Assembly: GCA_037951105.1 (NCBI GenBank)
Contig: JBAMJV010008041.1
Span: forward strand, 1-64,000
Direction: 5' to 3'
DNA length: 64,000 nucleotides
Origin: Echinarachnius parma
Taxonomy: Eukaryota > Echinodermata > Echinoidea > Clypeasteroida > Echinarachniidae
Below are positions 1 through 64,000 of the stretch, piece by piece. The notes beneath the pieces are model-generated. The model was not told the DNA's origin. It saw nothing but the letters and a program-made list of their open reading frames with translations, and searched no databases. Each line of letters starts with the position of its first letter. The first letter of the stretch is position 1. A program made the position numbers and the translations under genes.

Positions 1-640
1 GTAATGATATACTGGTCAGTATGAAATGGTGGGATAAGCCTAAGGGGAGCAAATATCATCATTCCCCGTATCCATGCCATTGCAAGCTACATCCTTCTCC
101 TTCTGTCAAACGATGTTTGTATTTATACAATCGTGTGCGATACTTATTGTTGCACCACTTGACATAATATGTATATATATTGCATATAGGACACAATAAA
201 TATATTGCGTTTTATACGATGTATAACATATCAGAAAATGTACATTGTACGTTGTTTTGACATAAGAAAACATGACTGTCTTGAGCATATATATACATAT
301 CGCCTTGTCACAAATCTTACAAAGTGCGATTACAATATAAGATATCACTGTATAGGGAAAACTAAATTCTTTAAAAGACAACCAAAATACAAAGCAATAA
401 AATCAGCATACCAAGTATATTACATCACTTTCTGATTACATGTTTACATTGCAATCATTAGATACATAAGAACAGCATAGTAATTTTTAAAACAAACGTG
501 ATTTCAACGGGATTTCAACCTTTCTTTGAACTCATGGAGGGACATTGTTTCAGATTAAGGAGTTAAGATAATGCTCAATCAACTGTGGATTGTAATGTTA
601 TTGGGGGGTGTACATAGTGTAAAGGTGTATGTGAAGAATA
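1..640. other. No gene recognised; diverged repeat at left edge
   Basis: I see no coding exon here; the short open frames are AT-rich noise. Bases 1 to about 130 resemble 24,390-24,500: both carry a 'ccccgtatcca.gccatt' core followed by a 'tccttct' stretch. So this is probably a dispersed or duplicated segment. Confidence 0.45.
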
Positions 641-642
641 TC

Positions 643-771
643 AGGGCTCCGCTACCGAAAACGTTGCAATCGAATGTCAGATAATATTACGCACATCATT
701 TAGTCACATGATCCGACTTGGAATGTATTGCACATTTACAATCGATTGCAGTTCTGCCTGCAACGGGACCC
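643..771. repeat. MITE of the 'GGGCCC-TTGCAGAAAGAG' inverted-repeat family
   Basis: The left end starts 'agggctccgctaccgaaa' followed by 'gttgcaatcgaatgt'; the right end runs 'acaatcgattgcagttctg' to 'caacgggaccc', its inverted complement. Better preserved copies lie at 34,508-34,675 and 52,517-52,754, and the ~71-bp satellite at 24.6-26.15 kb has the same terminal sequence. Confidence 0.6.
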
Positions 772-800
772 ATGTGTTTGTATACGTGCATAAATGACAA

Positions 801-998
801 CACTCTTAAAATGTTGGGTACATTTTGTTGGGTAATTGTTGGTTGGTTAAAAAGATTCATAATTCTGGGCAATTATTACCCAATTGAGCTTTCAAGTGAA
901 CATCAGTTGGGAAGACTTTAACCAATAGTTGTGTGTACAGTATGTTGCCCAGTGTTTGTTAAAAATTGGGCATTTTTTCCCCAATTCTTTTAAGAGTG
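801..998. repeat. Short inverted-repeat element (MITE)
   Basis: Begins CACTCTTAAAA then 'ttggg' and ends with the inverse, 'cccaattcttttaagagtg'. About 200 bp, no coding capacity. The interior carries several TTGGG/CCCAA motifs. Confidence 0.65.
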
Positions 999-1001
999 AA
1001 C

Positions 1002-1715
1002 CCTTCTCCAGATGAAACGTACACGACTGTATATACTTCCTTTGATATATTGTTCAATGCGCCCATGGTTACTATTGTATTGCTAACCTCGGCTGTCTGT
1101 TCATGCATCAAAATAACGGTCCCATTATGGTAAGAATGATGACAAAACTATAAGACAATAGTTATAGAGATATTAAACTATCAAACCATTTTTGTATTAT
1201 GTTATCTAGCTTATATAGGGTTTATTTCCAGTAATTTCGAATTTGTAGATTTTGTTGTTTTTCTTTTGCATTATTGAACTCCTCAGAAAATGCCAATCGC
1301 ACAAACAGTAGCCATTTTGGTGGACATTTAGACTATGCAAACAAATGAAAATATGAAACGATAATAGTACAATTTTGAAATAATGTGATGTATTAGGATA
1401 GAGAAAGAAAGATGCATATTTCAATGCGGAACAATAGTCTTATTCAGTTGCATACGTATGTTGCTTGAAGTCAATGAGGTATCAATGTATTAGTTTACAC
1501 GTACCAGGATCTATGGCACTTATCAGGAGGTATGTGAACTCAGGTAGGTGCTGTACAGATAGATATATAGATGGATAGTTCATTTAAAAAATCATGATTC
1601 GCGGCATAGCCGAATTGTACATGATAAAAGTACATTTAAAAACATCAAAATGGACAAAAGTGCATCTTTTTACAAAACAAAACATAAATAAGAAAATTCT
1701 AAATCATGTCAAAAT
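1002..1715. other. No gene recognised
   Basis: AT-rich sequence with only short open frames. I see no splice-bounded exon, known domain or clear repeat. Confidence 0.4.
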
Positions 1716-2720
1716 TATTTACATTTGATAAACGCAAATTGTCTAACTTTGACAATAGTAGTGATAGGTAGTAAGAATAAATAAATACTCAATCTATAGT
1801 CAGGTGGAATAGAGAGAAAATGAGGAATATTAGAAAAAGAAAGAGATGAAGAGAGAAGGTGGAAATAAGGGACGACGAAGAAAAAGAAGAAGAACAAGAA
1901 CAAGAAGAAGAAAAGAAGGAGAAGAAGAAGAAGAAGAAGAAGAAGAAGAAGAAGAAGAAGAAGAAGAAGAAGAAGAAGAAGAAGAAGAAGAAGAAGAAGA
2001 AGAAGAAGAAGAAGAAGAAGAAGAAGATTATTTACATTTGATAAACGCAAATTGTCTAACTTTGACAATAGTAGTGATAGGTAGTAAGAATAAATAAATA
2101 CTCAATCTATAGTCAGGTGGAATAGAGAGAAAATGAGGAATATTAGAAAAAGAAAGAGATGAAGAGAGAAGGGGGAAATAAGGGACGACGAAGAAAAAGA
2201 AGAAGAACAAGAACAAGAAGAAGAAAAGAAGGAGAAGAAGAAGAAGAAGAAGAAGAAGAAGAAGAAGAAGAAGAAGAAGAAGAAGAAGAAGAAGAAGAAG
2301 AAGAAGAAGAAGAAGAAGAAGAAGAAGAAGAAGAAGAAGAAGAAGAAGAAGAAGATTATTTACATTTGATAAACGCAAATTGTCTAACTTTGACAATAGT
2401 AGTGATAGGTAGTAAGAATAAATAAATACTCAATCTATAGTCAGGTGGAATAGAGAGAAAATGAGGAATATTAGAAGAAGAAAGAGATGAAGAGAGAAGG
2501 GGGAAATAAGGGACGACGAAGAAAAAGAAGAAGAACAGGAACAAGAAGAAGAAAAGAAGGAGAAGAAGAAGAAGAAGAAGAAGAAGAAGAAGAAGAAGAA
2601 GAAGAAGAAGAAGAAGAAGAAGAAGAAGAAGAAGAAGAAGAAGAAGAAGAAGAAGAAGAAAAAGAAAAAGAAAAAAAAAAAAGAAGAAGAAGAAGAAAAA
2701 TAAAAACAGAAGGGGGAGAG
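1716..2720. repeat. Three ~320-bp tandem units, each with an expanded GAA tract
   Basis: The unique part of the unit starts 'ttatttacatttgataaa' at 1716, 2028 and 2356 (periods 312 and 328). Each unit then runs through 'aatagagagaaaatgagg' into purine-only sequence and a long (GAA)n tract (about 1919-2027, 2233-2355 and 2557-2660). The last tract decays into 'gaaaaagaaaaag'. Open frames over it encode poly-Glu, poly-Lys or poly-Leu and are not genes. The homopurine strand could form triplex DNA. Confidence 0.9.
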
Positions 2721-3391
2721 AAGGAGAAGAAAGGAGAAGGAGAAGTGTTTTTCTGAAAAATCATAGTCAAGTAGGTCATTCATAGTAAGTTATATGATTT
2801 CAAGAGGATAATTTTATTATGTGCCCAAATACACAAATCAAATACAGTAACATATATATTTAGGGAGTTTGATAGAGTTGCGCCATTACAATAAACCATC
2901 TTACTGCTTGTGAAAATAATGAAATATAAACATCAGAGAAGTACAACTATGTAGTTAAATTGTGTTGGGGATACATAATGCACTTATATTTGTTGCAAAT
3001 TACATATGAATTAAAATTTATCAACAATTTAAAGATTTAAAATACTTGAATACTGCTAATTATTGCATGTTTACAATACATCTAATATAATTTAACTCAC
3101 TAATAGTCTTGCATATGTATTACATTTCTATATCAAATTATTTCTTGTGAGTATATTAGCATAATATCAAACAATAATTTAAATATACATATTTAACGTG
3201 TGAACGAATTATGCATTGTGTATATTGCACCAGATTTCTATTTTTAAACATAACATTCATAAAAGCAGGAAAACTTAATTGTACACACACATTCCATAAA
3301 AAGAAACAAAAACTAATACTATACATGTGATCATTTTCCCTAAACATAAAATATTGCAATAATTCCAATCTGTTTCATAAATGAAAGCTGA
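2721..3391. other. No gene recognised
   Basis: AT-rich sequence between the GAA array and the 3' end of a minus-strand LINE. No supported feature. Confidence 0.4.
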
Positions 3392-4400
3392 CTAATTGTC
3401 ATTGTACAATTGCATGAGCGATAGTATGGGGCTAGTCTGCATCCGTTTGGTTTTGCATCTCAATTGAGGAATCTTTTGAGTTTTTCTTAGTGCTCTCGTA
3501 CTAAATTGTTGTTGTTTTGGGAGGAAATTTTGAAACTGATTTGTGGAGGAAAGAGTACTTTTAAAAAACCTAAGTGAAAGATCTTTTCTTCGTTGTTCCA
3601 TTGTGTCCAAGTTGGAGAGGGCAAGGGTGGCATTGTAATTAGTAAAGTCATGTTGGTAAATAATGCGGAGAGCACGGCTCTCCAAGCGTATATTCTGATC
3701 TTGAGTCAGGCCACTGTTCCAAACTGGTGCCGCATACTCAAGCATTGGCCGGACATATCCTATGAATATTGTAATAAGATCATCATGTGGTAGGCCAAAC
3801 CTTTTCAGTGTACGAAGCATGTACATGTTCCCATGTGCACGTTTCTCCAAGGTAGAGACATGCGACTCCCATTTCAAATCATTTTGTATGTGCACACCTA
3901 AAATCTTTGTTTGACAAACAGTATCGAGAGGCTGGTCACGTATGTGTATCACTGGATATTCTTCTCGAGTGCGTGAAAAAGAAATGTCGATTTTTACACA
4001 CTTTTTGGGGTTGAATTGCATGTTGTTATCCTCGGACCAAGATGCCAGGTTGTCTACTGCTGTTTGCATTTGGGAAAGTTGATTGTTTTTGTCTACATTC
4101 TACAAGGGTGAGGTCATCCACGTACTTATATGAATTGAGTTGGTTGTGTGGTTGTGCGTCGTTGATCATTACAAGGAATATGATTGGACCGAGATGTGTT
4201 CCTTGTGGTCTCCGGCTTGGACCTCCGACCACTCCGACAGGGTGTCGCGATAGCGAACGCATTGTTGTCGCGCGGATAGGAAATCGCAGATCCATGGGAT
4301 GACGACTGGACGAACACCTGATGATGTATGGAGCTGATCCATGTATCTGTAGAAACTAGTGCGTTGAATATCAATGGAAGGAAGAACGAAGACTCACCGG
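3392..4400 (-). pseudogene. Dead 5'-truncated non-LTR retrotransposon (reverse transcriptase C-terminal half)
   Basis: Reading the minus strand from ~4,390 down, pieces of a LINE reverse transcriptase appear in different frames. First comes a palm-entry stretch with 'FLSARQQCVRY'. Then comes PQGTHLGPIIF, followed by the catalytic YVDD at about 4,140 (SYKYVDDLTLVE). After another frame change, a 225-aa C-terminal part follows with 'LGVHIQNDLKWESHV' and 'YAAPVWNSGLT', both typical of the region after the catalytic motif. At least two frameshifts break it. The endonuclease and ORF1 are missing, as in a 5'-truncated insertion. The clade is uncertain (CR1/Jockey-like group). Confidence 0.85.
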
Positions 4401-6070
4401 GTTACACGAGGAACACTGTATTCCTTGACCTCGAAGGAGGGAAGGTCCTGTATTAACAATAAGCGCAAAGAGAAAACAAAACATACCAAACATAAACATG
4501 AATAGTTGATATGGCAATATGGATGTTGTTATGATGAAGACAAGTATATTAATTGAACATCCATTATGCAGGAAAAACGGTTCTGCCACCAACTCATAGC
4601 GTATAGAACTACTCAGCTGAGACATCTAAACTGGGCGTTTGGCGAGAAACACCTACTGATCACTGACTGGGCAATGTATAGTAAAGTGGTGTCGTTGACA
4701 TTTCTAGAAGAGAGTCAGACGTCGAATTTAACCATCTGAGTGCCCACAATAATGTAAAAACAACTGCCAAAGCCAGATCTTTTGACAGCTTTACATGAAT
4801 ACAATAATGAATAGAATGATATATCTGAGTACGTAAGTATTGTGCGTAGAGTAGACTTTGGAATTTAGAGAGTTTAATAAGGTATGGGCGTATACGGGCA
4901 AACTCTCCTGGGAGCTGGGGTCGTGTCTTAAATGTAAATGAGCCTAGAGGAGCAGGTGTTGCCCGATGATGTGCGCGTTTCATCTAAATAAAGGCGACGT
5001 TTTGTTTTACTACGGAGGGTGAGTTGGTGGTGTGTTATGATGCAGCGGCTGGGAAAGCGATAAGGAAGCTGACATCCTGGTACTATGTCTTGTTATATTC
5101 AATATAACATATTAATTGATATGAACATTCCATCAGAACAAAATTCAAACCAACATGTTTACAAACCAGAAAAGACTGAATTCTGGAGTTTCAGAAGTTT
5201 CCTTCCAGCATTCCGCCATTTTGGACAAATGATTATAGTAATTATGTTTGCTCCATTTTCCGCAAACGCCAATAATACTTCATTAAATTCAACGGTCATA
5301 ACTAGTGTTAAAACTGTTTAAATAGTTCGGGATAAATTGTGAGAGACGCTGATTACCTCTTGGAATGGCACATTTGTTATTCAATTTCATGTTGATAAGA
5401 TGTGTGCATTAAAGTATTTCATTATTCTTTTATTAAATAGATTTTTTCTGGCAATTTAAAAGTAGCGTATTGTTTTGGTATACAGATAAGGTTCCAGGAG
5501 GTTGGCTTCGCTCCCGTAAAATCACCCCCTCCCCACACACACACACCAAAAAAGTGCACAAGTCATGACACTTAGAGTCTGTACCAAGCAGGCCATTAAG
5601 TGCGCATAACTGCATATCTCCCATTCATTGATCAATGACTTTTTCCAGTCAACAAGACCAATTGAGCAGATAATGTAACCCAGATGTCTTTGATTAAAAA
5701 AATGTTCCTCGAAAATAGTAAATTAATATATTGGAGACTTATTGTTACACTTTATATATCTTTCCGTTTATACAGTGTTACAATTAACAAAGCGCCTATT
5801 ACTGATTCATATCTACGAGCGCTTTCCATTATAACCCCGGTCATCGGGCACACACTCGGATTTGGAAGTATGGAAATATTTAGGAATCTACCGTAAGCTC
5901 AATGAGTGGTGTACATGAATGCCGACCATTCGTTGGCAAATCTATAGCATAATCAAATAATGTATTCCAGTACATTTCAACAATTCACATGCATTTCACC
6001 CAAGACATTATTGTATGACGGCGACTCATTATAAGTGTGCATAACAGAGCACGACATTTCCCCCATTGTA
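4401..6070. other. No gene recognised
   Basis: Upstream flank of the LINE fragment and unassigned AT-rich sequence. A CA-rich tract lies near 5,530. No exon with coherent splice sites or a known domain is visible. Confidence 0.35.
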
Positions 6071-6071
6071 T

Positions 6072-6268
6072 AATATACAGATATTGACTGGGCAATATAA
6101 CATTTGAGATCCTCGAGGGAAGTTATATTTTTGTCGAGGGACATTATATTGTTTTTCCGAAGCGCGTAGCGCTGAGGAAGAATATAGCATTCCGAGACAA
6201 AAATATAACTCTACAAGGGAAATGAAATGTTATATGGTTCCCGAAGGAAAAAGTCAATATCTGTTATA
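6072..6268. repeat. Inverted-repeat element
   Basis: The left arm reads 'cagatattgactgggcaata', then 'taacattt...aagttatatttttgtc'. The right arm reads 'gacaaaaatataact...aaatgttatatgg', then 'aaaaagtcaatatctg', its near inverse. The centre holds 'gaagcgcgtagcgctgagg'. A further inverted pair, 'gacctatatagatac' (about 6,273) and 'gtatctatataggtc' (about 6,662), may mark a second, larger element abutting it. Confidence 0.6.
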
Positions 6269-6527
6269 TTATGATGACCTATATAGATACAAATCAAGAT
6301 AAATAGAAATTTGGTGTTGAAATGAAATTATGGACAAGGGAAAATCATGAAATTAAATCGAAATCCTTTCAGTAGAACAGACGTGTTGTTATCGAAATGC
6401 TGCGCAAAATGCTCCTCGAATTTTCTTTCAAATTTTCTTTCGGATTGCGCAATCTCCGTAGAAAGCTTGACAGCGCTGCGCGTGCCAGGATGATAATACG
6501 CGCAAAATTGTTCATTGTCATACCTAT

Positions 6528-6580
6528 TGTTACGTCATACCTCTGGATATAACGGCGTTATATTCAGAGGTATGACGTAA
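6528..6580. repeat. Near-perfect 50-bp palindrome
   Basis: 'ttacgtcatacctctgg' followed by 'atataacg' is mirrored by 'cgttatat' and 'tcagaggtatgacgtaa', with almost no spacer. It could extrude as a cruciform. It lies in TE-derived sequence. Confidence 0.65.
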
Positions 6581-7914
6581 TTTCCGTCATGAATGAAAAT
6601 ATAACGCTTCTTATCCTTGACGCGATGGTTACGTGACAGCATTTTGACCAATCGCACATCAGTATCTATATAGGTCATATATATAACGTTATATAACGTT
6701 TATATACATTTCGTCGTCCTTTCCAAATTTGCAAAAAACATAATGGTTTATTTCAGAGGCTAAAAAAGATGGCGTACTGAAAAGAGAGAATCAACCTGTC
6801 ACCCATTAATGTTCAACTGGAGCCAATGTCAGTTTAGTATTCGAACTAAACATCATAGTTCGTCTTATAACACTTTCTATTGTTGAGCCTTTAAATTATT
6901 AAAATCATGATCCGTATACTTTTTGATACACCGTATTGTTTTTATCAAAGAGGCATTATTCATTTTCATGACGAAGATCCCTTGAGCCCTTGAGTAACAC
7001 AACTGTACATGAACATACATTTGTAATAGATGTTTTGTACTTCCGACGTGACCAGCTTGACCAACGTGTACTTACATGTACTCGAACAGTTATCTTCCCT
7101 CGTGGATGCTGAAGGCCTGTCAGGTGGGAGTGTAGGCTCCGATCGTCTCGAATAACACAGAAAACAAATCTGCAGCAGTTAAGGAATAGAGAGGAAATAG
7201 CAGGAGGCAAATTATACAATGAATATATGATGATACATCACGTTATAGGTTAAGATCATAATTATTAACAAAGATTATGCATGGTAAGCAGCAGACAAGA
7301 TTTGACCGATGATACAGATTTATTATCGATTCCTGTCAAATCACATAAAGATACAGTAGTATAGAAGCTAAAAATATTGCTTAATGTTTTGTTGTTGTTC
7401 TGAGAAATTGGGAATTATGACACAAACAGCGCAAATGAAAGTAAACATCCAACAACTAGTTTATGTGATAATATTATATTTACACACACCGAATGCTTTC
7501 AAACGCCAGACTTTTCCTTTTCTAAGAACACAAAACAACAAAACCGATATAATGTGTTAACGTCATCATAAATTATGCGTGTATACCATAATATTGATAG
7601 TTTCATCATGTAAATGTAACCAGCGAAAAACATGTTCTATGTTATATGTGATATGGACAAAACACGTGTACATTATTTAAATTGATAGTGAGTGCGCTTT
7701 GCAGGAAGAACCCCTCTGCAAGAAAGAAATAACGCCATCAGTTGTGCATTGCGTTATACCAGTTGTAGTCATGCGTACTCGATAAGTTTTATTGCATAAA
7801 TGCGGACCTAGAAATCATAATTCACCCACAAATGATCAATAACAAAACATGATTTAGAAATATACAAATAAAGTCCAGAAGAATTTCATAATCAATTGAT
7901 TTAAAGGGACAGAT

Positions 7915-8536
7915 CCTCTTTTGCAAGCCAAATTTCAAAAGTTGCGAGGTTACTGTCTTATATGAAAGAAAATGTAATTTAATAGCATGCCTGCAAAAAT
8001 TAGGGCTTGAAATCTCTTTTTCATGGAGTTATAGACCTAAAACTAATAAACCGTCGTCCAACAAACAATTGTGCATTATACGTATATTCACCCAGTGCGG
8101 AAGTTCGTACAGGGATTCCAAGAAGTACCACAACGCTATGCGTGACCCCTACGTGACTCGCGCTAGCTACGTGACCCACACACACATACGAATAGCATGA
8201 CCGCACACTAGGCAAAATAACCAAACCTCGCTTAAACTGACTACATGTAATTACATATTCTTCATTTTTGAGATTTTTGTCCGTGACATACCTTCAGAAA
8301 TGTCGGCTTCACAATACCTTTGCAAGAATAACTACAATATAGTTGTAATATTATGCTAAATCAGTTAAACTCTTTTTTTGACCGATATATAGTCTGATGG
8401 AGGGACACATTCGTTTTTCATTAATAGAATCCAAATTATAGGGCTGTTCGATCTGATTTTTTGTGTGTGTGTTTCATTCATCCCCATCCGTCAACTGGAA
8501 ACTGTTCAGACGTTTTGACAAAGAGGAACTGTCCCT
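7915..8536. mobile_element. TTAA-flanked MITE, copy 1 (AGGGACAG family)
   Basis: TTAA at 7911-7914 is followed by AGGGACAG; the right end is CTGTCCCT followed by TTAA at 8537-8540. The 622-bp body matches the copy at 17,572-18,139 in opposite orientation; shared blocks include the 'gaccgatatatag' stretch and the 'cgctagctacgtgaccc' region. No transposase, so non-autonomous. A TTAA duplication is shared by piggyBac and Kolobok transposons; I cannot choose between them. Confidence 0.85.
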
Positions 8537-9196
8537 TTAAAGCAGTTAATACAAAGGGAACATTAATATCAGAAAACGATTACCCCATTTTGGTTAATTA
8601 TTATTTTTCTTTTTGGTGGCCCGATATTCGCAATAATGTGTGTTACGATTTCCCAACATGATGATGTAATGCACTCGCAACCAGTGGCATGGCGTAGTCG
8701 CACTGATTGGGGACGCGAATTGGAGCATCTCTGGGAACACATTATGTAATTCGCTAGTTTTTACATATAACAAATATTGTTTTTTTTCTTCTTCAAATTA
8801 ATGAAAACACGAGCGCCCCCACCGCCCCCCCCCCCCCCCCCGCCCCTTACACCCGGCCACCCTCTCTATTTACACCTCTGCTCAACACCTTTTTTTTTAC
8901 ACGAGTTACATTATATTAACACACAAATTGTTCGTATAGGTCAATAATCAATAAATAACCGTTATCAATTTACCTCATATTCGTTTCAACAGAAAATAGG
9001 ATTTTGTTTTTGTTCGATATTTGTTAGTGCATTTATTTGATTCGCTAAAAATCACCTCTTAGTTTATTTGATGATAATTCACTCGTGGCATCAATGAAGT
9101 AATTATTTGGTTGAGAGGCCTGACTGTGTGTCAATGACAAGCACAATATCTATAATAACTTAAACACCATAAGCCACTCTACATCAATTAACTCAC
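8537..9196. other. No exon found downstream of the NLR gene; C-run
   Basis: The last recognised NLR exon (minus strand) ends at 9,197 in phase 2 with a GTGAGT donor, so at least one more exon should lie to the left. I could not recognise it here or in 6.9-7.9 kb. A poly-C run sits at about 8,824-8,842. Confidence 0.35.
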
Positions 9197-9690
9197 TGGA
9201 TTTCCCACATGTTGCCGAGGGACCTGCATGTATCGACAAGGTAGACCGCGCTCTCATCATCGATGGTCAGGTTCCACAGCTTGAACACCTGCAGCCCTGT
9301 CATCTTGCGTTTGATGACGTCACAAAGACCCCTCATATTTGCGCGTGATATTGCGCGATGTTGTGCCATCGAACCATTCAGCCTGATTTCTCTCACTCCC
9401 TGCTCCGTGCTACTCAGGACGTCTGTCACCTGGCGCACGTCATCATCTGCGTTAAGGGGATACACAGCGATCACATGCAGGCCAGGCAGCGACCCGATCA
9501 TGCAGCTGAAGGCAGCTGCATCAGTGAGCAGTATCCGCACAGCAGGGAGGAGTGGTTGATCATGAGGGAGGGATATGTGTGACGTCCTTGTGTCAAGGTG
9601 ATTCAGAGCACGGAATGATGAGAGGCTTGACCACAGCCTCTGTGATAGCTCGGGGCCCAGTCGAGAATTGTTGATTACGACATGATTAAT
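9197..9690 (-). CDS. NLR exon 4: region after NACHT, LRR-like
   Basis: Acceptor TTTGTGCAG precedes base 9690 and a GTGAGT donor follows 9197; 494 nt, entered in phase 0 and left in phase 2. It encodes about 164 residues starting INHVVINNSRLG. Stretches such as 'VREIRLNGSM' and 'LQVFKLWNLTIDDESAVYLV' have the spacing of degenerate leucine-rich repeats, but no canonical LxxLxLxxN array is present. The following exon was not located. Confidence 0.75.
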
Positions 9691-12600
9691 CTGCACAAAT
9701 CAAACATATTAAACACGTTTTATGATAAATGAACTTGCACTGAAATATTGTTTTAATATTGTGTGAACTTAGACGTATGAGTTATAAAAGTTTAATAGTT
9801 TTTGAAACTGTTTAAATATCATTAGATTCTAAGACAAAGTACATAATTTTATAAACATTTATATAAATTCACTTCCTTTGCAATTTGTGTTTAACATGTT
9901 TTAGGGTACATGTCATAGTATGGTTTACTTTGTGGAAGAAAAGAGGATGTCTGTGTCTACTTTTGTATGCAATAATACGGTGTCTGTATTATGTTTTCAT
10001 CCACACAACTATTGACAAGATATGTTTTAGAGCGGAAACCAATGAGCGAAGAAGGATGAGGTATATGACCGTATGATTATACATTTTCTGGTTGGTTTTT
10101 AATTTAGGAATAGACACTGATAAAATGCATGTTATAACACATGAAGTATATCAGTAAAATGTGATATCCCTGTATCATATGTCCGTCAGCAGTTTGCGCT
10201 TCCTTTAAATTTAACCTAGTTGTACATTTAAGGGTTAGGGTTAGGGAGAACGGGTACAAGCCTTCAATAAATATTTTGATGTAAACACTATAGGCAAAAC
10301 AGTCAAAAATCAATATTGTCCACAAATAAATAACTCCACGCTACCCCCCCCCCCCCTCCCCCATTGCTAAGGGTCATACATTTCCTAAATTGTGAATTCA
10401 GTTATAGGCCTACATGTCACAGATTGATTGCATAATTCAAACCACGTGTACTAGTATTCCAAATGCCAATGAAACAAGGATGTGCAATATTTTGGTATTA
10501 ACTTATTACAAATGTCTGTACAAAATTCTGAAAAATTAATGATTAATACTTTCTAATAAGAGTTGAAACTTGTATAGCGCACGTTCCGTCTTTCGATGCT
10601 GATGGCGAAAATAAAAATCGACATTTAATTGTCAAATACATGTAATTTCACTAAGTCTCTAAGCTATCAATTTTTAGCTAAAGCTAAATTTCATTGTATT
10701 TACGTCATTTGAATATTTGTGGCCAAATCGGTATTCCGAAACTGTACTAACTGAATATAACATCGTAACAAATATGTAATGAAGTAGAAATAATACAATT
10801 ATGTTTAATATCGCTTTGGGAATATACCCCTAGCATTATAGGTGTTGGAATATTGGTGGAGATGAACAACGAACATTATTTGAAGCAATTGGGTGTTTGA
10901 TTTTCAGTTTGCTGCTTCTAAATGCTCCCCTAACAAACTTTTCTAACCAAATCTACAGCGCCACTATTTCCCCGAAATGTTTATACAGTAACATACAAGT
11001 CTACCAGCCTTTGATTACCTTGTCTTTGATGTCGCTCGGCAGGTTTTTGATTCCGACGATCGTACTCTTGCTGGCTTGTGTGATATCGATATTAACCCCT
11101 TTACTGAAGTAGGATCGCAGAAGTTGATCCCTTTCATCTGTACCACATGTAGTCGAAATGCCAGTAATGTCCAATACAAGGGTGTGCAATACATCTGAAG
11201 AGTCTGGATTGTATCTTGTGATAAGTCGGAGGATATGTTCAGATGACTGTGGTTCAGACTCCGCTGCGAACCGAAGTACGTGTTCGAACGCAGCAACCAT
11301 CTCCTTGCTCTTGATTAAACTAAGCTTTTGTTCTAACTCGTGTTTTGAAAGAGATGATATATAGACCCCGGCACAGTGTTCCTGTGCGAGTTTGTGGTAA
11401 AACTCGCAGCAAGTTACGCGCGATTCTAAGATATCATTTGAATCTTTCTCAAATGTATGCAAGAGACCTAGATGGGTTGCAATGTCAAGTTCTTTTTGGC
11501 AGTCTCTGAAATCTGCTGTGTTAAAAATCAATCGTTTACTGTCATCTACGAATGATTCAAAAGCTGTTTTACCGATAGCAACCAATACAGTTCGCAAATA
11601 TCCCCATGAGTAATCAATTGCAATGGTCAGAGTCGTTTGCTTTGCTTTGGCATGCGCTGCGAGAAACTTGAAATAAGACTCAAACACATCGCTAGTCGTT
11701 TCAACATCTACCAAATAATCACTACCCCACAGTATACACAATACCATACAGAATAACGGGATTCTTAGCAAGGAAGCCAGGTTGAACTTTGTTCTGAGAT
11801 AGTCTTTCAACTGATGGCCTTTGGGAGGGTCAGCTACGAAGTATTTGTCAATGTATTTTTCTCCATCCACCTCCGCGAACCCTTCCAGCTCCATGACGGC
11901 GTACACATTTGAGAGTTCATCTGTCTGGAAATGGCCGGCAAGATGAGGGCGAGTTGACACAAGGACACGGCAGTCGGGGAAACGGTAATACCGGATAAGG
12001 TCGACAAGAGATGTCGGAGACTCCCTACCAACAAACTCATCGTAACCATCAAGCAAGATGCCACAATGTCCTCCATAGTTGGTGATTAAGCTCTCCATTT
12101 CGTCTTTGGTGACACCCCTGAACTGCTGCAATAACCTGGTAATGATTGCTTCTCCAAGGGAGCAATCTTTCCTCGTCTTCCTGAACTTCAACCAGAACAG
12201 GAGAGCAAATCGACGTCTCAGCGGCGAATCTGCGTCAGCCGCCCAGTCATGTGCGAGCTTGGCCATAGTGGTGGTCTTGCCTAACCCTGCTGCACCTAAA
12301 AGAACAATCCGTGGCGGAATGTGGCCATTGACTTCAGTTTCAAAGATATCATTGATGGAGCCTTTCAACTCCTCCTTCAAAATCTCCTTCCCTCTGTAAC
12401 CGCTTTCGTTCTTGTGCAGTGTTATTTTGGTGTATAGGTCATCAAAGCTTGTTTTCTTCTTTTCCTGACCTGGATGAAGCTGTATTCGAGCTGTTCTTGT
12501 GTAGTGATCGATCAGCCTCTGTTGGCACTCCCGAACCGTCAGATTAGCAGAAATGCGCTCGGACATGATGTCTACAAATGAAAGTAAAGCAGGCGAAGAT

Positions 12601-14541
12601 GATGTCGTTAAATTAATATAATAATATGATACATACAGTATGTATGTTGATTATAGGAATAATATCTTCATTAACATAAAAGAGTGTCCACGTGAAAAAC
12701 TGAGAATGTTGCTGATTCAAACGGTGGTAGATATCTGGACAAGCGTGTAAAATATGACCTCGATAGGGTGATCCTCTGTATTTTGCAGCCAATGCTTGTA
12801 AAGAATAATGTTGATAGGTATATTTATAACATACACAGATATTACTATACCATACGGCCTTTGCAACCAAACGATTCTGTAGAAATTTCACGAGATATTT
12901 AACACGTGGCGATTGTTCAAAACAAAACATATGCCATCTTAAAAACATGCCGTATACAACAACGAACTGGGATTGTTTAGTAGTCGCTCTATATATATGA
13001 CCACTTGAATTTAAATAAATTATCCTAATCTGACTGTTTCTTGGCATGCATATGTTTGCATTTGAGTGACCACGTACCGTCTGTCGATTGCGATGGTGTT
13101 CCCGGAGCTGAGGTTGCTATGATGCCCTGGAGTACTGCCAGCGTTGCCGATTCATCCTGAATCTGTCTATCCCGCCATGCCATCAACATATGAACAGAGG
13201 ATTCGTTGACGTTACCACGGAACTGAGAATCGAGCCAGTTTGTGAGCTGCACTAAGGTGACGCCAAGTTTCACTCCGATAACAAGATATCGGTCACGTGG
13301 GATGTCTCGGGCAAGAGCCAGGATCTCTCTGTCTGAAACCCGGACACACCTGTTTGATAGGAATAATAAGCATACATTATCTTTGTGAACAGGAGATGAT
13401 TATTACAGTTAAAGTTTGTAAAACAAGTATATTTGATGTTAATGTTTTGCTTTCCTTTAATCATACCGGTCTGGTTAGGAAAATGATCGGTAAATAGACA
13501 AACTAATAACCAAACATAACATTCATTCGGAAATAATATCGCTAATGATATTCGTTTGTCTCGCAATGTATGGTCAAACTAGGAATCTAAAAGATCATGA
13601 CGTTTCGTATGCCGCTGCAATACTTTGTCAAATGATAATATCGAATGTAGACAATCGGTTGTTATGCTCTACCGTGGCTCCTAACTCACAATCTCGCATA
13701 AGCGATTGCGTTCCTGATAGGTCAACAACGGACCGCGCCGATTGGCCGATGCACACGGGCACTCAACCATTAACGGGACACTGGATCGGCCCGCCTACCG
13801 AACCAGTGTACGCTACGTCGCCACGACACTACCCCGACCCAACCGGCCCTCAACGGCTGATGCCAAACCCACGGTATAACCTAGCCACCTTCTCGCTACG
13901 ACGCTCATATCTACGTATCAATTTCAGGGCAGGGCGCCCGTATGTTCAATCAATAATAGTAAATATATAATCCATTGCGAATATCGCTAATGATATTCGT
14001 TTGTCTCGCAATGGTTTTTTATGCTCTACCGTGGCTCGGTAGAGCGTCACACAAGTCACACAACGTCACACAAGCATCCAGAGTAATGCCAGCCTACACG
14101 GGAACTACGTGGCCCGGTACAGAAAAAAGTACTCACCCCAGGCCATACGCAAATTACACAACAAACTGAAACCATGTGTTTGGGCGCGTAGCGCGCAGCA
14201 AAAACATAAATTGGATGTATAAATTAAATTTTGAACGTTAGAATTAACAAGTCTTAGCTCATACATTTTTTTTTTTTTCCCACTTTTTTTTTTTTTTCTT
14301 TCTATGCCTATGTTTTGGTTTTACATATATGTTTGTTTCAATGAAAATGCTAAATAAATTGGAATTAGAATTTAAGTGTCACTTCTCCAAAATAATTATT
14401 TGAAAGCCACTGAATTCAAGTGGTCAATGGAATTTGTTATAATGGATATCACTAAATAGAATGGATGAAAAAAGGTATACTGTTCATATTTACCTCTCTG
14501 GGAATGCTTCAGCCATGACGCTTTTGGACAATCAAGAGATC
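9197..14541 (-). CDS. NLR-type immune receptor gene: DEATH - NACHT - C-terminal region (3' end not found)
   Basis: Four exons on the minus strand join in frame: 14541-14494, 13349-13078, 12571-11019 and 9690-9197, giving at least 780 residues from the ATG at 14,516. Order: short leader, DEATH domain (about residues 10-85), linker, NACHT NTPase (about 185-350) and a long C-terminal region. Proteins of this layout are cytoplasmic STAND ATPases that are thought to oligomerise on sensing microbial or danger signals and recruit partners through the DEATH domain. Sea urchins carry very large families of DEATH-NACHT-LRR genes; this looks like one member. No frameshift or internal stop is seen, so it is probably functional, but the 3' end is unresolved and classical LRRs are not evident. 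An acceptor just before the start exon implies an upstream 5' UTR exon. Confidence 0.85.
11019..12571 (-). CDS. NLR exon 3: NACHT NTPase domain
   Basis: A 1,553-nt exon with acceptor CATTTGTAG before 12,571 and donor AAG|GTAATC after 11,019. The two bases before its first full codon complete a GAC codon with the DEATH exon. Counting from the in-frame Met at 12,566, Walker A is GAAGLGKT at residues 91-98. Walker B with the NACHT acidic extension is GILLDGYDE at 169-177, and the sensor motif STRP is at about 204. All nucleotide-binding residues look intact. The rest of the exon is the helical NACHT-associated region ending DIKDK. Confidence 0.92.
13078..13349 (-). CDS. NLR exon 2: DEATH domain
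   Basis: A 272-nt exon bounded by acceptor CAAACAG and donor ACG|GTACGT. It reads CVRVSDREILALARDIP, then RDRYLVIGVKLGVTLVQL, and later 'HMLMAWRDRQ'. This is a DEATH-fold pattern: a first helix with 'LA.dIp.d', 'LG', and the last helices around 'ML..Wrd'. DEATH domains mediate homotypic adaptor recruitment. The exon joins in frame on both sides. A Ser/Thr/Pro-rich linker at its end leads to NACHT. Confidence 0.88.
13534..14013. repeat. Direct repeat pair around a GC-rich insert in NLR intron 1
   Basis: 'aatatcgctaatgatattcg' plus 'tttgtctcgcaatg' occurs at 13,534-13,567 and again at 13,979-14,013; 'ttatgctctaccgtggctc' recurs at about 13,661 and 14,018. Between the copies, 13,680-13,900 is unusually GC- and CpG-rich for this window and open for 141 codons on the plus strand. 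I do not recognise the encoded peptide. Confidence 0.6.
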
Positions 14542-15350
14542 CTGCAAATGGGCACAAGGGAAGAGATCAGACAACATTATTTGATTTTATTTCACATTAT
14601 AAAGTAATACTGCGTACAGCAATTTTGTTATATCTTCTTGGGGTTTTGCACAGTGGTTTGATATTTGATTGAAAACCTGTTTATATACAAATCAACCTTG
14701 AACATGGGAAATTAGATTTCATGTCAGTATCCGTTGAACCGGCACGAACTGATTTATGAATTTCCATCATGGGAAGCGTGTGGTTTCAAGATATACATTA
14801 TATTATTTGCAGTTTGTTAGCGTGATATCATATATTTAAAGTTGTAACATACATGTATAATCTCTATTCGATCAGCAATTAACAAATGCTTGTATTGGAA
14901 TGTTGATGCATGCGTTATTTGTATCAATCCCTTTTTCATTAATAAGGAAGTACCGACATTGTACAAACAAAAACACCAAACTTTGAGAACTAAAAGAAAT
15001 GTACTTACTCGTCGTAAGAACGGTTCAACCTGCTTAAGGGAACCAGATGGTGCTCGGTGGTTTGTGCCTTAAAAGGATGAACTAATTGTTGCCTCTTTCT
15101 GGGCAGGATATGTTGCAGATATGTGGGGTTGTAAAGTTCCTTGCTCAGAAAAGAGTGCGCCAAATTGTAAGGATGTGTGTAGTGTGGTCATGCACGCACG
15201 CGCACGCGGGACGCTGTGCTGCATGAACCAGACACGCCCGAATTGTGAACACGCGGGTAGCCCCTGTCACACAGCCATCACTATCGTAAACACCGCTCTA
15301 CTGGTACCATAGGCGTACTCAAGGGGGTATGGGTGGGGGTTTAACTTTTG
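14014..15350. other. No further gene recognised apart from the NLR start exon
   Basis: Homopolymer T tracts lie near 14,268-14,300. The sequence upstream of the NLR start exon (14,542-15,350) would hold its 5' UTR exon and promoter, but neither can be placed from sequence alone. Confidence 0.3.
14494..14541 (-). CDS. NLR exon 1 of the coding region: start codon exon
   Basis: The exon lies between acceptor TTTGCAG and donor AGAG|GTAAAT. The ATG at 14,516 opens MAEAFPER, and its phase (two bases left over) fits the DEATH exon exactly. Bases 14,517-14,541 would be 5' UTR. This exon is too short to stand out as an open frame; it rests on the splice sites and phase match. Confidence 0.65.
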
Positions 15351-15369
15351 ACCTTTGACCAATTATAAC

Positions 15370-15580
15370 TGGTCTCGAAAACTGCGAAGAACCCTCGTCT
15401 CGGCCTCGAATATGCAGAACATTTTCGGGCTCGGACTCGAAAATGCAGAACATTTATGGTCTCGAAAATTTGAAACCGGTCCTGGTCTCGGCTTCGACAA
15501 TTTTGGACCGGACCTGGTCGTGCTCTCGAAAATGTCCAAAAGTTGCGGTCTCGGGTTTCGAAAATGTTCTACTGACGCGT
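15370..15580. repeat. Degenerate ~27-32-bp 'GGTCTCG...CGAAAA' repeat
   Basis: About seven imperfect units carry 'ggtctcg' and 'tcgaaaa' motifs, some with 'atgcagaacattt' tails. The plus-strand frame stays open for 83 codons with a repeating 'GLGLENAEH'-like peptide. That is expected of such an array and is not evidence of a gene. Confidence 0.55.
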
Positions 15581-16133
15581 TACAACAAGTTTGTACATAT
15601 AATTGAAATAGTGTCCATTGTTTTGTTTAAAAATAAATAAATATAAAAACAAATCGAACCAAATCATATTATCAATTATCATAGGACAAAGAGGAAAGCA
15701 ACCTGTCTCAGTGAAGGAAACACTAGACATACAAATGAAGTTCAAATGTTTGACTGGTATTTTGCTGATTCCTACGGATAGGATTTAGTTCTTGGTTTGC
15801 CGTTGGGTCTTGGCAACAGGGCCGCTGTCGGTTCTAGCTCATGTGTGACAGAGCCTCTGCTTGATATTACTGGGATATGTACTCAGTGAGAATGCCAACA
15901 ATCTCTAAATACAATTCTATATTTCAATATCTACAGTATAATCTATTATGCTCGGATAGGAAGGACTGACATCACAAAGGGGAAGTGGGCTTTTCCGGGT
16001 TGAGATTTGCACGTAGGCCTACACAGTGAGAATTGACTTTCGATTTATGTTCCGGATGTAGTGTCAAATCTCGATACCGTATGCTAACTAATTAGGCCTA
16101 TAGCGTGGTTGCATTTCAGGCGCGGATCTACGT

Positions 16134-16193
16134 GGGGGGGGGGGGGGGGGGGGGGGGGTAGGGGGTTTAACCCCCCCCCCCCCCCCCCCCCCC
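16134..16193. repeat. Poly-G / poly-C palindrome
   Basis: A G run of 25, 'ta', five more G, 'tttaa', then a C run of 23. It can fold into a GC hairpin or G-quadruplex. It is preceded by 'caggcgcggatctacgt', resembling the terminus of a TE, and another C-run occurs at about 16,557-16,573. Run length may be affected by sequencing or assembly. Confidence 0.8.
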
Positions 16194-16812
16194 TTGGGCT
16201 GCCAAGTGAAAATGTATCAGTGAAAAAAGTGACAAAAAATCACTTACGGGGGTTCAAAATAGCAAAAACATTCGTTGCCAAATGAACTGATTTGTGTGCA
16301 AAATAATCGTCAACAAAATCTAAATGACATCTTACAGGAATTAACGACTGCAGGATATAGTTTGATAAACAGCGCCGTCTCTCTATTACGGTTACCAGCT
16401 TGCAACGGATACTTTTTTTAATTGTGTTTTAACAAATTAATAACAATTCTCGAATGCTTTACATAGCAGTTGATTTAGCCCCCCACCCCACATAGACGAT
16501 TTGTGTGTTAGCATTATAGCACAAGTCTCAGCTATCCAAATTATGCTTTATTAGACCCCCCCCCCCCCCCCCAACCCCCTCTCGTATGTGGATCAATCCA
16601 TCGATATAGAAATAGTATATCGATGTGATCACTCACATACATGTATATTATTTTGGGCTTATCGCCATCTAGTGGGCAAGAGCGAACAGTTAAGTAAATA
16701 AATTGAATATTCACTGCATTCCAAACTGGACTTATGTGACACATGCTCATCACCTAGCTGCAGGAACAGCCGTACATGGATTGTATTGTAATATCACCTA
16801 TAGCATATTGAT

Positions 16813-16820
16813 GTTTTAAT
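16813..16820. repeat. 8-bp target-site duplication, left
   Basis: GTTTTAAT immediately outside the left terminus of the foldback element; the same 8 bp in the same orientation lie at 21,586-21,593. Confidence 0.85.
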
Positions 16821-17163
16821 GGTTCCATGACATATGCTCCGCCGACATATGCTCCGCCGACATTTGCTCCGAAAAATGCGACAAATGCTCCGCGACAAAT
16901 GCTCCGCGATATTTGCTCCGCCGACAATTGCTCCGCCGACAAATGCTCCGCCGACATTTGCTCCGCCGACAAATGCTCCGCCGACATTTGCTCCGCCGGC
17001 AATTGCTCCGCCGACAAATGCTCCGCCGACATTTGCTCCGCCGACATTTGCTCCGCCGACAAATGCTCCGAAGCTGCGACAATTGCTCCGCGACATTTGC
17101 TCCGCCGATAATTGCTCCGCCGACATTTGCTCCGCCGCCAAATGCTCCGCAGACAAATGCCCA
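16821..17163. repeat. Left 15-bp tandem array of the foldback element
   Basis: About 21 units of GACA(A/T)(A/T)TGCTCCGCC. Several units have lost a few bases ('gctccgcgacatttgctcc') or are interrupted ('gaagctgcgac'). CpG-dense. Open frames across it in five registers are low-complexity and not genes. Confidence 0.93.
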
Positions 17164-17244
17164 AGTAATTAGATGATTTTTTTTCAAAAAAATATGTTTA
17201 AAATGCTTGCACTTTTTCAAAAATTTTCAAAATCATTTTTGGAA

Positions 17245-19013
17245 TAAACCCCTCAAAAAAAGTTCGGAAACTCAAGTTTGATCGATCATATCTCTCGTAT
17301 TTTTTATTAAGCATATTCGAAATTGATGTCACAATAAAGCCTCATTACATACCTTTCAAACGGTGCATTATGTGTAGTGATTATGCAATTGGGGCGATTG
17401 CAGTTGCCCAGAGAATAGGGGGAGGCAGGAAGTGAAATGTCGCAAAATGGCTCAATGCATTTAATTTACGAGTGCATGACTGTGCTGACCAGTTTTTTGA
17501 AAGTTCACTTTCTATTGAATACTGCCACCCTTTCCATTCATCAAAATCATTGGAATTTGATACCATTTTAAAGGGACAGGTCCACTTTTACAAAACGTCT
17601 GAACAGCTTTCCTCTAATTTGGATTCTACGAATGAAAAACGAATGCGTCCCTCCATTTAAACTATATATCGGTCAATAAAGGAGTTCAACTGATTTAGCA
17701 TAATATTACAACAATATAGTACTAATTCTCGTAAAGGTATTGTGAAGCCGACATTTGTGAACGTATGTCACGGAAAAAGATCTTAAAAAGAAAGAATATA
17801 TAATTACATGTAGTCAGTTTAAGCGATGTTTGGGTATTTTGCTTGGTAAACGCTCACACATTAGTACTTATGCGCGGGTCACGTAGCTAGCGCGGGTCAC
17901 GTAGGGGTCATTGCATACCGATCTGGCACTCCGTGAAATCTATGTACGAACTTACTCACCGGCCGAAAATACGTATGTACCTAATTAACCGACGTCCCTC
18001 AGTTTTAGGACTATAACTCCACGAAAAAGAGATTTCAAGCCCTAATTTTTTCAGGCATGCTATTAAATGACATTTCCTTTCATATAAGACAATAACCTCG
18101 CAACTTTGAATTTTGGCTTGCAAAAGTGGATCTCTCCCTTTAATGATAATTATCTTTTCATTACGATGGCATATTGATCGTAATGATTAGGCAAATGGGT
18201 TGTGCGCAGCAAACCGGAATATGGAGATGGGTCGAGTGTGAAATTTTGTTAGCATTTCAAATGAAATATTCATGATTCAAATTGATATCAACGGAAAGCC
18301 CAACAACTCTTCTGTATGAAAATGTGGAATTTATAATGATTTTTGTAAAGGGCGGCTGCAGGGAGATGAATGTGGGGGAGTCTCAAAAGTGACCCATTTC
18401 AAAACGCTCTAATTTGTTGTCGGTATCTTGTACCATTGTGTGGAGGATGTAATGCGACTTGAATGAGTTGGCCATGAATGAGAAGAATTCAATTGAAAAC
18501 GCATGAATAGTGACTCAGTTGTGCCTTGAAATCAGAGCGTTTTAAAATGGGTCACTTTTGAGGCTCCCCCACATTCATCTCCCTGCAGCCGCGCGTTACT
18601 AAAATCATTATAAATTGTACATTTTCATACAGAAGAGTTCTTGGGCTTTCCGTTGATATCAATTTGAATCATGAATATTTTATTTGAAATGCTAAAAACT
18701 CCTCCCAAAAGCTCGAAAAAAATGCAACGCTCTGATTTTGTGTCAACTCCATATATTTTTGTTTGATTTCACACTCGACCCATCTCCATATTCCGGTTCG
18801 CTGCACACACTCCATTTGCATAATCCTTACGATTAATATGCCATCGTAATGAAAAGATAATTTCCATTAAAATGGTATCAAATTCCAATGATTTTGATGA
18901 ATGGAAAGGGTGGCAGTATTCAATAGAAATTGCTAAAAAAAAAATGCTAATTAAAAAATATGAGAGATATGATCGATCAAACTTGAGTTTCCGAACTTTT
19001 TTTGAGGGGTTTA
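17245..19013. mobile_element. Palindromic element nested in the foldback transposon
   Basis: The left end reads 'taaacccctcaaaaaaagtt' and on to 'gatcgatcatatctctc'; the right end is its inverse, ending 'gaggggttta'. Inner arms match over long stretches, including 'ctgccaccctttccattcat', 'tccatattccgg' and 'gctgcagggagatgaatg'. The unpaired centre is about 18,413-18,532. The right arm lacks about 170 bp present in the left arm (17,310-17,510 region), and the left arm is split by a MITE. Flanking TA suggests a TA-targeting family. No coding capacity. Confidence 0.82.
17572..18139. mobile_element. TTAA-flanked MITE, copy 2 (AGGGACAG family)
   Basis: TTAA at 17,568-17,571 precedes AGGGACAGGTCC; the right end GGATCTCTCCCT is followed by TTAA at 18,140-18,143. 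It is homologous to the copy at 7,915-8,536, inverted. The undisturbed right arm of the surrounding palindrome reads through 'gataccattttaatgg' (reverse complement of about 18,865-18,885), the empty site with a single TTAA. Confidence 0.9.
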
Positions 19014-21060
19014 GTTGTTGATGATCTCTCTATCTAATCACCATTCCAATAAAACACCACATGCATAATTTTGTATGAAAATGGTTGAAACCAATGCCTT
19101 TTTAGAAAGCGTCCTCTTGTGTTTAAATGGCTCTTATTGAATGATAACAGGCGTTTTACTAAGTCGTTTGTAATTTTGTATACCTTTCGAGCATGGTGGA
19201 GTTATAACCATTAGTTTATCAAGTAACTGTCCAGGGTTGGTTACTAAAGTTCAGCCTTACCAAAACTGTACTACCCCTTTAAATAAAGATCACATCGTCT
19301 AGAAGACAATCTATTCTTCACATATTAACAATAAAATTGATCACATATTGCTTTTTATGGAAAATGACGTCATAGTCACTAAAGGGGTGAAGTGTCCATC
19401 TTACCTCACTGTGGAGGTAAGAGGACCCCTCAATTCCTTAGATTATTGAATTTCAATTTTCTGCTACTTCCTGCCAATCCTTCCGTTTATACGAATGCAA
19501 AATGCATTGGAAGTTTGTGCTTTTCTGTTGGACAATAAGGCAGCCTTAATCGTTTACGGGGGTGGGGGGGGGGGGGCGTTTAGAAGTGTCACCAATTGGG
19601 CCCTCGTTGTTCAGTGAACGATGAACAAATCTAAACAAAATTGGAACTCCGAAAATTTAACAGTGGGTGAAAATAACGTTCTTTGTATTTTGATAAAACG
19701 TGGATAAATTTTGAACTCATGCGGAACAATTTCTTGATTCATAAAGAGTCTGAGTAATACAAATGCAGTGATTATAAAGACTTTTCTTTTTTCTATTCAT
19801 GACCGATCTTAACACCAGTAAAAGTCCAGTATCATGCCCTTCGCTTGATGATTGCTTGGAACAGTATACTATTCATCACAGCATTTTCGGATACTATGAA
19901 GGTCCGTGGCCGTGGTTCGACTCCAGTCGAACCCCAATGTAACATCAAAAACTAAAGCTAGTGTTGTGTGTTATTGCGCCTCCCCTTCTGCTACTAGATG
20001 CAGGCTGCAGGGTCACGCATCCTTACAACACTGGGCTTGACTGCCCCCCCCCCCCACCCTGTATAAAGAAACGTGAAACAAACAAACCAGCCAAATAAAA
20101 TATTTGAATGAATCGATGGTTACTGAATCGATTGTACTCCAATTTCACAAGAGATTCGCATTTGTTTAAATCACTTCTTTATTCAAGAAAAGGTCACATT
20201 TAAACCAGGTCCACTGTCATTCAAGACAGTGGCAGGTAATACAAACAAAATACATACAATACAAAATGATATTACTTACGTCATTATACAAAATTAATAA
20301 ATCGAATGGAATTATGAACATACTTGTAAGCTATCATCAAATATCAATAAACTTAATTTAATGCTAAATTATACATAGACGATTATACATTGTTTCATAC
20401 ATTAATTTAATTATACTCCTTACGTTTATACTATTCTTTAAAGCTATCATCAAACCTCCTGTATTATTGCAAGCAATATTAAATAAACATGGAGTACTGA
20501 GTTTGTGTTATCGAAGATTTGTTATTTTAATTTAAGTTATATTATAACTATCACAAATTAAAACAAATAAAAACAAAGTAACTTTCATTTCACCTTTTTA
20601 CATAGTTATCATTATAATTCCTTTAAATTATAGACCTCATGTGTATTATAAGTGTGTGTAATTATACTTATGCAATCCTCATATATTTAATTTTCTTTAT
20701 TACTACTAATCAATATCATATTATCACAATAATCAAATAATATTTATGCTGCATCCATAATATAATCCGCGTAGAATATTTATCGCGTATAACAAAATCC
20801 ATTCAAATATAATCACATATTTAATTTAGCATATTTTTGTTTCTATAAGTATAATTTTTCAAAATACAGACATATTCAGAATACAGTATGCTATCCTTTC
20901 ATTTATAAACATTTCTAACATCAGCGACGACGTTTTAACCTACAGTGTATATTACTTTACCTAAACAATTAAAAGAGAGAACCTCACATGGTTACCACAA
21001 ACTTACATGTATGGTGCTTCTGCCCACACTCGTTCGTGGCGACTATAAAATATAATGAAA
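19014..21060. other. Interior of the foldback element; no gene
   Basis: AT-rich, no long open frame. A G-run lies at 19,558-19,577. A perfect polymerase III box-B-like GGTTCGACTCC sits near 19,915, followed by SINE-like sequence. A short hairpin 'ccactgtc...gacagtgg' lies at 20,210-20,232. I see no transposase fragment. Confidence 0.4.
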
Positions 21061-21156
21061 GATGACAACAGTGCAGATTTACTTAATTCATGATAAAAGC
21101 GCACTTCATACCAAAGGTACTTGAGAATTCATTTCAGAGTTTAATCTTCAGCGGAG

Positions 21157-21585
21157 TAAATGTCGGTGGAACAAATGTCGTATCTCCGGAGCATATTTCG
21201 GCGGAACAATTGTCGGCTAAGCAATTGTCGCATATTCGAAGCATTTTCGGCGGAGCAATTGTCGCATCTTCGGAGCATTTGTCGGCGGAGCAATTGTCGG
21301 CGGAGCAAATGTCGGCGGAGCAATTGTCGCATCTTCGGAGCATTTGTCGGCGGAGCAATTGTCGACGGAGCAAATGTCGGTGGAGCATTTGTCGGCGGAG
21401 CAAATGTCGGCGGAGCATTTGTCGGCGGAGCAAATGTCGGTGGAGCATTTGTCGGCGGAGCAATTGTCGTCGGAGCAAATGTCGGCGGAGCAAGTATCGC
21501 GGAGCATTTGTCGCGGAGCAATTGTCGCATTTGTTGGAGCAATTGTCGGCGGAGCATATGTCGGCGGAGCATATGTCGTGTCACC
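21157..21585. repeat. Right 15-bp tandem array of the foldback element (inverted)
   Basis: The reverse complement of the left array, about 27 units of GGCGGAGCAAATGTC with interspersed 'gcatcttcgga' variants that parallel the 'tccgaagctgcg' variant in the left array. Confidence 0.93.
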
Positions 21586-21593
21586 GTTTTAAT
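21586..21593. repeat. 8-bp target-site duplication, right
   Basis: GTTTTAAT immediately outside the right terminus, identical to 16,813-16,820. Confidence 0.85.
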
Positions 21594-21876
21594 CCACTTT
21601 GTTAAAGCTCACACAAAATCACCGATCAAAAAATCATTTTGAGGAGCGCCATCAATACACAAAAAAATAAAACAATATAAACTGAGAGCTGCACATACAT
21701 GTAACTACGGTAGATACTCTGTTACGCTAGATACTTCTGATTATTTTTGTTTATGTGAGTGATTTGTATGTTTCTTTATGTGGAGTACTTAATAATGTAT
21801 GTGGCTCATTGAAAAGGTTCATATGAAATAAATAAATCATTGTTATGTATATCACCTACATCATTGTACTCATGGC

Positions 21877-22200
21877 AGCACATCATGTCACATTCACACC
21901 ATTTACCATTATCTAGGGACGCCACAAAACAAATACATTATGTGCATCGAGTCATTGTATCTATCTTGATCTCTTCCTCTCACTCGCTCTGCATACAATC
22001 ACGAACTGGTAGCTCATCATGTCACATTCACACCATGCACCATCATCCGGGGACGCCACAAAACAAATGCATTGTGTGCATCGTGTTATTGTATCTATCT
22101 TGATCTCTTCCTCTCACTCGCTCTGCATACAATCACGAACTGGTAGCTCATCATGTTACATTCACACCATGCACCATTATCCGGGACGCCACAGAACAAA
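21877..22200. repeat. 134-bp tandem repeat, ~2.4 copies
   Basis: Units start at 'agc(a/t)catcatgt.acattcac' (21,877, 22,011, 22,145) and include 'gggacgccacaaaacaaat' and 'cctctcactcgctctgcata'. Copies differ by few bases, so the duplication is recent. Confidence 0.85.
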
Positions 22201-22446
22201 TATTGGCATCGAATTCAACGAATCGTTCACAAATGCAATAAAAAGAATTGCCAACACAATTTGAATATTCTTATTATTTATATTCATGTGCAGCACAAGA
22301 CAGTAATATATGATCATCGATATGGAAATATCATAACAATGAAGCATTATGAACCTGGAAGTTGAAGATATTACTGTCAATAGACGATGGACACCCCATG
22401 TCTCCCTGTGTGCACACTGATTCTTGAAGCAGATCAGCACAATCAC

Positions 22447-23060
22447 GTGATTTCATTATATCGTATCATGTGCGTTTTATAGTAATGCATATTAGTTACA
22501 TAAATTAAACCTTGGCATGAGCGCAAATACAGTTATTACATTCATTTCCAAAAAAAATATAAGTTTTACAGGACAAACAAAAAGAAAGGGCAGCTTTACA
22601 CAACACTGTATGACAATTGCCGCCGAACATACTACCGTATATATTCCCCTGCTAATTGGCATAATGATTACAGTAAGCAATAACTAACAAGTGAAAACAA
22701 TTCGTCGGTGATGTAATATTTTAAAGTAAATCTCCATCATGTTAATTCAAATAGTTACATGAAATAATTCACAGCCATTGTGAATACAATACATATTTAC
22801 ATTATGTATATATTGTGTTTGCATAGTACAATCTAAACTTTTTGGGGGTTTGAAACAACGGTCGTAATTACAAACTTTCATCAGAGATATAATAGATATC
22901 ATCATGAGTTGTTTTATACGAATTTACGTTTTATATGTATAGGTACTGATATATATAACATATTATATATCACAACAATTACATGTTCATAACAAAATAT
23001 TTTTTAAATACAGACATGTAAATACAATGAATTTAAACTATCGTTCCACTATTTTACCAT
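22447..23060. other. No gene recognised
   Basis: AT-rich unassigned sequence before a tandem duplication; no supported feature. Confidence 0.35.
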
Positions 23061-23545
23061 GCTTTTTAAGACAATAATTATATTCACAGACAGAGAGCTT
23101 ACATTATACTTTAATGGAATACTTATATATACAACATAGTCAATAATCGGAATATTACACGAGTATATTGTACACATGGTCGCAGATCGTCTGCATTCGT
23201 TAACAAAAACTGGTAGAATATAAGAAGACAATCAGAGTATGCATTTATTATTATACATAGATGGTTGAAGAAACTATTGACATATCAAGACAATGAATAT
23301 GAACAGTAAGTATGTCGAACATCAGTATAAACATTTCAAGTAGGCAAATACTTTTTAAGACAATGCATTTAATGACAGAGAACTTACATTATACTTACAT
23401 TTAATAATACTTTACTACATAGTCAATAATCGAAATATTACATCTACAGTATATTGTACACAGGGTCGCAGATCATGAGCATTCATAAACAACCGGTTGA
23501 ATATAAGAAAATAAAAAAAGTATGCACTAATTGTTAATTTGTTAC
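23061..23545. repeat. ~290-bp diverged tandem duplication
   Basis: 'ctttttaagacaat', 'catagtcaataatcg', 'agtatattgtacac' and 'ggtcgcagatc' recur in the same order at 23,061-23,250 and 23,350-23,545, with substitutions and small indels. Confidence 0.7.
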
Positions 23546-24600
23546 ACATGTACTATGTATCAAAACTATTCGGACAGTTACATGGAGAGAGGGGTAAACA
23601 CAGCTCATGAGTAAACGTTCTTGGTGGAAGAAACTACTGTTTGTAAATGTATGTATTTATATAATTACCATGTGTATTAATTGTATTCATCATTGAAGAG
23701 TGCCAAATCAAATTACATAATCCACACGACCTAGCTCTTTGGCAATCGTACACATCGAACAACTTAATCCTCATCATGTACAATGAGAAGTCGATAACAA
23801 GTCAAGTGCTATTATATAGTATGTACAATTGATTCCACACTTTATTGTATATTATTGTGTGCAAAACACATTCATATATTTGTATCATGGACAGTACAGA
23901 AATGGTGGAAATATAGATGTTGGTTTTGCATTTGGTAATATCAGATCATTATCTACCAATGTAATACAGTTGGTATGACATCTGATTTTTACATCTCCAG
24001 TGTAAACATTATAAGACATTTAACAATATGCCATTATTACATTATAACAACTTACATTCCTCATACAAGTTTTGGGCAATACAGTGATGCAGCATATAGC
24101 CATATTGTATATAACAAATTATGACATATTATTTCAGATAATACATAAAGCAGTCTACATGAAAACATGGGAAGCACATCAAATGCCTGATATTGCACAC
24201 TAGCATGTGTACTATGTAGGCTACCATTAGGTCAGTGTGGCATGGTGTATAATATACCATTACATTATTTGCTACATTCATCAAAAGCATAATTATTAAC
24301 ATTGCATGTATTTTTATATAATGTACTATAGCATCAGATTTAAAGCACAATAAAAACAACAATATGCACAAAGCAGTGATAATGACCATATACAAGTTAT
24401 GGAGTAGGGCGAGTCGGAGGGGGCATATATCCCAATCCCCGTATCCACGCCATTTGTTATGCTTAATCTTTGTCCTTCTTATAAACAAATGTTATTCTAA
24501 GTCATGACATATATTTTACAAAGATCACGATAAATAGATATATCAATAAGTATGTATTTACATATCAAAATATAGCTGGGATAAAAGTGTTCATATAATG
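23546..24600. other. No gene recognised; segment related to window start
   Basis: AT-rich. The part at about 24,390-24,500 resembles bases 1-130 of the window. A minus-strand open frame here (119 codons) has a composition expected of AT-rich noise. Confidence 0.35.
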
Positions 24601-24738
24601 CGTAATATCACGTGCATCACAGACAAAGATCAGAGCCCCTTTACAGAAAGAGTTGCGATCGATTGTAAAGTTGCATTTAATGCAAGGCAGGGGTTGAAGA
24701 TCAGACCCCCTTTACAACGATTGTAAAGTTGCATTAAA

Positions 24739-25157
24739 GGGTACCACCACCCAAAATTAATATTCTTATTAAAGAAAGGTAACAATTCTTTAGTATTCCA
24801 TTCCATCAACAAGTTCACAAAAATATATTTCTAGAAAAAAAATATATAATTGGAAAACGCATCACCATTTTAAAGCATGCGTTCATGCGGTCTGAATTGC
24901 GAAGACTAATGTGTGCAGAGCGAACGAATCGCCCGGGAATCTATTGTCTACAAACGTACGCGTGAATAGCATTGGCGCACTCGCAAATGGTTGGCCCGTA
25001 TGGAACCAGGAAATAGTAGTGGTTCCGTAAGTGCTGGAAATGAGTTACTTTGTTTATGAATTACACAACCCTTTGCAAAATGTTGGGTATCTATTTGATA
25101 TCACAAAACGGTACCAAAACATATAATAATGTGTTGTTCTTTGCCTGGTGGTCCCCT
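24739..25157. mobile_element. TTAA-flanked MITE in the satellite, copy A
   Basis: The left side reads 'gttgcaTTAA' then AGGGTACCACCACCC. The right end 'gcctggtggtcccct' is followed by 'TTAAttgcagg'. Intact satellite units read 'gttgcattaaatgcagg', the empty site with one TTAA. The 419-bp insert has no open frame of note. Confidence 0.9.
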
Positions 25158-25790
25158 TTAATTGCAGGACATGGGTTGAAGATCAGGGCCCCTTTACAGA
25201 AATATTTGCGATCGATTGTAGAGTTGCATTAAATGCAGGGCATGGGTTGAATGTCAGGGCCCCTTTACAGAAAGAGTTGAGATCGATTGTAAAGTTGCAT
25301 TAAATGCAAGGCAGGGACTGAATATCAGGGTCCCTTAACAGAGAGAGTTGCGATCGATTGTAGAGTTACATTAAATGCAAGGCATGGGTTGAAGATCGGG
25401 GCTCCTTTACAGAAAGAGTTGAGATCGATTGGAAAGTTTGCGATCGATTGTAGAGTTACATTAAATGCAGGACATGGGTTGAAGATTAGGGCCCTTTACA
25501 GAGAGTTGCGATCGAGTGTAAAGTTGCATTAAATGCAAGGTATGGGTTGAAGATCAGGGCCCCTTTACAGAGAGAGGTGCGATCGATTGTAGAGTTACAT
25601 TAAATGCAAGGCAGGGACTGAATATCAGGGTCCCTTTACAGAGAGAGTTGCGATCGATTGTAGAGTTACATTAAATGCAGGGCAGGGACTGAATGTCAGA
25701 GCCCCTTTACAGAAAGAGTTGAGATCGATTGTAAAGTTGCATTTAATGCAAGGCAGGGACTGAATATCAGGGTCCCTTAAAGGGATCTTG

Positions 25791-26128
25791 TAACTTTGTT
25801 GACATCTGCAAAACGTGATGGATGGTTGATGTCCACAGGGTATTGTGTGAACATTTCAAGCTAAATGGACATTGCATGGCCAAGTAATGAGCGAAAATGC
25901 AAAGTGATATTCACTAACTCACTGCACTCACTTTGAACACGGTTTCAAAACACCACCGGAGTTTTTCTTATCTGAATACTTCGATCGTACATATCTTCGT
26001 AACGAAAGGGAAATTTGACAAACCGAAACCTGTCCCATGATTTTATTGTTAATACGAATGCAAGGTATGAGGGAACCGCTAGAATTACAATTTTATTTTG
26101 ATGATTTGGACAATGTTACTAAGTCCCT
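25791..26128. mobile_element. TTAA-flanked MITE in the satellite, copy B
   Basis: The left junction is 'ggtcccTTAA' then AGGGATCTTGTAAC; the right end GTTACTAAGTCCCT is followed by 'TTAAagaaagagttg'. Neighbouring satellite units read 'ggtcccttaacagagagag', the empty site. A related end lies at 28,188. Confidence 0.9.
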
Positions 26129-26149
26129 TTAAAGAAAGAGTTGCGATCG

Positions 26150-27554
26150 ATTTGTTGGCGCTACATTCCTAGATCTCAGAAAAGCGTTTGACGTCATACC
26201 CCATGACTTGCTTTTGTTAAAAATGTCTTACTTTGGAATAACTGACGTTGAATTGAAATGGTTTGAATCTTACGTAATAGATAGAAAGCAGTGTGTGTTC
26301 TATAAAGGAGAAACGAGTGACTTTCTCCCCGTGAGAACGGGGGTCCCACAAGGATCAATACTAGGACCACTTCTCTTTTGTTTGTTTATGAATGATATGT
26401 CAAATTTAAAACTGAGTATTGATACAAAAATCTCACTTTATGCAGACGATACAGCTGTATTTCACTCAGGTTTCGATGTTAGGAAAGTGCAGACAAATCT
26501 TCAATCAGATATAAATAAACTTAGTAAATGGTTTTTAGACAATGGTATGATTGTAAACTCAGACAAAACGAAGGTTATGTTGTTCTCATCTCGGCAGAAA
26601 AAAAATAATTGTAACTTCCAGATATTTATGAATGGTCAATTACTTGAAAATGTAACCAAACTCAAACACCTCGGTGTAACTTTTGAGCAAAGTTTGAATT
26701 GGTCATGCCACGTGGATGATGTTGTTAGGAAAATTGTACGATCAATTGCATGTATACGAAGAATTATGTCCTGTTTAACAATCGACAATTTGAAACAGTT
26801 GTATTTTACACTAATACTTCCGTACATAGATTATTGTTGCACTGTGTGGGGTTCTCTAACAAAAAGAGACATGTTGAGGATACAAAGATGTCAAAACAAA
26901 TATGCTCGAATGATTTTGAAAGCTGACTATAATACTCCATCATTGGGACTCCTTCACTCACTGAAGTGGCAGCCCGTTGAACAAAGAATACATTTTCATT
27001 ATTATGTTATGGTGTATAAGTTATTGCACAACCTTGCCCCACAATACCTTTGTAATTTAGTATATAGGCGTAATGCAGCATATTGTACTCGTTATACCAT
27101 TTCTAGCCAATTATACTTGCCAAAACCTAGAACTGAATATAGAAAACGCTCCTTCTCGTATGTTGCAAGTAAACTTTATAACGCACTACCTATGTATGTC
27201 CAAATATCTCCCACATTAAGCATATTTAAAAAACGCCTTCGGCAACACCAGTCCATTAAATGATATCGCAATAACTATCGCAATTTGATTTTTTATACAC
27301 TTAAGTTGAAATTTTTATTCTGTCATACCTCCGATGTAACTTTGTTTAAATTGCCAAGTTTTAAAATGATTTTTTATTATATTTATGTATTAATTTTGTT
27401 TATGTATGTATATCTTTATCCTGTGTTTTTCAATGTAAACGTTGTAATTTCTATCTGAAACAGGGCCCTCTTGTAAAGCAGGCCTTTGTGGCACTGAATG
27501 GGGCTACCCTGTGTTTTTAAAGAAGACTGAATAAATAAAATATAAATAAATAAA
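26150..27554 (+). pseudogene. 5'-truncated LINE encoding the reverse transcriptase C-terminal half
   Basis: Translation opens at the truncation point with 'GATFLDLRKAFDVIPHDLL' (RT motif A with catalytic Asp). It continues through GVPQGSILGPLLFCLFMND (motif B) and the catalytic YADD (motif C, 'KISLYADDTAVFHS'). It ends with a long C-terminal region containing 'YIDYCCTVWGS' and 'LLHSLKWQPVEQR'. The frame is uninterrupted to a stop near 27,261, so the insertion is young. A ~290-bp 3' UTR ends in 'aataaataaaatataaataa', a typical LINE tail. Endonuclease and ORF1 are absent, so it cannot move by itself. CR1/L2-like group. Confidence 0.9.
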
Positions 27555-27753
27555 TGTACAGTCAAACCTGTGACCACAAACAGTGACCACCAAAGGCAAA
27601 ACAGGAAAAGTGGCCACTGTAGACAGGTGTCCTCTATAGACAAGTCTCATTCACATTGATTTACTACCGTATGTGAGGGATCACTTTTGTTGGCCTCTAT
27701 AGACAGGTTGGCTGCTATAAACAGGTGTCTACTAAGAAATGTATGACTGTACA
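27555..27753. repeat. MITE with TGTACAGTCA termini
   Basis: Starts TGTACAGTCAAACCTGTG and ends 'tgactgtaca'. The interior repeats 'tatagacaggt'. A related end lies near 41,918-41,976. Confidence 0.75.
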
Positions 27754-28009
27754 TGGTTGTTATAATTCTTCATTGCTGGTATTTGCATCTAGCTTTACAG
27801 AGATATAGTAACATTGTCAAAATCCACAAAACGTACTTACTCTATACAGTATAGCTGTTCTCACATGCCTCATTGTATTCGTATTACCAATAGTAGCATG
27901 GAACAGGTGTCGGTTTTCCAAATTGCACTTTCGTTATAAAGATACTTATGATTGAAGTGTACATATTTGAAAGTCTCCCTGGGAGACTGTCAACTGTGCA
28001 CAAAGTTAT

Positions 28010-28187
28010 TCAATGAGTTAGCAAATATCACTTTGCATTTTCACTCATCACTCGGTCACACGACATTAATTGTCCATGTAATTTGCACACATCACTCGGT
28101 GGACGTATCTGATCACAGAAATAAACATGTTATCAACTCTTAAGTCAGCAGATTTTGTTCACACGTCAACAAAGTTACTAGATCCCT
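28010..28187. repeat. Fragment of a TTAA MITE (copy B family)
   Basis: The right end 'caacaaagttactagatccc' is followed by TTAA at 28,188-28,191. Internal blocks ('aatatcactttgcattttc', 'gttcacac') are the inverse of 25,791-25,930. The left end was not found. Confidence 0.6.
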
Positions 28188-28191
28188 TTAA

Positions 28192-31100
28192 GAATTGACT
28201 AGATGGGCAGAAATCATGAGAGAAAAACGCATGAAAAAAAAAAGAAAAACACAACAGTTAACGTACATTTACAAGTTTATTCGCATCAATCCAAGGAGAA
28301 TTTGCATGCGTTCATTCGGACTGAAGACATTGTGTGTTGAAATATGCACAAACACTTTACACCGTTACTACATATATTTATTATTTAACTCGCCCCCCAC
28401 TGCTATAAGCATATCACATTTTCGCATTTTTATCTACAGCAGTTTGTCTATATAATAGTAATATAAAAACAGCTTAGTTTTTTTTGTGTTATCCATCGGT
28501 TACAATACATGGACTACAATTTGATTATTTTATCTACCCAACGCAATACTAAAATATGATCCAGTATAGAAACGTTAATAAAATCAAAGATAGTGAATAG
28601 AATTAAAAACGTATAATCCATTTTCATTTTCCTTTAGAAATAATTATATAAGGTGAGAGCATTGGTAAAAAACACAACAATATTTAGTTAAGTATATATT
28701 GCTTCACTGTAATAAACTAATCAGGAGACATTGTTTTTTTTGTGAAATAATTAAAAATATATGTTTGAGTAAAATTCATACACAGATAACAAAGCCTATA
28801 TCAACTCCTAAGAGGCATAAGAAATACCTAAAATAGCAGACATTTGGGTTCAAAATATATCCTTCTTCATTTGTCAATGCAATTAATATTTGAGTATTCA
28901 AGGAAAGCGTGATTTACCAATATCTACTGAAAATGAATTTGTTACAGAATAACCAGTATGCATGAAGTGATATAAATGAGCACTGATAAACAAACTATAC
29001 TGTGTGTTATGGACAAAGCAGTTTCCACTAAATAGGTCAAAATAAAAGATGATAGAAAACTTCCATACATAAAAAGAGAAAACGAATTGTAATACATAAA
29101 ATACCAACCAACATGATCGTGAATGCATTAATATATACCTATCAATAACATATATCTTCCCGTGTTCATTTTTTTTTTATTACAATGATGGATAAAAAAG
29201 GTTATCACCAGTACAAGATTCAAAACACCAAACCCCATGAATGCGTTTCCAAAATTGAAGTTTCTTTCTTTTGTGATATATTAACCATGATACATTGCAA
29301 TTAAATTCATATTAATAAAGCCGGATGTGCGACACCAGAAAAATAGTTTTCCACCAAACCATCAAAGTTTTTACAAACATTATTATTGAATTAGGTACAT
29401 TGAGTAGATAACAAACGAACGCAACAAAAAGTAGCTTTTTGTTCACCAAATTATCTTGTGTGGGTGATTAGATATATTGATAAACGTAGAGGCTTTACAA
29501 AATATTACAAGGAATTAGCGAAGAAAACAGATTAATGAACCAAAAAGAACTTTTTCATTGAATCGTCTTTTGTGTGCAGATGCGAAGATTGTGAACATTG
29601 TGTGAATATTTAACAAAAATATTTAAAAAGAATAAGACGAAACTAGTCAAAGGCGGGAAAATTAATTTTGCTAGAAGCTCCGTTCCGAATGAGCGCACAA
29701 GCGGGTTACGTTTACGAGCAAAATGGAGGTTGACAAAAGACCGCGCACATCCAACGCTTTTCAACAAGATTTCAGACATAATTATTACTTGACAAAGAAA
29801 AATAAATTGGGGGAAAAAAACATTTTAATTCTGTGAAAAAAAACACCGCCTTTGTGGTTTTTCTGTCTTGCGCTCGACTCAAATTTGCATTGTGTTTTCC
29901 GAATCGTATGAGAACAAATGTATCTTCATAGTTGGTTTCACAGACGCTGGCCTTACGTGCGGTGATGTACATTTTAAAAGTAGAACGGCTATTCAAGTTC
30001 ATTCGCGTCTAATTCAGGGAGATCTCAAACATCAATCAGGGATATAGTTTGATGAAATACATGCAGCACAATGGGAATGGATCTGGCCCCATTTCATAAA
30101 ATGCTCCCAGGTTGTTTGTTGTAAGTGTCCAATTATTGTAACTACCATGGCAACAGCTAAAATGCTTAATGCTGATTGCCTGTTGCCATGGCAGTTTAAT
30201 ACAATAATTGGACACTTACAACAATTGAAAAAGTTTTATGAAATGGGGACAGATTTTCAGGGAGACATGACTTTGCAGCTCTGTAAAACAGCCGTCTATC
30301 AAATACAAAGGAAATCATGCAAAATAGAGAAAATCACGATTGTAATTATCTGTACAAAACAAATCTTGATTCATATATATGGTGAACAATGTAAGAACAG
30401 TACGACAACTGTTGTGTGCACTACTTTATTATTACTATCTATATATATACCTTTCACTGTACACGCCTTGCAAAAAACATAATGTATAAAAAGTAACGTA
30501 TTGTTTAATTTCTCATCTAGTGAAGCATGGTTAATTAAACAACAAAACAATAATGCATGATAATAGTTCCAACAGCAAAGTTATACCAGGAATGCCAGTA
30601 AAGAAAACGTAATGAAAAATAAACCAATACATTTTGAATTTACTTTTATGGTTGGAGTCATGCACTGTAGTATTATAATCAAACTGTGTTGCATTTATGC
30701 CAGTCTTTTCCAATCAAGTAACTTTTGTGGAACAAATTCTAGTGGCATCTGTGAATAAATTCATGGTAAGAAACAATAAAACAGATGTAATTTATGATCT
30801 TGACAAACCAACAAAAGGTCCTCTAAAATATGAACAAATTGATAAAGCCCTTGTTGTAATTTTTAAAGATAAAACTTCCATCATATAATACAAAACATTG
30901 CCTATCAAGAAGTTTTGAAGGTATCACATATTTTCTTATGATTTTCATTGTTTTCATCAGGTTCTATCGCGATTATCTCAAATACAGAAGGTAAAAAAAT
31001 GTCTTTTTTTTTTGCATATTAACCCATCATATACCGAGTAGGATGAAGAACATGTATATACAGCATTTAGTAGGTGTCTATTTGTGAAGAAATTCTTTTG

Positions 31101-33040
31101 TTTAAAAGGGGGAGGTTGACTCATTTTCTAAATCACCCCTCCCCCTCCACTCCCTGATTTGAACAATTCTGCATACAGACACCCACGCAGTATTGCATTC
31201 TTTTTCATTCGCTTTTACGCTGCTTAGGTTTTCTTTTCAGTCATGCAATAACAGTTGAGATCAAAGCGATGGTAGTGAATTTAGGATAGTTATACAATGT
31301 CAGTGATGCTAATTCATAATTTTAAATATACAAGGCCCACTTTTTTTCTTTTCATTACAATTACTTACATTATACCCCCATGGAGATGTTTTCTAAACAT
31401 ATGCATTATGTGCTCAATGTACAGGCGGCATCTGTATTAAAAAATCTGGCTATCTGTATTGTAAATTCTGGCTATACAAGTCCGATTATGACATATTAAG
31501 GATAATACAATGACATATACTTCCTATTTCCAAAACATGCAGCTATCACAACATATTTCCCCCAAATGTCCATATACTCTTTGTCTAATATGCATAAACC
31601 TGTACATTTTAGTTGCCACTCATTCTAACATTACATATATAATAACTTTCCTTCCCCTTTTCAAAATTACATTTAAAATCATTTTGTTGAGCCAGTACAA
31701 TACTTAAAACAGAAAAAAAAGGAACAGTGAAAATGTGCAGGATATAAATTACACTGAGTAGCAAGTAACGCTTCCAAACAGCTTTTTTGTCTGCGAAGTA
31801 AAAACATTTTACCAGTGTTATTGTCCTTATAATACTCATCTTAAATCGTCTCTTGTGAGGTAAACAAGTCAATTATAGCCAATTCTACGAGGCAATCATA
31901 AATGTTGACATCAATGAAATGATTTGCATTCTGTTAAAGATGGATTATCAGCAACATTAACAGTGCATGTTACAACTGATCATGATTTGAAGTTCTCCCA
32001 TCCAATTTCTTAATTACACGGGAGCAATAAATTTAGGATTTTAAACATGACCAGGATCTTTATCTGGATTTACAAAGCCTCAAATTGGCAACACTGTGGG
32101 ACATTTCCTTTACTAATCAATATACAAGTGCAAAATAAGATAAGTGAAGGAAATATAACATAGACAACTACTCAGAAGGATGTTCTTGGCAGGTGGAAAA
32201 GTAATTGTCCACTTTTTAGATGTCGTTAAAACATTAAAATATGACATGGAGAACTCACAAGGGACATGTTTAGAAGGTGGGAACATTTTTGTCAACTGTA
32301 TACAGAGTAAGAGAACTGTCTTCAAAACTTTGAAATATGACAAAGACAACTAACTCAGAGGAATAATCTTGGTAAATAAACTCTCCAGATCATGCAAACA
32401 ACATGGAAGCTGTATAATAACTGCATGTAAACATGGGTCAATTTTTTGAAATTACAGCAGCTAGCTAGAATATACAATGTTTTTGATCTGCTTAAATTGT
32501 ACCTTTATTCTACATACGACCTTTCCCAACCAAAAGTCATGCTTTCTAGAACATTATGACACACTTCTACCACTAATTACTAATGGATCATACACTCTGA
32601 CTCAACAATCTGAACTCTGAAGGAACCTTAGTTAAACCCATTCAGGACTGGTCCCGAAAATACTCCGGCTGGTGTCTATGGAAGATGCAATCTTTACCCA
32701 TCTACAATGAGTTAACATTGTATGCATATACTAGAATTGTTACCTGTATTTAAACATTTACATTATTATCTCTTTGTACTACTTCTCTAAGTTTTCTGGA
32801 TTACATATATCATCCTTGGTTTCCATAATTATCTAAAAAAGGCATTACCTAAATGATCTGTGGTGCGTTACTAAACTGTGTACAGTACGGGAACAGTTGA
32901 GCCTTATCAAGAATGGCCTGTAGTGCTATCTATCAACTCCACTATCAAAATGAATGCTTTACTGGAGAGTAAGGGCTTTCACCTACAATCTGTTCTCCGA
33001 TGAGACTAAATTACAATATTCCAATTAATGGAATTGCATT
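28192..33040. other. Long gene-free stretch downstream of TRPC4AP
   Basis: Apart from the element at 30,084-30,251, I find nothing: no exon, no long open frame, no clear tandem repeat. It lies beyond the minus-strand TRPC4AP stop codon, so its right part is probably 3' UTR. Poly-T and AATAAA-complement stretches are too common here to place the poly(A) site. Confidence 0.4.
30084..30251. repeat. Hairpin MITE with TGGCCCCATTTCATAAAA termini
   Basis: The left arm 'tggccccatttcataaaa', then 'gttgtaagtgtccaattatt', is mirrored by 'aataattggacacttacaac' and 'ttttatgaaatggggaca'. The centre also pairs ('accatggcaacag' with 'ctgttgccatgg'). Confidence 0.85.
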
Positions 33041-33042
33041 TG

Positions 33043-33700
33043 TTTTCAGACTTGTTGGGGAGAAGGGCAGGAGGGGTTCTCAGCTTGCTCTGAGGGGGTC
33101 GAGGGCATGTTTGGGGTCACTGCAACAACTGGCAACAGTCATTCATGAGTTAGTAGAGTGCTCTGGTCAGTTGGGGATGTTCTTGGCATAGTTATCACCG
33201 GGGTATCTGTTCTGTGGGAGTGACTGAATTCTCTCTCTCTTTCTTTTCCCAGAAAGTTTCAAGTTAGGGGCTTTTCAGTTTGTCCTGAGGAGGTCTGGGG
33301 CCTGTGTGGGGGCACAGCAGGGCAAGAGGTCGTCCATGTGTAAGGTAGTGTGCCACGGTCAGCGGATGGAGGGATGTTCATGGATCAGTTAAAAAGTTAT
33401 CACCAGGGTATCTGTTCTGAGATTATGACAGAATTATTTCTCTTTCTATTTAGTTTGTCTTAAGGAGGGTCAGGGGCCTGTGTTGGGGCACTGCATGGTA
33501 AGAGGTCGTCGATGTGAAGGTGAAGGTAGTGTGCCACGGTCAGCAGAGGAAATTCCAAACATTGTTATCTTTTCCGTAGGTCTTGCAGAATTCCCTCTCT
33601 TCCTTTCCCCTGAAGCTATTCAGTTTGTCCTGAGGAGGTCGGGGGCCTGTGTGGGGGCACGAGGCCATGCGTACGTAATGTGCCACGGTCAGCGGGGGAT
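33043..33700 (-). pseudogene. Four decayed tandem copies of the TRPC4AP terminal exon end
   Basis: Blocks at about 33,043-33,190, 33,266-33,370, 33,446-33,545 and 33,613-33,700 repeat the stop-proximal half of the true last exon (33,788-33,946). Shared text includes 'cagtttgtcctgaggaggtc', 'ggggcctgtgtggggg' and 'gtgccacggtcagcg'. The acceptor side and first half of the exon are missing in every copy. They lie downstream of the stop codon, in what should be 3' UTR. Confidence 0.85.
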
Positions 33701-33787
33701 AATCTTGGGATAAATATCACCAGGGTGTCTTTTCTGTAATAAGGTCTTCAGAATTCTCTATCTTTTTCCCCCAGGGTTGTTGGCTCT

Positions 33788-33946
33788 TCAGTTTGTCCTG
33801 AGGAGGTCTGGGGCCTGTGTGGGGACACTGCATGGCAAGAGGTCGTCCATGTGTAGGTAGTGAGCGACAGTCAGCGGGGAGTGGAGGTTGGTGCTGACCA
33901 ACAGATTGACCATGTCCTTCCACTTGCTGAAGCTGATGCAGGAACT
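33788..33946 (-). CDS. TRPC4AP: TRPC4AP terminal exon
   Basis: Acceptor CCTTCCAG before 33,946; encodes SSCISFSKWKDMVNLLVST and ends ...PDLLRTN with TGA at 33,788-33,790. The first part is the conserved TRPC4AP C-terminal block. The tail after 'YLHMDD' differs from vertebrates and lies in the sequence that was tandemly copied downstream. Confidence 0.88.
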   Translation of the reverse strand, partial: SSCISFSKWKDMVNLLVSTNLHSPLTVAHYLHMDDLLPCSVPTQAPDLLRTN

Positions 33947-36900
33947 CTGGAAGGGGAAAAGCAGGAAAAGAGACGGGAAATTAAAGACAAGTTGATTACT
34001 ATCTTTATAAACATTAACTTGTAAATTATACAAATGAGTTATAAAGTATAATTTGAATTATATTAGTAACTGATACTAATATAATTCAAATTATTTGTTT
34101 AGTCACTTACAGTGAAATACAAGTCAATTTCATTGTGTGAAAATCTGCCTAAGCACGTGGAATATGCTGCTCTCTGAAAACTTGTATGAGGTAGTACGTA
34201 ATAGAATTTCATTTTTTGTTATTTAGTCTTTGGACAATGCCTCGCAGCTGTATGGCACAAACAACTGGCAAGGGTGAATATCACCGGACCAGCAGCGGCA
34301 GCCACACAGCCTTTTCTCATTTCACTAGCCCTCTGCTGAATTTGATTTGTCAAGTATGGAATTCCTCTAGCCTATAGCTAGCAATGAATAATTCATGATG
34401 AACAGAGAAGTGATTGTGAATATCAATGTGCCACTCAGATGCAAAAAGGCCTCAGCTCTTCTTCTATTATACCCGTTGTATTCTTTCTTTTCTGATATTT
34501 AGACACAAGGGCCCCGTTGCAGAAAGAGATACAATCGTTTGTAAGTTACAACTAATTGCAAGTCAGATCATGTGTTCTAAATGCGCAAATCTGATTGGTT
34601 TAAACACGCAACTTCTCTGACTTACAATTAACTGTAACTTACAATCGATTTGTATCTCTTTCTGCAATGGGGTCATGGTCTTGTTAAAAGGCTAGGTCCT
34701 TGACAGAATAAATTTTAATGTATTCCTTTTTTGCCTTGCCTTTAAGTTATAAATTTGTTTAACCTATTCAGGACTGGTCCAAAATGCCCAGGTTGGAGTC
34801 AATGGAGAGTGCATATTTACCATATTTTAATAATCTTCAGTGGATCAAATATGGATGGTACTGATAACGCAGAGGAAATATTACATTGCGTAATGATGTT
34901 GCAATAATCTTACGGCATTTGCATGCCACTATTAGCTCTGGTTATGTCATTAAATAACAAGAAATACATGTTATATATGTGACAGGATATTGTAAAATCG
35001 ATTATTGCAAAATAATTATATGTAGTATAGTTTTCACTTTAACCCTAATCCCACTGGGTTATTTTGGTCACTTGAGTCCACTGGGGGGGGGGGGGGGCTG
35101 TTTTGGCCCCCCCCTCAAATCTCGGCAACGAATGGACCGATCGACTTGAAAATTGGCACACACGTAAAACAAGTCAAGTAGAATAAGAATATGAAAAAGA
35201 AAAAAAAAATTGGACCATTATTTTTTTTTTTTATAATTAAAATTTTGAATATGCAAATTTTTGACGAATTTGGGAAAAAATTGGGATTTTCATCTAAAAT
35301 CAAAAGAAATTACAGGATTTCTGTAAAAATACTTTCAAATGATGTTATTCATCATATCCATGTTTTTTATGGTGAGTAAATATATCACTAATTTGCATAA
35401 ATATGCAAATTAGTATTCCCAGATTTATCCACATTGTTTTCATTCTTATGTATGTTATTGTTTTCTTGTTGTTGTTGTTTTTTTTAAAGAAGAATTTATC
35501 TCTGAAGTGTGTGAATTCAACTAATAACAAAGAAATAATACAAATTATAATTCAAAGTAACAATTATAACAGATTTGGAGTTTGCATGGCATCGGATATA
35601 GGAATTACATAGAAACCTGTACAAAAATTACATTTTTTTTGTGACGGACGAGCAATTATCGACCTCTAAAATCAGTTCTACGGGTCCGACCGGGTTGAAT
35701 TATATATCAAAACATGCGGGAGACTTGAGAGAAAATAGTCATGAAGTTTGAACGTGAAATTCCAAACGGTCTAGATGCACGTCGAAAAAAACGACAGGGG
35801 GGGGCCAAAAAGCCCCCCCCCCCAGTGGGATTAGGGTTAAAGGGCATCAAGCGTGGGGATGCTACATAGCGGGTCGCCATTTTGAACTGGGTTAGTTTGC
35901 CCCCACCGCATGACACTGAGCTAACGTGCATTACGCACCGTGCGCAACGCGTATGCAAGATGGCGCCGCGCATCTCATTTGACGAATCTGAACTACCTTT
36001 AACTTTTGATTTAGTTGTCTTGGCAGTTACTTAAATTGTTCAAATAATATATTTAATCAGCACATTGTTTTGATTAATTTCAGTCAAAAGAGCACAAATC
36101 AAATTATAAATCAATAATGCATTGAAAACATACCTTCTCCAAAGCACTGCAGTCTTTGTCTTTGTGCAGATAGTGCTCCTGCCAGAAAAACAGCAGCTCT
36201 CTGAAAGAAAAAAACAAACAAATTAAATAACATTTCTTGCTAAATGAAGAAATACAACTCAGGATTGAATTTATTTAAAATGTGTTGAAATCTACTGTTT
36301 GTTTAGTAGATTTTCTTTTTAAAATCTGTGCAACTAGTAATACCTGTAAGATTATATTAACTTGCAATTGTACCATTTCTATCCAGTTCTTATTGTTGCT
36401 TTTAATCCAGAATGTGGACATAAACAACATTAATTAATGACATGAAATAAAACCTGAACTAAAAAGAGTTTCTGGGAAGTACCAAGGGTCTTTATGGCTG
36501 AATTGTTAGACTAGCAATCACAAGGTCACATGTTCAATTCCCTTTGCTCATTGACATTACTTCAATTCATTAATGGTTAGTTTCCCTTATGTTTGAAACC
36601 CAAATTGAGTTGAAATGAATGCAATTAATTAATGATTAATGGTCAGTTTCCCTTATGTTTGAAACCCAAATTGAGTTTAAATTAATGCAATTTATTACCA
36701 ATCTCCATGTCAACAATATACCAAGATTTCATCATAACCATGTGTAATTAATATATTGGACAGCTAATTATTTTTATTGCAAAGTAACAATCAGCATTTA
36801 AAAAACAATCTGACTCCCACATATCAAATTGTAGAAGCATACAAAATGATAGTGACTCCATAATGGAACTGAACAAGAACAAATATTGATAATATATCGA

Positions 36901-39900
36901 TTAATTAAATTAGAATGTGGAGTAACAGCTGCTATTCTTATACTGTAACTTCCCTTGGACAACAAACAACATCCTGGACATCACACTTTATTTCATTTTG
37001 AAAACAAGAGCAGGATATCGCCTCTGATTATTAGTGGGAGACGTACAGTGGAAGTAATCTTCATGTTATTTTGCAATTTTGCCCCCAATGCCCTATTTTT
37101 TTTACCATCAAAGATAGACCTAACAAGCAATCTATGTGTTAAGATTAAAATTTCAATTAAAATTCAATTACAATTTTATTAACACTCTTCATAAAAAAAC
37201 ATTACAACGTACAATATACATGAGAAAGTGACTTTACATAGTAAACGTTCAAAAACACAAACAAAATACAAATTCTGGGAGTGTTGGGGTAGGCAGAAAG
37301 GAGGGATTTCCTTATATGAAAGCCTACCCCTTACACATACTGAACAGACAAAACATACAATAAACACATACTAAGTTACTAAGTTAAGACAAAACCTACC
37401 ATTAAAACACACTAAGTTACACACTTAATATAGCCCTTATTAAGCACTATTTGCTGTACTACTGGTAATGATAGCTTTGGTTTAGTTCTATGGCTTCATA
37501 TTACACTATTACCATTACTACCATCACCACCACCCTCACTCTAAGCACCATAACCATCACTACAATTACCACCATCGCCACCACCATCACCATCACCACC
37601 ACCACCACCACCACCATTACCACCATCATCTCACCATCTTATCATTACTACCACAATGACCACCATCACCAACATCCTCATCGTCATGGTGTCTACCTGA
37701 AGGTCTGGTGTAGAAAACCTGGTCTGTACTGTCTCCGTTTCTCCCCTCTCAGATCATACAGGTAGCAGGGCAGTTCCAAATGACATCATCAAAACCAGAT
37801 CTACTGCTACGAACAACACCACAACCACCACCTCCACCAACACCACCACCACAATCACAACCAACACGGTCAACAACCTAATGATATTCACCTGAAGTTC
37901 TAGAGCAGGAACCCAGGTCTACACTGTCTCTGTTCCTCCCCTCTCAGATCACACAGAAAGCAGGGCAGTTCCAACATACATCATCAACACCAGGACTACC
38001 ATAACCACTGCCACTTCCACCACCAACAACACCACAAGCAAAGCCACAATTACAACCAACATGGTCAACAACCTAACAGAGTGCTGAAGTAGTGATGTCA
38101 CATTCTTTTGATAGAATAAAGTAATGGTTCTAAACAACTTGTCCTTTGATTCAGGCTTTTGGTTATGGATTGAAAGCTAGATGATTACCTTCTTAGCAAC
38201 TGCTCAGTCAGAAATGTCTGGCTTTTCTGTCATGGCTGGCTTTAAAACCAATAACCATGACGATGAATAGATAAGACATCACACTTCAATCCTCGATTAA
38301 GTTCTGGAGCAGGAATCTACCTCTGCACTGTCTCTGTGCATCCTGTTAAGCCCTTTGCAGACAGAGCCGACTTGACCCGATCCGACTGGTTTAAATTAGG
38401 CTAGAAATGGGCCCAGTCGGTCGGATCCGATTCATTGTGTTGAATCGGCACCAACTGGCATCCGACTGTCTCTCGACTGGCAAAATGTGTGTCGCGAGGC
38501 ACTGAAAACTGAGCCGATCCGAATGAAAACCAGTTGGATCGGGTCGAGTCGGCTCTGTCTGCAGAGGGCTTTAGATCATTTTTAATAGCGGGACAGCTCC
38601 AAAACACATCATCAAAACCAGCCCCACCACTACCACCACCAACAACACCATCACCAAAGCCATAATCACAACCAAAATTGTGAACAGACTAATGATATTC
38701 ACCTGAAGTTCTGAAGCAGAGACCGAGGTCTACACTGCCTCTGTTCCTCCCCTCTCAGATCACACAGAAAGCAGGGCAGTTCCAAAAGACATCATCAAAA
38801 CCAGATCTTCTGCTACGAACAACACCACACACCACCACCGCAAAAGCCACAATCAAAACCAACATTGTGAACAGACTAATGATATTCACCTGAAGTTCTG
38901 CAGCAGGAACCCAGGTCTACACTGCCTCTGTTCCTCCCCTCTCAGATCACACAGGTAGCGAGACAGCTCTCCGATCCTGTCGGCAAACATCAGGAAGATG
39001 ACGGTCGTGTTCAGGCAACTCACGTTTTCCTGTGCACAGAAATAACCATTCCCATGATAATAAATATGCAATAGGTTTGCCGCAGCACCATGTAAGAAAG
39101 ATAGCGAATTGGTTGTCCATGGAAACCGATACTTTCAAACAACTTCTGATAATAATAAATATGAATTACCATAATTATGGAAGAGTATGCCAGGAAAGAA
39201 ACAATATTCTCTAGCAAAAAGACACTCATATAAAATGTGTGATACACACTTTTAAATCAAAGGAACCTTTTTTAAATCAAATGATGGTAGAATAAATTAA
39301 AAAATGATAAAAATGGCTTTTTGCACCATTAACCATTTATAAACCTTTATATCCTTTGGAGATTCTGAAATGCATGTAAACATTGTATATAACCTGCAAG
39401 GTTCTTGTAGGCAAGGTGTTAATTACAAATGATGTTCTCACCTGAGTGAGGATCTCTACGTGGATGATGTTGATGAGTTTGAAGATGAAGTTGAGGCGGT
39501 TCTCCCTCCTGGAGATGAACTGCAGCAGACGGCACGACTGCAGGCACCACTCTGTAGAGAAAGAATTCATTACGTTCCAGTTTCAATCATTGAATTTCAA
39601 TCTTATAAAAACAAAGTATACAATACATGTATCAATCATATAAATAATGCAATTGAATAGGAAGACTACAAAAAAGTGATAGAATTGCAGGAGGAACAGA
39701 GTCTCCTTATAATGATAAGCAATACCTCTAAATACTCACCATAGTTCTCTGGCTGTTCCTTCTCAAAGTGTTCAATGGTCAGTGCCAGGCATCTCACAAA
39801 CATGTTGGAATCCACTATGTTCTTGTGCACCAGATCAACAAACTTCTGGAACTGTAAAACGTAAAAATCATAAGTTTAATAGCATTTATGTTTAATGATA

Positions 39901-42900
39901 AAGAAAGCTTCTACAGTTTTTGACTTCTTACTCCCAAGCCATAATTGTGGCAGTTTACAGGCTGGACAAAGTTCATAACCTTGGACTAACTAATCTATAC
40001 TTTAGTCCTCACCTCAGATTAGTTAAACCTATCACTTTAGGCTGGCTTAAAGTCATAAACAGGCCTACCAGAATACACAATTTTAGTCCAGACTAAAGTT
40101 ATCAACTTAGTCGGGGGTTAGTCAACACTTAGTTAGCACTTTAGGCCGGACTAATTTAGTAGAATACCGGCCATAAAGTCAGTATACAAGATGCAAGATG
40201 ATATTGAAGCTGTCACATGTTTTGGAGTCAAGAAGTATGGGAAATACTTTGGAACAATTAATGAGCAGCAACATTTTGCAGGTGCAATGTCAGATCAGTG
40301 CAGTATATTATGGTGAATGACTGTCCACTTGATGTTCAAAATCAATGTTTTAAACCATCTGGGATTTTTCAAAATACAGATAATAATAATATACTAAATT
40401 TATATAGCGCCTAATATGATTGATAATCATCTCTAAGCGCTTTACAATGATAATATTACCCCCGGTCATAGGATACAATGCAAACCAGCACACATTGTGT
40501 GCACCATCTCCCCTCCCTGGGGATCATTCCTTCTAAGCGGCTCATGGGCATTGAGAAGATCCTTCACATAAAGGCTGCTTCACATATATATGCTGCTGTG
40601 ACCTGGTTTTATACCTAACTTAGACTTTACATTATTGATTGTGCATATATGTCATATTTCGTTTAATTTATTTTCCCATTCTGCTATAAAAACAACAGTA
40701 GCAATAAATTAAAACTTGATGTAGTTACAACAACTAAACAGATCTTAAAGGTAAACTAGGTGCACAGATAAAAAGAAGCTTACTAAACAAACAAAAATTG
40801 AAAAGAATTGAATTTAATTAATTTGAATTTAATACTTGAGAATGTGGGGGAATAACCAAAATGCCAGGGGCTTATCAAGGGTTAATTCCAAAACTTTTTG
40901 ATCCAGAAAATGTGACGGTTTATGTTCGCTTGGTCTACACTCAGTTGGTCTACAACTCATTTGGTCTACTACCTGATGCCTTTAACTTCAATTTCCCCAA
41001 CTCCAAACACGATCCCTAACCCAAAACCTAACCCTAATCCACACCCTAACCCTAATCATAATCCATAATTATAATCATAATCCCCCAAATTTATAATTTT
41101 CTAGTAGACCAAATGGGAGTAGACCAAATGGCTGTAGACCAATCGGCAAGTTACCAATGTGACAAACTAAAGAATAAAATCAAAAGAAAACATTACCTGT
41201 TCCTCGCCTACGATGGCCTTGTTGAATCTCTTGAAGGCCAGGATGTTGAACTTCATCAGCTCGGCCAGGAGATCAAAGTAGCTCTGCAGGACCTCCTTGG
41301 AGTGGTGATCACTGCTCAGGATGTGGTGCACAACATGCTGCATGGGGAGATACCACAGAGAGATGATTGGACACCAGTCAAGATTACATGTCAATTCAAG
41401 AAGCATATTTTAAAGTGATACATATTAAAGTAGCTCTGCAGGACCTCCTTGGAGTGGTGATCACTGCTCAGGATGTGGTGCACAACATGCTGCATGGGAA
41501 CATACCACAGAGAGATGATTGGACACCAGTCAAAATTACAATTCAATTCAATAAACATTTTCTTTATATTTTAGGTGAAAAAAAATAATAAAATCAATTA
41601 TTATTAAGAGTGACAAATGGCATGCTAAATAAGAAAATATAATATCATCCTTAAAAGTGTATTCTCCTACTTTTTCCCCATTAAAATTTGCAAGAGATAT
41701 CAACAATTAAACTTATTTATGGTGTAACAATGTAGCAAACAAACATTGAATAAGTTGTACAGTGCAAGTATATATTTTGTAATTGGCAGGTGTTTACATT
41801 TCATGTACAAGAACATTTTTTATAGTTTTTGCAATGTTTAAATCATGTATGGATTATTGTTTGACTTATTCTATTTTTTATAATATTTACATATTTACAT
41901 ACATTTCATTTTCATAAAGGCCACCTGCCAATAGAGACTTTCTTAGGTGGTCTTTGTGGACAAGTGTGACTGTACAACTCAATGTTCTTTTCTTACCTCC
42001 AGCAGGCCCTTCCTAATGAGGAAGGTCTGGTCAGCGTAGGACGTCTTGCCTCGCAGGAAGCTCTCTATGGCTCTGGCCATCCAGAACCTGAAAAACATCA
42101 ATCATCATATTCACGAATATCATTTTTGAGGAGATAAATTAACTGCCATAAATCAGTCTTATAGAACGAATAATGCAATGCACACTCAGTTCCCATTAGC
42201 AGTCGAATAAAATCCTAGCTTTTACTCTAACTCTAGTCTGAATAATATGTGGCAAGATTGGTAGAGCACACTTTCCAATCGTGAGATCCCAAGTTCGAAT
42301 CCTGTGTATGCGCTCCGTGTTTGTCATGACAAATTTATCCACATCTGCTGCTCTCTACCCGGGTGTATAAATGAGGGCCCGGTAGGTACATACAATATAT
42401 GATGGCGTGCATTGTATCCTATGACGTGGGTAATAGTGTAAAACACAAGAGATGACATTGTATCATATTAGGCACTATATAAATCAAACCTATTATAACA
42501 TATTGTTATCATCTCTTAAACATACTTACCAAAATCTAAATCTTATTCTTACTCTAGCTCTAACTAAAATTTGAACTCAAACTTAAATTCCAATTCTAGC
42601 TCTAATTATAACTATAGCAAGTCATTTGTTATATCAATATGGTTTAAAGTAACACATCTATAGTTTGCCTATTCCATGACTGACCTGAAAGGTGACACTC
42701 TATGCTCCTTCTTACTAAATCTTATTAATTTGATTTCTAACTTTAGCTCTAGCCATAGCTATAACTTTATCATCTCTTAACCAAAATCTAAATCTTATTC
42801 TTACTCTAGCTCTAACTAAAATTTGAACTAAAACTTAAATTCCAATTCTAGCTCTAATTATAACTATAGCGAGACATTTGTTGTAACAATATGGTTTAAA

Positions 42901-43174
42901 GTAACACATCTTCAGTTTGCCTATTCCATGACTGACCTGAAAGGTGACACTCTATGCTCCTTCTTACTAAATCTTATCAATTCTAATTTCTAATTCTAAC
43001 TTTAGCTCTAGCCATAACTATAACTTTAGCAAGCCATTTATTATATGTAATAAGGTAGAAACAAAATTTGTTTCGTTTCCAATTACTGACCTGAAAGGCG
43101 ACTCTCTGGGCTCCTTCTTCATCACATCCACCAGCTTGGTCAGGATCCCCTTGGTGCCCTGACATAGCAATGAC
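33788..43174 (-). CDS. TRPC4AP: TRPC4AP / TRUSS, C-terminal part (nine coding exons)
   Basis: Exons on the minus strand: 43174-43091, 42087-41997, 41337-41197, 39851-39740, 39551-39442, 39029-38890, 36200-36134 and 33946-33788. All phases agree; the joined text of about 300 residues ends at the stop at 33,788. It matches the C-terminal half of TRPC4-associated protein (family usual length about 800): 'HHSKEVLQSYFDLLAELMKF', 'FRELLFFWQEHYLHKDKDC' and 'SSCISFSKWK'. TRPC4AP is a helical-repeat scaffold that binds TNF receptor 1 and TRPC channels and acts as a CUL4-DDB1 substrate receptor recognising C-terminal degrons. The N-terminal ~500 residues must lie upstream of 43,174; I could not find those exons. 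Five of the exons have partial tandem copies next to them. Confidence 0.93.
34508..34675. repeat. MITE of the GGGCCCCGTTGCAGAAAGAG family
   Basis: The left arm 'gggccccgttgcagaaagag', then 'atacaatcgtttgtaagtta', is mirrored by 'taacttacaatcgatt' and 'gtatctctttctgcaatggg'. It lies in a TRPC4AP intron and is the best-preserved copy in the window. Confidence 0.85.
35043..35836. mobile_element. TTAA-flanked element with CCCTAATCCCACTGGG termini (piggyBac-like)
   Basis: TTAA at 35,039-35,042 precedes CCCTAATCCCACTGGG; the right end CCCAGTGGGATTAGGG is followed by TTAA at 35,837-35,840. The TTAA duplication plus CCC... terminus is the piggyBac signature. The 794-bp body has no transposase. Internal G-run (35,083-35,097) and C-run (about 35,812-35,823) sit just inside the termini in inverted positions. 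Confidence 0.8.
36134..36200 (-). CDS. TRPC4AP: TRPC4AP penultimate exon
   Basis: 67 nt; acceptor TTTCTTTCAG, donor AAG|GTATGT. Encodes ELLFFWQEHYLHKDKDCSAL then EK. This is the most strongly conserved stretch of the family. The first base completes the Arg codon from the previous exon. Confidence 0.93.
36478..36565 (+). repeat. Possible tRNA-derived SINE fragment
   Basis: 'tatggctgaattgttagac' resembles a polymerase III box A, and 'catgttcaattcc' about 40 bp later resembles box B. The sequence does not fold convincingly as a tRNA, so a SINE head is more likely. Confidence 0.4.
36569..36692. repeat. 65-bp tandem duplication
   Basis: 'aatggttagtttcccttatg' plus 'tttgaaacccaaattgagtt' occurs twice in a row, with minor differences. 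Confidence 0.8.
37490..38800 (-). pseudogene. Tandem partial copies of a TRPC4AP exon with (ACC)n spacers
   Basis: Copies of the 3' half and donor of exon 38,890-39,029 lie at about 37,691-37,775, 37,887-37,975, 38,292-38,345 and 38,698-38,790. Shared text includes 'cacctgaagttct', 'aggtctacactg' and 'tctgttcctcccctctcaga'. All lack the acceptor side. Between them lie CCA/ACC-rich spacers ('accaccacca', 'accaacaacacca') that recur with each copy, so a unit of several hundred bases was duplicated repeatedly. A MITE (38,347-38,573) interrupts one unit. Confidence 0.88.
38347..38573. repeat. MITE with AAGCCCTTTGCAGACAGAGC termini
   Basis: The left 'aagccctttgcagacagagc', then 'cgacttgacccgatccgac', is mirrored by 'ggatcgggtcgagtcgg' and 'ctctgtctgcagagggcttt'. 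The interior repeats 'ccgatccga/cggatcgg' motifs. Confidence 0.85.
38890..39029 (-). CDS. TRPC4AP: TRPC4AP exon (ENVSCLNTT...)
   Basis: 140 nt; acceptor TGTGCACAG, donor TTCAG|GTGAAT. Encodes ENVSCLNTTVIFLMFADR and on to 'GFLLQNF'. Its 3' half has been copied at least four times in the intron to the left. Confidence 0.92.
39442..39551 (-). CDS. TRPC4AP: TRPC4AP exon (WCLQSCRLL...)
   Basis: 110 nt; acceptor TCTCTACAG, donor CTCAG|GTGAGA. Encodes WCLQSCRLLQFISRRENRLN and 'IHVEILTQ'. No copies seen. Confidence 0.92.
39740..39851 (-). CDS. TRPC4AP: TRPC4AP exon (FQKFVDLVHKN...)
   Basis: 112 nt; acceptor GTTTTACAG, donor TATG|GTGAGT. Encodes FQKFVDLVHKNIVDSNMFVR to 'EQPENY'; the spare base forms a Glu codon with the next exon. 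Confidence 0.92.
39950..40180. repeat. Possible degraded inverted-repeat element with TTTAGTCC motifs
   Basis: Repeated 'actttagtcc', 'ggactaa' and 'ctttaggc(t/c)gg' motifs lie in both orientations within a TRPC4AP intron. The ends are not sharply defined. Confidence 0.4.
40383..40610 (-). repeat. SINE fragment, opposite orientation to 42,232-42,490
   Basis: 'atttatatagcgcctaatat', 'aagcgctttacaatg' and 'cggtcataggatacaatgc' match the reverse complement of the 3' half of the SINE at 42.3-42.5 kb. Confidence 0.65.
40930..41142. repeat. MITE whose termini are triple TTGGTCTAC repeats
   Basis: The left end has 'ttggtctac' three times (about 40,930-40,972); the right end has the inverse 'gtagaccaa' three times (41,104-41,142). 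Between lie degenerate 'ccctaaccctaa' repeats resembling the telomere motif and an 'ataatcataatc' tract. Confidence 0.75.
41197..41337 (-). CDS. TRPC4AP: TRPC4AP exon (HVVHHILSSD...)
   Basis: 141 nt, phase 0 on both sides; acceptor CCCCATGCAG, donor GAACAG|GTAATG. Encodes HVVHHILSSDHHSKEVLQSY and 'FNILAFKRFNKAIVGEEQ'. A copy of its acceptor-side part with upstream intron sits about 153 bp away at 41,429-41,560. Confidence 0.93.
41429..41565 (-). pseudogene. Partial copy of the TRPC4AP HVVHHIL exon
   Basis: It repeats 41,276-41,412 almost exactly: acceptor side of the exon ('aagtagctctgcaggacctc' to 'aacatgctgcatggg') plus upstream intron. The donor-side half is missing. Confidence 0.9.
41997..42087 (-). 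CDS. TRPC4AP: TRPC4AP exon (FWMARAIESFLRG...)
   Basis: 91 nt; acceptor GTTTTTCAG, donor CTGGAG|GTAAGA. Encodes FWMARAIESFLRGKTSYADQ and 'TFLIRKGLLE'. No copies seen. Confidence 0.93.
42232..42490 (+). repeat. tRNA-derived SINE
   Basis: 'tggcaagattggtagagcac' is a box A region and 'ccaagttcgaatcctg' a good box B, spaced as in a tRNA. They are followed by a body with 'gtgtataaatgagggcccgg' and 'tgtatcctatgacg', and a 3' 'ggcactatataaatc' tail. A reversed partial copy lies at 40,383-40,610. Confidence 0.8.
42528..42990. repeat. ~254-bp tandem duplication with a TRPC4AP exon end
   Basis: Two units repeat 'ccaaaatctaaatcttattc', 'ttactctagctctaact', 'aattccaattctagctct' and 'ttgcctattccatgactgac' in order. 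Each ends with a decayed donor side of exon 43,091-43,174 ('actgacctgaaaggtgacac', 'gctccttctta'). The third, intact exon edge is the real one at 43,091. Confidence 0.88.
43091..43174 (-). CDS. TRPC4AP: TRPC4AP exon (SLLCQGTKGILTK...)
   Basis: 84 nt; acceptor GTTTTGCAG, donor TTTCAG|GTCAGT. Encodes SLLCQGTKGILTKLVDVMKK and 'EPRESPF'. Copies of its donor side lie at about 42,677 and 42,930, and of its acceptor side at about 43,283. Confidence 0.9.
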
Positions 43175-43224
43175 CTGCAAAACAATGCATGCAAACAAGA
43201 GGTGTATTAGGGACATGAAAGGTC

Positions 43225-43378
43225 TTAGCTTTGGACCCAAGTTCTTTGGACCAGATCTTAGTGCTGCATCAGTCAAAACATAAGGATCCCCTTGGTGCCC
43301 TGACATAGCAACGACCTGCAAAACAATGCATGCAAACAAGAGGTGTATTAGGGACATGAAAGGTCTTAGCTTTGGATC
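43225..43378 (-). pseudogene. Partial copy of TRPC4AP exon 43,091-43,174 (acceptor side)
   Basis: 'aaggatccccttggtgccct', 'gacctgcaaaacaatgcatg' and 'caagaggtgtattaggga' at 43,283-43,365 repeat 43,142-43,226. This gives a second acceptor upstream of the real exon. Confidence 0.9.
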
Positions 43379-43889
43379 AGCTGTATCAGCTAAAATCGCT
43401 TAGAGATTATATTATATCATATTAAAATACTTGGTGCGTGGTGCATGATTCATACTGTGGCTCTGACTTTTGCATGTTTTCCCATGTTTTTTTGTAACTT
43501 TATCGTCAACTACGATGTCACAGGTGTGACCAGCTAACACTTGCTTATATAAGGAATCATTTATCTGCTTTTACAGATTTGGAACTGTGATTTTATTTGA
43601 GTTTTCTGTAGTAGCTTGCAGGGGGTATCTGCACATGCTACACCACTGAACAATGAGGCATGGGGATCTAGCCAGGCTGCCAGCGAGAGGAATTCAGAGT
43701 CGTTTCCTACATGAGCTGAGAGCATACACATTTATCCTGACCTCTGTGAGCTTCGGAACACGAAACCTCTTTCACGCTGCACGTCAGTTACATTTCTTCT
43801 TGACTTAGATCGGAATAATATCATAAACAGTCTTTTATTGCACTGGGAAGACTCTGTTTAAAAAAAAGGTTGACCTAAACATGAAGAAC

Positions 43890-44010
43890 GATTTGAAAAT
43901 CAACATGTTAACCTGTTCGCTACGAGATTCTGAAATCTTCATAGACTTTGTACACAACCAACTCGGTTCCCATAGTCAATGGGTTAACCAGAAAAAAAGA
44001 CTTGATTACC
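43890..44010. repeat. Dispersed repeat shared with 58,186-58,258
   Basis: 'cttcatagactttgtacaca' and 'ctcggttcccatagtcaatg' recur at 58.2 kb with few changes, each ending in 'gggttaa'. Confidence 0.65.
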
Positions 44011-44084
44011 AAGAAATGTGGTGCCGAAAATACTGCAAAAGAAAATTAAACGCCATGGCAACCAGCTGAACAACAGACGCTGGG

Positions 44085-45058
44085 CGCTCAGGGGGCCACA
44101 GACAGCTCCGATGATGTTGACCATACTGAAATGGTGGCTGGTCACTCAGGCAATGACCCTGGCAATGACGACGATGAGAATCTCTCGCCCTCCATGAGAG
44201 AAAACAAAGGCTCTTTTATCCTTTCCGTTTTCAAACTGACCAATTAGACAAAAAAATGTGTAAACATATGAACAAAACGCTCCTGGCAAACGATGAGCTT
44301 ATCGAATGCCTGGTGGAGAAGGTAAAGCAATCATTGATCAATGAATTAACTATAGTGGTTACAAACAGAGTTTCGGAAAACATCAAGGACGCAATTGACT
44401 TTTAATTTGAGATGAAAGATCGTAAGATAGAGGAACTGATAAAAGGAAATCACAGAAATCAAAGAAAAACTTGATGAAGGACAACAGTACTCCCGACGGA
44501 ACTGTCTTGTTGTTCACGGCATTGAGGAGATGGGAGATGATGAAGACACGGACAAATGCATCATTCGAGTCTGTGAGGAGAGGTTAGATATCAAGTTGGT
44601 GAAGAGCGATATTGACAGGTCGCACAGATAGGGAGGAAGGTGGCGTGAGAAGGGGATAGCAAGGTCAGTCATTGTACGCCTTGCGAGCTACAACGTCAAG
44701 AATGCGGTGTATCAAAAAAGGAAGGTGTTGAGGTCGCAAGGAGGGTCCTCAAATCTACATCCAGGAGAACCTGATGAAGATGAGAGGGGACCTGTTCAAG
44801 GAAATTAAGAGAAGATACAAGGATACATTTAAGAGCATCTGGACGCAAGATGGCCGCATTCGGGTGCTGGGGGCTACAGACGGACAGCGCATCACTGTGA
44901 CGACAAGAGCTGACCTGGAGAAAGTGAAAGGGCTACAATAGATATTTAGGGCGTTATTATAATATTAAAAGACCCACTACAACAGTCGTTTGGACTTTCG
45001 TTGCTGCCCTATGTGCCAGGAGGCATAATGGGCAGTAAGTAAGTAAGTAAGTACAACA
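44085..45058 (+). pseudogene. LINE ORF1 remnant followed directly by a LINE-type tail
   Basis: Across several frames the plus strand encodes a coiled-coil/RRM-type LINE ORF1 protein: 'LDEGQQYSRRNCLVVHGIEE', 'IDRSHRIG', 'YIQENLMKMRGDLFKEIK' and 'IRVLGATDGQRITV', ending in TAG near 44,940. Frameshifts and internal stops break it. Only about 115 bp follow before the tail 'gggcagtaagtaagtaagta', with no endonuclease or reverse transcriptase between. It may be an internally deleted, ORF1-only element. Confidence 0.75.
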
Positions 45059-46639
45059 GTCATTTGATAGAAAGCTTTATTACCCTGGTAAATCCAGCTA
45101 ACTGAGCAACTTCATCTACAGGGCGATTGAAAGCTAGCATTGGATGAGATGCGGTTGATATCAGGTTCAATCAAGATCAGTTTCTTATTACTGTGTCCCT
45201 CTCTCTCCCTTTCCCGTTAGACGAGAGCTCTCAGATTTTGAACCATTTGTGGTTGGTGATGCTACGACTTGTACCTTATCTGTCAAGACTTTTTGATTGC
45301 TTACATTCCATCAAAAGAATGGAAGAGACAAACGTTCTTGCTGTGATCAGATTCTAATCAGATGCTGTTTTCCACTTTAGACCGCGGGCCGAGGTCCATT
45401 ATCGTTTCATCTCGTGCTTCAAATCTTGTATCTAGCTAGTTTTTTGTCGACTTGTGTAAAAATAGTATTGAAATCATACCTGAAACTCGTCAAGAACAAA
45501 ACCTGCGCATTTTCTCAAAATATGGAAAAAACCAAAAAAAAATTGCAACTATTTTTCAGTTTCGACGGTAAGAATGACCAATCACAGTACGTTGCTCATA
45601 ACGTGATTTGTGGACTGACCAATCACGCTCTTTGTTTCATCATGCGCTAATATGTAAACAAACCCAAGCAACAATCACTGGCTGCTACTATTGCGTTCGA
45701 GTCGAGTGCGACGGAAAGTTTCGAGGCCAGTAAATCCGACTTCTGTCCCATACATGTCATCGACACTCTAAACAAGTCTATATCATCAAGTGATAAAAAC
45801 TATGAAAAGTGCAAGGAGTGTGCAGCTAAATTGATAACTTTGGAAAAGAAGTTGGAAAGTGAGGTTGCAACGATGTACATTACACGGAAGTGAATGTGTG
45901 GGACAAGTCATTCATGGCTATACTGTACACGAATCTCCAGAGTCCAGATTGAAGAAGGCAGATTAACCCGAAGAAGAAGAAGATGACTGTAATGTTACTT
46001 AGACATCCGGAACTGGCAGGTAAGTTCCCGTTATAATATGAACATATCTAGCTCTACGACTTCATCAAATGGAACTTGAAAAGTATTCCCATTTTCCCGA
46101 AATAAAATTGCACTCGAACAAAAAGAAGAACTTCCTAATCCTAATAATAATGACTAATCCCTAGTGAAATTTGTGATTTCGAGCTCGATGTTAGTGTTGG
46201 TAATCTCAAGGTCACGAACCAAATGACAACATCAAAAATTACTGAAAATCCTTGGATATGATTTATATATTCTATTTTGGTTCGACAGTACATGTATGAT
46301 TTAAAATTTTATATCCTATCTGTTGAAATTTAAATGCCTTTTCTCACTGATTTCACTTTTGTTTGTAACTAACCTTTTCACGTAAAAATTGTGAGAGGAT
46401 CATATAAAGGCATGACGTCCAATCGGTGTTGAGCTATCCATGACATGATCAAGGTGAACAGTATCATCTTTCTATTATTACCATCGGCGGTTCAGTAGCT
46501 TGATCCACGTTCTCAACACCAACACCGACTTCAACTATCTACCTGAAATCACCTAATGACTAGTAATAGATTTTCATATTTAGAATGACTTTGATGAAAT
46601 TGGTTTTAATTTTCTTTTCTCCCTTCTCCTTGTTAAAAC

Positions 46640-47119
46640 CCACAGCTGCTGAGAAGACACAGCTATTTACAGAATAGCCCCAAGAAGAGCCAGCAAGACT
46701 TGATCAGCAATTCAAGATCCACCACATCTTCCTCGCTCGTGACAGCCCTTGGGTGGGACCGTCCTATCAGGACCATTTACAATACATTGTAGATGTGGGT
46801 GGGACCGACTACACGTCCGGTGACTCCTTGCACAGTGCACACTCTTTTACAAGATCCATCACCAGCTAGGCCAAGCCACGTGCCTTTCCCACCAGAAGTC
46901 CGCCAAGCCAACTGTTATTCAAGACACAATCACAACCTGAAGTTCACCGTTCCATTATCTACTATTGACAAGGTGTCATTTTTGTATCCACGGACCATAC
47001 GAGTCTGGAACCATCTACCTGGGCCGGTCATCAAAATAACAGGACTGACTACCTTTCAAATGGCTGCATTACCCACCATTAGAGAAGTGCAGTCTCCCGT
47101 GGGCTCCCACATTGTTTAA
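46640..47119 (+). pseudogene. Relic of a LINE C-terminus
   Basis: A 108-codon open stretch contains 'FLYPRTIRVWNHLP', the motif near the end of many CR1/Jockey-type reverse transcriptase proteins, followed by 'TTFQMAAL'. No RT motifs precede it. Confidence 0.6.
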
Positions 47120-48527
47120 ATGTCACTATACTTGATTGTTTTGCTTGCACATTCACTCTTGCATCTTTATTGTACACATGTGCAAAGTGAAAATTGTATT
47201 ATGGGCTTATGGCACCTCCTGATGACACACCAGCACATCATCCAAGTATAGCTTTGCAGCTGCATCAAGGGATTACCCCATCAAGTATCAAGTAAGTGTC
47301 AGCAAGTGAGGATTCCCCTGTACCAAAGAGACTGCTTTGGTCAAGTTTTTCACACGGACATCAACCCTCTACCAGCCATGACTTATAAACTGAATATATT
47401 GCCAGTGCATTGCATTATCTGCAATGGAGCTAAGTATATCCTTAAAAAGTCTACTGGTAAACAAACATTTTAAGATGGATGGTACACCTATAGTCCTTTA
47501 GGCAGATATTAATCTATGGTTACCATGTTCCACCCATGTGTAAATGGTACCTATCTAGCCAGAGTGCTACATGTAGGTACAAGAAGTGTCATAAAGTTAT
47601 GCGTAATTTATGCTTACCGTATTAACATGAACCAATATTTTGTTTTGACAAATCTGATTCTGATACATTTTGACTAATTTTAATTTCCATGACCAAGTAA
47701 TTTGATTTGTTAAAGTTTATTTATCTATCTATTTATTATGTTGTTGTTATAACATGACACTTGTAAGTTATTTTCTATCATACCTGTAATATTTTACCCA
47801 AAATAATGGGAAGAAAATAGATGTTGGAAGATTGAGGTTTCTTGACTTGTATTCACTGCTTATGAATAGATACACTGTACCAGTGTATGTATATATATTT
47901 GGACTGGGAATGTACTCTTGTGCATTTAGTATTTTGTTCCATTATGACAAGTATATCAATTATATAAGATGAATAAGTTACACATTTTAATGATCATGAT
48001 ACTATTCATATATAAGCAAATGTCTTATGGTGTACAATGTGGTTATTTATCAATTTGTGCAAGTAATCTTTCTTCCATGTCTGCCTTCTTTTAACTACTG
48101 TATATAGTATTTTGCTGTTAAGATTAACATTAACACACTACATGTAGTATACAATGTATAGAAGCTGTTTTAAATATTTGCACTTTGTAGTGAGTTAAGA
48201 AACGGACTAGTGAAAGCATGAATTGTTTTATGAATAGGTTTGCTTCAGCTCAGGAAGAATTTTGATGTACATGTAAAACGTTTCCATAAATGCTCATATT
48301 ATTTTTTGTTTTATTTGCCTTACAAACTAATGAAATTAAGACAAATATTATGTTTGTCTATGTTATGTTTAAAAACAAAGAAAACAAATCATCAGAGGCA
48401 AGTAATAGGGAAGTTGATTGTATGTCTGGTTTACATGCTTTGTATGAATCAATGAAACAGTACAACATGATATTAAATATTTGAATATTTGTTGTATGAA
48501 TTATGATAATTTTGTATTGCTAACTGG

Positions 48528-48602
48528 GGAAACCTCATTATAACAAGGTAGTCGGGACTATCGATTTGACCTCGTTATAACCGGAATCTCGCTATAAGTT
48601 AA
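48528..48602. repeat. Fragment of the TTATAACAAGGTT MITE family
   Basis: 'cattataacaaggtagtcg' and 'cctcgttataaccgg' resemble the element at 57,382-57,545. Confidence 0.5.
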
Positions 48603-49208
48603 CCAAGATTATTTTCAATAGCCAGAAAATTTTACCTCATTTATAAGAATGTTTGTTGTTTATGAGTCTACCTAATCTATGCATTACTTCTACTGTTTTG
48701 TATTTTGCCCAATTACCAGAATTTCCAGTGATTTTCATTGCATTGAGATAGATAAAAGAAGATCATAAAGATTTTACTAATATGGAAAATTTGACTTATC
48801 TCATTTTTTTTACAACTGTTCTTAGCGTGCTCTAATATCAATTAATTTGGCGTGATAAATTAGTGCATTGTCTGGACTGGATTGTTTGTATCTTTGTGTA
48901 CATGTATGTTTTGGTGTGGGTGTGTATGTGTGTATAAGAGAGATAAGTTGTCGGTGTATACATGGGTTTTTTATTTTGTTTTTATTTATTGTATTATTAT
49001 TTAAATTATTATTATATTTATTGCCAATGGGATGCTGAAGGATGATTTAAGTTGGGGAGTGTGCTGTGTGATGAATCGAATACCATTAGTCCTGATGCAA
49101 AAAAAAAGCAAAATAAAATTCAAATGTATATAAATAAATGAATACCAGACTACCAAATTTCACAATCTCTCCGTCTACCCTCTATTTATCTCCTTTATTT
49201 ATTTCCTC

Positions 49209-49398
49209 AAAGGAAAAGTCCACCCTGAAAATAAGTTGGTTTTAATAGAAGCAGAAAATGTTTCCTCATGGAAAATTAATAAATTAAAAAAATAGGCAAT
49301 ATATTTACAAGAAGAAATTTTTCACTGTCACGTTCCTCTCTTTTAATTGTTATGCCATTATCTTAACTAACTTAGATTTAGGGTGGACTTTCCCTTTA
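49209..49398. repeat. 190-bp MITE with AAAGG(G/A)AAAGTCCACCCT termini
   Basis: The left end aaaggaaaagtccaccctga and right end agggtggactttcccttt are inverse copies. No coding capacity. Confidence 0.85.
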
Positions 49399-50081
49399 GA
49401 TAAAGACAAATATATTCCAATCCATTCCCAGACAGACAGTAACTAGGAGAATAGCTTTTTCCCGGGGGAAAAAATGAAACTAGATTCATGCTGAGGGCGA
49501 TATTGCATTATGCCTCCATGCCCCCTTTTGTAGCCGACCAGTACCCCGCAGCTCGGGCGACACTAGCCTGATGATCTTCGTTAGCCGAAGTGCTAGTGCC
49601 GTATCGGTCTCTTTTCGTTAAATTATTTATCAACTTCTAATGTGTTTTTGGTAAATTTTCAAGGTGGTGTTCATTCCTTATCTATTTCGGAATTAATTCC
49701 TCTAAATGAATTAATATACTGTGAGTTTAGTTTCCATGTAAACAACAAAATAAAGATAAAGTATGTGTCATTACATCGCATCAAAACAAACTTTTAGCAC
49801 AACGATAAAACAAGCGATCTGATTGGCCCTAGCTTATGGGACAATGTTACGTTCTAATGAGAGATGCACTGGGATTGGATTATTTTTCAGAGAGTATAAA
49901 AAAACAAAATTCCAAGTTTTTTCTACTTTTTGAAAAAATGTGCACTTTTTGAGCTTGACGAGTTATGAATTTGTGTTCAGTGAATTTTTCACTACCCACA
50001 TGCCAAAATTCAGGTAGATACGAGATTTGAAGCACGAAAGTCAAGAAATAAGGCGATTTTCACGGTTCGGCCCGCGGTCTA

Positions 50082-50980
50082 TTCGAGGCTCCTTCATTAA
50101 ATGAATGATATAAATGTGTAAAACAGAAAGAAAGTTAAATATATTTCTCTTTGTATCACAGCATGCAAACTTAACTGCTTCAAAGCCAAAGCAAAGGCCA
50201 GTTGATAATGGAATTTATGGAAACATGATAAATCAGTTATTAAACGGAACCCTGAAAAATGAATAATGTTGATCATGTTTATTGACTTGTTAAATTAGTG
50301 ATAAAATACTGATCCATAACTTTGTAAGATTTTAGACTTCAGTCTTCAGCAATATACCAATATAATTGCAAGATTCTTTTGAATGATTTGTGATATTTTT
50401 GTAGAAAAAGAACAATGTTTACCTCGTGAAAAAACATTTTGAAAAAATTGCAAATTGTTTTGATTGTAATAACTAATATTGACGTCATATTTTATCCTGA
50501 TCGCGCAATTATCCAGAATCAGTTTGGCACTCACCTATGGGAAATCACTGTACACTCAAAATTTAGAGTAAGAGAGATTGCAACCTGACCATCATGATTC
50601 ATGTAGCTCATCATATTTTTTAGTTTGATTTGAGTGTAGCTGGTCTTTAACTTTGCTGTGTACGCTAAACGCGTGGTCGTGGCGACGTCTCCGCCGGTGA
50701 GATACGCACTTTACTGTCGTTTGTCTGCAGTAATCCCTATTGTATTGATTTGTACACATCAATTGGATACCAGCGGAGGAAGGGAGAAGAAGAAGAAGAA
50801 GATTTTTTCGCTGCAAATTGTTGGGAAGGTTTTTTTTAAACGCTCTGAATGCCAGACGATCAAAGTTTCCGAAATCGGATACCTACGTAGGAAAAATGAG
50901 TTACATTGTGTAATTTAAGTATTAAACTTATTACAAAATTGAAGCTCTTTGATCTTTCTAAATGTAATGTCTAACTGCAG
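50082..50980. other. Gene-free; possible 5' region of the ATP synthase g gene
   Basis: No exon encoding an ATP synthase g N-terminus was found. The stretch 50,640-50,697 is more GC-rich than its surroundings and ends in a good donor, CCGCCG|GTGAGA. This could be an untranslated first exon, but nothing confirms it. A purine tract 'agaagaagaagaagaag' follows near 50,785. Confidence 0.25.
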
Positions 50981-50986
50981 TCGCAG

Positions 50987-52257
50987 ATGCTGTGAAGTTT
51001 TCCTAACCAAGGCTAGTCAAGTTTTTTTGGGGGGTATAATTATTCACCCATACAGACATTCACATTACCATTACTGGGGTGTTGAACAGGCTGTGCATAG
51101 ACAATGCATGGGTGCATACCTGTTCTGTCATGTGTAAAATACTCTGTATGTTACAGTATGACAAACTACGTGGTACTATTGTTCTATTTAATACCGGTAG
51201 CGTCGGTCGTAACCATTTAACAACTGGATCAATGTGCCGTCAAAAATGTACACTGCATGTCACGCCGCGCAAACAAAATATGCACTCGCGCAATGCGACT
51301 CTGTAGATATCGTAGTGCACGAACAGTATAGGCGAGGACAGCTGGTGCATGGGTGGCAAGGTTCAAAGCCTTTTCATGTCACCCATGTACTGCTATTGTG
51401 CTTTGTGCTCCAAGGAAATTTTGTGTATGGTGTGTAATTGTAAATATGCTCACATTTACATGATGACTTTTATTTCTTTAATCAGCAATAGCAAAATATC
51501 TTAGCATTTGATAATTCAAGATATATTGTTTTAATCTCTTACATTTTTTATCTGCAGATGCCGTGGAGTATTCAAAACTAAGGCAAGCCAAGTGGGACTA
51601 GCGTTGGGAACATGCAAAGATATCCCTTGTATTGTCAAGATGACTTTGATTTTTAAAATCAGAATTAGCAACAAAATTTAGGATTAATATTTCACAATAT
51701 TGATTGATCTCTTTGATTTTCCCTTTAGATGCTGTGGAGTCGTGGAGTACTCCATCCATGCCAAGGCTAGCCAAGTTCTTCAAAGTAGAAGTAATACAAA
51801 GTACTTTCATCAAACTTGCTTACAAAATAAATGTCAATATATTCTTTTTATCTCTCTGTATTTTTTCACTGTAGATGCCGTCAAGTACTCAAAGCCAAGG
51901 CTAGCCAAGTTCTGGTACTATGCCACGGTAGTACAAACAACATTTGATCAAACTTGCTCAAAATAAATTTCAATATATTCTTTGTATCTCTCTTTATTTG
52001 TTCACTGTAGATGCCGTCGAGTACTCAAAGCCAAGGCTAGCCAAGTTCTGGTACTATGCCGCGGTAGTACAAACAAATGACTTTCATTTGATCAAACTTT
52101 CTTTACAAAATAAATTTCAATATATTCTTTTTATCTCTCTGTATTTGTTCACTGTAGATGCCCTCAAGTACTCAAAGCCAAGGCTAGCCAAGTTCTGGTA
52201 CTATGCCACGGTAGTACAAACAAAGTACTTTCATTTGATCAAACTTGCTTACAAAAT
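50987..52257 (+). pseudogene. Six tandem pseudo-copies of the start of ATP5MG exon 2
   Basis: Copies begin just after an AG acceptor at 50,987, 51,558, 51,729, 51,875, 52,011 and 52,158; the real exon starts at 52,304. Spacing of the last five steps is 171, 146, 136, 147 and 146 bp. The first is much decayed. The three nearest copies read (D)A(V/L)xYSKPRLAKFWYYA exactly like the gene, then diverge into 'acggtagtac' instead of 'aaggttgagttgg'. Each keeps the acceptor and ~53 coding bases and is followed by a possible GTAGTA donor. A 53-base exon would break the frame. Confidence 0.92.
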
Positions 52258-52303
52258 AAATGTCAATATATTCTTTTTATCTCTCTGTATTTGTTCACTG
52301 TAG

Positions 52304-52464
52304 ATGCCGTGGAGTACTCAAAGCCAAGGCTAGCCAAGTTCTGGTACTATGCCAAGGTTGAGTTGGCCCCACCCACGCCGGGCGATCTCCCTGCCATCCA
52401 GAAGGGCTTCTCTGACATCGTAAAGTCGGCCAGGACGGGCAAATTCGCTAATCTTACAGTGAAG
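52304..52464 (+). CDS. ATP5MG: ATP5MG exon 2
   Basis: 161 nt; acceptor TTCACTGTAG, donor GTGAAG|GTGAGT. Two bases (AT) complete a codon with the unlocated exon 1. Encodes the conserved 'YSKPRLAKFWYYAKVEL' block through 'KFANLTVK'. Confidence 0.93.
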
Positions 52465-53616
52465 GTGAGTTAGAAAGGACAAAAATAAATAGGAAAAGTA
52501 CAGCACTTAGATTATCTGGGGCCCCATTGCAGAAGTTACAATTAAAGTTACAATTAAAGTTGTAAAGTTGCAATTAATTGTAAGTCAGATTATGTGACTA
52601 AATGTGCAAATCTGATTGGTTCAAATGTGTAATACAGGGCAAGTGTGTTCTCAGGGCAAAGTAAATTCTTTGCATGTGGCTCAAGTTCAAAATGACTGAC
52701 TTGCCATTAATTGCAACTTTACAATAGATTGTATCTCTTTCTGCAACAGGTCCCTGGTAGGTCTAATTTTTCTTATATTTACCAATTTGATTAGAAAAAG
52801 GAAAACTAATTTCTTCGTCTGACAACTATTGATATCGTTTTAAACGATTTAACTCCCAAATGAGACTGAAGGCGAGATGGGACACAAAATGAATGAAGGC
52901 AACAATGAAAATTAATGATAGTTAGTCGGATCTTATTTTCCCTTCCATTTGCCAATTTAACCTCTAGAAGAGAAAAGGAAGAGATTCAGTGCATGTACAA
53001 ATTTATGTGGGGCAAGTAAAATTTCATAAATGGTCTAGTCTGGTTGCCCGATCAGGCAACTATATTATTGATCAATTACAAGATGAAAATGTAACTCCAT
53101 ACTCGTTGGTCCCTATGTGTGAATCTCCTCTAGAAGTAAGTAGGCAAGTAAATTTCTTGTCTGGGCAAGTAAATGTTGAAAATTTATGATTTTACTCACC
53201 CGAACAGTCTAAGCAAATGGTTAGTGTGAAGGCTTGGAATAACAATTTTGTGTGCAAATGTACGGACATCATCAAGTCAGCCAGACATGGTCAAGCTCTA
53301 AAAAACATTTATTTGCAAATAAATAAATAAAAAATCAGCCTTTAGTAACTGAAGGGGGAACAAAAAGATAAATGAGCCACCCCTAAGGACAAGCCCTGAT
53401 ATAAGTCTGATCTACCTCGTGAAAATTCCTGACCAATGGTGATCATCTATTCTCTTTCTGTTTTCCTCCTCCATTATCCGTCTGCAGGAGGCCTGGACAA
53501 ACACGCTGGTGTGCGCCGAGGTCGCTTTCTGGTTCTTCATCGGCGAACAGATTGGCAGGAGAAGCATCATCGGCTACGACGTCAAGTCCGACTACGAACC
53601 TCACGCATATATATAA
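52304..53616 (+). CDS. ATP5MG: Mitochondrial ATP synthase subunit g (exons 2 and 3)
   Basis: Exons 52304-52464 and 53488-53616 join in phase 0 and give about 97 residues of a protein usually about 100 long: AVEYSKPRLAKFWYYAKVEL and 'PPTPGDLPAIQKGF', then 'AFWFFIGEQIGRRSIIGYDV', ending at TAA 53,616. Subunit g is a small single-span inner-membrane protein of the ATP synthase membrane sector that helps form dimers and shape cristae. The membrane segment is about 'TLVCAEVAFWFFIGEQIG' with the GxxxG-like region usual in this family. The first exon (start Met and about 18 residues) was not identified. The tail 'KSDYEPHAYI' after GYDV is a lineage extension. Confidence 0.93.
52517..52754. repeat. 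MITE of the GGGCCCCATTGCAG family, in an ATP5MG intron
   Basis: 'ctggggccccattgcagaag' is mirrored by 'tctctttctgcaacaggtcc'; the interior shares 'gcaaatctgattggtt' with the copy at 34,508-34,675. Confidence 0.8.
53017..53205. repeat. Possible inverted-repeat element with GGGCAAGTAAA motifs
   Basis: 'ggggcaagtaaaatttcata' near 53,010 and 'gggcaagtaaatgttgaaaa' near 53,162 flank 'ggttgcccgatcaggcaac', a short palindrome. It resembles elements carrying 'gcccgatcaggcca' at 59,100. Confidence 0.4.
53488..53616 (+). CDS. ATP5MG: ATP5MG exon 3, terminal
   Basis: 129 nt from acceptor CGTCTGCAG to TAA. Encodes EAWTNTLVCAEVAFWFFIGE, 'QIGRRSIIGYDV' and a ten-residue tail. It contains the membrane span. 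Confidence 0.93.
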   Translation, partial: EAWTNTLVCAEVAFWFFIGEQIGRRSIIGYDVKSDYEPHAYI

Positions 53617-54817
53617 ACAGATTATCCCAATTGGTCCCCGTCATCGTAATCTAATTTTTGTGACCCAAATTTGTATAAATATTTTGCCTCGTTGAGTGAA
53701 CTTAGTAGACATGGTGAAGCTTCATACAGCACAGCTATGACTTTTATCCAACCATACTTCTTTGCACGTGGCTAAATTTTATAATGGTTTGCCACTTTAT
53801 GTGAGGGAAATGGCGATGAAGCTACAATAGTACAAACCTTGCAGCTATTTATGGGAATTTTACCCTACATATATTGCCTGAAATCAAATTTCTGTGCAAT
53901 TTTGTTAGCCACTGTTTTATTCAGAGCATATCATCTGTACACTTTGGTAATACTGTACTGCAGAATTGAACATTGTATCTCAAATGCAGTGTAGAAAAAT
54001 GGCTCATTGTATGAAAATGCACTTTGTATTCAATTAGAATACCACATAGGGTTGTGTAATATCGTACACTTTACAATTCTCTTTAAAGATTTCATTCATC
54101 GTAGAGTTTGAATACTCAAAGAACCAGATTTAACCCTACTTACTTGTTTTTACCCTCAATGAGAGTGAAGTAAAATGGGTGATAAAGCATGTTTGTTCTA
54201 TTCAAAATTCTACTCTTGATGAAAACAGGACAAAAATCGATTCCAATTCTCCCTATCAATGACATTTTGTAATGCAGTGTTGATAACAAACTAAAATGAA
54301 TGTTGGTGATGGATTGATTCAGTATGGACTGATGCAACAAGCATGTAAAATGGAATTGTGTGAAATTCACCAGTTTGTAAGTTTATTAAAAAGAGTTTAT
54401 TGAACCAGAATATGAAATAGTTTGTTTTGTGTTGTATCTGACAATGTAAAGTTATTACATGATGTGCCTTAGTGACTGATCTGAAGTGCCCTTTTGAAAT
54501 TTTAATTAACATGTGCTTAGATGGGAATTCCACCAATCAGAGATCATTATTCATTGGTAATGCTAAAAGAATTGGACCAAATCCCATTTCCCCCAAAACC
54601 ACACTAGGTACTTAGTAAGTTCAATTCTAATTCTATTGAAGGCGAAGTAAGTAACACAAAGTTTTCTTAGCCGCTAACTTTGGTTATATGGATAAGCATG
54701 TATTACCTACTACATATAGTAGTTAACCCTAGTTGGCAACTAGCTGCAAACCTTTTATCATGTCAAATAGAATTAGAATGGAACTAAAATAATGCCGCTC
54801 TATAAATATGTGACCGG
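53617..54817. other. No gene; 3' flank of ATP5MG
   Basis: AT-rich sequence after the ATP5MG stop codon, presumably 3' UTR in part. No exon or clear repeat. Confidence 0.4.
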
Positions 54818-56600
54818 CTATAGCAAAACCCTGCACTTGTCAGTATAGTCTATCAGGTTATGTAAAGTAGCAATTTTTTTTGCTATAATCTTGGAAACAG
54901 TTTTTAATTTGGTATAAATACATTACTGATGAGAAAAAGTGATGTTTCCATTTTTTATTTTTGGTCCCAGGGTGCATTTTGGCGATTTTAAAGATAATTA
55001 GCTAATTTGCATATTTGTGAAATAACGTCAGGGGTCATTTTCTATCTAGGAATAGTACAATATTGATAAAAACTAGTATTCTAGGGTATTTTGAGGCAAG
55101 GATTCCATTTCCGGTGCTCGTTTGTAAGTGCTGTATGGGAAACACTCTGAAATCCAAGATGGCTTCCCCTAATTTGCATATTTATGAATATTATTGATTT
55201 TCAGTGGCTACAGCCCCTAATAAGCAATAATTCCGGATTATTATTTGTCAGTTATGTTCTAAGTATGTATTTAAGATATCAAAGATGAATTGCCATCGTG
55301 GCAACCTCTAGCAATGCATATTATTTGCATAATTATGTATTTTACCTAATTTGCATATTCCCCCAAATCGAGTATATTGGGAACCCAGCAAGTAAAAAAG
55401 ACAAGTAATACGGTACCACTTTTCCAAGGTTTTAGGGGGCAACGAATCCATTCATGATACTTATTTACCTGTATCACCTCGGCAACCCACGTAAATCCAA
55501 GATGGCCGCATTTGTCATTTTAAAGTAAATAATGCTATTTGCTACTTTAATGCCATTTAATTTATAAAAGTATGATTTGCTTACTGTAAGCAAATAACTA
55601 CATTGTGATTCAAGTATTGTAGTTGCTCATTCCAATAATTACAACTCAAAACATTATGATATCAATCTAATATAACCGAAATAATATAGTCGTGTATCAT
55701 AACATGTGTAATTTAGGGAGCAGTCATCTTGGATTTGAGATGGATGCCATGGTGATACAGGTAAATAAGTATCATGAATGGATTCGTTGCCCCCTAAAAC
55801 CTTGGAAAAGTGGTATTACTTGTCTTTTTTACTTGCCGGGTTCCCAATATACTCGATTTGGGGGAATATGCAAATTAGGTAAAATACATAATTATGCAAA
55901 TAATATGCATTGCTAGAGGTTGCCCCGATGGCAACTCATCTTTGATATCATAAATACATACTTAAAAAATAACTGACAAATAATAATCCGGAATTATTGC
56001 TTATTAGGGGCTGTAGCCACTGAAAATCAATAATATTCATAAATATGCAAATTAGGGGAAGACATCTTGGATTTCAGAGTGTTTCCCATACAGCACTTAC
56101 AAACGAGCACCGGAAATGGAATCCTTGCCTCAAAATACCCTAGAATACTAGTTTTTATCAATATTGTACTATCCCTAGATAGAAAATGACCCCTGACCTT
56201 ATTTCACAAATATGCAAACTAGCTAATTATCTTTAAAATCGCCAAAATGCACCCTGGGACCAAAAATAAAAAATGGAAACATCACTTTTTCTCATCAGTA
56301 ATGTATTTAGACCAAATTAAAAACTGTTTCCAAGATTATAGCAAAAAATTTCACAACATTTATTCATACTACATTAGGGGATATACTAGTAATTCATGTT
56401 TTGAAGAAATGGGCATTTTAAGTTCACATAATGTGTGTAAAAGACTTATGATTGTAAAATTGAAACAATCATATATCTTCACCAATTATTGACCAATTTG
56501 TTCGAACAAAGCATCAAATGAAAGCTTGTGATGAGGCCTTTCTAATAGTATGAAAATCTAAATTTTGATTTTTACCGACGAGTGCAGGGTTTTGCTATAT
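54818..56600. mobile_element. 1.8-kb palindromic (foldback) element
   Basis: The left end 'ctatagcaaaaccctgcac' and right end 'gtgcagggttttgctatat' open two arms of about 650-700 bp matching at high identity. Paired blocks include 'aaaaagtgatgtttccattt', 'gattccatttccggtgctcg' and 'ataatccggaatt'. The unpaired centre is about 55,515-55,720. The right arm carries about 200 extra bases near 56,350-56,570. The arms contain several 'atttgcatat' motifs. No open frame of note. TA-rich ends suggest TA targeting. Confidence 0.88.
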
Positions 56601-56724
56601 ATGGATCCATTACCAACCATGACATGGGACATACATGTACTGTACATCATTTACTAGGCAAGCTACATTCAGATACATGTACCTTGAAAACAATGATAAA
56701 TAATTGACCATGGATATATGAAGG

Positions 56725-57380
56725 TGTGTTTCATAGGTACATGTTTAGAGTAATGATTGCAGGATGTCTATATGTATGTGTGTGTAGTTTATACTTTTGG
56801 TATGTGTTGATGTTCTACAGTTTAGTGTGTATGTATGTGTGTGTAGGGGGTGGGTGCTGCAGGGGAGGTGGTGAATGGATAAAAGAAATACTTGTGTACA
56901 AATTAAATTCTCGTACATGTAGTAGTATCATAGTCTCTCTAATAATACATTACCAAATGGCATACTACATCTAAACAACCATGTGTACAAGTACCAGTCA
57001 AATGTTAGTATATTACCATTAACAATTCTTGGCTAAATGTTGCCAATATCAACGTAATTTGAAATCGTGCCCCTTAACAACCCCCTTATCGGCAAACTTT
57101 CCACTCGTATGAACACAAATACAAGCTATCATACTATTTAAATTCCCTGGCTTACTTGACCTGTTCAAAACAATTTGATTTTGGTATAACATATGCTCCG
57201 TAGGTCCCAGCATGAATATTGTCGGAGCCTGAATGGGTCGAGACACATTACTGAGCCTCTGTTGTGTTTTTAATTAAATTTTTATTGTGCTTTGTATTTG
57301 GTCATAAAGCAAAAACATTGTACAGACATCTAAACCACACCCTGCAACATGCACATACTGGCATAGGCGCTAGCCTACTT
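56725..57380. other. No gene recognised; TG-rich tract
   Basis: 'gtatgtgtgtgtag' type simple repeats at about 56,765-56,850; otherwise unassigned. Confidence 0.4.
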
Positions 57381-57381
57381 A

Positions 57382-57545
57382 TTCAGTGAAACCTTGTTAT
57401 AAAACTAGGGCCTTGGGACCATGAAAATTAACTTGCTCTCCATAACATGTATCCTGATATATCAGGGTAATAAAAAGACAAAATGCTTGGACCAGCAGTA
57501 TTACCTTGTTATAAGAGGGTTTCATTATAACAAGGTTCTACTGTA
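57382..57545. repeat. MITE with TTCAGTGAAACCTTGTTATAA-type ends
   Basis: The left 'cagtgaaaccttgttataa' is mirrored by 'ttataacaaggttctactg'. A fragment of the same family lies at 48,528. Confidence 0.75.
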
Positions 57546-58260
57546 CATCAGGGTAGGAAATATACGGGGGCTGAGGGTGATTTTGCCCCCTAATTTTCAA
57601 AATAGCCCCCTGAAACAGTAGGTAGCCCCTTATTTTATCATAGGGTATTATGTGAACTATTTTGTGAATATCCATCAGATTGAAAAAGTTGCCCCCTAAA
57701 GTTTAACATTAATTCCTGCATTGCTGTACATGTTCTTTGTATGTGCACATATACTCAAACAAGGACATACACACACACAAAACATTCATGTGCATGTACA
57801 AACACTAAGCACAACATTATTACACACCTCAACACACACAGAACCTACTAAAAATTGCACATACATTTTCTAAAGGGCTGTTTAGGCTTTTCTTTCAGGT
57901 TGCAAAAATGACACATCTAAGACTCCCACCATAGACGTATGTGTGGTAGATCCTAATTTGTTGATGGCCAATACAAGTTCTTAGTCATTGGCACCCGGTC
58001 CAGTATCAGTGACAAAATTGCACAGGGGCTCAGGGCGATTTAGCCCATGAAATGCCCAAAAGAGCCCCCACGAATGTGCATAGAGTTCAATTCAAAACAA
58101 ATTTTAGAGTGCCGTTTTCATGCAGGCAAGCTTGAAAAGTAGCCCCAGAAAAATATATTCCCTGCCCCGGTATTGGTCTAGTAACCCGTTCCCTACGAGT
58201 TTATGAAATCCCCATAGACTTTGTACACAACCCACTCGGTTCCCGTGGTCAAGGGGTTAA
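57546..58260. repeat. GCCCCC-rich diverged repeats and a dispersed repeat
   Basis: Two related blocks (57,550-57,720 and about 57,990-58,175) carry 'tttgccccctaatttt', 'agccccctgaaac' and 'gtagccccagaaaa' motifs. A copy of the 43.9-kb dispersed repeat follows at 58,186-58,258. Confidence 0.45.
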
Positions 58261-58887
58261 AATAAATCAGAACATTATATATATATATGTACTAAACTTA
58301 GGCAAAATCAAAATCACAGAGGTTAGCATTTTTACAAAATGTTTTATTTTGTACATTATTTCATAATATTTGTACAAACAAAACATACACTGTACTACAA
58401 TTTTACCTGTTCAATAAATGCCACGTTTGACATGTAAATAAGAGATCAACAATGTACTGTAATCGGTAACAAAATACTAATACTTAGTTTTCTCCATAAG
58501 CATTGATCAAACCTATTGAGAACATTTCTGTATAGCTTGGTGTAAATGCTATGATACCATTATTATTCAAAGAAAAACTTGAGTTCCGGTGGATAAGATT
58601 TCATTTCATCTAAATCTTGTGGAATCCCATGTGTACCAAATGCAATTTACATTTCTCTTGTACCTTGTTATTTGGCTAAATGGTAATATTAGAATGAAAT
58701 GGGTGTTTATTTGTTTTCTTAAATTGTCTCCCTACCTTATAAAAAGCGTTCCACAAACGCTTTCCATAAGTCAAAATCAATGAGCAGCTGTAGGTGGTGT
58801 AATTTTACATACATTTTCACTTTTCATAGAAGGTGAACAGTGTTACTTTTCTCTGCAACTATCACAGATCATTGATATTGGTATATG
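58261..58887. other. No gene recognised
   Basis: AT-rich sequence; no supported feature. Confidence 0.4.
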
Positions 58888-59238
58888 CAGGGCTCCACAC
58901 ATTTTTTGTCAGTGGCCCGGTCGGGCCAGGAAAAAAACTTCTTCCCCTTTTCTGCTGGCCCGAAAGAAAAAATTACTGGCCTGAAAATTTAATTTCATGA
59001 ATACACTTTTAACTAGGGTTAGTTACTATTCAAAATATCACTCTTACCTGATCAAACCAGTGATTATTAATGAAGCATGACATGGAAGAAAACAAGATTT
59101 TCTAATTTTGTCAATGTCGGGTTTAAAATCTGCTTGCCCGATCAGGCCACCAAAGTATGACTTTTATACATTTTTGCTGGCCCAAAGTGCAATTTTACTG
59201 GCCCCGGGCCAGCGGGCCAGTGCGAGTGTCGAGCCCTG
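58888..59238. repeat. MITE with CAGGGCTC termini and GGCCCG/CGGGCC interior
   Basis: The left end is 'cagggctccacacattttt' and the right end 'agtgtcgagccctg'. Inside, 'cagtggcccggtcgggccag' and 'tggccccgggccagcgggcc' are opposed, with further 'ctggccc' motifs between. Confidence 0.75.
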
Positions 59239-59323
59239 GGCTGGTATATGATTGAAGTCTCAAATATAATTTGCAGAAAAAATTTAATGAAGTTAATGGA
59301 TCACTTTAACCCTTCAGTTTTAA

Positions 59324-59682
59324 AGGTGCACCTGTAAAGTGTCCGATATTGCCCAAAATGACATTTGAGACTTCAATCCTGTACCAAAATCATTGTAAGA
59401 TATGTCCGAACGATGTGTGAAAGTTTCATTGAAAAAGAACACTGCTTTCCTGGTTAAAAAAAAGCGAAAATATGCGTCAGCTATTACAACGGACGTTTAT
59501 TAGGTTTATGACCGTTTGTTAAACGCTTTTGAGCTGAATGATAGATATCGTCATACTAAAGGGGCATTTGAAAAAATCTAACCCTATTTTATTCTTCTCT
59601 TACCATAAGCTAAACACGGTAGAAGAGAAACGAGGAAGCTCCAAGTAATTTTCGTGGAGTTAGACACTTTACAGGCCTCACT
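59324..59682. mobile_element. TTAA-flanked MITE (AGGTGCACCTGTAAAG)
   Basis: TTAA at 59,320-59,323, then AGGTGCACCTGTAAAGTGTC; the right end GACACTTTACAGGCCTCACT is followed by TTAA at 59,683-59,686. 359 bp. Confidence 0.85.
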
Positions 59683-59759
59683 TTAATGGAGATTTGCTAT
59701 TCTAAACCTGACAGGGATTTATTTTTGAAACATTTGAATTAAGTAAATATCACTCCCAC

Positions 59760-59945
59760 CTTGGAGGGGGTTAGAATGTACCTCGGAGTGGTAGGGTTGG
59801 AGGGGGTTCAAATGTACCACGGAGTAGAGGGGAGGAGGGGGTTCGAATGTAGCTTGGAGTGGTAGGGTTGGAGGGGGTTCAAATGTACCACAGAGTAGGG
59901 GGGAGGAGGAGGTTCCAATGTAGCTTAGAGTGGTAGGCTTGGTGT
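59760..59945. repeat. 36-bp G-rich minisatellite, five units
   Basis: Units start 'ggagggggtt(c/a)' with 'aatgta(c/g)c' and 'ggagt(a/g)g' at about 36-bp steps; alternate units resemble each other more, suggesting a 72-bp higher-order repeat. Confidence 0.75.
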
Positions 59946-60213
59946 TGGGTCTTATCTCCTCCTTTCTGCTTCATTATTTCTATCATTCATCAAACTTGTT
60001 TGTGACATATCCATCATTGTCAGATTGTAAATACTTGTATCTGTCCATCAACGACGTTTAACTGTATCCACGATTTTGAATGCCGCGCTATCATCAAACA
60101 TGGACCCTTTCCTTGAGCATTTGCTTGAATGTCTCTGATCATACATTTTCATGTGCGTGAAATGTAGAAAAAAGCACGGCTGAAGTATTTCAGACTTGGA
60201 TGGAACGTCGTCG

Positions 60214-60326
60214 TCATCGAAGACCGAGCCTTTCCTTCTCTCTCTGCTTCTTCTTCACGGAGCTGATGTCCCTGTCTTTCCAGGTGCTCTTCAGCAGCTT
60301 GATCGGACGGTTCCCAACATATTTAC
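60214..60326 (-). CDS. RBM42: RBM42 terminal exon
   Basis: Acceptor CATACACAG before 60,326; encodes (G)KYVGNRPIKLLKSTWKDRD, 'ISSVKKKQREKERLGLR' and stop. Entry in phase 1 fits the preceding exon. Confidence 0.92.
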
Positions 60327-62659
60327 CTGTGTATGGGGATTAGGGGGGTGAGAGAAAGTTTCCACACATTAATAACAATGATAGTAATTAATACAAGGCA
60401 TTATTCAAATGTATGAAGACAGTTACAAAAGATGCATTGTATTTCCATGTGCTCTTCAGCAGCTTGATCGGACGGTTCCCAACATATTTACCTGTGTATG
60501 GGGATAAGGGAAAGTTTTCATACATTAATAACGATGATAGTAATGAATACTTGTACTGTACCTTTAATAAGACGGCATTATTCAAATCACTTTATTCAAG
60601 ATGAGTTGATGGTCTGAATACAGGCAACCACTTTGGGACTAGTAATATCTCCTACTCATAAACACAGATGGCTTTTTAGATAAGGATCAATGTCTTTGGG
60701 TAATGTACATGTATGAAGACAGTTCCAAAAGAAGCATAGTCTTTCCATGTGCATCTTCAGCAGTTTGATCGGACGATTCCCAACACATTTACCTGTGTAT
60801 GGGAATGAGGGTAAGAGTAAGATTTTTTTAAAATCATTGTAATACTTAGAGCAAAGATGATTTATAATATGAAAACTCTGCCCAAAGGCTATTTATAGCA
60901 AACATTTTCCAGAAGGATAATAGTCCTAAAAGGGCACTTGTCTGGAAACCCGGCGGTGTCACTTCATATTCAAAGGTAGCCTCGTTCTCATGGTAAAAAT
61001 GCCCCCCCTATTTACATGTATATCCCCTTTTTAACACGAAAACAGGTACAAATTGGCAAACAAATATAACCCAAATTTGTGCATTTCGAGTACACATCAA
61101 CCAAAATGCCCCCTTTTAAAGACTTAAAGACTTTTAAAGTACACAGATGAAATAAAATGTGTAGCCCTTCGCGAAAAGACCCTATTTTCTCATTTCGCAA
61201 ACATTTTAATGATATTTGTACCCTTTTTATTCATCTCCGCAAACAAAATCATGAAATATACAACCTTTTTTTCAATTTCTGTCTGTTTACGAACACATGA
61301 GAAAATTTACCCTTTTTTCAAGAAATTGTGAACGATCATGCATACATATAGCCACTGACACTCCCGAGTCTGGAAACAATACAATAAGGCCATGAAAAAT
61401 AAATTGTTGCATTGGCATAAACCGCCAGACACTAAAAATATCGCCGACCCTAAAGATTTTTTTGTTTTTTATCCGATTGCGATTGCGATCAATATCTTTA
61501 TGTACATCGAGGCAAAAAATCGCTATCGCGTGAGTATCGCGCTGCATTCGCAATCGATATTTGCTGCGCTGAAAACCCGGAAGTGTTATGGACAGAATGG
61601 CTTTTTTCCCACTAAAATAGTATGCGTTTCGAGCGGTTTTGGCCAGCACCACCGTTTATATGTGTGTGTGTGTGTGTGTATGTTTGTGTGTTTCAGTGCC
61701 TGCGTGTGCGTTTGAGTGTTTTTTGCGAATCCTGCGAAAAAGAAAAAAAAAAAAAAACCTACCTACCTACCCTAATTTTTGGTTGCCCGTTACTCCAATG
61801 CAACATTTTTTTTTTTTTTGCCTAAGTACATGTATCTTACCGTTCCAGTCTTTAATTGCCTGCATGTAGCATCTCGGATCCTTGAAGCTGACAAAGCCAT
61901 ACCCCCTCGATTTGTTGGTCCTCTTATCCCGAACAATCTGTAAGAACAAAAGCAAGGAATTATGAAACATGTGAAAGTTGAAATAACTAACAAATTATAA
62001 AACTACATAGAGTGTAGTACTATAGACAACTGAGCAAATGAATCAATTAATAAATGAATGAATTATGAGCAAATGAAAGAAAAATTGAATATATTTTGAT
62101 GACAACAATAAAAAGTCTATGATCACCATCCTCCTCATGATCATCATCACATCATATCATCATCATCATCATGATCATCGCCATCATCATCATCATCATC
62201 GCCATCGTCAATCATCATCATCATCATAATAATAATCACTATCATAATCATACACTTTTAGAACTCTAAATTTTCAATTTCAATTTCAATTTTATTTCAC
62301 ATCTCTAAAAAACAACATACAAATTTCAACAAATTACATACATATAGATATAATTTATACATTTGGTGTGGTATTACAGCGGATGTGGGGGACCTGCAAA
62401 GGATATTAAATCTTGTTGAGGCAAATCCCTTTTTTTAAGTATTTGCAATGAATCGAACAGCATATTATTATTATAGCGTTATATTCATGTATCTATTTAC
62501 AAAAATCAAAAGTACATGTAAATACATATTACCTTGCATTTCAAGTAGCTAGGGTAGCCGCCAAACACTTTTGTCAGCGTATCCTCCGACACTTCATTCA
62601 TCTTCATCATCGTCATCATCACCACCATTGCCATCATCGTCATCATTATCATCATCACT

Positions 62660-62710
<51 letters not shown>

Positions 62711-62875
62711 GTCATCATCATCATCATCACCATCATAATCACTATCATAATCATACATTCTTAGAACTCTAAATCACCTTGCATTTCAAGTAGCTAGGGT
62801 AGCCGCCAAACACTTTTGTCAGCGTATCCTCCGACACCTCATTGCCCAGATCACCAGCAAACAGTCGGTAGTCAT
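60214..62875 (-). CDS. RBM42: RBM42, C-terminal RRM (last three coding exons)
   Basis: Exons 62875-62778, 61937-61841 and 60326-60214 (minus) join in frame, giving about 100 residues ending KERLGLR with TGA at 60,214-60,216. This is the RRM and C-terminal tail of RNA-binding motif protein 42. RNP2 is 'YRLFAGDL', RNP1 is 'SRGYGFVSF', and the end is 'GNRPIKLLKSTWKDRDI' plus a Lys/Arg tail. RBM42 binds RNA, is linked to hnRNP K and stress granules, and associates with spliceosomal particles. The low-complexity N-terminal part (the family is usually near 480 residues) lies beyond the right edge. The first and last of these exons have partial tandem copies. Confidence 0.93.
60430..60800 (-). pseudogene. 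Two partial copies of the RBM42 terminal exon
   Basis: 60,448-60,502 and about 60,744-60,800 repeat the acceptor and first ~43 coding bases ('caacatatttacctgtgtat', 'cagcttgatcggacggttcc'), then diverge after 'tccatgtg'. Both lack the basic tail and stop. They lie upstream of the intact exon and so offer decoy acceptors. Confidence 0.9.
60840..61800. other. RBM42 intron with TE-like and simple-repeat sequence
   Basis: 'tgcccccc' blocks, a CpG-rich part at about 61,470-61,580 ('gattgcgattgcgatc', 'gcgtgagtatcgcgctg'), a (GT)n tract at about 61,662-61,690, poly-A and 'cctacctaccta' runs. No exon. Confidence 0.45.
61841..61937 (-). CDS. RBM42: RBM42 exon with RNP1
   Basis: 97 nt; acceptor TTCTTACAG, donor AACG|GTAAGA. 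Encodes IVRDKRTNKSRGYGFVSFKD and 'CYMQAIKDWN'. Confidence 0.94.
62110..62757. repeat. (ATC)n microsatellites flanking a partial RBM42 exon
   Basis: ATC/CAT-rich tracts at about 62,120-62,245 and 62,600-62,757, both followed by a shared 'ataatcactatcataatcat' and 'ac(a/t)ttcttagaactctaaat'-like sequence. They belong to the duplicated unit that contains the exon copy at 62,531-62,604. Confidence 0.8.
62531..62604 (-). pseudogene. Partial copy of an RBM42 exon with its own donor
   Basis: It repeats 62,776-62,849 with one or two changes, encoding NEVSEDTLTKVFGGYPSYLK then CK. It ends in donor AAG|GTAATA (the real exon has AAG|GTGATT). The acceptor and 'DDYRLFAGDLG' part are replaced by an ATC microsatellite. 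Confidence 0.92.
62778..62875 (-). CDS. RBM42: RBM42 exon with RNP2
   Basis: 98 nt; acceptor TTTACCCAG, donor AAG|GTGATT. Encodes DDYRLFAGDLGNEVSEDTLT and 'KVFGGYPSYLKCK'. The two first bases complete the Asp codon from an exon to the right. Confidence 0.93.
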
Positions 62876-62914
62876 CTGGGTAAAGGATATAATGGAAGAG
62901 CATGTATTACATAA

Positions 62915-63158
62915 TCAATGCTTGAAATTAGCATAGGCCCGCTGGCCCGGGGCCACTGAAAATTAACTCCGGGCCATCAAATTTCATTGATACTAAGTTC
63001 TACTGGCCCGTTAGGGCAACCAAATTTAACAGAATTTGTTATGATTTTCTTTGTTCGGGGCCACCAAATTTAGGTTTTGGGCCGCTCAAAGTTGAACAAT
63101 CTTGTTTTATACATGCCCGAATGGGCCACAAGGCATAAAGGTTAATTTCTAGCATTGA
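62915..63158. repeat. MITE with TCAATGCT(T/A)GAAATTA termini
   Basis: The left 'tcaatgcttgaaattagc' is mirrored by 'gttaatttctagcattga'. The interior carries 'ggcccgctggcccgggg' and 'gggccac' motifs like those at 58.9-59.2 kb. Confidence 0.8.
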
Positions 63159-64000
63159 TATAATTTTAATACATTTACGTCAAAGTCATTGGTATTGCTG
63201 GAAAAGCTTTGAGCTACGGTAGGTAAATTTGGACTTATGTGGATTAAATGTGGATTAAAAAAGTTTACATAACAAAAGAAATGAGGTCTGGAATTACACC
63301 TACTACTAGTGGTGTCGATTTCGGGAGTATTTACCTCCCGGGACTCGCGATAATTTTACGGGCGAGTCACAGGTACCCAAAATTTACCCATTTGTTTATT
63401 TCGCTATCGGCATGTCACGACGTAAATGTAACCATAATTCCATTAAAATCATGTCAGAAATGCTAAAACTATAATTGATTTACGAATTTGCTGTATTTTA
63501 GAAGATGATTTATTGTCATAAATGCGCTGCATTTTTGTCACTTGAATGAACATGATAACTCTGCCGGTCAAAGAGAAGACTGCTTTTTTTTCTTCAGGAT
63601 ATCGAGTATTGATTTTTGCGCATTTTAGGGCTAAATTGGCACGAGCCGTCATATTTTCTTTTAAGCTTGTCCACATCAAATACTCTTTTAATTTGCGACA
63701 TAAATTATGGCCCCATATCTTTTTCAGGGGCTCTATTTGGCCGTCAAACATTTCTCTGTGTATAAGCCAGTTCACAGTTAGCACATGGAATGTCAGGCCA
63801 TATAAAAGTAGAGTGTGCGTGTAGCAGTTGTATGTGTGCATTGTCTATGAATTTTTTTATGAAGCAAAATATTGGCGATCAAATTTTCTCATAATTTCCC
63901 CTTTTTTGTTTGAATTGTCAGGAACTACATGATGTAGCTATCTATAGTAATGAAATGCATGTTTAGACAGTTGACGCTTTATAGGACCCTTTATAGGACT
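63159..64000. other. No gene recognised at right edge
   Basis: Presumably intron or upstream flank of RBM42. The minus-strand open frame at 63,449-63,841 and the plus-strand frame overlapping it encode nothing I recognise, and splice sites that would fit RBM42 are not seen. Confidence 0.35.

Follow-up and report, generated by a model that had tools for sequence, protein, structure and literature searches.

How do coding exons come to lie beside tandem copies of their own edges? The question is raised by a 64,000-nucleotide stretch of the Echinarachnius parma genome (the window), in which a first-pass annotation had reported copied exon edges next to the intact exon in TRPC4AP, ATP5MG, and RBM42. 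Every position that it listed was recovered.

Exon-edge copies in the window

The genes annotated in the window are TRPC4AP (3′ part; eight exons on the minus strand, 33.8-43.2 kb), ATP5MG (two exons, plus strand), and RBM42 (three exons, minus strand), their identity being checked by matches to DUF3689/PF12463 (E 5.7e-68), ATP synthase g (E 1.1e-28), and RBM42 (E 4e-40), respectively. No TRPC4AP relative was found in the PDB, a second search giving one weak, unrelated match. The G+C content of the window is 36.9%. All 13 annotated exons have an open frame, with internal ends bounded by AG/GT, and from the window exon limits and the copy listing no exon is split by a copy, all copies lying outside the intact exons (Table 1).

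TABLE 1 Intact exons with adjoining arrays, and their partial copies, in the window
Feature	Position	Strand	Remarks
TRPC4AP last coding exon (Th), intact, with stop	33788..33946	-	Open frame, AG acceptor, DUF3689 gene
Stop-side copies of Th, four	33620-33697, 33452-33544, 33275-33378, 33080-33156	-	73-90% identity
TRPC4AP exon Tf, intact	38890..39029	-	Exon limits AG/GT
Donor-side copies of Tf, four	38703-38767, 38299-38343, 37892-37956, 37697-37766	-	GT kept in 3/4
TRPC4AP exon Tc, intact	41197..41337	-	Exon limits AG/GT
Acceptor-side copy of Tc, exon bases 1-66	41424..41489	-	98.5%, AG kept
TRPC4AP exon Ta, intact, arrays on both edges	43091..43174	-	Exon limits AG/GT
Acceptor-side copy of Ta	43283..43315	-	AG kept
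Donor-side copies of Ta, two	42937-42965, 42685-42713	-	GT kept
ATP5MG exon 2 (A2), intact	52304..52464	+	ATP synthase g match, exon limits
Upstream copies of the A2 5′ part with AG, four	52158-52212, 52011-52060, 51875-51929, 51558-51593	+
Upstream copy of the A2 5′ part, fifth, begins at exon base 5	51741-51779	+
Copy of the A2 5′ part, sixth, older	near 50985	+	By eye only
RBM42 last exon (R3), intact	60214..60326	-	RBM42 match, exon limits
Acceptor-side copies of R3, two	60438-60491, 60739-60792	-	AG kept
RBM42 exon R1, intact, donor GTGATTTAG	62778..62875	-	Exon limits
Donor-side copy of R1, donor GTAATATG	62533..62598	-	98.5%

The first-pass annotation had described seven clusters of copies, each keeping one edge. 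All were found, although the affected edges number eight, the exon at 43.1 kb (Ta) being flanked by arrays at its donor and at its acceptor, and the Th array at 33.0-33.9 kb does not concern a splice edge: it repeats the stop-bearing coding end within the terminal exon.

Partial copies were listed for three TRPC4AP loci of the assembly (see below), ATP5MG, and RBM42 (E up to 0.001, within 4 kb), giving a total of 53. One exon end is reached by 46 of these and no edge by the other 7, and 45 of the 46 are in tandem geometry: copies with the 5′ edge lie upstream of the exon in 17 of 18 cases, and copies with the 3′ end lie downstream in all 28 (12 of which are stop ends). The AG was kept in 17/18 copies with a 5′ edge and the GT in 14/16 copies with the 3′ edge of an internal exon. 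None of the 53 holds both edges and, unlike what is seen in mutually exclusive or alternative exons, a whole exon with both splice sites was found in 0/71 copies when those of the chaperonin genes (below) were added. The best-pair spacing in the edge arrays of the window and the chaperonin genes is 107-261 bp; that of the Th array is 522 bp, the best pair there being several units apart.

The tandem geometry of 45/46 edge-bearing copies and the lack of both-edge copies agree with the tandem duplication with a breakpoint inside the exon that had been proposed in the first pass. Its companion suggestion, that only duplications sparing a full exon are tolerated, was not needed. One-sidedness is geometric, since any tandem duplication that ends in the exon at one side and in the intron at the other leaves one whole exon. 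Because geometry alone preserves an intact exon, a tolerance filter was rejected as the cause; nor could tolerance enrich edges over introns, as duplications in introns should be tolerated too.

Array density at exon edges

Self-comparison of the window with microsatellites masked detected 15 tandem arrays, of which 10 lie in the 32-64 kb covered by the exon annotation and five in 1-32 kb, where exons are unannotated. Eight of the 10 fall on one of the 26 exon ends in the annotated part (one of them on a stop end only), and two, at 36569-36697 and 59761-59942, are off edges. Random placement over the 32 kb gave a mean of 2.4 using full spans (P = 0.000165) and of 1.1 using unit lengths, with at least eight in 0 of 200,000 draws. 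For splice edges only, the observed 7/10 compares with a mean of 2.4 for spans over the 32 kb (P = 0.0014) and, with placement confined to gene regions, with 4.1 for spans (P = 0.049) and 1.9 for units (P = 0.00055). The evidence of the window by itself is, hence, suggestive to strong, according to the null chosen.

A four-gene set was also analyzed, comprising TRPC4AP from contig C3232, EFL1 from contig C6829, ATP5MG, and RBM42. In this set 18 of 23 arrays are on an exon end, against random means of 10.6 (spans, P = 0.0011) and 6.3 (units, 0 of 100,000 draws). The unit lengths, one TRPC4AP exon, and the limits of several EFL1 exons were set manually here, and EFL1, noticed via the reading frames inside its arrays, is not an independent draw.

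Additional loci were obtained by searching the entire assembly with the PF00118 (chaperonin) family model, which gave 63 exon matches. Five of the ten loci with multiple exon matches, picked as compact, were fetched before any repeat search (53.5 kb in total; G+C, 36.8-39.5%). A partial copy within 2.5 kb was found for 12 of the 25 exons placed by the family model (exon limits are doubtful for about four of the 25), and each of the five genes has such a copy. Among the 18 copies, 5 are upstream with the 5′ edge, 5 are downstream with the 3′ edge, none has both edges, and 8 are of other kinds. Thirteen of 26 arrays lie on edges of the HMM-placed exons, compared to random means of 6.2 (spans, P = 0.0025) and 3.7 (units, P = 0.00001); by unit length, 0/5 arrays with units below 100 bp are on an edge and 13/21 of the longer ones. 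Five more exons, seen by eye in arrays, were excluded from all these counts; against Pfam, one gave a weak PF00118 match, one a weak match to an unrelated family, and three none. Exon-edge copying goes beyond the window.

The edge excess is two- to three-fold, and introns hold local repeats too. This bears on a rival explanation in which neutral duplications occur anywhere and the conserved intact exon merely keeps edge pairs recognizable about twice as long. Arrays off edges, which such a process would leave, make up 5/23 in the four-gene set and 13/26 in the chaperonin genes, and a local match was detected for 194 of 600 random non-exonic windows from the chaperonin loci, windows that include introns inside exon-edge arrays. 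Yet random placement does not account for the arrays of the five chaperonin genes, and when exons and exon-part copies were masked, 14 of the 21 remaining intron arrays still adjoined exons (TRPC4AP counted on two contigs); EFL1 with its exon parts masked has one edge array and three intron-only arrays. We regard the neutral explanation as unlikely, if well worth weighing. The expectation of the first-pass annotation that edges would be denser than under random placement was borne out both in the window (8/10) and in the chaperonin genes (13/26). Its check for equally dense units throughout introns gave a divided answer, with an edge excess on the one hand and, on the other, the random windows with a match set against 12/25 exons and the P value of 0.049 for spans confined to the gene regions of the window.

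Versions of the same genes on other contigs

TRPC4AP was found on two more contigs of the assembly, C6829 and C3232, and RBM42 on one more, C5210; no second ATP5MG locus was found in the assembly. Copy numbers differ between the versions. The Tc acceptor has one copy in the window, four on C6829, and three plus one partial remnant on C3232; the corresponding numbers are two, zero, and one for the Ta donor and four, one, and one for the Tf donor. RBM42 R3 has two copies in the window versus three on C5210, and the single R1 copy of the window has no counterpart found on C5210, where GTAATATATG follows the intact R1. The Ta acceptor duplication was not found on C6829; in the window and on C3232 its junction is identical and has the same 47-bp filler, one junction having been inspected in detail. 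In the window the intact Ta and its acceptor-side copy are 98.9% identical over 94 bp, and the C3232 pair differs more. The window version of TRPC4AP loses synteny with both C6829 and C3232 at ~45.4 kb, before the upstream exons present on both. The three TRPC4AP loci may represent either paralogues or different haplotypes from a pooled sample; unless the former applies, the differences between contigs would represent polymorphic changes, the contigs being taken as probable alleles.

These data make it most improbable that the arrays are an assembly artefact, i.e., divergent haplotypes joined head to tail, a possibility raised in the first pass. The assembly does retain several divergent versions of one locus, and the loss of synteny at ~45.4 kb would fit such an artefact. 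Against this, arrays occur on independent contigs in different copy numbers, one 47-bp filler is the same on two of these, all five chaperonin loci have copies, and the arrays consist of short units with partial exons and up to several diverged copies each.

Judged from the flanking introns, which unit acts as the predicted functional edge varies between versions. At Tf, the 130 nt of intron past the functional donor of C6829 are 99.2% identical to those past a copy in the window and only 81.0% identical to the intron of the window's functional donor. At Tc, the 95 nt before the functional acceptor of C3232 match those before a C6829 copy at 95.8% and the intron of the C6829 functional exon at 87.9%, and identity is 94.7% between the intron of a C3232 copy and that of the C6829 functional acceptor. 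Other comparisons gave no exchange, the functional edges being mutual best matches at Tc between the window and C6829 (96.8%) and at Tf between the window and C3232 (100%). Such a mixed picture is what would be expected if unequal exchange or conversion took place within the exon part from time to time, crossing-over and conversion being taken together in this reading.

Copies also differ from one another less in their exon part than in the neighboring intron: 6.2 versus 29.6% at Tc (28 pairs), 13.3 versus 33.6% at Tf (6 pairs), 2.7 versus 10.8% at A2 (3 pairs), and 20 versus 42% at R3 (1 pair), the last two alignments being slightly out of register and the intron values possibly inflated by aligned stretches of weak homology. 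With R3 at about two, the gap otherwise exceeds the two-fold that, by our own estimate, a conserved intact exon could produce, which speaks against the neutral explanation. In its favor, the copies carry in-frame stops (11/54; chaperonin copies, 8/16) and frameshifts (15/54; chaperonin copies, 6/16), as fits neutral decay.

The same lesions, together with the restriction to one edge and the variable number between contigs, leave little room for a function of the copies as alternative acceptors, donors, or short exons under selection. The retention of AG and GT would fit such a role, although local alignments that reach the edge favor intact edges. So would the codon pattern, in which change at third positions is about 2.4-fold more frequent than at first and second ones. 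Relative to the intact exon of the same contig, substitutions at codon positions 1, 2, and 3 number 77, 95, and 207 in 53 copies and 44, 30, and 91 in 16 chaperonin copies; the third-position ratio is 2.41 (CI, 1.97-3.23; 12 exons) and, for pooled non-CpG sites, 2.23 (CI, 1.84-2.89; 24 exons), compared to a neutral bound that we estimate ourselves at about 1.75. The ratio is down to 1.82 at G/C sites and reaches 3.43 at A/T sites. Because it thus depends on base composition, which explains part of it, the excess is only suggestive; it would fit past time of the copies in functional position. Selected function is, in our judgment, a very remote prospect, and the copies are probably for the most part nonfunctional by-products.

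Relation to exon stuttering

One close match was found among the precedents in the literature, the exon stuttering (or sequence stuttering) of chicken dot chromosomes (Hron et al. 2026, PMC12954441). In that report, a lateral exon part with its donor or acceptor is repeated in imperfect tandem through the adjoining intron, in 1 to 44 copies, the coding exon remaining intact and the source lying, in >90% of cases, one base or less from the exon border. Of the affected introns, 183/192 (95%) vary in length between chickens; the phenomenon concerns 115 genes and mainly the GC-rich dot chromosomes (190/236 introns; 3.4% of dot-chromosome introns), and it is reported as not found in other vertebrates, except for gerbils as data not shown. 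Neither term appeared in any other paper in the literature searched, which omits most subscription papers.

In its testable defining features, what we see looks like exon stuttering, here in an AT-rich genome. As in the chicken, partial exon copies with a splice site lie in the adjoining intron (46/53 edge-bearing, 12 of them stop ends; 10/18 in the chaperonin genes), they form imperfect tandem clusters with blocks of tens to hundreds of bases (spacing here, 107-261 bp), the coding exon is intact (13/13 in the window), and length varies within the species, here between contigs whose allelism is probable. In contrast to the chicken case, the sequence is A+T-rich, the GC-rich dot-chromosome association being no part of the definition; copies are apparently denser, with 12/25 chaperonin exons affected, the two measures not being like-for-like; and copy and functional edge appear to exchange roles. 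There is also some likeness to intron gain by tandem genomic duplication, in which a duplicated exonic segment with AGGT becomes a new intron (reviewed in PMC3443670). Both are tandem duplications within a gene that duplicate splice-site sequence; unlike in intron gain, the duplicated piece here spans a border that was already there, and no additional intron results.

Overall, we consider it probable that the arrays represent exon stuttering, i.e., border-crossing tandem duplication followed by exchange or conversion for which the exon part serves as anchor. Short tandem duplications would occur throughout the gene. As the copies show, one that ends within an exon at one side and within its intron at the other, with a spacing of mostly about 110-260 bp, copies the exon edge, the splice site, and some intron, and the exon stays whole by geometry. 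Arrays would then grow, shrink, and be rewritten as units and alleles undergo unequal exchange or gene conversion with one another, as the differences between contigs suggest. With selection holding the exon part constant while introns diverge, the exon part may provide the homology for misaligned exchange, and arrays containing an edge may remain recombinogenic and recognizable for longer than purely intronic ones. The functional edge and former copies would swap places now and then, and it would be this anchoring role of the exon that causes the edge excess.

Tandem repeats are known to evolve in concert via unequal exchange and gene conversion. The arrays resemble them in that copy number changes and units can be more alike within a version than across versions, as at the Ta acceptor; they differ in that the working edge of a coding exon is itself among the units of the array.

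The interpretation of the first-pass annotation is partly supported; it had noticed neither the role exchange between copies and functional edges nor the published parallel in the chicken. We tentatively go further, with rather more doubt than conviction, in suggesting that exon stuttering may be genome-wide and ongoing here, with a high proportion of exons adjoined by arrays of their own edges and with functional splice edges that would be interchangeable with the copies and replaced at times from this local reservoir via exon-anchored recombination. If genome-wide, exon stuttering would be no peculiarity of GC-rich bird microchromosomes, being present in very different genomes, and an assembly like this one, with its divergent versions of the same genes, would allow its cause to be tested. 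Gene annotation and haplotype purging could also be misled by it, and it would continually supply decoy and replacement splice sites and cause intron length to vary. If this is true, the conservation of exons, i.e., selection on the exons themselves, would drive the instability of introns.

Loss of TRPC4AP gene order in the window

Comparison of the window with two further contigs of the assembly that carry TRPC4AP, C6829 and C3232, revealed that the shared order of this gene is lost at ~45.4 kb, the synteny ending before the upstream TRPC4AP exons of these contigs, which lie beyond the break point. The break reflects either a rearrangement or a contig mis-join.

Features of the window and of contig C6829
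Feature	Position	Strand	Remarks
Non-syntenic stretch	45377-64000		ATP5MG and RBM42 in place of upstream TRPC4AP exons
Long inverted repeat	54876-56348		Arms ~629 bp, 96% identity
Inverted repeat, MITE-like	38348-38571		53-bp arms; within one unit of the donor-side copy array of TRPC4AP exon Tf
Reading frames	11791-13371	-	NACHT- and death-domain-like, presumably, as judged by motifs
EFL1 (L011-L013)	C6829:118900-134000		Basis: PF25118

Repeat and splice-site structure

Sequence similar to the MITE-like repeat is also present on C6829. At the start of the last RBM42 exon, R3 (position 60326), GTAAAT directly follows CAG, the acceptor thus abutting donor-like sequence, an arrangement like that of recursive splice sites; it is retained in the R3 copies at 60491 and 60792.

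Exon-edge arrays in EFL1

On C6829, TRPC4AP is adjoined by EFL1, which has tandem partial copies of exon edges (exon-edge arrays) at three exons and, at its last exon, an array of the stop-containing coding end. EFL1 resembles TRPC4AP in both respects.
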